Below are positions 1-26,082 of a stretch of DNA of 26,082 nucleotides, in pieces. The stretch is from a virus: the IMG/VR virus record IMGVR_UViG_3300028569_002822, positions 1 to 26,082 of that record; one strand, given 5' to 3'. The notes under the pieces were generated by a model that did not search any database, was not told the DNA's origin, and saw only the letters and a program-made list of their open reading frames with translations. The stretch's first letter is position 1. Every line of letters begins with the position of its first letter. The position numbers were made by a program, and so were the translations under genes.

Positions 1-1623
1 TTCCCGCTTGGCGGCCAGGAGCGCGATCTGTTGGTCCACCTCTGAGGTGGTGGAATGCCCGACGCCCGCAAGCGTCGTCGATTTCTGGTCGGCTGCGGAG
101 AGGTCGCTGAACGCGGCATCCGCAATCTTCTTGTCGAGGGCCTCCTTGTTTTTGCCCAGCTCGCCGCTGAGCGATGCCGCTTTTCTCCGGCTTTCTTCCA
201 GTGCCGCCGCACGATCCTTCTCGGCCTGCCGCTGGGCCATGACCTCGGGGGTGATTCCGGCCATGCTCGCCTTCATCTGCTCCAAGAGGGCGATGCGCTG
301 TCGGTATTCTCCCGCAATGTCGTTGCGCTGCTCGGGCGTGAGATTCTCGAACTGGTCGGCGAGCCCGGCGAGCGATTCCTTGGCGGCTTCGATGTCCTGG
401 TCGATGCGCTTGCCCACATCGACTTTGTCAGCCTCGCTCGACACGGTTTTCATTTCCGCCGCGATGGAGGTCACGGCCTTGAGCGTGTCGCTGCTCGCCG
501 CCCCCGCCGCACGGGTCGCTTCCTTCGCCTGCTGGATTTTTCCGATAACCACCTCGATGGCTGCCGCGATCCCCGCGATCAGGATGCCGATCCCGGTCGA
601 GATGAGGGCACCCTTGATGGCCAGTGCTGCCCCGCGTGCCGCCATGCCGATCCCGGAAAATGCGGTGCGTGCTGCCGCGCCCACGCTCGAAAAGTTCATC
701 GTGGCAAGGGCCACGCGGACCTGAGCGAACGCACGAGTCGCCGCCGGGCCGATGTTGCTCATGGCACTCACCACCTTCGTGTCGAAACCTGCGCGGTAGA
801 GGGCCATGGCGGCCACTACCCCGACAATTTGTGGGATCATGCCCGAAAGCACCTGGCCGAACCGGATGGCTGCCGCTGCGATTTCACCCAGGGATTCGCC
901 AAGGTTGGTGAGATCGGTCGCGTTGAGGGCATTGCCGATTTCCTCCAGCGCTGGGGCGATGGCCGCAGTGAACCCGGCTGCAAGCTGCTGGCCTTTCAGA
1001 TTCGCGGCCCCGAGTGCGTCCGATATGGAATCAAATTTTGACGCGTTCTCCTGCATCGTGTCCGCAAGCCCGCCAACCTGCTGACGGGCGACGTCCATTG
1101 CCGAGCCATCAAGGAAAATCGCCTGCAACGCGGCCCCCTTGCGCCCGAAGATCCCCATGGCAGTTGCCGCCCGCTCGGTCGTGTCAGGAATCGCCGCAAG
1201 CGCAGCCGATACCCGCGCAAATTGTTCGGCCGGGTTGAGCGACTGGAGTTCCGCCATCGAGATCCCGAGGGCAGAAAGAGCCTTGTTCGTCGGCTCACCG
1301 TCCTCGTTGATCCCGCCGAGAGCCTTCTGGAGCCGGTTGATCGCCGGACCGACTTGCTCGGCATCCATGCCCGCGTTGGCGAATGCTTGGCGCAACACGA
1401 CAAGATCGCCCACCGCGATCCCGGTCTGGGCGCTCATGTCCGTGAGCTGCCCGCCCAGGTCGAGGGATTCTTTGATTGCGGAGAAAGCGCTCGCGAATGG
1501 TGCAAGGGCCGCGTTCGCCGCGGCAAATGCTCCCTGAACAGAAATTGTCGCCGCAGCTACACGAGCAAGCGCGGCATCAATGCCGGAAATATCGAGACGA
1601 AATCTGGCTGTGATGTCGGCCAC
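1..1623 (-). CDS. tail tape measure protein, partial (C-terminus off window)
   Basis: The reading frame is open from a GTG at 1623 to the left edge, 541 codons, so the C-terminal part is missing. The sequence is alanine-rich with long helices. It has hydrophobic stretches typical of tape measure proteins, one around residues 270-285 (IPQIVGVVAAMALY) and one around residues 325-345 (ALISTGIGILIAGIAAAIEVVI), followed by charged coiled coil. Family knowledge: these proteins set tail length and are ejected with DNA. An in-frame TGA lies 6 codons before the GTG, so the start cannot be much further upstream. TTGACA lies exactly 13 bases before the GTG. It follows the minor tail gene by 19 bases, the expected place after the tail chaperone. 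Function is inferred from architecture and position. Confidence 0.85.
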   Translation of the reverse strand, partial: MADITARFRLDISGIDAALARVAAATISVQGAFAAANAALAPFASAFSAIKESLDLGGQLTDMSAQTGIAVGDLVVLRQAFANAGMDAEQVGPAINRLQKALGGINEDGEPTNKALSALGISMAELQSLNPAEQFARVSAALAAIPDTTERAATAMGIFGRKGAALQAIFLDGSAMDVARQQVGGLADTMQENASKFDSISDALGAANLKGQQLAAGFTAAIAPALEEIGNALNATDLTNLGESLGEIAAAAIRFGQVLSGMIPQIVGVVAAMALYRAGFDTKVVSAMSNIGPAATRAFAQVRVALATMNFSSVGAAARTAFSGIGMAARGAALAIKGALISTGIGILIAGIAAAIEVVIGKIQQAKEATRAAGAASSDTLKAVTSIAAEMKTVSSEADKVDVGKRIDQDIEAAKESLAGLADQFENLTPEQRNDIAGEYRQRIALLEQMKASMAGITPEVMAQRQAEKDRAAALEESRRKAASLSGELGKNKEALDKKIADAAFSDLSAADQKSTTLAGVGHSTTSEVDQQIALLAAKRE

Positions 1624-1642
1624 GCCGCAGGGGGCGTGTCAA

Positions 1643-2338
1643 TCAGGCTCTAAATCCCGCCTTCCTCGCCGCCTCGCGCACGGCAAAGCTTTCCAACCTC
1701 CTCACCATAGCCGCCGCCTGGGAATCGATGGCGCTTTGAACCCGCCGCTCGATGTCGAGTGCGGGCGAGCCCTTGACCTTGTTGGTGGCGACAACCTCAA
1801 TCGCTACGGCATTTGATTTGATCTTGCCCTCACCGGGAGCGGAATGCCTCGAGACCCATGCCGGGACCGGCACGCCTAGTTTTGTGGCAGCCGCTTTCCA
1901 CCCCGATGCCAGGAATCCAACCATCTTCTTTTTTGAAGCGATGTAGCGTTTCAAGTCGGACGCCTTGATTTTGATTCGCGGATTGAGTTTCCGGTTCACC
2001 CGCCCGGTTGGTGAGCGGTTGGCTTTGTGGATGGCGGCGGGAGATGCGTTTGATGCATCCTCCACGAACATGCCTGCCGCCCGAAGAATGTTTGCGGGAG
2101 CCTTGGGCGGGACGTAGGGCTGCATGAGTTTGAGGATATCGCGCTCGACTTTAGCCTCGCCCCGCTTCTTAGCCCCTTGCCCCGTTGCGTTTTTGCCGCC
2201 GGGCGGTGTCCAGTCGATGATTTTCCGCAGCACGCCCCGTGCCTGTTCCCGCAGGACCACCTCAGCCGCACGTTTGCCATTGCGCCGGAATTCCTTCAGG
2301 GCTGCATCAAACTTTGTCTTATCGAGTTCAAGGCTCAT
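1643..2338 (-). CDS. minor tail / tail-completion-like protein
   Basis: 231 aa, basic, rich in lysine and arginine. The N-terminal half (residues 5-50) is a charged helix followed by a WTPPGGKNATGQGAKKRGE segment. Such N-terminal helix plus W-TPxxTG segments occur in HK97 gp10-like and lambda Z-like proteins, but I do not recognise a specific family with certainty. The ATG overlaps the end of the frameshifted chaperone reading frame by 11 bases. It lies between the tail chaperone and the tape measure, a slot often used by minor tail genes. TTGACC occurs upstream of its start with 19 bases between, longer than the usual 13. Confidence 0.6.
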   Translation of the reverse strand: MSLELDKTKFDAALKEFRRNGKRAAEVVLREQARGVLRKIIDWTPPGGKNATGQGAKKRGEAKVERDILKLMQPYVPPKAPANILRAAGMFVEDASNASPAAIHKANRSPTGRVNRKLNPRIKIKASDLKRYIASKKKMVGFLASGWKAAATKLGVPVPAWVSRHSAPGEGKIKSNAVAIEVVATNKVKGSPALDIERRVQSAIDSQAAAMVRRLESFAVREAARKAGFRA

Positions 2339-2932
2339 CGTCTTCGATCTGGAGCGCGGTCAACTGAGTGATCTGCTCCTCGACCGGAGCCGACGGAGCG
2401 ACCGTCCATGCACCGGATTGCCAGAGCGCGCAATGCTGGTAGGCGAGTGCCCGCCAGAGCGGGAGTTCCCACAAAATGAAGGCTTCCGGCCAGCCGGTCT
2501 TTTCGGCCAGCGTGAATACGCGCGAGGCGATCCACGCTGGCGCTAGGAGTTTGGGGGCGCGTCCTTGTCTTCCGTGCCAGGGCGCGGGATCACGTCCACG
2601 GACTGCGAGGCGGCAGCAGTGAGCCCAGCCTCGACCTCTCGAATGATCGCCGGGATGTCGGCAACCGGGATCGCCTGGGAAAAGCGGAATACCTCGGCGT
2701 GGAAGACATCCGAAGCCGAATATGCTGCCCGCAGAACCACTTCCAGTGGAGCACCGTGAATGTAGGCGTATTCGAGCGCGGCCGTGAGGTGATCCGGAGC
2801 CGTATTGCCCGGAGGCACGACAAATGCGTTTCCGGTGCGGTGGAGGATCGCATACGAACCGCTGGAAAGCGGACGGAGCTTGAGTCCGGCGGGTTCGGCG
2901 GCTGGACGGAGGAAATCGGTGGCGTCGTTCAT
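2328..2932 (-). CDS. tail assembly chaperone GT-type fusion made by -1 frameshift
   Basis: This is the predicted long product of the chaperone pair. It uses the start at 2932, reads to the slippery heptamer CCCAAAC (2555-2549), slips back one base and continues to TGA at 2330-2328, giving about 201 aa. The -1 frame extension begins PKLLAPAWIASRVFTLAEKT and is open all the way to its stop. It contains a Trp/Leu-rich segment (GWPEAFILWELPLWRALAY) that reads like a protein and not like a shadow frame. In lambda the equivalent gpG and gpGT bridge tail tube and tape measure proteins. The gene sits in the same position here, just before the minor tail and tape measure genes. Frameshifting is inferred from sequence, not measured. 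Confidence 0.8.
2506..2555 (-). promoter_or_regulatory. programmed -1 ribosomal frameshift element
   Basis: Reading the minus strand, the zero frame is GCG CCC CCA AAC TCC TAG. It contains the X XXY YYZ heptamer C CCA AAC at 2555-2549. Seven bases later begins a perfect 9-base-pair stem, GCCAGCGTG (2541-2533) with CACGCTGGC (2514-2506), around an 18-base loop. Heptamer, 5-9 base spacer and a stable downstream stem are the standard parts of a -1 frameshift signal. The zero-frame stop lies inside the spacer. Confidence 0.85.
2543..2932 (-). CDS. tail assembly chaperone, short G-type product
   Basis: 129 aa, ending at TAG 2545-2543 right after the slippery site. Its ATG overlaps the TGA of the upstream gene (ATGA), so the two are translationally coupled. 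The body is a mixed alpha/beta protein with helices around residues 48-70 (DHLTAALEYAYIHGAPLEVVLRAAY) and 78-106. Length and position fit the short product of G/GT tail chaperone pairs. Sequence similarity to any named family is not obvious. The assignment rests on the frameshift cassette at its 3' end and on gene order. Confidence 0.75.
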   Translation of the reverse strand: MNDATDFLRPAAEPAGLKLRPLSSGSYAILHRTGNAFVVPPGNTAPDHLTAALEYAYIHGAPLEVVLRAAYSASDVFHAEVFRFSQAIPVADIPAIIREVEAGLTAAASQSVDVIPRPGTEDKDAPPNS

Positions 2933-3423
2933 TTGAGGTAGGAGAGAAGTTTCTGGCGTTTGTCTTCGGGAAGATCGGCCGGTAGCGTGACTTGCCGGTT
3001 GCCCCGGCGCACGAGGGCGGCAGGCTTGAGCGTGCGGATCCGGTCGCGGAGCTGGCTATGGGCGCGGAATGCCCAGCGAAGAAATGAAATCGGGTGGTCC
3101 GGATTGGCCAGGCACCATTCCTCGCTCTCGAACCGGCGGCGGAACTCGGGGAATTCGATTTCCTCATCGGGGGATTTGAAGATCCCTCGCGAGCCGCCAT
3201 CGATGAACCACTCGACCCGGCGCAGCGGGCCGTTCTCGGTTTGCTCGACCGTGTCGCGGAACCCGCCAGGTTCGACCAGCTTGAACCCGCTCGTCAGCGC
3301 GGCGGCGATGAGCTGGGTGTTGGGACTCGTGAGCGGGTTGTTGGCGAAGCGCAGTTTGCCCTCGGGCGTCTGCTGGGCTTTCGCCTCCTCCGCAATCCAG
3401 TGGAATGATTGGCCGTTTGTCAT
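2929..3423 (-). CDS. phage tail-region protein of unknown function
   Basis: 164 aa from ATG 3423. The frame stays open further upstream, but that part would overlap the preceding tail-tube-like gene, so 3423 is preferred. The leader is CA-rich (CAACAACCAACCG) without a clear Shine-Dalgarno sequence. The protein has an N-terminal polar segment, a central acidic stretch (SPDEEIEFPEFRRRFESEEW, about residues 83-102) and a basic C-terminus. It lies between the tail tube and chaperone genes and ends in an ATGA overlap with the chaperone, so it is probably a structural or assembly protein. I recognise no family. Confidence 0.65.
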   Translation of the reverse strand: MTNGQSFHWIAEEAKAQQTPEGKLRFANNPLTSPNTQLIAAALTSGFKLVEPGGFRDTVEQTENGPLRRVEWFIDGGSRGIFKSPDEEIEFPEFRRRFESEEWCLANPDHPISFLRWAFRAHSQLRDRIRTLKPAALVRRGNRQVTLPADLPEDKRQKLLSYLK

Positions 3424-3452
3424 GATGGGATCGGTTGGTTGTTGAAAACGGA

Positions 3453-3767
3453 TCAGGTGGCCGACGGGTAGCCTTGGCCGGAATACTCCCATTCCTCCCA
3501 GTCGTCGTTCTTGGTGGATTCCTTCACGGTGGTCACGATGACCTTGCCGCTCACGCCCGTCGGGGCAGTCGCCGCCTTGAGCGCCACCGGGCACGCAGCG
3601 CCCTTGCCGCGCACGCTGAATTCAAACGTGGGATCCTGGACGGCGGCGTTCGAATAGTTGCCGCTCCGGTCGGCGAGGATTTTGACGTCGCCTTTGCTCG
3701 AAACCTCCGCCGATTGAGCGGTGGCCTCGGTGACGAGTGTGATGCCGATGTCAGTGGGTGAAGCCAT
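3453..3767 (-). CDS. tail tube-like protein, copy 2
   Basis: 104 aa. It is a visible paralogue of the next gene upstream. Shared landmarks in the same order are E.SS, a FEFSVRGKG / VTLKGKG strand, a KVIVTT / AVITSA strand and an acidic C-terminal motif (STKNDDWEEWEYSGQGYPS versus SESNDDFPDYEITYQKFAS). The beta-rich pattern and the position before the tail chaperone suggest a small tail tube or head-tail connector protein. Five bases separate it from copy 1. Which of the two builds the tube cannot be told from sequence. Confidence 0.65.
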   Translation of the reverse strand: MASPTDIGITLVTEATAQSAEVSSKGDVKILADRSGNYSNAAVQDPTFEFSVRGKGAACPVALKAATAPTGVSGKVIVTTVKESTKNDDWEEWEYSGQGYPSAT

Positions 3768-3772
3768 AAAAA

Positions 3773-4081
3773 TCAGGTGGATGCAAACTTCTGGTAAGTG
3801 ATCTCGTAGTCGGGGAAGTCGTCGTTGCTCTCGGACGCCTTCGCGGAGGTGATGACGGCAGTGGCTCCGATGCCCGTGTTCCTTGAAACCGATGGCGCAT
3901 ACGTGCCCTTGCCTTTGAGCGTGACCGTGGTGGTGACAACGCCTTTGGGCACGGCCAACTTGGTGACTCCCGTGGCGTCCTTGCAGGTCGCGACCTCGAC
4001 GCTCTTTTCCTGCGAGGATTCCTGAAGGTATCCGGCAGCCGGGTCGGTCACGCCAAAGAGGTTGATCGTCGCAAAGGCCAT
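3773..4081 (-). CDS. tail tube-like protein, copy 1
   Basis: 102 aa, beginning MAFATINLFGVTDPAAGYLQ. It is beta-strand rich with few Cys or Trp residues, and resembles the adjacent 104 aa gene along its whole length, indicating tandem duplication followed by divergence. Its ATG follows the upstream stop by one base (TGACATG). In lambda-like maps this slot holds the major tail protein; the short length is unusual for that role, so one of the pair may be an accessory or decoration protein. Confidence 0.65.
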   Translation of the reverse strand: MAFATINLFGVTDPAAGYLQESSQEKSVEVATCKDATGVTKLAVPKGVVTTTVTLKGKGTYAPSVSRNTGIGATAVITSAKASESNDDFPDYEITYQKFAST

Positions 4082-4082
4082 G

Positions 4083-4301
4083 TCAGGGGAGTTCGCAGCC
4101 GGTCAGTTTCAGATCGAACTGGATGATGTAGGAGCGTTGAACCGTGTCACCGGAGATCGTCTGCGAGCGGGCAACAGAAAATCCCTTCGGGCGGGTTTCT
4201 TTGGGCGATGCCTCAAACCGGGCGAGCGCCTGCTCGCAGAAATCGTAAGCGGAGCGGCGAAGTTCTGGTTGGGCTTTCGGGTCGGTGGTATCGGCGGCCA
4301 T
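4083..4301 (-). CDS. small phage structural-region protein
   Basis: 72 aa, starting MAADTTDPKAQPELRRSAYD. The C-terminal half forms apparent beta strands (VQRSYIIQFDLKLTGCELP). TTGACA lies exactly 13 bases upstream of the ATG and contains the stop of the preceding gene. It lies between a tail-terminator-like gene and the tail tube-like genes, so a tail completion role is plausible. No family recognised. Confidence 0.55.
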   Translation of the reverse strand: MAADTTDPKAQPELRRSAYDFCEQALARFEASPKETRPKGFSVARSQTISGDTVQRSYIIQFDLKLTGCELP

Positions 4302-4316
4302 GCACCGGAGGACGTG

Positions 4317-4718
4317 TCAACCGAGACGGATGCCGGCGACCAGTTCGATGCTCGAACGCCAAGTATTCTCGAGGATATCTTCGCTCTGAGATCGGACATG
4401 GAACCCGTGGAGTGAAACGCTGCCGGCACCGGCATCAAACACGACTTTCCCCTCGGTTGGATCGAGAAGCGAAAGCGCCAGCATCCCCGCCGCCTCCCGG
4501 TGCTGGGCCTCGCCCATGTCGAAAGCCGGTGTGCCGAGATGCACTTTCACAGTCGCCCGGTAAAGCGGTCCCGCCACATGCTCGCATTCGGAGCACTGGA
4601 CGATCACCATCTGGGCGTCCGAGGGGTGAGGTTTCGAACTCGTGGCCTCGCGCACGTGAACGCTCGGCATCGCAGCCTGGATCACCGCCACGAATCCCTT
4701 TTCGATGTCGGCATTCAT
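4317..4718 (-). CDS. tail terminator / minor tail-like protein
   Basis: 133 aa: an N-terminal helix (MNADIEKGFVAVIQAAMP), then alternating strands (QMVIVQCSE, ATVKVHLGTPAF) and a helix (EAQHREAAGMLALSLL), ending in strands. This layout resembles lambda gpU or HK97 gp10-type tail terminators, which cap the finished tail tube. The match is by layout and position only. The ATG overlaps the stop of the upstream gene (ATGA). Confidence 0.55.
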   Translation of the reverse strand: MNADIEKGFVAVIQAAMPSVHVREATSSKPHPSDAQMVIVQCSECEHVAGPLYRATVKVHLGTPAFDMGEAQHREAAGMLALSLLDPTEGKVVFDAGAGSVSLHGFHVRSQSEDILENTWRSSIELVAGIRLG

Positions 4719-5020
4719 TCGACCGGCTCCACGGTGAGGGTGACGAGAGGATGTGGCGGACGGTTCGACACCCGCACGACTCGGAAGGTTTCCCCGGCGT
4801 ATGTGAGCGTCTCCCCGATCGGCGGAATCGCCGGAATGTCGTTACGTAACAACTTTACCGTGAAATTTCCGGAGGCGGTAAATCCGCCCGCTCCGAGTTC
4901 AACTGTTTCCTGCGGTTCGGAAATCAGGGCCGGCAGAATACGCCCGGCGATTGCGACTTCTTTGCCGAACTCGGAAAAAATCCCGGCCACATCAGCGGCC
5001 ATTTCATCGTGGATGGACAT
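4715..5020 (-). CDS. head completion / head-tail joining-like protein
   Basis: 101 aa. It has an N-terminal helix (MSIHDEMAADVAGIFSEFG) and a beta-rich C-terminus ending GETLTYAGETFRVVRVSNRPPHPLVTLTVEPVE. That pattern (short helix, then an SH3-like barrel with a DG.tYrV.. hairpin) is common in gpFII and HK97 gp9-like joining proteins. TTGACA is exactly 13 bases before the ATG. The gene carries one copy of the 16-base palindrome at 4838-4853, read here as L-L-R-N-D. Confidence 0.6.
   Translation of the reverse strand: MSIHDEMAADVAGIFSEFGKEVAIAGRILPALISEPQETVELGAGGFTASGNFTVKLLRNDIPAIPPIGETLTYAGETFRVVRVSNRPPHPLVTLTVEPVE
4838..4853 (-). repeat. dispersed 16-base palindrome, copy A
   Basis: On the minus strand this reads GTTGTTACGTAACGAC, identical to copies B and C. 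It lies inside the head-completion-like gene and encodes L-L-R-N-D in that frame. Confidence 0.8.
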
Positions 5021-5044
5021 GCCCCGCCGGGCGTGTCAACGGTT

Positions 5045-5554
5045 CTACCGGCTCAAGGAAAAGGAACGAACGATTTCACGGGGGCGGGCAATGATGATCT
5101 GGTGCGCCTGCACGTCGGAATCCTTGAGGACTTTCCAAAACTTTTCGGCATCTTTATTGGCCTCAAGAAGATGTTGGTCGCTGGTCAGAAGAATCTCGCA
5201 TCCCTTCAATGCCGCCTCGGCCAACAAAGTGGCATCGTTCTCTTCCTCGTGCGGGATGATGTTTTTCATCCTCAATTTCAATCCAATTTCACCGGCTATC
5301 CCTCGTTCCACCGCAGACATGGCAAGAGGAGTATATCCACGGGCCAAAAGCTGCATGAGTGCCCCTGTGGCGAGCGTTCGGCGCAAGCTGGTGGCACCAT
5401 TTGCCGACAGCCAGGCGAGTTCCTGAGTAACAGTTTCCGTGGCGAAAAACTGGACCCGGGCAATTCGCTTCCGGATCACTGACAACGCATCAAGAACATC
5501 CGCATCCCCATTCTCCTCGTCCATCAGGACGTTGGCATCAACGGCGATGCGCAA
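5045..5554 (-). CDS. PIN-domain ribonuclease toxin-like protein
   Basis: 169 aa from a TTG at 5554, chosen because the protein then begins MRIAVDANVLMD and a GGAG sequence lies just upstream. PIN signatures are the first acidic residue in VDANVLMD (residue 6), an internal Glu (VTQELAWL, about residue 45), an acidic cluster EENDATLLAEAAL (about residues 101-113) and the last acidic residue in ILLTSDQHLLEA (about residue 125). PIN domains are metal-dependent RNases, often VapC-type toxins. It follows a small gene overlapping by 17 bases that could be its antitoxin. It sits inside the structural operon behind a terminator. Confidence 0.75.
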   Translation of the reverse strand: MRIAVDANVLMDEENGDADVLDALSVIRKRIARVQFFATETVTQELAWLSANGATSLRRTLATGALMQLLARGYTPLAMSAVERGIAGEIGLKLRMKNIIPHEEENDATLLAEAALKGCEILLTSDQHLLEANKDAEKFWKVLKDSDVQAHQIIIARPREIVRSFSLSR

Positions 5555-5714
5555 CAGCTTTCTCCGCTCCTGTCTGGTTGTGGTAGATCAGTCGCATGGC
5601 CGCAGCGGTAAGTTCCATCCGGGATTCATCGGAAATCTTGTTGCACTGCTTACGGGCTTCTGCGGCGAATTTGGTTCCCGTGGTCGCAGGTGTCTTTTTC
5701 ACGGTGGCGCTCAT
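5538..5714 (-). CDS. small basic protein, candidate antitoxin of the PIN gene
   Basis: 58 aa from ATG 5714 (MSATVKKTPATTGTKFAAEA); an in-frame ATG at 5729 would add five residues. It has a helical C-terminal half (ESRMELTAAAMRLIYHNQTG) and overlaps the PIN start by 17 bases, as antitoxin-toxin pairs often do. No DNA-binding fold is clear, so the antitoxin role is inferred from context. Confidence 0.5.
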   Translation of the reverse strand: MSATVKKTPATTGTKFAAEARKQCNKISDESRMELTAAAMRLIYHNQTGAEKAVAHRR

Positions 5715-5780
5715 GCCGGTAACATCCATCAATCCCGAGCTTCGGTCAAGGCGATGGCGGAGATTTTCACGGCAATCGCT

Positions 5781-5816
5781 AAACACAAAACCCCCGCACC
5801 ATTGCTGATGCGGGGG
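5781..5816 (-). terminator. Rho-independent terminator after the coat gene
   Basis: On the minus strand an 8-bp GC stem CCCCCGCA / TGCGGGGG (5816-5809 and 5798-5791) encloses a 10-base loop. It is followed at once by TTTTGTGTTT (5790-5781). It lies 21 bases after the coat protein stop and separates it from the PIN pair and the downstream joining genes. Confidence 0.85.
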
Positions 5817-5836
5817 CTTGCAACCGAACCAACCAA

Positions 5837-6727
5837 TCAGGGTTTGACGATACGCTTGAGGCCGCTTGGGATCGCCACCTTGAAGCCGTAGAGGCATTCG
5901 ACGGTGACAAAGATCCGGTTGGAGCTGGTCTCGGTGTAGCGCAGGTAGCCGAAGGTGAGCCCGGTGAGGGGGTCGGTCACAGCACCCGCCTCGTCGTATT
6001 GGGCCACCGGTTCGAGGTAGCGCATGGCCACCGCGAGGCAGCTCGGGTGCCCGGCGAACCCGACCAGCTTCTCGGTGTTGGGCAGGATCGTGGTTTCATA
6101 CACGTCGAACCCGGCCAAGCGGCGGATGACGCCATCGACAACGCCCGGAAGCGCGACCGGCGTCATGAAGCTCTTGGCCACGATATCGTCGCCGAGCAGG
6201 TTGCTGAAGTAGGCGGCATCCAGGACGAGCGCGCGGTCCGTGCTCGGCATCCTCGCATTTGCGCAGGATTCCCGCACGCCGAGCACCTTCTTGTAGTCGA
6301 AGGCGGTCGAGGCCAGGGCCGCGATTGCGGGATCCCCGTAGTTGGCGGCGGTGATCTCCGTGAAGATGTCCTGGAGGACATCCTGGGCAAGCTGCTTGAC
6401 CGCGCTGCCAACGAGAGTTTCCAACACGTTGAGGGCGGTCTCGGAAGCCTCGCGGGCGGTGACGTGGACCGTTTTGTATTTGTGCCGGTTCAATTGCACA
6501 GGAGCCACGTCGATCGAGGAATCCACGTTGGCCGTGTAACTTCCGCCGAAGTCGCTGGCCGGGCTGGGCGCGCCCACGATCGGGACGCGGATCGTGTCGA
6601 GCTTGTCGGCGGGCTCGGGCGAGAAGTTGCTGGAAAACGCCCGGATGGGCAGGAGCGTCGCCATGAACGGCTTGATGGCCGACTGCGCGACTTTGACGTC
6701 TTTGAGGTTGGTGAGTGTGTTGGCCAT
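5837..6727 (-). CDS. major capsid (coat) protein
   Basis: 296 aa, starting MANTLTNLKDVKVAQSAIKPFM. Features common to P22-like/HK97-fold coat proteins of this size are an N-terminal polar arm, an RVPIVGAPSPASDFGGSYT segment, an ALVLDAAYFSNLL stretch and a C-terminal YGFKVAIPSGLKRIVKP strand. It lies directly after the protease-scaffold gene and is followed by a strong terminator, as expected for the most abundant virion protein. The leader CAACAAGTAACATCCC lacks both a Shine-Dalgarno sequence and the TTGAC motif seen at other late genes. No separate decoration protein gene was found next to it. Confidence 0.85.
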   Translation of the reverse strand: MANTLTNLKDVKVAQSAIKPFMATLLPIRAFSSNFSPEPADKLDTIRVPIVGAPSPASDFGGSYTANVDSSIDVAPVQLNRHKYKTVHVTAREASETALNVLETLVGSAVKQLAQDVLQDIFTEITAANYGDPAIAALASTAFDYKKVLGVRESCANARMPSTDRALVLDAAYFSNLLGDDIVAKSFMTPVALPGVVDGVIRRLAGFDVYETTILPNTEKLVGFAGHPSCLAVAMRYLEPVAQYDEAGAVTDPLTGLTFGYLRYTETSSNRIFVTVECLYGFKVAIPSGLKRIVKP

Positions 6728-6733
6728 GGGATG

Positions 6734-7357
6734 TTACTTGTTGGATTGTGAGAGGATGAGGGCCTTCTGCTTGTCATTGAGGTTCTGCCAGAAGGCGGTC
6801 TGCGCGCCTGGGTCGGTGATCGCCCGGAACTGCTCCAGAAGGCTGGCCGTCTGCTGCTCGCCTTTGGGGGTCACATTGGCCGGAGCCGAAGTGCCGGTTT
6901 CGGCGATGATCTGGGCGGCGCGGAGCGAGGCCCGCTTTTCAAGATCCTGCTCAGCGGCTTCCAGGGCGGCGTTGCGGGCTTTGATTTCCTTCAGACTGGC
7001 GTCGAGAGCGGCACTGCGGACCCCTGCTTCGTTGAAACTGAGTTCGAGCGCGGCATTACGTGCCTCAAGATCCCTGAGCTGGCCGGCGAGCACGTCCTTG
7101 TCGCTGGTGAGCGAAGCATTTGTGGTGTGGGCGGCATCAAGGTCTGCACGAAGTTGGGCGAGAGATTCCGCCTCGATCTGGCGCTCGGATTCGAGAACCT
7201 CCAGGCGGGCTTGCAGGCCGGTCGCGCTGGCGGTGGCCTCGGTGAATTTGGTGTTGGCTTCGCTCAGGAGTGAATCCCGGGCCGCAGCGTCAGCTTCCAA
7301 GCGGGTGATTTGCTCACGGGCTTGGGCGAGTTCGTTTTCGATCGATGGTGCGCTCAT
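6734..7357 (-). CDS. nested in-frame scaffold protein (lambda Nu3-like)
   Basis: An internal ATG at 7357 would give 207 aa, starting MSAPSIENELAQAREQITRL. This is precisely the coiled-coil scaffold portion of the protease gene. The ATG is preceded by GGTTGACACGG with 14 bases between TTGACA and ATG, the motif and spacing seen before many separate late genes here. Lambda Nu3 is known to be made from an internal start in gene C. Independent expression here is inferred. Confidence 0.7.
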   Translation of the reverse strand: MSAPSIENELAQAREQITRLEADAAARDSLLSEANTKFTEATASATGLQARLEVLESERQIEAESLAQLRADLDAAHTTNASLTSDKDVLAGQLRDLEARNAALELSFNEAGVRSAALDASLKEIKARNAALEAAEQDLEKRASLRAAQIIAETGTSAPANVTPKGEQQTASLLEQFRAITDPGAQTAFWQNLNDKQKALILSQSNK

Positions 7358-8179
7358 TGCACCGGAACCCGTGTCAACCGAACGAACATGAAGTTTGCGC
7401 AACCGGGACAGCGCTTCCGCCCGGCCCGCCACCATTCCTGCCAGGTTGAAGCGCATGGCGCGGCGGGCCGAAAACGTCTGCCCTTCCATCGCCTCGTCCG
7501 GGATCTTGCGACCGCGGGCAAGCACGGCGGCATGAAAATCCCCGGCGGTTTCCTCGACCTCCGATTGGAGCCAAGCCCGCTGGTCGTCGGTAAGGCTCGT
7601 GCCGGGAGTGCCAGCGCTTTTGAATTTGCCCGCCGCAAAGACTTCCACCTTCAGTCCCGCCTGCTCAAACGCGGCCGAGGAATCCACGACCGGGAGGATC
7701 ACACCGATGGATCCGATCCGTGCGCTCGGGGTGGCATAGATCGCATCCGCCTGGCTCGCGACCCAGTACGCGGCCGAACACATCTGGCCGGCACTGAACG
7801 CATAGACGTATTTTGTCTTGGAGGCGTCAGCAACTGCCTGGGCAAGTTCCGGTGTGCCGTTGACCGATCCGCCAGGGGAATCGATGTCGAGGAAGATCGC
7901 CTCGATGTCGGGACGGGCAGCCGCCTCGGCCACCGCATTGATGAGTTCCCCGGTGTCGCATGCGCCCAAGATGATCCGGTCAAAAATGTCCGGGTTGCGG
8001 AGCATCGGGCCGGTTATGGCGACAACTCCCACGCCGTCTTCCACGGAAAGGCAGGGCGAGATCGGGCGGTCAGGAAGGGCCGGTGAGTTGTCGAAGAACG
8101 ATTTCGTGGCGGCGACCATCGCCCCGAGAGCTTCGGGCGCGATCAACCATGGCTGTTTTTGAAGGAGTGTGAGGTTCAC
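6734..8179 (-). CDS. S49-family head maturation protease with C-terminal scaffold domain
   Basis: 481 aa from GTG 8179. Residues about 40-265 are an S49/ClpP-fold serine protease. Visible parts are the strand DIEAIFLDIDSPGGSVNGTP, the nucleophile region SAGQMCSAAYWVASQAD (Ser after Cys), the ARIGSIGVILPV strand and the candidate general-base Lys in FAAGKFKSAGTPG. Residues about 275-425 are long coiled coil rich in Ala, Glu, Leu and Arg. The C-terminus (LLEQFRAITDPGAQTAFWQNLNDKQK) is helical. This is the lambda C layout: the protease cleaves scaffold and portal proteins in the prohead. TTGACA lies 13 bases before the GTG. It follows the portal gene across a gap that holds a gene on the other strand. 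Confidence 0.88.
   Translation of the reverse strand: MNLTLLQKQPWLIAPEALGAMVAATKSFFDNSPALPDRPISPCLSVEDGVGVVAITGPMLRNPDIFDRIILGACDTGELINAVAEAAARPDIEAIFLDIDSPGGSVNGTPELAQAVADASKTKYVYAFSAGQMCSAAYWVASQADAIYATPSARIGSIGVILPVVDSSAAFEQAGLKVEVFAAGKFKSAGTPGTSLTDDQRAWLQSEVEETAGDFHAAVLARGRKIPDEAMEGQTFSARRAMRFNLAGMVAGRAEALSRLRKLHVRSVDTGSGAMSAPSIENELAQAREQITRLEADAAARDSLLSEANTKFTEATASATGLQARLEVLESERQIEAESLAQLRADLDAAHTTNASLTSDKDVLAGQLRDLEARNAALELSFNEAGVRSAALDASLKEIKARNAALEAAEQDLEKRASLRAAQIIAETGTSAPANVTPKGEQQTASLLEQFRAITDPGAQTAFWQNLNDKQKALILSQSNK
7358..7377 (-). promoter_or_regulatory. internal TTGACA start-associated motif before the scaffold ATG
   Basis: TTGACA at 7377-7372 is in frame within the protease gene (V-D-T) and precedes ATG 7357 by 14 bases. 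It matches the arrangement at 1637, 4315, 5034, 8193, 10117, 10648, 13085 and 13419. Confidence 0.55.
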
Positions 8180-8218
8180 TCCCGTTGCGCGATGTCAACG
8201 AGGTGCTACGTTCAGGTT

Positions 8219-8401
8219 ATGGATTGCCTTATTCCTTCAGAGGTTCAGTGCCCGCACTGCTGGGAGAAATTCACAGTCGAGGTGGATACCACGCAGGGCA
8301 ACTACGAGACGGTGGAAGATTGCAGCGTGTGTTGCATCCCGATGACCCTGCGGATTGTCTGCCACTCAGGCGAAGTAACGTCCATCGACGCAGCTCCTTA
8401 A
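8219..8401 (+). CDS. small Cys-rich CPXCG-type zinc-binding protein
   Basis: 60 aa from ATG 8219 (MDCLIPSEVQCPHCWEKF). It has a CPHC pair near residues 11-14 and DCSVCC near residues 35-40, with strands between (FTVEVDTTQGNYETVED). This matches the general plan of the CPXCG cysteine-rich family, which is bacterial and of unknown function. An in-frame ATG further upstream overlaps the protease start and is less likely. It is the only plus-strand gene inside the late operon and ends tail-to-tail with the portal gene, overlapping it by four bases. It looks like a moron gene. Confidence 0.7.
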   Translation: MDCLIPSEVQCPHCWEKFTVEVDTTQGNYETVEDCSVCCIPMTLRIVCHSGEVTSIDAAP

Positions 8402-9855
8402 CCCGGCTGCCTCATTCCCGAAAGTGCCGGCGGGTCTTGGATTTCTCCAACGGCAGGAGTTGCCGATGTTCCGCCGCTTGGCCGCCACAGCATCTCAAGC
8501 GGGATCTGGTATTCGGCTGCAAGTTCCACCAGGAACCTCGCGTTGCGGGCACGCACTCGCATCTCCTCTTCAAAATCGAGACCCAATTCGCCATAGCTTT
8601 GCGAAATCGTTTTGAGCCCCATTTCCACATCTGCCCGGTTCTGCTGGGCCTCGCGTCCAGCATCCACGGTCACACGCCTGGGAGTGGTTGAGGAAATTTT
8701 CCACCATTGTGGTTGAGGAGCTAGTTCGCCCCTCGCAATGGCATCGCCGATCACATACGCCCATACCGGCTCGATCAGCCGATTGATGAGGATCAACTGA
8801 CGATACGAGAACCGTCTGTCCGCTTTGGCCACGACCAGTCTCACTCCGGCCCCTCCAATGCTGCTGGAGTCGGCAGCGAATTCGTATGGCAACACGCCGA
8901 GCGCAGAGTCCCTGCGCAGGTGCTGAAGGAACCCGGTAAACGTGGGCGATGGGCGGTTCGACTGGAAGCTGTCCAAGGATTCGTCGGGTTTGAGAGCGAC
9001 CAATTTCCCGCCTATGATTTTCTGGAGCTGGGCGGCGTCGCTCGCCTGAGGTTGATTGGCTTGTGCGCCGATGGAAAAGTCTCCGGTGTCCTCGACTTCC
9101 CCACGCGCCGTTTTGAGGACCCGTGCCACGTCTGCGTTGTCCTTCACCGCATGTTTTTCAAGCGCGAGGAGCTCCATTTCATCGAGCATGTGATTGATCG
9201 AATGCTGGATCGTCGGTGCATTGCGCACCGCACTCACTGACTCGGGCTCAAAAACGTGGAGCATCGAAGCCGCCGGGATGTCGCGGGGACCGGCATCTTC
9301 AATCAGGCGGTAGAATGACGGCGAGCCGTCCGATGCGAGCCCGACTCCATCGCATGTTTCTTCGGAATCGTCTCCGATCCGGTGTGTTTCGATGAGCTGG
9401 ATCTTCGCGAATCCGCTGCGGTCGCGGGTTTTCAAGACGAAGAACTCGCCGTCCACATCCATTCCCCGGCAGACGAGTGACTGGCATTCCTCGAAGGAAA
9501 ACCGATTTGTCACTTCGCACTGCGCCGACCACCGGCGGAAGATTTCCTCAGCTCGCCGATTCCAGTCGGGATCCGTCGATTGCGCCTGGGGACGTATGCC
9601 GTCGCCCGTGGAATAGATCGCCATGTTGGAGACCATCTCGCGCACGAACCCGGAATTGCGGTGGAGATAGCGGGATCGCCGCACGAGTTCCGTCCTGACT
9701 CCAGGCGAAAGGTCGAGCTTGGCATCGCGGGGAGCGGAGCCGGGCACGCGTCCGCGGGCGGGCGACCAGTTCGCCGCATCGTAGGGAGACGCCCAGGCTT
9801 TCGGCAGGAATGCGGCCGGGACAACGAACCGGGCGAGTTTTGGGATCAGCTTCAT
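8398..9855 (-). CDS. portal protein (lambda B type)
   Basis: 485 aa. It starts MKLIPKLARFVVPAAFLPKAW and continues with YDAANWSPARGRVPGSAPRDAKL. The RSRYLHRNSGFVREMVSNMAIYSTGDGIRPQA segment at residues about 60-92 is typical of Phage_portal_2 proteins: many Arg residues, then VxxxVxxxIGxGI. The mid-section has the DGEFFVLKTRD strand and a conserved HVFEPESVSAVRN segment. The C-terminal part carries YELGLDFEE and a variable tail. The portal forms the dodecameric DNA channel at the unique capsid vertex. Its ATG overlaps the stop of the connector gene (ATGA), and TTGACT lies upstream with a shorter, 10-base spacing. Confidence 0.88.
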   Translation of the reverse strand: MKLIPKLARFVVPAAFLPKAWASPYDAANWSPARGRVPGSAPRDAKLDLSPGVRTELVRRSRYLHRNSGFVREMVSNMAIYSTGDGIRPQAQSTDPDWNRRAEEIFRRWSAQCEVTNRFSFEECQSLVCRGMDVDGEFFVLKTRDRSGFAKIQLIETHRIGDDSEETCDGVGLASDGSPSFYRLIEDAGPRDIPAASMLHVFEPESVSAVRNAPTIQHSINHMLDEMELLALEKHAVKDNADVARVLKTARGEVEDTGDFSIGAQANQPQASDAAQLQKIIGGKLVALKPDESLDSFQSNRPSPTFTGFLQHLRRDSALGVLPYEFAADSSSIGGAGVRLVVAKADRRFSYRQLILINRLIEPVWAYVIGDAIARGELAPQPQWWKISSTTPRRVTVDAGREAQQNRADVEMGLKTISQSYGELGLDFEEEMRVRARNARFLVELAAEYQIPLEMLWRPSGGTSATPAVGEIQDPPALSGMRQPG

Positions 9856-10103
9856 CGCGGGATAAAGTCAACGGTGGATTGGACGACACGCCGCCCGCAT
9901 CCGTAGTCGTCAGGGGCAAGTTTGCGCAGCGCATCCTGGCAGGCCGCGATCACGACATGGATTTCGTCCAACCGGCGCTTGGTCACCGCCGACCCGGAAT
10001 CCGTCCATGAGGCGAGCGTTTTCTCCAGTTCCGCCTTGTGGATCGCGAAGATTTTCTCCACCTCGGCACGGGTGAACCCGATGGAATAGTCGATGGCAGC
10101 CAT
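9852..10103 (-). CDS. gpW-like head-tail connector
   Basis: 83 aa, mostly two helices (FTRAEVEKIFAIHKAELEKTLASW and KRRLDEIHVVIAACQDALRKL) with a short strand between. Size, helical hairpin and position between terminase and portal all match lambda gpW, which stabilises packaged DNA and joins head to tail. TTGACA lies 13 bases before the ATG and contains the stop of the upstream gene. Confidence 0.7.
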   Translation of the reverse strand: MAAIDYSIGFTRAEVEKIFAIHKAELEKTLASWTDSGSAVTKRRLDEIHVVIAACQDALRKLAPDDYGCGRRVVQSTVDFIPR

Positions 10104-10118
10104 GCCGGACGGCGGGTG

Positions 10119-10634
10119 TCAACGGAGGAGCCTGATCAATGAGCGAACCAGACTGGCCGACCGACGCTTGCGCCACACGCCATCACCCGCGTTGCTGTCG
10201 CGCAAGCCAGCGCTGTTCGTGTTGCCCTCGATACATTCGATCGATTCCCGTGAAATCTGGTCCTTCACGACCAACCCGATGTGGGAGAAGTCAAAAACGA
10301 CGAGATCCCCGGCCTTCGCGAGCGATTTCTTGTTCAGGACGGCAAGTCCCTTTTCCTTCGCCCACCGCTCGAAGTCGAAAGCGCCAGCCGTCTTTGGCCG
10401 CCAGTTTTCGATCTCCTTGTTGTTACGTAACGACAATTTCGCCAAAACCTCCGGCGACTTCAGCCATTCGCGCAGGATCCAGCAGATGAAGGCGGCGCAC
10501 CACGGCCATGGGGCGGGTTTGAGCCATGTGGCGGATTGGTATTCGACGATGCGGGGTCCGCGGTTGTTGCCGCCTTCTTCGTGTGTGCCCACCTCGTGGG
10601 TGGCGATTTCCAGGAGTCGTTTGATCGGGTCCAT
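10119..10634 (-). CDS. CHAP/NlpC-like peptidoglycan hydrolase (endolysin)
   Basis: 171 aa. The catalytic Cys sits in PWPWCAAFICWILRE (about residue 46), the His in VVFDFSHIGLVVKDQ (about residue 117), and a polar residue in IECIEGNTNSAG follows. This is the Cys-His-polar order of CHAP/papain-like amidases that cut cell-wall peptides. There is no signal peptide or membrane segment, so it would need a holin, not seen here. It stands between terminase and connector genes, where lambda has only gpW. TTGACG is 13 bases before the ATG. The gene contains palindrome copy B. Confidence 0.8.
   Translation of the reverse strand: MDPIKRLLEIATHEVGTHEEGGNNRGPRIVEYQSATWLKPAPWPWCAAFICWILREWLKSPEVLAKLSLRNNKEIENWRPKTAGAFDFERWAKEKGLAVLNKKSLAKAGDLVVFDFSHIGLVVKDQISRESIECIEGNTNSAGLRDSNAGDGVWRKRRSASLVRSLIRLLR
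10419..10434 (+). repeat. dispersed 16-base palindrome, copy B
   Basis: GTTGTTACGTAACGAC on the plus strand, inside the endolysin gene. It is read on the minus strand as L-S-L-R-N-N. It is identical to copies A and C. Confidence 0.8.
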
Positions 10635-10664
10635 GAACCCGACGCGCCGTCAACCGAAAGGGTG

Positions 10665-12488
10665 TCATTCCGGCTGACTCCCTTGATCTTCTGTAACGGG
10701 ATCTGCGGCGGAAAACTCCCGTCCGACCAGCTTGAGCATGACGACGGCCACGACCTGCATTGCTTCGCAGTCCCAGAGATGGTTCGGGCGAGAACCGATC
10801 TGTTTCCAGAGCCACTTACCTCCGTCCTTGACCCGGTGTTCACTTTCCATCTGGGCGAGGTAGTCGTCGTCGATGTCGTCGGGCACTTCCCATGTCGCGC
10901 CTTTCTCCGGGCGTTGGTTCCGCCGGAGCCGGGCGAGGATGTCTTTGCAGTTGAGATTCGACCAGTAGAAGACCGAGCAGCTTTTGTTGTGGCCGAGGAC
11001 CACCTTGCGGCGGGGCGAGTAAAACCGGTGGACGGATTTTCCATCCCGGCCCCGGTGAACGAATGTTGGGCGGCGGTCGCCAATGAGGGCCGTCCAGCCG
11101 TATTCCGAGCATTGCCGATAGACTTCGTAGGCGGCGTGGCCGGCATCAAGGAACACGAGGTTCGGGTGGACCGTAAACCGTTCCTGCAAGGTGCGGATGT
11201 CCTCGAACGTGAGGATTCTCTCGTTCCAGATAAGCCGGGAGGAACCGTTCGCGCTCCAGGCACGAACCACGGCGAACAGGTGATCCATCTGCACGTCCAC
11301 GGTGAGCACGCGCAGGGGAGCCGATATCGCGGCCGGGTCATACGGGCCGGGAATGATGCGCCCGGTTTTGTCGAATGCCGCCTCTTCGTCCCATAGCTCG
11401 CCCTTCCGGTATCCGGTGCGTTCGATTTCCAGTTTGTAGTCCTCGCTGGTTTCTCGCCACGGGATCGCGAGCCGCTTCTGGTAAAATTGTTGGAGGAGAG
11501 AAAAATCACCCTGCCGGGAAACCGCTTTCGCCCGCAGGTAAAGCTCGGCGAGCCGTCCCCAGCTCATCGCGCATAGGGAATTCCAATGGAATCCGGCGTT
11601 CTCGGGAGATGCGTGCAGGTTCTGCGGGACGAATTTGCCGGTCGCATTCAGCTCCCGCCGGACCCTGTCCGTATCCTCGAAGTAGTGGTTGCAGCCATCG
11701 CAGCGCAGCGAGGCGGTCTGGCGCACTTCGCCGTAATCCCATTCGTAGTCGTCCCGGCGGGCGGATTTGCTCCATTCGACGTTCTCCCACTTGAATGGCT
11801 GGCGGGTGCCGCATTTCGGGCAGGCGAACGTCCATTCCCGCTGGTCGGTCGTCTCGAATTTTCGGGAGGTATCGTCGCCTTCCTCCCCGGCCTGGCTCAT
11901 GAACAGGCATTTGCCGAGCCAACCGAATGCGGTGACTCGCGCTTCGGCTTCGGCCATGTGGCCGGGCGGGTACCGCCAGCATTCATCGGCGATGAGATAT
12001 CGGATCGACCGTCGCTGAAGGTTCGTCTTGTTGTGTGCCCCAAGAATCCAGAGCGTCATGCCGTTAGAAAACTGGATCGCGGCGGTTTTCTTTTTGTGCC
12101 GATCGCGGGGGTAGAGCGCACGCACCGGGGCGCATTCATCGAACAGCTTCTGGAGGCGGGATTCGCTTTGGTCTCGGGCGTCCTCGTCGGTCTGGTCAAG
12201 CCAGAGCGCGGGACCGGGAAGATTTGCGATAATGTAGGAGATGCCGACCTCGCCCACGCTCGTCTTTCCGCACTGGATGGCGGCGATGATCGAAACGATG
12301 CGGACGCTTGGATCTACCAATGCCTCCAGCGGCTCGCGCAGCCATGGTGAGTGGTCCGAGCGGAACCTGCCTGGCACCGGTGAATACGGGATCGAGGCAA
12401 TGTGTTCCTCCGCCCATGCCCACGGGGGACGGCGGTCCGGCGGCCGCCAGACATTCCTCCAGATTTTATCCAGCTTGTTCGCCGTCAT
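10665..12488 (-). CDS. terminase large subunit (GpA family)
   Basis: 607 aa from ATG 12488 (MTANKLDKIWRNVW); the frame is open upstream but that part overlaps the small subunit. N-terminal packaging ATPase: Walker A-like IIAAIQCGKTSVGE (about residue 80), Walker B IRYLIADECWR (about residue 157), and a coupling-like SQAGEEGDD. A zinc-ribbon follows (CPKCG near residue 210, CDGC near residue 250). The C-terminal nuclease has an acidic strand start in LRVLTVDVQMDHLFAVV and VFLDAGHAAYEVYRQC. Together with the small subunit it cuts and packages DNA. The start overlaps the small-subunit end by 23 bases. Confidence 0.9.
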   Translation of the reverse strand: MTANKLDKIWRNVWRPPDRRPPWAWAEEHIASIPYSPVPGRFRSDHSPWLREPLEALVDPSVRIVSIIAAIQCGKTSVGEVGISYIIANLPGPALWLDQTDEDARDQSESRLQKLFDECAPVRALYPRDRHKKKTAAIQFSNGMTLWILGAHNKTNLQRRSIRYLIADECWRYPPGHMAEAEARVTAFGWLGKCLFMSQAGEEGDDTSRKFETTDQREWTFACPKCGTRQPFKWENVEWSKSARRDDYEWDYGEVRQTASLRCDGCNHYFEDTDRVRRELNATGKFVPQNLHASPENAGFHWNSLCAMSWGRLAELYLRAKAVSRQGDFSLLQQFYQKRLAIPWRETSEDYKLEIERTGYRKGELWDEEAAFDKTGRIIPGPYDPAAISAPLRVLTVDVQMDHLFAVVRAWSANGSSRLIWNERILTFEDIRTLQERFTVHPNLVFLDAGHAAYEVYRQCSEYGWTALIGDRRPTFVHRGRDGKSVHRFYSPRRKVVLGHNKSCSVFYWSNLNCKDILARLRRNQRPEKGATWEVPDDIDDDYLAQMESEHRVKDGGKWLWKQIGSRPNHLWDCEAMQVVAVVMLKLVGREFSAADPVTEDQGSQPE

Positions 12489-13071
12489 GGAGGATTGCCG
12501 CGAATTCATCCACGGCGATGGAAAGTTCTTTGCGGATCGCAATCGCATCGAGGCCGGAGAGGATCGGCGGGATTTCCTGTTCAAGCCGCTTGCGCAGGAG
12601 CGCCACAGCCTGCCCGACGTGGTAGGCCCACCGGGTCTTCACGTCATCGAGGAGCACGTATTCGCCCTGCTTCACCTGGAGCCGGAACTCGCGCTCCATC
12701 ACCTCGGCCAGCAGCTTCCGGGCTTTGAGCGACGACTCCACATCCGACACGTCCTCTTCGTTTTTGAGCCCGCGCTGTTTGACGAACTCCCGCCAGACAG
12801 CCACTTCGTGCGTGCCGTTGGCATTCGCCTCCGGTGCGCCTTCGAGTTTCCGCCAGGAATGGATCGCCTGACGCGTCACCCCGAGCGCCTCGGCCAGTTC
12901 GTTGTAGTTCGCCGCCAGCGTGATCCCGCTTGCCACCGACCCGGCCGCCATCGCCTGGAGCATATTGCGCTCGGAACGCGTGAGCTTCCCGCCTCCCTGA
13001 ACCCGCTGGATCAGGTTGGAGAAATCACGGTTGAGAAGTTTGCGCGCTACCTCGGGTGGAATCGGTTCCAT
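12466..13071 (-). CDS. terminase small subunit-like DNA-binding protein
   Basis: 201 aa. A helix-turn-helix is seen at residues about 55-75 (NYNELAEALGVTRQAIHSWRKLEG), preceded by a basic N-terminus and followed by long helices (ESSLKARKLLAEVMEREFRLQVKQGEYV). The latter resembles the region after the HTH in phage small terminases. It sits at the head of the leftward operon and overlaps the large subunit. The ATG has TTGACT exactly 13 bases upstream. Confidence 0.8.
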   Translation of the reverse strand: MEPIPPEVARKLLNRDFSNLIQRVQGGGKLTRSERNMLQAMAAGSVASGITLAANYNELAEALGVTRQAIHSWRKLEGAPEANANGTHEVAVWREFVKQRGLKNEEDVSDVESSLKARKLLAEVMEREFRLQVKQGEYVLLDDVKTRWAYHVGQAVALLRKRLEQEIPPILSGLDAIAIRKELSIAVDEFAAILHDGEQAG

Positions 13072-13223
13072 CCACGCGGGATGGAGTCAACCGCCCACAA
13101 GTTCGGCAAATCGCTTGTCCGGGAAGTGGCCTTTGACCGCAGAAAACGGCGTTCTTGACATGCGCACAACGAACTCGTTTTGCAACTCGCAGGGCGTTGT
13201 TGGTCTGATGGAAATTCTATTTG

Positions 13224-13271
13224 TCTCCCCAAGTCTATCCGAGGGCATCCCGTAAGCCTACTTGGGGGAGA
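13224..13271. repeat. interrupted inverted repeat upstream of small terminase
   Basis: TCTCCCCAAGT at 13224-13234 pairs with ACTTGGGGGAGA at 13260-13271 apart from one bulged G. The spacer is 25 bases. No T-run follows on either strand, so a terminator is unlikely. Confidence 0.6.
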
Positions 13272-13391
13272 AATTCCGTTTCGCTCATTTCGGGCAGTCG
13301 CCGGGAACGGTGATTTCTGGAATTTGAGGAAGCGCAAGACCAGAATGATGAAGAGATCCGGCGGGCGCTGCTGGGATGAATTTGCAGAAAG

Positions 13392-13407
13392 GTTGTTACG
13401 TAACGAC
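13392..13407 (+). repeat. dispersed 16-base palindrome, copy C (non-coding)
   Basis: GTTGTTACGTAACGAC, identical to copies A and B, located 30 bases before the excisionase-like start codon. Confidence 0.8.
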
Positions 13408-13437
13408 CGGAGCGCAAGTTGACACGGCGGAAGGGGG

Positions 13438-13686
13438 ATGAGTGAAAACACATCCACCAAACCGGGCGAGTGGCTGACAGAACAGCAACTCGCCGACCAC
13501 CTGCACGTATCCGTCCGCCACATGGCAAACCTCCGGAAGCGGGGGCTGCCGTTCGTCCAGCTCGGGTCGAGCGTGCGCTACAAACTCGCCGAAATCGAAG
13601 CCTACCTCTGCGGGAACAGGCGGCTGCCGTCGCACGTGGAGCGGAAGCGCCGGCAGGCGAACCCTGATCTGGGAGGGCGGCCATGA
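13438..13686 (+). CDS. excisionase/AlpA-type HTH protein
   Basis: 82 aa. The winged HTH of the MerR-like HTH_17 group is clear: EWLTEQQLADHLHVSVRHMANLRKRGLPFVQLGSSVRYKLAEIEAYL (about residues 11-58), followed by a basic tail. Such proteins bend DNA for excision or act as small transcription regulators. It starts the rightward gene set next to the control region. TTGACA is 13 bases before the ATG, and a GGAAGGGGG stretch is also present. Confidence 0.8.
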   Translation: MSENTSTKPGEWLTEQQLADHLHVSVRHMANLRKRGLPFVQLGSSVRYKLAEIEAYLCGNRRLPSHVERKRRQANPDLGGRP

Positions 13687-14012
13687 ATCACGCGGATGCG
13701 GTGTTTTTGCCGCTGCCCGAGGGGGCGGTCTTGCTCAAGGACATGGACGAGGCCAGTGCGCGCAGGATGGCGGTCCGTCTCGGGCTCCACTCGGCCATCG
13801 AGGCGGTGCTCCAAGACGCGAACGGGCCGTGTGCTGCGTCGGTGCTGCAACGCGACGGTGACTGGCTCAGGGGTGTTTACGCGTGGCAGGGATTCAGGTT
13901 CTGGAAGGGGTGGGCAACTTTATCCATCTCGCCCGTGAACGAGAAAACGGCCCTGTTCATGCTCAAGATTACGCGGATGCTCGTGGATGGCGATGTGCCG
14001 CCATGCCTGTGA
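13683..14012 (+). CDS. hypothetical protein
   Basis: 109 aa, overlapping the HTH gene by four bases with a GGGAGGGCGG ribosome-binding site. The sequence has an N-terminal region (ADAVFLPLPEGAVLLKDMDEASARRMAVRLGLHSAIEAVLQ) and a central Trp-rich strand region (DWLRGVYAWQGFRFWKGWATLSISPV). No family recognised. Coupling to the HTH gene suggests a related regulatory or early role. Confidence 0.65.
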   Translation: MNHADAVFLPLPEGAVLLKDMDEASARRMAVRLGLHSAIEAVLQDANGPCAASVLQRDGDWLRGVYAWQGFRFWKGWATLSISPVNEKTALFMLKITRMLVDGDVPPCL

Positions 14013-14060
14013 AACCTGCCCCGCCCGCGTTTGTGCGGCGAACTCGGAAGCCTGCGTGTG

Positions 14061-14105
14061 GAAACCGGGGCAGGCCGGGTTTCGCCGGCCCCCGTCAGCG
14101 CTTTT
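14061..14105 (+). terminator. possible terminator hairpin between convergent genes
   Basis: GGGG-CA-GGCCGG GTTTCG CCGGCC CCC forms a strong bulged hairpin about 50 bases after the stop of the hypothetical gene. TTTTT follows about eight bases later but lies inside the XRE coding end, so termination is uncertain. Confidence 0.35.
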
Positions 14106-14277
14106 TCAATTCCGCCAGCAGAGCCTTGAGCCCATACCCGTTGGGCATGTTTCTGGCGATTTCCCAGTTCTGGAGCGTGCGGATAGAAATCCCGAGGTGA
14201 TCGGCGGCGTCCTGCTGGGTGAAACCATTTTTCGCCCGCCAGCGCTGGATTGTCCGTTGGAATTCCTTCCGCGTCAT
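14095..14277 (-). CDS. XRE-family HTH regulator
   Basis: 60 aa from ATG 14277 (MTRKEFQRTIQRWRAKNG). The HTH is clear: RWRAKNGFTQQDAADHLGISIRTLQNWEIARNMPNG, close to Cro/CI-type XRE proteins. There is no dimerisation or protease domain, so it is Cro-like in size. A minus-strand TAGGAT lies about 8 bases before the ATG, so the mRNA may be leaderless. It is divergent from the ParB-like gene across a shared operator-like palindrome. It is the best candidate for the lytic/lysogenic switch protein in this window. Confidence 0.8.
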   Translation of the reverse strand: MTRKEFQRTIQRWRAKNGFTQQDAADHLGISIRTLQNWEIARNMPNGYGLKALLAELKKR

Positions 14278-14288
14278 GGCGGCAATCC

Positions 14289-14303
14289 TACGCGAGACAC
14301 GCA
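14289..14303. repeat. TACGC-type 15-base near-palindrome, copy 1
   Basis: TACGCGAGACACGCA in the divergent XRE/ParB promoter region, overlapping the likely XRE -10. Related copies are at 17870, 21115 and 24499. Confidence 0.5.
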
Positions 14304-14308
14304 CCCGA

Positions 14309-14326
14309 CTGTCAAGCGGTTGACAG
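14309..14326. promoter_or_regulatory. operator-like palindrome between XRE and ParB-like genes
   Basis: CTGTCAAGCGGTTGACAG: two perfect 7-base half-sites around a 4-base spacer. Each half contains a TTGACA -35 box, one per strand. A third near half-site CTGTGACAG lies at 14338-14346, over the ParB start. The layout fits an XRE repressor binding site controlling both divergent promoters. Confidence 0.7.
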
Positions 14327-14339
14327 CGGTGGCGAGGCT

Positions 14340-15011
14340 GTGACAGTCCACTGCGCCCATAACCAGCTCGTTGATCCCCGGAAACTCAAACCGAACCCGG
14401 TCAACCCGAACCGGCACAGCGCCCACCAGATCCAACTCCTTGCCGCGATCATCCAAGAACAGGGGTGGCGGTCGCCGATCACGGTCAGCAAACGGAGCGG
14501 GCTGATCGTCCGCGGCCACGGCCGGCTTGAAGCAGCATTGCTCATCGGCTGCGACACCGTGCCGGTGGACATCCAGGATTATGAGTCGGATGCGGCGGAA
14601 CTGGCCGACCTGCTCGCCGACAACCGGCTCTCTGAACTCGCGGAACTCGACGAGGACGATCTCAAGCGGGTCGTAGATAAATTGCGGGAGAGCGATCCCA
14701 GTTTCGATATCGAACTCACCGGTTTCATGGAGGACGAAATTGCCAAGTTGTTTGCCGAGGCAGATCCCGCCGAAGACCTCGAAACGATTCCGCGCATGGA
14801 ATGCCAGGCATTCGAGCACCATGACTACCTCGTGTTCATGTTCCACGACTTGAGGGACTGGATGCTCGCGCTCCAGCTCATCGGCGTGAAGGAAGTGGAT
14901 TATTCAATCACCCGCAAAACCAAGAAAATCGGCATCGGCCGTGTCCTCCATGGAAAAAGACTCATCGAACTCGCGCAAAAAGCGGCAACCGGATCTCCAA
15001 CCGCAGGGTAG
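14340..15011 (+). CDS. ParB-like nuclease-domain protein
   Basis: 223 aa from GTG 14340. The ParB/sulfiredoxin-type domain occupies the first about 90 residues: LKPNPVNPNRHSAHQIQLLAAIIQEQGW, then ITVSKRSGLIVRGHGRLEAALLIGC with the GHGR motif, then TVPVDIQDYESDAAELADLLADNRL. Phage proteins of this type usually partner with DNA methylases or other base-modifying enzymes. An acidic middle region follows, and then a C-terminal domain (MECQAFEHHDYLVFMFHDLRDWMLALQLIGV). TTGACA is 14 bases before the GTG. The start inside the operator region is chosen because the ORF upstream overlaps the XRE gene. The stop overlaps the first bases of the tRNA. Confidence 0.8.
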   Translation: MTVHCAHNQLVDPRKLKPNPVNPNRHSAHQIQLLAAIIQEQGWRSPITVSKRSGLIVRGHGRLEAALLIGCDTVPVDIQDYESDAAELADLLADNRLSELAELDEDDLKRVVDKLRESDPSFDIELTGFMEDEIAKLFAEADPAEDLETIPRMECQAFEHHDYLVFMFHDLRDWMLALQLIGVKEVDYSITRKTKKIGIGRVLHGKRLIELAQKAATGSPTAG

Positions 15012-15076
15012 TGAAAGTGGTGTCACGGCGGATTCATACCCCGCAAATCCGGGTTCAACTCCCGGCCCTGCAACCA
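15002..15076 (+). tRNA. tRNA-Met (CAU) with initiator-like C1-A72 mismatch
   Basis: Complete cloverleaf. The acceptor stem is CGCAGGG (15002-15008) with CCCTGCA (15066-15072): six pairs and a C1-A72 mismatch. The D arm is GTGA / TCAC around AAGTGGTG (G18, G19 present). The anticodon arm is GCGGA / CCCGC around TTCATAC, anticodon CAT at 15035-15037, with a weak A31-C39 pair at the loop. The variable loop is AAAT. The T arm is CCGGG / CCCGG around TTCAACT. A73 and an encoded CCA end it at 15076. T8, A14, T33, A37, T54-T55-C56 and A58 are in place. C1-A72 is the hallmark of bacterial formyl-Met initiators. The usual three G-C pairs next to the loop are incomplete, so elongator Met or Ile2(CAU) is not excluded. 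Confidence 0.85.
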
Positions 15077-15123
15077 TTCCGGATTTCCCCGAACTTCGTC
15101 CGATTGCGATCCGGGTCGTTATC

Positions 15124-15831
15124 ATGAGCCGCAGCCGCCAGCGGTCGATCACAACGCACCGGCTCTTCCCGGCGGCCACTCTCGTTGTGCCGGAATCCGA
15201 AATCGCCAGCTACTCCCACATCCCGCTTGAGAAAGTCGGGATCCCCGACGCGATCAGCGGGGTGAGCGCCGTGCGGAATTGGATCGTCGCCCACTTCGCC
15301 GAGGAATGTCTGGTCATGATGGACGATGATATTTCGGCCGCCATGTGCATGGTGGCCCTGAAGGTCCGGAAGCTCTCGGTCGATGAAACCGCCGCCATGG
15401 TGGAAAACACGGCCCGTTGCGCGTTCGGGGCCGGGGCGCGGCTATTCGGCTGGCACCAGCGCAGCGATCCCCGTCTGCTCCAGCGCAATGATCCGTTCGG
15501 CGTTCATCACTGGATGGGCGGGGCAGTTGGAGTGATCGGGAAAGACGTGAAGTGGGACGAGCTCCTCAAGTGCAAGTGCGACATCGACGCCACACTGACC
15601 GAGTTGATGATCAACCGCCTTGTCTGGAACGAGGCCCGGTTCTGTTTCGCCCAGGAGCGCGACAAAAACCTCGGGGGCAATTCCCTGTTCCGGTCGGAGG
15701 AGCGAATCGCCGCCGAGAAGCGATACCTCAAATCAAAGTGGAAGGCCCACATGCGTTTCGAGAAATACAAAAGCCAGGACCGCGTGGTCGTGGACGTTCA
15801 CCGGCGGCAGTCGGTCCATCTGGACGCCTGA
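15124..15831 (+). CDS. GT-A glycosyltransferase-like protein (TET-associated glycosyltransferase-like)
   Basis: 235 aa from ATG 15124 (MSRSRQRSITTHRLFPAATL). Earlier in-frame starts would run through the tRNA. Landmarks in order are the LVVPESEIASYS strand, a GVSAVRNWIVAHFA helix, the acidic metal/sugar-nucleotide motif CLVMMDDDISAA (about residues 64-75), FGWHQRSDP, HHWMGGAVGVIG, and CDIDATLTELMINRLVWNEARFCF. The order VPxxE...GxxxxRxW...DDDI resembles the TAGT family described with TET/JBP and ParB-like genes in phages, predicted to add sugars to modified bases. No TET/JBP gene is in the window, so the substrate is unknown. Confidence 0.6.
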   Translation: MSRSRQRSITTHRLFPAATLVVPESEIASYSHIPLEKVGIPDAISGVSAVRNWIVAHFAEECLVMMDDDISAAMCMVALKVRKLSVDETAAMVENTARCAFGAGARLFGWHQRSDPRLLQRNDPFGVHHWMGGAVGVIGKDVKWDELLKCKCDIDATLTELMINRLVWNEARFCFAQERDKNLGGNSLFRSEERIAAEKRYLKSKWKAHMRFEKYKSQDRVVVDVHRRQSVHLDA

Positions 15832-15963
15832 AAATGCGGCACCTTCAAAGCACCCCCGGAACTGCTACGGCCCCGCGCCTGCCCCGCGTTATCCTTTCAG
15901 TGATGAAGGAAATGGTGACATTCAGCGTTTTACACAAAGTTTTCTCCGCGAGAGGAGGAAGGC
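15832..15963 (+). promoter_or_regulatory. intergenic region with early leader repeat, copy 1
   Basis: Contains AAATGGTGACATTCAGCG at 15910-15927, which differs by one base from copy 2 at 17584-17601. It is followed by TTTTCTCCGCGAGAGGAGGAAGGC before ATG 15964. The GAGGAGG here has normal spacing. The rest of the gap shows no gene. Confidence 0.6.
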
Positions 15964-16554
15964 ATGGAAAAGCCACTCTTCCGCCTTGGGCCACCTGATA
16001 TGGAACTTCGCACGATCAGGAATTACAAATTCAGCGAAGTTAGCAGCGCGATGCAGAAAGCGATCCGCCGCGCCGATACCCAACTCGCCGGATACTGGGC
16101 GTTGGAGCTCTGGGCCAGCGGTTTCGGAAACTACGTGTGGAAGCGTCTGCTCACCGTGAGCGCGGAAGATTGCTGGGGCCTGATCACAGCGGAGGTCAAG
16201 GCACTCCACGATTCCTACCTGATCGTGAACGACAACGTGCCGGCCCGGAAAGCCAAGGGCCGGATCTTCATTTCCAAAGCGGTGATCATCCTCTGTGCTG
16301 CCAAGAAAAGCCGCGACCCGGACCATTTGCAAAACCTAGTCTATGACCAGTTGAAGGGAGTGGATGCGGACGCGCTCGCCGACGATCTCCGCAAAGCGCC
16401 CGAATACATCCCCATCCCCGACTACGCGTTCGACTGCCACACCCGCAAAGGCAAGGCATCAGGGGCCACGAAAGCGCAGTTCTTCTCCGCCGAGCATGCC
16501 GCCCTCCAGCCGTTCCAGCCCGGGTTGTTCGATGATTTGGTGGATAATGGGTAG
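15964..16554 (+). CDS. RarA/MgsA C-terminal-domain-like protein
   Basis: 196 aa. It resembles the oligomerisation half of RarA/MgsA, the part after the AAA+ ATPase: AIRRADTQLAGYWALELWASGFGNYVWKRLLTVSAEDCW parallels the family's conserved LRGSD.dAALYW..rml..Ge.p.YiaRRLv..AsEDiG. ISKAVIILCAAKKSRDPDHLQNLVYDQL parallels the AvyLA.ApKSN segment. The ATPase half is absent, so it is either a free oligomerisation domain or a partner for a separate ATPase, such as the AAA+ protein at 23157. RarA acts at stalled replication forks. Start chosen for the GAGGAGG site. Confidence 0.6.
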   Translation: MEKPLFRLGPPDMELRTIRNYKFSEVSSAMQKAIRRADTQLAGYWALELWASGFGNYVWKRLLTVSAEDCWGLITAEVKALHDSYLIVNDNVPARKAKGRIFISKAVIILCAAKKSRDPDHLQNLVYDQLKGVDADALADDLRKAPEYIPIPDYAFDCHTRKGKASGATKAQFFSAEHAALQPFQPGLFDDLVDNG

Positions 16555-16604
16555 CCCGAAAACCTGATCGCATTCGAGCTGGGTGCTGTGGTAGTAATGC
16601 CGAC

Positions 16605-17078
16605 ATGCGGACACCCACACTGTATCTCGATACCTCAGTTTTGGGCGGCTACTTCGATGACGAGTGGAAGGAACCCACCCGCGAGCTTTGGCGGCAGATG
16701 GAGGCGGGGCAGTGGCGTTTTCAAAGTTCGACCATCGCCTTCGATGAACTCACAAATGCCCCCGGAAATGTTCGTGAGCTTTTCCGCGAAACATTTGATC
16801 CCGGCGCACTTGTGTCTGTCACGCCCGAGATGGAGCAACTCGCAGCTCAATACATCGAAAAAGCGGTCCTCACCCCCAAATACACCGATGATGCCCGACA
16901 TGTCGCCGCCTGCACGGTGGCGAAAATCGATTTTCTTGTTAGTTGGAACTTCCGGCACCTGGTCAACGTCCAGCGCGAGGCGGGCTTCAATGCCGTGAAC
17001 TTATTGCAGGGATACCAAACCGTGCGTATCATTAACCCACTGGAGTTAATTTATGGAAACCAAGACCAAAACCTTTGA
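16605..17078 (+). CDS. PIN-domain toxin-like protein (VapC-like)
   Basis: 157 aa. It begins MRTPTLYLDTSVLGGYFDD with the first catalytic Asp in LYLDTSVL. A conserved Glu lies in TIAFDELTNAP (about residue 48), and a second acidic cluster in KYTDDARHVAACTVAKIDFLVSWNFRHLVN (about residues 91-120). That DARHVA...D.lvSWNfrHl pattern is typical of PIN toxins. It is followed, with a 26-base overlap, by a small gene that is probably its antitoxin (toxin-first order). Confidence 0.8.
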   Translation: MRTPTLYLDTSVLGGYFDDEWKEPTRELWRQMEAGQWRFQSSTIAFDELTNAPGNVRELFRETFDPGALVSVTPEMEQLAAQYIEKAVLTPKYTDDARHVAACTVAKIDFLVSWNFRHLVNVQREAGFNAVNLLQGYQTVRIINPLELIYGNQDQNL

Positions 17079-17244
17079 TGCCGTCGACGAGTCCCGCAAA
17101 TGGCGGGAAGCGACCAGCCTCAAGCTTGATGCCATGACCGCCATCGAGCGCATCGCCTATCTGCGCGCCGTCGGGGAACGCTACGCGAGCGAATACGTGG
17201 CGCGGCCACCAAAGCCCGCTATCGAAACCGCCGCGGCAGCATAG
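17053..17244 (+). CDS. candidate antitoxin of the PIN toxin
   Basis: 63 aa, charged, helical (AVDESRKWREATSLKLDAMTAIERIAYLRAVGERYAS). It starts inside the end of the toxin gene, with GGAG eight bases before the ATG. Small, charged, overlapping partners of PIN genes are usually antitoxins that neutralise by wrapping the RNase. No DNA-binding motif is clear. Confidence 0.65.
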   Translation: METKTKTFDAVDESRKWREATSLKLDAMTAIERIAYLRAVGERYASEYVARPPKPAIETAAAA

Positions 17245-17266
17245 CCCGCCAGTTATCAGCGGATCA

Positions 17267-17485
17267 TCAGAGTTCTGCGATCCTAGTTCGCAAGCCTTGG
17301 ATGATGGCTTCGGGAATACTGTCACGCGGGATCGAATCGTATTTGCCCGGACTGGCTGCAATCAGGCGATCCGTATAAACATCCAGAATATGTTGCAGCT
17401 TCTCCTTCTCTGATCCTTCTTTCGGCTCAGGAATCGGCTGCTGCCCGAGCAAGACGAGCATGTCATTGAACGCCTCGTAATCCAT
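17267..17485 (-). CDS. small hypothetical protein
   Basis: 72 aa, acidic, starting MDYEAFNDMLVLLGQQPIPEP, with a helical middle (EKEKLQHILDVYTDRLIAASPG). It is transcribed against its neighbours, with a possible -10 (TGATAC) about ten bases before the ATG. No family recognised. It could be a small early regulator or host-takeover protein. Confidence 0.55.
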   Translation of the reverse strand: MDYEAFNDMLVLLGQQPIPEPKEGSEKEKLQHILDVYTDRLIAASPGKYDSIPRDSIPEAIIQGLRTRIAEL

Positions 17486-17639
17486 ACGGGCTGTGTATCA
17501 GAAAACAGCGGGCACGGAAGCCCTCAAAACGGCCTGTTCAACTTTCGCGCCAACTTCGGCCACACGCGAAAAATGGGCGATAAAAATGGTGATATTCAGC
17601 GATGGACTCCCGCGAAGGTTTTGCGAGAGGCCAAGGAGG
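17486..17639 (+). promoter_or_regulatory. intergenic region with early leader repeat, copy 2
   Basis: Carries TTCAACTTTC..GCCAAC and AAATGGGCGATAAA, both shared with copy 3. AAATGGTGATATTCAGCG at 17584-17601 is shared with copy 1. TGCGAGAGGCCAAGGAGG directly before ATG 17640 is shared with copy 4. The AAGGAGG touches the start codon, an unusual zero spacing. Confidence 0.65.
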
Positions 17640-17867
17640 ATGAAAGCAAACATCCACCAACGCACAGAATACGTCGGAACGTTCACCAAAGCCACGGGCG
17701 AAGCCCGCACGATGCGCTTTACCACTTCCGAGACCAACCTGCAGAAACGCGGTCTTATCACGGTATATGACGTAGAAAACCGGGGTCTGCGCAAATTCAA
17801 CCTCAGCACGCTTATTGGAAGGATCGCCGCTGTGGCACCCGCCACCGGCCTTTCTTTTTGCCACTGA
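17640..17867 (+). CDS. small WYL_2/DUF2693-like beta-barrel protein
   Basis: 75 aa: KANIHQRTEYVGTFTKATGEARTMRFTT, then LITVYDVENRGLRKFNLSTLIGRIAA. A basic beta hairpin followed by a YDVENRGLRKFNLSTL strand pair resembles the small SH3-like DUF2693 (WYL_2) phage proteins. Those have a related V(Y/F)D..n...R.F....I pattern. The assignment is tentative. Confidence 0.5.
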   Translation: MKANIHQRTEYVGTFTKATGEARTMRFTTSETNLQKRGLITVYDVENRGLRKFNLSTLIGRIAAVAPATGLSFCH

Positions 17868-17869
17868 AC

Positions 17870-17884
17870 TACGCGAGTCACGCA
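17870..17884. repeat. TACGC-type 15-base near-palindrome, copy 2
   Basis: TACGCGAGTCACGCA ends two bases before the DUF6011-like ATG. It shares 14 of 15 positions with copy 1 at 14289. Confidence 0.5.
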
Positions 17885-17886
17885 CC

Positions 17887-18294
17887 ATGAAAGACACGCT
17901 TCAATTCATACTGGCCGGGAACGCGCTCTTCACAGTGGAGAACGCGGAAACGGGAAACCGGTTCACGTTCAAGGTCCGCAAGCCCGACGACGACAAGCCG
18001 CACTTTGTCTCCGTTCTCACCGGAGCCGACAACGAACACGACTATTCGTTCCTCGGCACGGTGTTCGACGGGAGCCGGTTCCGGCATGGCAGGAAATCGA
18101 GAATCGCGCCCACGGCCCCGAGTGCCAGGGCATTCGAGTGGCTGCTGCGGAGATTGTCGTTACGCAACGACCTTCCCGACCAAGTGCGCGTGTGCCACTG
18201 CGGAAAGTGCGGGCGGTGCGGCAAGACGTTGACGGTGCCCGAGTCTGTGGATTCGGGCTTTGGACCTGAGTGCATCAAACACCTGAAAGGATAA
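17887..18294 (+). CDS. DUF6011-like zinc-binding phage protein
   Basis: 135 aa from ATG 17887. The N-terminal half is a beta domain (LQFILAGNALFTVENAETGNRFTFKVRKP.., HFVSVLTG). The C-terminus holds CHCGKCGRCGKTLTVPESVDSGFGPEC, the CGrCgR.LtdPeS...G.GPeC zinc motif of DUF6011. Family members are small phage and host proteins of unknown function. The middle carries a diverged palindrome copy D (L-S-L-R-N-D). Its stop is one base before the ligase ATG, so the two are coupled. Confidence 0.7.
   Translation: MKDTLQFILAGNALFTVENAETGNRFTFKVRKPDDDKPHFVSVLTGADNEHDYSFLGTVFDGSRFRHGRKSRIAPTAPSARAFEWLLRRLSLRNDLPDQVRVCHCGKCGRCGKTLTVPESVDSGFGPECIKHLKG
18156..18171 (+). repeat. dispersed 16-base palindrome, copy D (diverged)
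   Basis: GTCGTTACGCAACGAC, two bases different from copies A-C, read as S-L-R-N-D in the DUF6011-like gene. Confidence 0.65.
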
Positions 18295-18295
18295 T

Positions 18296-19177
18296 ATGTG
18301 CAAAATCACCAAGCCGATGCTCGCCGGCAAGTGCGAGCAACCCGAGGCCCTGCGGTTCCCCGTGCTGGCCACGCCCAAGTTGGACGGGATCCGCTGCCTG
18401 AAAATTGAAGGCCGGGCGCTCACCCGTTCGTATAAGCCGATCAGCAACCGGTTCGCCCGCGAGTGGATCGAGGCGAACCTTCCCGACGGCGTGGACGGTG
18501 AGTTGATGCTCCGGGGCGGCACGTTCAATGCCACCACGAGCGCGATCGGCCGGGAAAGCGGCGAGCCGGATTTCGTGTTCCACGTCTTTGATTATGTGAG
18601 CGACGGGATCGACGTTCCGTATGCCTGCCGGATGCAGGAACTCGCCCGCCTGCCCGAGTGGGACCATGTGGAGAAGGTGTTGCCGGTCGAGATCGCGAAT
18701 GCCGCCCAGCTTTCCGCCTACGAGGAAGAATGCCTCGCCGCCGGATACGAGGGAGTGATGGTGCGCGATCCGGCAGGGCCATATAAATGCGGTCGTTCAA
18801 CCGAGCGTGAGGGATGGCTTCTCAAGATAAAGCGGTTTGAGGATGCGGAGGCCGTTGTGCTGGAACCCTACGAAGGCATGACCAACCAGAACGAAGCCGA
18901 GCGCGATGCCTTCGGGCGGACGAAGCGGAGCATGGCGCAGGCGGGCATGGTGGGCCGGGGCGAACTCGGCGGGTTCATCGTGCGGACGCTCGATACGGGC
19001 GTGGAATTCCGGCTCGGTTACAACCATGTGCTCGGCGGCATCGACCGCGTGAGCCTGTGGCTGCGGAAGGAGACGCTCGTCGGCAAGCTCGTGAAGTTCA
19101 AGCACCAGCCGAGCGGTGCGAAAGATGCGCCCAGGTTTCCGAAGTTCGTCGGATTCCGCGAGGCTTGGGATATGTGA
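18296..19177 (+). CDS. ATP-dependent DNA ligase
   Basis: 293 aa. Nucleotidyltransferase motif I is ATPKLDGIRCLK (Lys about residue 29), motif Ia/III is DGELMLRGGTFN, motif IIIa FVFHVFDYVS, motif IV EGVMVRDP, and motif V EGWLLKIKRF. The C-terminal OB domain runs from EAVVLEPYEGMTNQNEAE onward. It is short and has no extra N-terminal domain, as in T7-type phage ligases. It seals nicks in phage replication and repair. AAAGGA lies five bases before the ATG. Confidence 0.9.
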   Translation: MCKITKPMLAGKCEQPEALRFPVLATPKLDGIRCLKIEGRALTRSYKPISNRFAREWIEANLPDGVDGELMLRGGTFNATTSAIGRESGEPDFVFHVFDYVSDGIDVPYACRMQELARLPEWDHVEKVLPVEIANAAQLSAYEEECLAAGYEGVMVRDPAGPYKCGRSTEREGWLLKIKRFEDAEAVVLEPYEGMTNQNEAERDAFGRTKRSMAQAGMVGRGELGGFIVRTLDTGVEFRLGYNHVLGGIDRVSLWLRKETLVGKLVKFKHQPSGAKDAPRFPKFVGFREAWDM

Positions 19178-19181
19178 ATGG

Positions 19182-19622
19182 CTATCGGAGCATGTCGCCG
19201 CAGGCGTCCACGAGCCACTTGCCTTCGACTTTGAGCATCCGGACTTTTACCTGTGCCGGGAAGTCCTTTGGCCCGATCAGCACCACGGCGGCAGCATCCC
19301 CGTCGGCTTTCGCGGATTTGACTGAGTAGCTGTCGGGGCAATCGTTGCCCCCGACAACGGGGTCGGAATCGAGCCCAACCTCGGGATCTCGCTTGAAGCC
19401 GTCGGAAATCATCTTTTTCAGCGTGCGCTTGAAATTGTTTGTGGCCAGAGGGCTTGCGGCCACCCACTTGACCGAATCCCAGTTCCGGGCACGGGACGCT
19501 TTGACGTAGCCGTTGATAAATGTCTCGGCGATGGATCCCGCCTTGTCCGCCTCGCTTCTCGTGTCGGCGGCGTTGCCCGCGAGTGCGGTGGCGAGCATGA
19601 GGATGGCGAAGAGAGTTCTCAT
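19182..19622 (-). CDS. secreted small protein of unknown function
   Basis: 146 aa with a clear signal peptide (MRTLFAILMLATALAGNAADT, cleavage likely after AGNA). The mature part has an N-terminal helix (AGSIAETFINGYVKASRARNWD) and strands near the C-terminus (VKVRMLKVEGKWLVDACGD). It resembles periplasmic DUF3828-like proteins, tentatively. It starts one base after the stop of the YecH-like gene, so the two are co-transcribed. Confidence 0.7.
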   Translation of the reverse strand: MRTLFAILMLATALAGNAADTRSEADKAGSIAETFINGYVKASRARNWDSVKWVAASPLATNNFKRTLKKMISDGFKRDPEVGLDSDPVVGGNDCPDSYSVKSAKADGDAAAVVLIGPKDFPAQVKVRMLKVEGKWLVDACGDMLR

Positions 19623-19623
19623 G

Positions 19624-19872
19624 TCAGTCGTGGCTGCAGGCTGGTGAGCCGCCGGGGAAGACCAGGTTGTCGCGGAGTTGAACTTTGTCCCGCTCGGTGA
19701 GGAATGTCAGGAGTTCGGGCAGACGCATGTTTTCCGCCGAACAGGTGAAGAATCGGGCGTCTGTTCCGAACTCGTGGGCCACGATGTCGGTGAGCGTGGC
19801 AACCGGAATGCCCTCCGGGTATTTGCCGACGAGTTCGATGATTTCGTGTCCGTGAATTTGAGCGGTAGTCAT
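19624..19872 (-). CDS. yecH: YecH-family putative metal-binding protein
   Basis: 82 aa from ATG 19872. The IHGHEIIELV motif at the N-terminus and GTDARFFTCSAENMRLPELLTFLTERDKV in the middle match the YecH family closely. That family is short with His and Cys residues that could bind metal, and its function is unknown. It is not a usual phage gene. The minus-strand TAGAAT lies seven bases before the ATG, hinting at a leaderless mRNA, with wording very like the XRE gene's promoter. It is divergent from the amidoligase operon. Confidence 0.85.
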   Translation of the reverse strand: MTTAQIHGHEIIELVGKYPEGIPVATLTDIVAHEFGTDARFFTCSAENMRLPELLTFLTERDKVQLRDNLVFPGGSPACSHD

Positions 19873-20153
19873 GGGCGGCATTCTACGGCTCCGCACGGAA
19901 CGCGTGACAGAACGAAAATGCGGGATTTCGGAATCCACCTATACCACCCGCGGTCTCCGACTCTTTTGTGAGGGTCGCAGCAAACGGCTTCTTACGCCTG
20001 ATAAACGCCATCTTGGCTGTCCGTGCGGACTATTCAACTTTCATGCCAACATGCTCATTATCAGATAAATGGGCGTTAAATATGGCGTTCATTTCCGATG
20101 GACACAACGAGGCCGTCTGCGCGAGGCAAGGGTCGCAATCAGCAACCACTACC
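19873..20153 (+). promoter_or_regulatory. divergent region with early leader repeat, copy 3
   Basis: TTCAACTTTCATGCCAAC (about 20034-20051) and AAATGGGCGTTAAATATGGCG (20067 on) align with copy 2. AACGCCAT at about 20005 is an inverted repeat of ATGGCGTT at about 20081. GATGGACAC...GCGAGGCAAGGG continues the leader, ending before ATG 20154. The leftward YecH promoter is at the other end. Confidence 0.55.
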
Positions 20154-21098
20154 ATGAGACCTCACGACAACAAAGCCACGCAGATCCGCTTCGGAATTGA
20201 ACTGGAAACCGCCATTCCCGCTGCGAGCGGGGTCACCGTTGGATCCTACCACGGTGGCCGCCCAGTGACCGGCGGGGTTCGCGCCGGCCAAACCACGATC
20301 CTCGCCGCCCCGAGCTTCAACAACGCCTACTGGAAAGCCGAGCGCGATGGGTCCATCCGCTATCAAACCGGGGAGCAGCCCTGCGAGTTTGTGTCGCCCA
20401 TCCTCCACGGGGAGGACGGGGTGGCGAAGCTCTGCGACTTCGTTGGATGGATGAACGGTATTGGGGCGCGGGTGAACGAATCCTGCGGATGCCATGTGAC
20501 CGTGAGCGTGGACAGCGTGATCGGATCCTCGGATGTCCAAGCCCGTGCGGACTTCGCCCGCAAACTCGCCCACATCGCCCAGTGGCATGCGCGTGCGATC
20601 TACGGCCAGACGGGGACCGGACGCCACTTGAACCACTACAGCCACACGTTCGCCGCCGACGTCGCCACGCTCGTCAAGCAGATGCAGGAAGCCACGGACG
20701 CCCGGCGCAAAGAACAAGCGGCGGTGGCGTGCGGGCGCGGAATGGTCAATTTCCGAAAGCTCATGTCGCACGGACTCGTTGAATTCCGCGCCTTCGCCGG
20801 CACGGTCAGTCTGGCCAAAGTCCAGCATCACGTGGGGACCGCGCTCGGGCTCTGCCGCCGCGCCCACGAGGTTCAATGCCTCGGGAGCTTCAACAAGAAC
20901 AAGCTCCAGCAGGCCCGCACCCGCAGCGCGGTCGAGTCGGTGAAGTTCCTCTGGGATTACCTCGGATGGACCGGGAGCAACCGCCCGGTTGCCCTCGGGC
21001 TCTTCGGCCGCCTGCACGGTGACTTTGCCAATCACAGCCGCGAGGCCCTGCGCCTCTGCCGCCAATTCGACGGACGATATGCCGACGCGAATCTCTAA
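20154..21098 (+). CDS. Amidoligase_2 family (GS-like fold) amide-bond ligase
   Basis: 314 aa from ATG 20154. The family's markers appear in order: IRFGIELETAIP (metal-binding Glu residues), WKAERDGSI, CEFVSPILHGEDG, NESCGCHVTVSV, and LVEFRAFAGTVS. These enzymes have a glutamine-synthetase-like COOH-NH2 ligase fold and join an amine to a carboxyl group using ATP. In phages and bacteria they pair with glutamine amidotransferases, as here with the next gene. The substrate is unknown. A longer start would run through the leader repeat and is not preferred. Confidence 0.85.
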   Translation: MRPHDNKATQIRFGIELETAIPAASGVTVGSYHGGRPVTGGVRAGQTTILAAPSFNNAYWKAERDGSIRYQTGEQPCEFVSPILHGEDGVAKLCDFVGWMNGIGARVNESCGCHVTVSVDSVIGSSDVQARADFARKLAHIAQWHARAIYGQTGTGRHLNHYSHTFAADVATLVKQMQEATDARRKEQAAVACGRGMVNFRKLMSHGLVEFRAFAGTVSLAKVQHHVGTALGLCRRAHEVQCLGSFNKNKLQQARTRSAVESVKFLWDYLGWTGSNRPVALGLFGRLHGDFANHSREALRLCRQFDGRYADANL

Positions 21099-21114
21099 TT
21101 TTTTGCTCAATCCA

Positions 21115-21129
21115 TACGCAAGTTGCGTA
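21115..21129. repeat. TACGC-type 15-base palindrome, copy 3
   Basis: TACGCAAGTTGCGTA, part of a perfect inverted repeat, CATACGCAA G TTGCGTATG (21113-21131). It lies between the amidoligase and amidotransferase genes, 46 bases before the next ATG. No T-run follows, so it is more likely an operator than a terminator. Confidence 0.6.
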
Positions 21130-21175
21130 TGCGGGCGGGCAGAAGCAACCAAACAACCAGAAAGGAAAACGTAGT

Positions 21176-21808
21176 ATGTGCGTGATCATCGTGTGCCCGC
21201 CGAAAGTGAGGCCGGGCCTGAACACCCTGATGGCCTGCGCTGCTGCCAACCCGCATGGGGCGGGAGTGGCATGGCGGGCAAAGGGAGAAGTGCGGTGGAC
21301 CAAAAACCTTGGTCCCATCGAAGTGCATCAACTGCTGCGCAAGCTCAAGGGGGAGATCGTGATCCACTTCCGTTGGGCGAGCGTGGGAGGGGTGAGTCCG
21401 GAGCTTTGCCACCCGTTCCCGGTGAACAAGTCGGCGCAAACCGCCCTTGTAGGCAAAGCCAGCCGCGTCCTGTTCCACAACGGGACATGGGGCGGGTTCA
21501 AAGATGCGCTCTCCTACATCGAGAAAACGGAGAAACGGAAAGTCGGCGGGCCGATCAGCGACAGCCGGGTGATGGCCCTGCTTGTAAACCACCTGCACGA
21601 TCCGGATTTGCTCCAGAGCGTGGACGGACGGTTCGTGCTCATGGGGGCGACGAAAACGAACCTCTTCGGTGACTGGCGGGAGTGGCGCGGGATGCGGTGC
21701 TCGAACCTCGGGTTCCTCTACGAACTCGAACGCTCGGGGAATGTTCGTTGGATGAAGAAACCCACCGATCAACTCGCCCTCTGGTCGGCGGAGAAGGAGG
21801 TCGCATGA
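21176..21808 (+). CDS. class II glutamine amidotransferase (Ntn hydrolase)
   Basis: 210 aa beginning MCVIIVCPPK, with the N-terminal nucleophile Cys2 that is exposed after Met removal. Family landmarks follow: NPHGAGVAW, IHFRWASVGGVSPELCHPFPV (oxyanion and Gln-binding) and RVLFHNGTWGG. It releases ammonia from glutamine, which a partner enzyme uses. Here the adjacent Amidoligase_2 gene is the natural partner. The leader has CAACCAAACAACCAGAAAGGAAAAC, also echoed at 24530. Confidence 0.85.
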   Translation: MCVIIVCPPKVRPGLNTLMACAAANPHGAGVAWRAKGEVRWTKNLGPIEVHQLLRKLKGEIVIHFRWASVGGVSPELCHPFPVNKSAQTALVGKASRVLFHNGTWGGFKDALSYIEKTEKRKVGGPISDSRVMALLVNHLHDPDLLQSVDGRFVLMGATKTNLFGDWREWRGMRCSNLGFLYELERSGNVRWMKKPTDQLALWSAEKEVA

Positions 21809-22395
21809 AACTCTTCAAAATCGTTGCGAGCCGGTCGAGCGAGATTGTGTTCGATGAGCGGGTCGAGGCGGAAACGCCCCGCGAGGCCCGAGAAAAGATG
21901 AAGCAGGCTCTCGGGCTGGAAAGCCTCACGGGCGTCGTCTACGTGGTCACGGAAATCCCGCTGGAATTGATCCGCGAGATCGTGACATCCCAGATCGCCG
22001 AAATTGCCACGGTGCGGGGAGGCAGGAGATCCTTGGACATCCCGAAACTCGTGGGATCGGCGGTGAAAGCCATGACGGGCACCGCGCTTGAGGGGATCGA
22101 GCAGCGGATGTCGCGGCTGGAGAAGGACAAGCCGACAGAGCGGTTCAACCCGCTCTCCACGTCGCGCTACCGCACGTTCAATGACCCCGAGGGCAATACT
22201 GCTACCCCAGCGGTGAAGCGGCGTGCGGAAATACGGCCAATTCCAGCACCCATCCGTGCGATCCTCGGGCCGGATTGGAAGGCCATCAGACGCCGTTACC
22301 GGAAGGACCGGAGCGTGAAGCAGACGGCGGCGGAGTTCAACGTGCCGATCAACACGCTCAAGGCCCGCATCCGCAGAGAGGGGTGGGCGAAATGA
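21805..22395 (+). CDS. helix-turn-helix protein of unknown role
   Basis: 196 aa. The N-terminal domain has strands and a helix (KLFKIVASRSSEIVFDERVEAETPREAREKMKQALGLES). The C-terminus has a predicted DNA-binding HTH: PDWKAIRRRYRKDRSVKQTAAEFNVPINTLKARIRREGW, like the HTH of small terminases or resolvases. It overlaps the amidotransferase by four bases with GAGAAGGAGG before the ATG, so it belongs to that operon. Confidence 0.6.
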   Translation: MKLFKIVASRSSEIVFDERVEAETPREAREKMKQALGLESLTGVVYVVTEIPLELIREIVTSQIAEIATVRGGRRSLDIPKLVGSAVKAMTGTALEGIEQRMSRLEKDKPTERFNPLSTSRYRTFNDPEGNTATPAVKRRAEIRPIPAPIRAILGPDWKAIRRRYRKDRSVKQTAAEFNVPINTLKARIRREGWAK

Positions 22396-22586
22396 ACGCG
22401 CTCCATCAGCCGGAAGTTGTTCCAGCCGCCCTTTGGCGGGGCTGGACAGTCGTGCGCGGGGGCCGGGATGAGGGCGGGGCATTCGAGCGGTGGATTGGGG
22501 AGAACTTCCCCACCCACGAGCAAGCGGAAGCTGCCGCCCTGGATTGGGAGCGCCGGGCACCGTCAACGCAGGAGGAACTGCCATGA
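22392..22586 (+). CDS. small hypothetical protein
   Basis: 64 aa with an ATGA overlap upstream and downstream. Trp-rich (LWRGWTVVRGG, FERWIGENFP) and ends in a helix. No family recognised. Confidence 0.55.
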   Translation: MNALHQPEVVPAALWRGWTVVRGGRDEGGAFERWIGENFPTHEQAEAAALDWERRAPSTQEELP

Positions 22587-22714
22587 TCCGGGTCGCCAGA
22601 TACAACCGGTTCTGGGCGGTGTGGCGCGAGGACGAACTGATCGCGGTTGTCGTCTATAAGAAGGGAGCGGAGGCGGTCGCCGCCATCGCCCGCAAACTGG
22701 AGGGCCAGCCATGA
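22583..22714 (+). CDS. very small hypothetical protein
   Basis: 43 aa, MIRVARYNRFWAVWREDELIAVVVYKKGA. The AGGAGG ribosome-binding site is well placed and the ATGA overlaps on both sides fit the operon, which supports it despite its size. No family recognised. Confidence 0.5.
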   Translation: MIRVARYNRFWAVWREDELIAVVVYKKGAEAVAAIARKLEGQP

Positions 22715-23160
22715 CGGCGAAATCAACATTCGAGGTCCGCGTCCAGCGGCTCAATGAAACGCCGGGTTCGATGCGGGTAGATGATGCAAATTCCGCTGCG
22801 AACTACTGGCGGGAGAAAATCACGGCGATGCCGTGGTATGACCCCGAGCGAGAGATGTGCGTGGCTGTCATGCTCAACACCCGCCTCTCGCCAATCGGGC
22901 ACACGCTCGTCGGGATCGGGACGTTGAATGAATGCACCGTCCATCCCCGCGATGTGTTCCGGGCGGCGGTGGCGATTGGGGCCTATGCCGTTCTGGTGAT
23001 CCACAACCACCCAAGCGGCATGGCTCTCCCCAGCGAAGCCGACCGGCGGATCACCCAGCGGCTCGCCGAGGCCGGACGCATCATCCAGATCAACCTGCTG
23101 GACCACCTGATCGTTGGCACGAATTCCTGCTTCAGCTTCCGGGAGGCGGGAGTGCTATGA
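22711..23160 (+). CDS. radC: RadC-like JAB-domain protein
   Basis: 149 aa. The JAB metalloprotease-like motif is intact: EMCVAVMLNTRLSPIGHTLVGIGTLNECTVHPRDVFRAAV, then AVLVIHNHPSGMALPSEADRRITQRL (HxHPSG....S..D), then LLDHLIVGTNSCFSF. This is the RadC domain, without the N-terminal helix-hairpin-helix. RadC proteins are common in mobile elements and their function is unsettled. It belongs to the operon by ATGA overlaps. Confidence 0.85.
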   Translation: MTAKSTFEVRVQRLNETPGSMRVDDANSAANYWREKITAMPWYDPEREMCVAVMLNTRLSPIGHTLVGIGTLNECTVHPRDVFRAAVAIGAYAVLVIHNHPSGMALPSEADRRITQRLAEAGRIIQINLLDHLIVGTNSCFSFREAGVL

Positions 23161-23786
23161 AATCGCCTGCCTCATTCCGCCCGGTCGTGCCGGATGACCT
23201 GATCGGTTCCGCCAGGACCGCTGCGCGTGCGCTTGTTGCCAAAGCTCGGAGGATCCGCACCGGCAAGGACGGCCCGATGAAGATCCTGCTCTACGGGCCG
23301 CCAGGGGTTGGCAAGACGACGATTGCCGAAATGGTGGCCCGCGAGCTGACCGGCGGCGAACCCTGTGCGATCGAGGATCACAACGGGCGCGAGATCACGG
23401 TGGAGGCTGTGCGCCGGTGGATGGACGGGCTCGCCTACGTCAGCATGTTCGGTGGCGGGTGGAGCGTGCGGATCGTGAACGAGTTGGACCGCTGTTCCCG
23501 CGAGGCCCAAGACCTGATGCTTTCCTACCTCGACCGGCTGCGGCCGGGGCGGGCGCTCATCGGCACGAGCAACCTCCAACTCGACCTGCTCACGGAACGG
23601 TTTCAAACGCGTTTCCAAGCGTTCAAAATCACCGGTCCCGAGTCGGATGAAATCGCGCAGTGGCTGATCCGCCGGTGGAAGGCCCCGAAGCGGCTCGCCC
23701 AGGAAATCGCCGTCGGGAGCGGCGGGTGCGTGCGGGCCGCGCTCGCGGATCTGGAAAGCGCAATCGACATGAGGGCGGCGGCATGA
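23157..23786 (+). CDS. AAA+ ATPase, clamp-loader/RarA-like
   Basis: 209 aa. Walker A is LLYGPPGVGKTTIAEMVAREL (about residues 44-64). A Walker B-like strand reads WSVRIVNELDRCSREAQDLMLSYLDRL, and sensor 1 is LIGTSN. The segment after it (FQTRFQAFKITGPESDEIAQWLIRRW) matches clamp-loader ATPases. Normal Walker B is hhhhDE; here it is NELD, so hydrolysis may be impaired or the alignment shifted. The RarA oligomerisation domain is missing, but a separate gene at 15964 carries a similar domain. ATGA overlap upstream. Confidence 0.75.
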   Translation: MKSPASFRPVVPDDLIGSARTAARALVAKARRIRTGKDGPMKILLYGPPGVGKTTIAEMVARELTGGEPCAIEDHNGREITVEAVRRWMDGLAYVSMFGGGWSVRIVNELDRCSREAQDLMLSYLDRLRPGRALIGTSNLQLDLLTERFQTRFQAFKITGPESDEIAQWLIRRWKAPKRLAQEIAVGSGGCVRAALADLESAIDMRAAA

Positions 23787-24148
23787 ATGGCGATTGCTAT
23801 GAGGCTGCGGCGAGATTCGTGATCGGGAATGCACGATGCCCGGGAATCCTGCTCGTCCACGGCGAAGTGACAGGACAGGGGCCGATTGCCGGAATCCGCT
23901 ACGGGCACGCATGGGCCGAAATCGGCGATGCCGTCATTGACCCGAGCAACGGACGGATCGTGTGCGCCCGCAAGCATGCCTACTACGCCATCGGGAAAAT
24001 CACTGCCAGCGTGGCGCGGTATTCGCCCTCGGAAGCCCGCAGGTTGATGCTCGAAGCCCTACACTACGGGCCGTGGGAGGCACCACGAAAAATGGTGCCA
24101 AATACTGATGGACTCAGTGTGGGAACTGCGAGAGGCCAAGGAGGATGA
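23783..24148 (+). CDS. papain-like hydrolase fold protein, unknown function
   Basis: 121 aa. A Cys at the start of a helix (GDCYEAAARFVI), then GIRYGHAWAEIGDAVIDPSNGR, gives a Cys-His-Asp order with HAW and D/N. This resembles papain-like/NlpC-type amidases and transglutaminase-like domains. No signal peptide. It overlaps the AAA+ gene by four bases. Its last about 60 bases coincide with leader repeat copy 4, so the coding end here is GC-poorer (KMVPNTDGLSVGTARGQGG). Confidence 0.6.
   Translation: MNGDCYEAAARFVIGNARCPGILLVHGEVTGQGPIAGIRYGHAWAEIGDAVIDPSNGRIVCARKHAYYAIGKITASVARYSPSEARRLMLEALHYGPWEAPRKMVPNTDGLSVGTARGQGG
24086..24144 (+). promoter_or_regulatory. early leader repeat, copy 4 (inside coding end)
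   Basis: AAAAATGGTGCCAAATACTGATGGACTC then TGCGAGAGGCCAAGGAGG directly before ATG 24145. The last part is identical to copy 2. It overlaps the 3' end of the papain-like gene. Confidence 0.6.
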
Positions 24149-24480
24149 CAGCAACAATCCAACAAGACAGCCCGAAGGCCGATCTCTGCGGCCTGACGGA
24201 GAACCAGTTCAAACGCTTCAGCGCCGCCTGCTGGGCGACCTACAGCGCAATCGGCGGCGACATGGGCGACGGGGGCCGCTCGCAGAAAGACCAGATCGAG
24301 TTCATCTGCGATGCGGATTACATCCGGATGTATGGAGAGCGCGCCGGGCGGAAGACCGAAGCCGTTCCGTGGACGCAGTTCTACGACGAGACGGTCAGCC
24401 CGATGATCCGGGGCAACTACGGCACCAAGCCCTTTGTGCGGATGATGAAAAAGGTGTTCCCGCACAGCCGATACGAATGA
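24145..24480 (+). CDS. hypothetical protein
   Basis: 111 aa. It starts MTATIQQDSPKADLCGLTENQFKRFSAACWATYSAIGGD. It has one helical domain and a basic C-terminus (FVRMMKKVFPHSRYE). AAGGAGG touches the ATG with no spacer, as at 17640. No family recognised. Confidence 0.6.
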   Translation: MTATIQQDSPKADLCGLTENQFKRFSAACWATYSAIGGDMGDGGRSQKDQIEFICDADYIRMYGERAGRKTEAVPWTQFYDETVSPMIRGNYGTKPFVRMMKKVFPHSRYE

Positions 24481-24488
24481 TTTTCCTG

Positions 24489-24520
24489 CGCCAATGACTA
24501 CGCGGGTGACGTAGTTGGCG
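24489..24520 (+). repeat. hairpin with TACGC-type repeat, copy 4
   Basis: CGCCA + ACTACG pairs with CGTAGT + TGGCG, with ATG as a bulge. The TACGC-NN-GT-NN-CGTA core lies at 24499-24513. It is located 40 bases before the AAA+ ATG. Confidence 0.55.
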
Positions 24521-24553
24521 GCGCACCAACGCAGCAACCAGAAAGACAAGAAA

Positions 24554-25459
24554 ATGCCAGACGACAATGAAATGATGGAGGACCGTGAGGACCACCGCAC
24601 GCCGCGCCCGCGCCGCAGAGAGCAGCAGGCCGCGCCGGTCGGAATCCTCGTTGATCCTGAACCCCGCCACGACCTCGACCGCCTCGTGCTCCACAGCACG
24701 GTGCGCGAGGACATCGCCGCAGCGCTCCGCTCTATTGAGATGCGCGAGCAGTTGGAGGCGGTTTGGAAATTGAGCGAGATCCAGCCGCAGGCCGGGCGCT
24801 GCATCCTGAACTTCTACGGCCCGCCGGGAACGGGGAAGACCCGCGCCGCCCTGGGCATCGCGTGGAGGCTCGGCAAGCCGCTCTACCAAGTCGATTACAG
24901 CCAGATCATCAGCAAATATCTGGGCGACACGGCCAAGCACATCGCGAAAGCGTTCAAGGAGGCTGCGGAGGCCGAAGCGGTACTGTTCTTCGATGAAGCC
25001 GACAGCCTGCTTTCCCGCCGAGTGGCGATGGGCGAGAGCTGCGCCACTTCGATCAACCAAAACCGCAACGCGCTCATGCAGGAACTCGACCGGTTCGGCG
25101 GAGTTGTCGTGATGACGACGAACCTGTTCGGCAATTACGACGAAGCGATCCTTCGCCGGATTGCCCGTCATGTGGAGTTCGCCCTGCCCAACGCCTCGAT
25201 GCGGGAGAGGATATTCCGCTCACATCTGCCCAGCATCGGCCGGGTGAGCGCCGACCTGCGGAACGTGGCCATGAGTTCCCGCGGGCTCTCCGGCGGAGAC
25301 ATCCTGAACGTCTGCCTGAACGCGATTCACGCCGCATCGGTTGACCCTGATCCGGCGAACTGGCGGCTGAGCGAGGAAACTTTGCTAGCCGAGATCCGCA
25401 AAGTGCAGGCGGGCAAGAAGGCGCACGAGGGCCGCACGGCTGACGTCAACCTGAACTGA
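24554..25459 (+). CDS. AAA+ ATPase, Vps4/FtsH-like
   Basis: 301 aa from ATG 24554. N-terminus acidic then basic (MPDDNEMMEDREDHRTPRPR). Walker A is LNFYGPPGTGKTRAALGIAW (about residue 90), pore region YSQIISKYLGDTAKH, Walker B AVLFFDEADSLLSRR, sensor 1 VVMTTNL, arginine fingers EAILRRIARHVEF. SRGLSGGDILNVCLNA is the classic AAA C-terminal part. It is a protein remodeller and substrates are unknown. The leader has CAACCAGAAAGAC, shared with the amidotransferase leader. Confidence 0.85.
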   Translation: MPDDNEMMEDREDHRTPRPRRREQQAAPVGILVDPEPRHDLDRLVLHSTVREDIAAALRSIEMREQLEAVWKLSEIQPQAGRCILNFYGPPGTGKTRAALGIAWRLGKPLYQVDYSQIISKYLGDTAKHIAKAFKEAAEAEAVLFFDEADSLLSRRVAMGESCATSINQNRNALMQELDRFGGVVVMTTNLFGNYDEAILRRIARHVEFALPNASMRERIFRSHLPSIGRVSADLRNVAMSSRGLSGGDILNVCLNAIHAASVDPDPANWRLSEETLLAEIRKVQAGKKAHEGRTADVNLN

Positions 25460-25461
25460 CC

Positions 25462-25701
25462 ATGATTGCCGCCCATTACGACCTCGCCCGCTGTCCGGCC
25501 TGCGGAATCGAACACGATGCTCCGCATCTTCATCTTGCCCGCCGGTGGGTTCAGGCGGTGGCGTGCTCGGCGGATTGCCAGCGCACGGTGGCTCTGGCGC
25601 GGGTGGCATGTTGCACCCAAGCCGAGCAGATCTGCTGCGTGTGCGAAATCGCTTTCAACTGCCCCGTTCACGGTGAGCGCCGTTTCGGAACCCATGACTG
25701 A
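25462..25701 (+). CDS. small zinc-ribbon-like protein
   Basis: 79 aa, with LARCPACGIEHD, AVACSADC, VACC and ICCVCEIAFNCPVHG, so up to ten Cys and several His. It probably binds one or two zincs. It follows the AAA+ gene by two bases. No family recognised. Confidence 0.6.
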   Translation: MIAAHYDLARCPACGIEHDAPHLHLARRWVQAVACSADCQRTVALARVACCTQAEQICCVCEIAFNCPVHGERRFGTHD

Positions 25702-25900
25702 CATGAAAAAATTCACCGTGATCGTTGCCGCCGATGTGCCCAGCTACGGGAAGGTCCAAGTGGAAGCTGCATCCGCAGAAGAGGCCACCCAGATCGTGAG
25801 CGAGTCGTTCGAGCGCGAGGGATTCGCCTCTCCCTTTTGGGATGCGGCGGACGACTTCGACTCGGACTGGAGTAATTGCGACAACCTGAGAACAATATGA
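25694..25900 (+). CDS. small hypothetical protein
   Basis: 68 aa from ATG 25694; an in-frame ATG at 25703 is an alternative. Pattern KKFTVIVAADVPSYGKVQVEAASAEEATQIVSESF is strand-strand-helix, then an acidic tail. It resembles small phage proteins with a beta-beta-alpha fold, but no family is named. Confidence 0.55.
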   Translation: MTDMKKFTVIVAADVPSYGKVQVEAASAEEATQIVSESFEREGFASPFWDAADDFDSDWSNCDNLRTI

Positions 25901-26082
25901 AATCACCCTGCGAAGGAGCCGCCCAAGTCGGCTACACGAAAGACTTCCGCGCCATTTGGCGGCGGGGGAAAGAGAGTCCGTTCATCGTCGTCTATGACGC
26001 CCGGTTGAACCCGCATATCATTCCCGTGCTGGTCAAAGACATCGCGAGAAAGTGCAACCCGCCGATTCCCTACAAGCCATGA
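25897..26082 (+). CDS. small hypothetical protein
   Basis: 61 aa, starting MKSPCEGAAQVGYTKDFRAIW, ending on the last base of the window with TGA. The strand pattern FIVVYDARLNPHIIPVLVKDI suggests a small folded domain. ATGA overlap with the gene before. No family recognised. Confidence 0.55.
   Translation: MKSPCEGAAQVGYTKDFRAIWRRGKESPFIVVYDARLNPHIIPVLVKDIARKCNPPIPYKP

Follow-up and report, generated by a model that had tools for sequence, protein, structure and literature searches.

TTGAC at a fixed distance before start codons in one lineage of Verrucomicrobiota tailed phages and prophages: a candidate phage-specific translation-start signal

Results

TTGAC sites in the phage fragment

The window, meaning the whole 26,082-nt stretch of IMG/VR record IMGVR_UViG_3300028569_002822 that was analysed, is a tailed-phage fragment, and relatives of its terminase are located in Verrucomicrobiota prophages. 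The pentamer TTGAC precedes start codons at the sites listed below, where d counts the bases that separate the final C of TTGAC from the start codon and family counts give the members that carry the motif.

1638..1642, minus strand, d = 14: before GTG 1623 of the tape measure gene (PHROG tape measure hits)
2359..2363, minus strand, d = 20: before ATG 2338, followed by C; out of range and probably chance
4316..4320, minus strand, d = 14: before ATG 4301, 72 aa; motif in 5 of 5 members of cluster 35
5035..5039, minus strand, d = 14: before ATG 5020, 101 aa, head closure or head-tail attachment; family motif in 15 of 18
5745..5749, minus strand, d = 15: before ATG 5729, 63 aa, weakly MazE-like; C on either side
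6734..7357, minus strand: predicted nested scaffold protein of 207 aa, starting at the internal motif; separate motif-bearing scaffold-like ORFs in seven other records
7373..7377, minus strand, d = 15: before ATG 7357, an in-frame internal start in the protease gene, for the predicted nested coiled-coil scaffold
8194..8198, minus strand, d = 14: before GTG 8179 of the head maturation protease
9867..9871, minus strand, d = 11: before ATG 9855 of the portal gene; outside 14-18, portal family motif in 1 of 21
10118..10122, minus strand, d = 14: before ATG 10103, 83 aa, labelled gpW-like from size and position; family motif in 15 of 21
10649..10653, minus strand, d = 14: before ATG 10634 of the endolysin; family motif in 7 of 7
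13086..13090, minus strand, d = 14: before ATG 13071 of the terminase small subunit; family motif in 18 of 21
13419..13423, plus strand, d = 14: before ATG 13438 of an HTH_17 regulator, excisionase-like; family motif in 3 of 5
14320..14324, plus strand, d = 15: before GTG 14340 of a ParB-like gene; family motif in 15 of 18

The first-pass annotation had described TTGACN followed by 13 bases, which corresponds to d = 14, at eight starts (1623, 4301, 5020, 8179, 10103, 10634 and 13071 on the minus strand and 13438 on the plus strand), and all eight have this spacing; a recount also agreed for the other four, with d = 11 (9855), 15 (7357 and 14340) and 20 (2338). Since the family spectrum is 14-18 and the portal family carries the motif in a single member, the cases at 9855 and 2338 are probably due to chance or decay. 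A further d = 15 case, the TTGAC before ATG 5729, is probably not a family member either, as the C before and the C after it break the flank rule of the family. At 7357 the motif is present as described; the supposed separate gene there reflects an internal start, in frame within ORF 6734-8179.

Starts were taken from our own coding-score caller and not from annotation; it was used instead of a longest-start caller, which missed true starts and found TTGAC at just 4 of 35 window genes. Late and early labels were given by gene function and strand. The caller gave 43 starts in the window, and 9 of them have TTGAC at d 13-18, where random positions gave 0.22 on average and never more than 4 in 20,000 draws; at d = 14 alone there are 7, against 0.036. 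The word shows no overall excess in the window (42 observed, 48.4 expected). It precedes 12 of the 1554 ATG/GTG codons not called as starts, a count that by construction includes 1623, whose gene exits the window, and 7357, which lies within a called gene.

Spacing and sequence in related viruses

The linkage of TTGAC to start codons is confirmed as real and extends beyond the window. In an unbiased scan of upstream 5-mers over 79 related viral loci TTGAC ranked top, with 206 of 932 genes against 11.6 expected, an excess inflated by relatedness. The enrichment at fixed spacing that the first-pass annotation had proposed looking for was found in these loci; at this distance the word is nearly absent from seven host genomes. 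Among 1825 upstream regions the distances are sharply bounded: none at d12 or d13, 231 at d14, 113 at d15, 34 at d16, 96 at d17, 32 at d18 and one at d19 (dereplicated counts for d14-18: 99, 52, 20, 28 and 9).

Exact TTGAC is present in 287 of 1187 dereplicated genes of the phage and prophage set. In the remaining 900, none of the 15 one-letter variants was clearly enriched at d14-18; the highest were CTGAC (7 vs 2.3), TTGCC (10 vs 5.2) and TTCAC (8 vs 4.8), with the others at or below background. The consensus is G-TTGAC-A-C followed by a C-rich spacer, with little conserved sequence upstream of TTGAC. Moreover, of 338 diverged ortholog pairs 280 retain TTGAC, though its flanks and its spacing vary; control pentamers persist in 18-22 of 338, and the spacing of TTGAC is altered in 131 of the 280 retaining pairs (a single gene may occur in several pairs). 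As judged from these sequence comparisons, TTGAC appears to be under selection. A second anchor is needed, because five bases are not specific enough to single out some ten sites in 40 kb, and we infer that this anchor is the start codon at a fixed range.

Genes that carry the motif

Motif genes are mainly structural. A Shine-Dalgarno sequence was found at 2 of 158 motif genes and at 83 of 569 other genes (not dereplicated), in agreement with the early view that TTGAC is not itself such a sequence. In the late runs of 22 records, which were not dereplicated and include the window and its near twin G011, the motif is present in 103 of 203 genes with a gap of at least 11 nt to the upstream stop and in 21 of 186 with a smaller gap; for gaps of 15-19 nt it is present in 36 of 37. 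Of the 203 late-run genes whose start is free, 100, or about half, have no TTGAC, and the word was found in 0 of 20 members of the major capsid family. Some families that are not obviously late also carry it, namely the ParB-like (15 of 18), HTH_17 (3 of 5) and recombinase-like (4 of 9) genes, the last label coming from reading the sequence of the family. In prophage G003p, late genes (portal and the N-part of the protease) have Shine-Dalgarno sequences as well.

A predicted internal start for the scaffold

In 13 of 14 fused protease-scaffold genes there is exactly one in-frame internal ATG preceded by TTGAC, at codons 255-288 and with d15 in 12 genes and d18 in one. The internal motif is spelled GTT-GAC in all 13, and GTT makes up just 15% of Val codons. 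The short separate scaffold-like ORFs of seven other records have the motif in 7 of 7. In lambda, the scaffold Nu3 starts in frame inside the protease gene C; the scaffold here is likewise predicted to arise from an in-frame start within the protease gene, with the difference that this internal start bears the TTGAC element.

Phage lineage and hosts

A host-wide signal was rejected: of 615 genes checked in seven host genomes, two have TTGAC at the motif distance, and none of 145 genomes of the phylum has more than three matches to a strict form of the motif. The motif stands before 8 of 29 genes in prophage L111 and 7 of 31 in prophage L115, and before 1 of 139 on the chromosome of their host. 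It is also found at 6 of 30 genes of L122, a prophage stretch of Chthoniobacter flavus Ellin428. In the Verrucomicrobia phage P8625 it was found at the motif distance in 0 of 42 genes. Among the sampled genomes, the TTGAC start word is confined to one lineage of Verrucomicrobiota tailed phages and prophages. In a literature search covering titles and abstract openings, no description of a TTGAC start motif was found among the matches listed.

Leader structure and candidate factors

Ribosome sites are usually open. Here the stretch that runs from the motif to the start codon shows a little more pairing than its shuffles (unpaired 0.388 vs 0.408, p = 2e-4), and the word itself tends the same way (0.420 vs 0.441 in shuffled controls, p = 0.06); an open leader was rejected, and this result speaks against a translation-start signal. 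A hairpin between motif and start, an idea that came from the C-then-G gradient in the raw logo, found no clear support: half-swap |z| was at most 1.6 at all five spacings, in a test weakened by that gradient, and column covariation was weak, although leaders show the slight excess of pairing just described. A search for Ribosomal_S21, S1 and IF3_C domains gave none in 13 records, which may be fragments and do not include G020, and the early genes common to the records gave no clear RNA-binding candidate.

Discussion

Taken together, the data suggest that TTGAC, as UUGAC 14-18 nt upstream of the start codon in late mRNA, is probably a phage-specific, Shine-Dalgarno-independent translation-start signal of this one Verrucomicrobiota tailed-phage and prophage lineage. 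Such a signal was among the three readings offered by the first-pass annotation, and it fits best the start-anchored spacing, the occurrence in phages only, the exclusion of Shine-Dalgarno sequences and the internal scaffold start; of the other two, a DNA regulator site is less likely and a recombination boundary is rejected. UUGAC would sit where the footprint of the initiating 30S subunit ends on its upstream side, and there a dedicated protein, whether encoded by the phage or recruited by it from the host, could recognise it and place or stabilise the ribosome, with the start codon as second anchor. Starts at or overlapping a previous stop would instead rely on translational coupling, the major capsid gene on a G-poor, A/C-rich leader, and some early genes on an ordinary GGAGG. 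In this manner the phage could raise or time the heads of late blocks independently of Shine-Dalgarno translation. More tentatively, and with somewhat less than even confidence, we propose that UUGAC at this range is read by a 30S-bound phage or recruited protein as the phage's own late start code, nested scaffold included, in hosts where Shine-Dalgarno sequences play a small part.

Known bacterial start signals are graded, as Shine-Dalgarno sequences and A/U-rich leaders, or absent, as in leaderless mRNAs. If the proposal is true, an invariant pentamer at fixed range in a large phage lineage would mean that host ribosomes can be made to follow a second start code set by phages; gene starts would be corrected and nested genes revealed in these phages, and the element might be used in Verrucomicrobiota as an orthogonal switch for translation.

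TTGAC is not a -35 box, a Shine-Dalgarno sequence, a by-product of stop codons or a gene-junction repeat. The first-pass annotation had judged it too close to the start for a -35 box; a sigma-70 promoter of this kind, with the -10 about 17 nt after TTGACA and before the start codon, was rejected, as no TANNNT excess is seen downstream. This contrasts with the P8625 clade, where TTGAC is instead separated from starts by 28-38 nt and a -10 with at least 4 of 6 matches is present in 19 of 24 cases (a count with no shuffled control, in a clade that is AT-richer). A broader DNA-level late element, being part of a promoter for a phage sigma factor or activator or a stoperator-like operator before each late block, is also unlikely. 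The sites do precede block heads and are oriented along transcription, every free gene could own a promoter, and an early gene at 21805-22395, which recurs in 12 of 22 records, has weak similarity to sigma-70 region 4 (E = 0.0033, 17.5 bits against a cut-off of 25.7 bits); however, the little conserved sequence upstream of the motif, the sharp anchoring to the start codon and the use of an in-frame internal start would be unexpected. The origin of the word as a by-product of the TGA stop of the previous gene, of shared junction ancestry or of a recombination boundary is the least probable reading, and a very improbable one. Of 269 dereplicated cases, 59 have the upstream stop in the TGA of TTGAC itself, but the other 210 do not (stop before the motif in 115, first gene of a run in 58, motif within the upstream ORF in 37), which bears out the earlier remark that stop-codon overlap cannot account for it. 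As for modular recombination, no more than 5-7 nt are in common, the spacing varies, and TTGAC is kept across diverged flanks and at one conserved site within a gene.

Two explanations at the RNA level must also be weighed against a translation-start signal. A phage or host endoribonuclease could cut late mRNA at UUGAC, leaving the AUG 14-18 nt from a new 5' end where initiation would occur. A strict pentamer without clearly tolerated variants suits a cleavage site, and coding-region TTGAC is mildly depleted in motif phages (191 vs 230 expected, with TTGAT and TTGCC above expectation). This avoidance is weak and not specific as evidence, however, given that the signal-free host C. flavus is more depleted (40 vs 106); moreover, the 191 TTGAC within the 577 tested genes would also be cut, and cleavage has no need for a fixed AUG distance. 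A precedent is T4 RegB, which is reported to inactivate early mRNAs mostly at Shine-Dalgarno sites by cutting the strict short leader word GGAG, in connection with early shut-off (PMC3014915). Both are strict short leader words of phage mRNA, but TTGAC marks late starts and is not a Shine-Dalgarno sequence, and we regard processing as rather improbable. Pairing of UUGAC with a ribosomal, host or phage RNA, as a displaced Shine-Dalgarno analogue, seems more doubtful still. The motif is positioned close to the side where mRNA leaves the 30S subunit, and GTCAA is present near position 1190 in the 16S of all three hosts and again near 1400 in G003, though these positions are not on the exit side. 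The 16S 3' ends have the canonical CCTCC, the search for GTCAA suggested by the first-pass annotation gave none in the last ~50 bases (the anti-Shine-Dalgarno region) of the three hosts, and neither of the variants that wobble pairing would tolerate, TTGAT and TTGGC, is enriched.

Like a Shine-Dalgarno sequence, TTGAC is anchored upstream of the start codon, but it differs in sequence and distance (14-18 vs about 5-10 nt), is invariant and not graded, is nearly exclusive of it and is not complementary to the 16S 3' end. With the stoperators of L5 and Cluster A phages it shares asymmetric sites in short intergenic regions, and the reverse complement of their consensus contains CTTGACA; we know of no tight start-codon spacing for stoperators. 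Stoperators act in transcription (PMC3203893).

The closest known system is that of the Start-Associated Sequences (SAS) of Cluster K mycobacteriophages. These are described as short, asymmetric, phage-specific sequences found mostly in one orientation just before the starts of some of the genes; they can overlap the stop of the preceding gene, hardly occur in the host and have no known function (PMC3203893, PMC12699233, PMC11373665). The SAS is a 13-bp sequence, GGGATAGGAGCCC, that contains AGGAG, typically lies 3-7 bp from the start and belongs to the non-structural half of the genome (PMC3203893, PMC12699233, PMC11373665). TTGAC is also phage-specific, nearly absent from the host and directly upstream of starts, but it consists of five invariant bases within G-TTGAC-A-C and a C-rich spacer, almost never accompanies a Shine-Dalgarno sequence, and is placed at 14-18 nt, mainly before structural genes. 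The present phages, if our reading is right, would make the function of SAS directly testable in a new system.

Sequences and gene calling

The window is a virus record of 26,082 bases. Its leftward genes (1-13071) include, according to PHROGs, those for tape measure, major head protein, protease, portal, endolysin and both terminase subunits, and its rightward genes include HTH_17, ParB-like, DNA ligase, RadC and AAA proteins. Among viral relatives of its terminase, the best 80 of 443 stretches were used. Genome loci with terminase relatives number 46 and are labelled Verrucomicrobiota in nearly all cases; L082 is labelled Bacteroidales and is perhaps a misbinned contig. Starts were called with our own caller from codon composition, start codon type and length, independently of upstream sequence. 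Since relatedness inflates the P values of 5-mers, upstream regions were dereplicated in later counts, except where stated.

An invariant word at a preferred distance from start codons

All the TTGAC-to-start spacings listed in the first-pass annotation were confirmed on the window sequence. Overall, TTGAC is not in excess in the window; at 13-18 bases before the start codon (d, counted from its C) it precedes 9 of the 43 called starts against a null mean of 0.22, and at d=14 alone it precedes 7 against 0.036. It is also the top upstream 5-mer in 79 viral loci (206/932 genes, 11.6 expected, with P inflated by relatedness). Across the family d ranges from 14 to 18, with 12 and 13 empty and rare values at d11 (10 cases), d8 (7) and d19-21 (6). 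In 208 dereplicated cases C is avoided on both sides, the preceding base being mostly G (0.60; C 0.03) and the following one A (0.69; C 0.01).

The exact word occurs in 287 of 1187 dereplicated genes, and none of 15 one-letter variants tried in the remaining 900 genes was clearly enriched, the largest ratio being that of CTGAC (7 vs 2.3). Among 338 ortholog pairs with diverged flanks, TTGAC at d 14-18 was kept in 280 (same spacing in 149, different in 131) and lost in 58, while control pentamers were kept in 18-22; closer pairs kept it in 287 of 308.

Genes that carry the motif

The motif is tied to particular families: TerS (18/21), gpW-like, so labelled from size and position (15/21), ParB-like (15/18), 102-aa head closure (15/18) and endolysin (7/7). 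TerL (1/22), portal (1/21) and major capsid (0/20) nearly or wholly lack it. In the TerL-containing runs of 22 records, which were not dereplicated and include, besides the window, its near twin G011, it was found in 103/203 genes with a gap of at least 11 nt to the upstream stop, in 36/37 with gaps of 15-19 nt, and in 21/186 with smaller gaps than 11 nt. A wider dereplicated count including flanking and early genes gave the same trend (76/131 for gaps of 11-20, 36/352 for gaps of -8 to 10). Some gene pairs, TerS-TerL and gpW-portal among them, overlap in the window, which allows coupling of the unmarked partner. The major capsid gene has a leader of its own:

6728-6760, minus strand: G-poor, A/C-rich leader, ccaacaagtaacatccc-ATG

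This composition is common to most relatives, with neither TTGAC nor Shine-Dalgarno, and is a second non-Shine-Dalgarno leader type. GGAGG is used by several early families, with 6/12 in the HTH family of 21805-22395 and 7/10 in the 22583 family.

The 7357 site of the first-pass annotation lies within the protease ORF (6734-8179), in the same frame. Exactly one in-frame internal start with TTGAC was present in 13 of 14 fused protease ORFs (none in record G005p), at codons 255-288, mostly 275, with d=15 in 12 and d=18 in one; the window and G011 have one additional out-of-frame chance site. The internal word is always read GTT-GAC in these 13 genes, GTT making up 14.9% of Val codons. Seven other records have the C-terminal coiled-coil-like part as an ORF of its own, preceded by TTGAC in 7/7; in record G002p no such ORF was clustered. 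Lambda C/Nu3 has the same arrangement, an in-frame start within a protease ORF. A junction or operon-boundary sequence hardly accounts for a word that marks an in-frame start within a gene, and the recombination boundaries offered earlier as an explanation are rejected.

A property of the phage lineage

At d 13-18 the motif was found in 138/528 genes of the viral set, 140/627 of the genome loci and 56/225 among terminase relatives of L117, whose contigs are partly shared with the viral set. At 42% terminase identity (L239-L242) it is still present in 4/20, and at 27-31% it is nearly gone (3/56, all in L247). The clade of the Verrucomicrobia phage P8625 has 5/226, P8625 itself 0/42, and five other phages whose terminases are distantly related (ep3, Dulem virus 34, AcaML1, phiHAP-1, CRP-823) 1/181.

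The motif does not belong to the host. It precedes 2/615 genes in seven host genomes (an uneven sample, with between 34 and 170 genes per genome), and its strict form has 0 to 6 matches in each of eight whole host genomes, several on prophage contigs. GTTGACAC-N12-ATG was matched in 51 of 145 genomes of the phylum, never more than 3 times per genome. In the Puniceicoccaceae genome G003, prophage stretches L111 and L115 have 8/29 and 7/31 motif genes and the chromosome 1/139. Coding regions of Chthoniobacter flavus (L134-L143) are strongly depleted of TTGAC (40 found, against 106 expected after synonymous shuffling).

Nature of the signal

The earlier view that the word is neither a -35 box nor a Shine-Dalgarno site, and that stop-codon overlap cannot explain it, was borne out. 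No excess of -10-like TANNNT was found downstream of TTGAC, in contrast to the P8625 clade (L254-L292, L154), where TTGAC stands 28-38 nt before 24 starts among 252 genes, 19 of the 24 with a 4-of-6 or better -10 (a raw count, without shuffled control). That pattern gives an example of a promoter in phages of this sort, probably with very short leaders; for the motif at issue we reject an ordinary -35 promoter. A Shine-Dalgarno role is likewise rejected, as GGAGG-like sites occur in 2/158 motif genes against 83/569 others (20 lineage records plus P8625, not dereplicated), and so is a stop-codon by-product, as its TGA serves as the upstream stop in 59/269. Half-swap tests gave no support for a hairpin between motif and start; pairing in the leader is slightly above that of shuffled sequences.

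Excerpts of PMC10783764 place Akkermansia with the organisms in which Shine-Dalgarno sites are scarce and CCUCC is conserved, in line with the low counts in the seven host genomes (37/615 genes vs 13/615 in a control stretch). The Start-Associated Sequences (SAS) of Cluster K mycobacteriophages are likewise start-associated. As excerpted from PMC3203893, they span 13 bp, contain AGGAG, typically stand 3-7 bp ahead of the start and lie in the non-structural half, their function being undetermined there; the role is still termed unproven in passages of PMC12699233 and PMC11373665. The TTGAC element differs from them in sequence, distance and gene set, and is therefore not a member. Judged by titles and the beginnings of abstracts, no paper among those listed in the literature searches describes a TTGAC start motif.

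These counts show what the motif is, how it is spaced and conserved, and in which lineage and genes it occurs. As a mechanism, a protein would read UUGAC in the late mRNA at the upstream boundary of the initiating 30S subunit. A protein is proposed because the word is strict, without wobble variants, and because the final 50 or so bases of 16S in three hosts offer it no partner; the suggested complement GTCAA is absent from them and occurs near 1190 in all three hosts, and also near 1400 in G003. The start codon would be the second anchor, since five bases need one. A scan of 13 records, possibly fragments, gave no Ribosomal_S21, S1 or IF3_C domain. Against this reading of UUGAC by a 30S-bound protein stand the paired leaders, the half of free late starts that are unmarked, the lack of a mark on the gene expected to be strongest, and the use of the motif ahead of some genes not clearly late. 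An endonuclease or a DNA-level factor may act at the word instead.

Other features of the window

4841-4850, 10422-10431 and 13395-13404: perfect palindrome GTTACGTAAC, three copies
5045-5729, minus strand: PIN-like and MazE-like gene pair, weak matches (E 0.016 and 0.033, neither reaching the cut-off)
21805-22395, plus strand: early gene with weak similarity to sigma-70 region 4 (E 0.0033, below cut-off)
15124-15831, plus strand: TET-associated glycosyltransferase match (27.5 bits, at cut-off)

A fourth copy of GTTACGTAAC, with one mismatch, is at 18159 (0.12 expected in all at up to one mismatch). The palindrome is also present in G011 and L003 and absent from ten further related records or prophage stretches that were scanned, and looks like an operator of the window/G011/L003 subgroup. 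The PIN-like and MazE-like genes, a possible toxin-antitoxin pair, lie in the late operon between the capsid and head closure genes. The sigma-70 region 4-like gene, present in 12/22 records, encodes a candidate late transcription regulator, and the glycosyltransferase match may point to DNA base modification.
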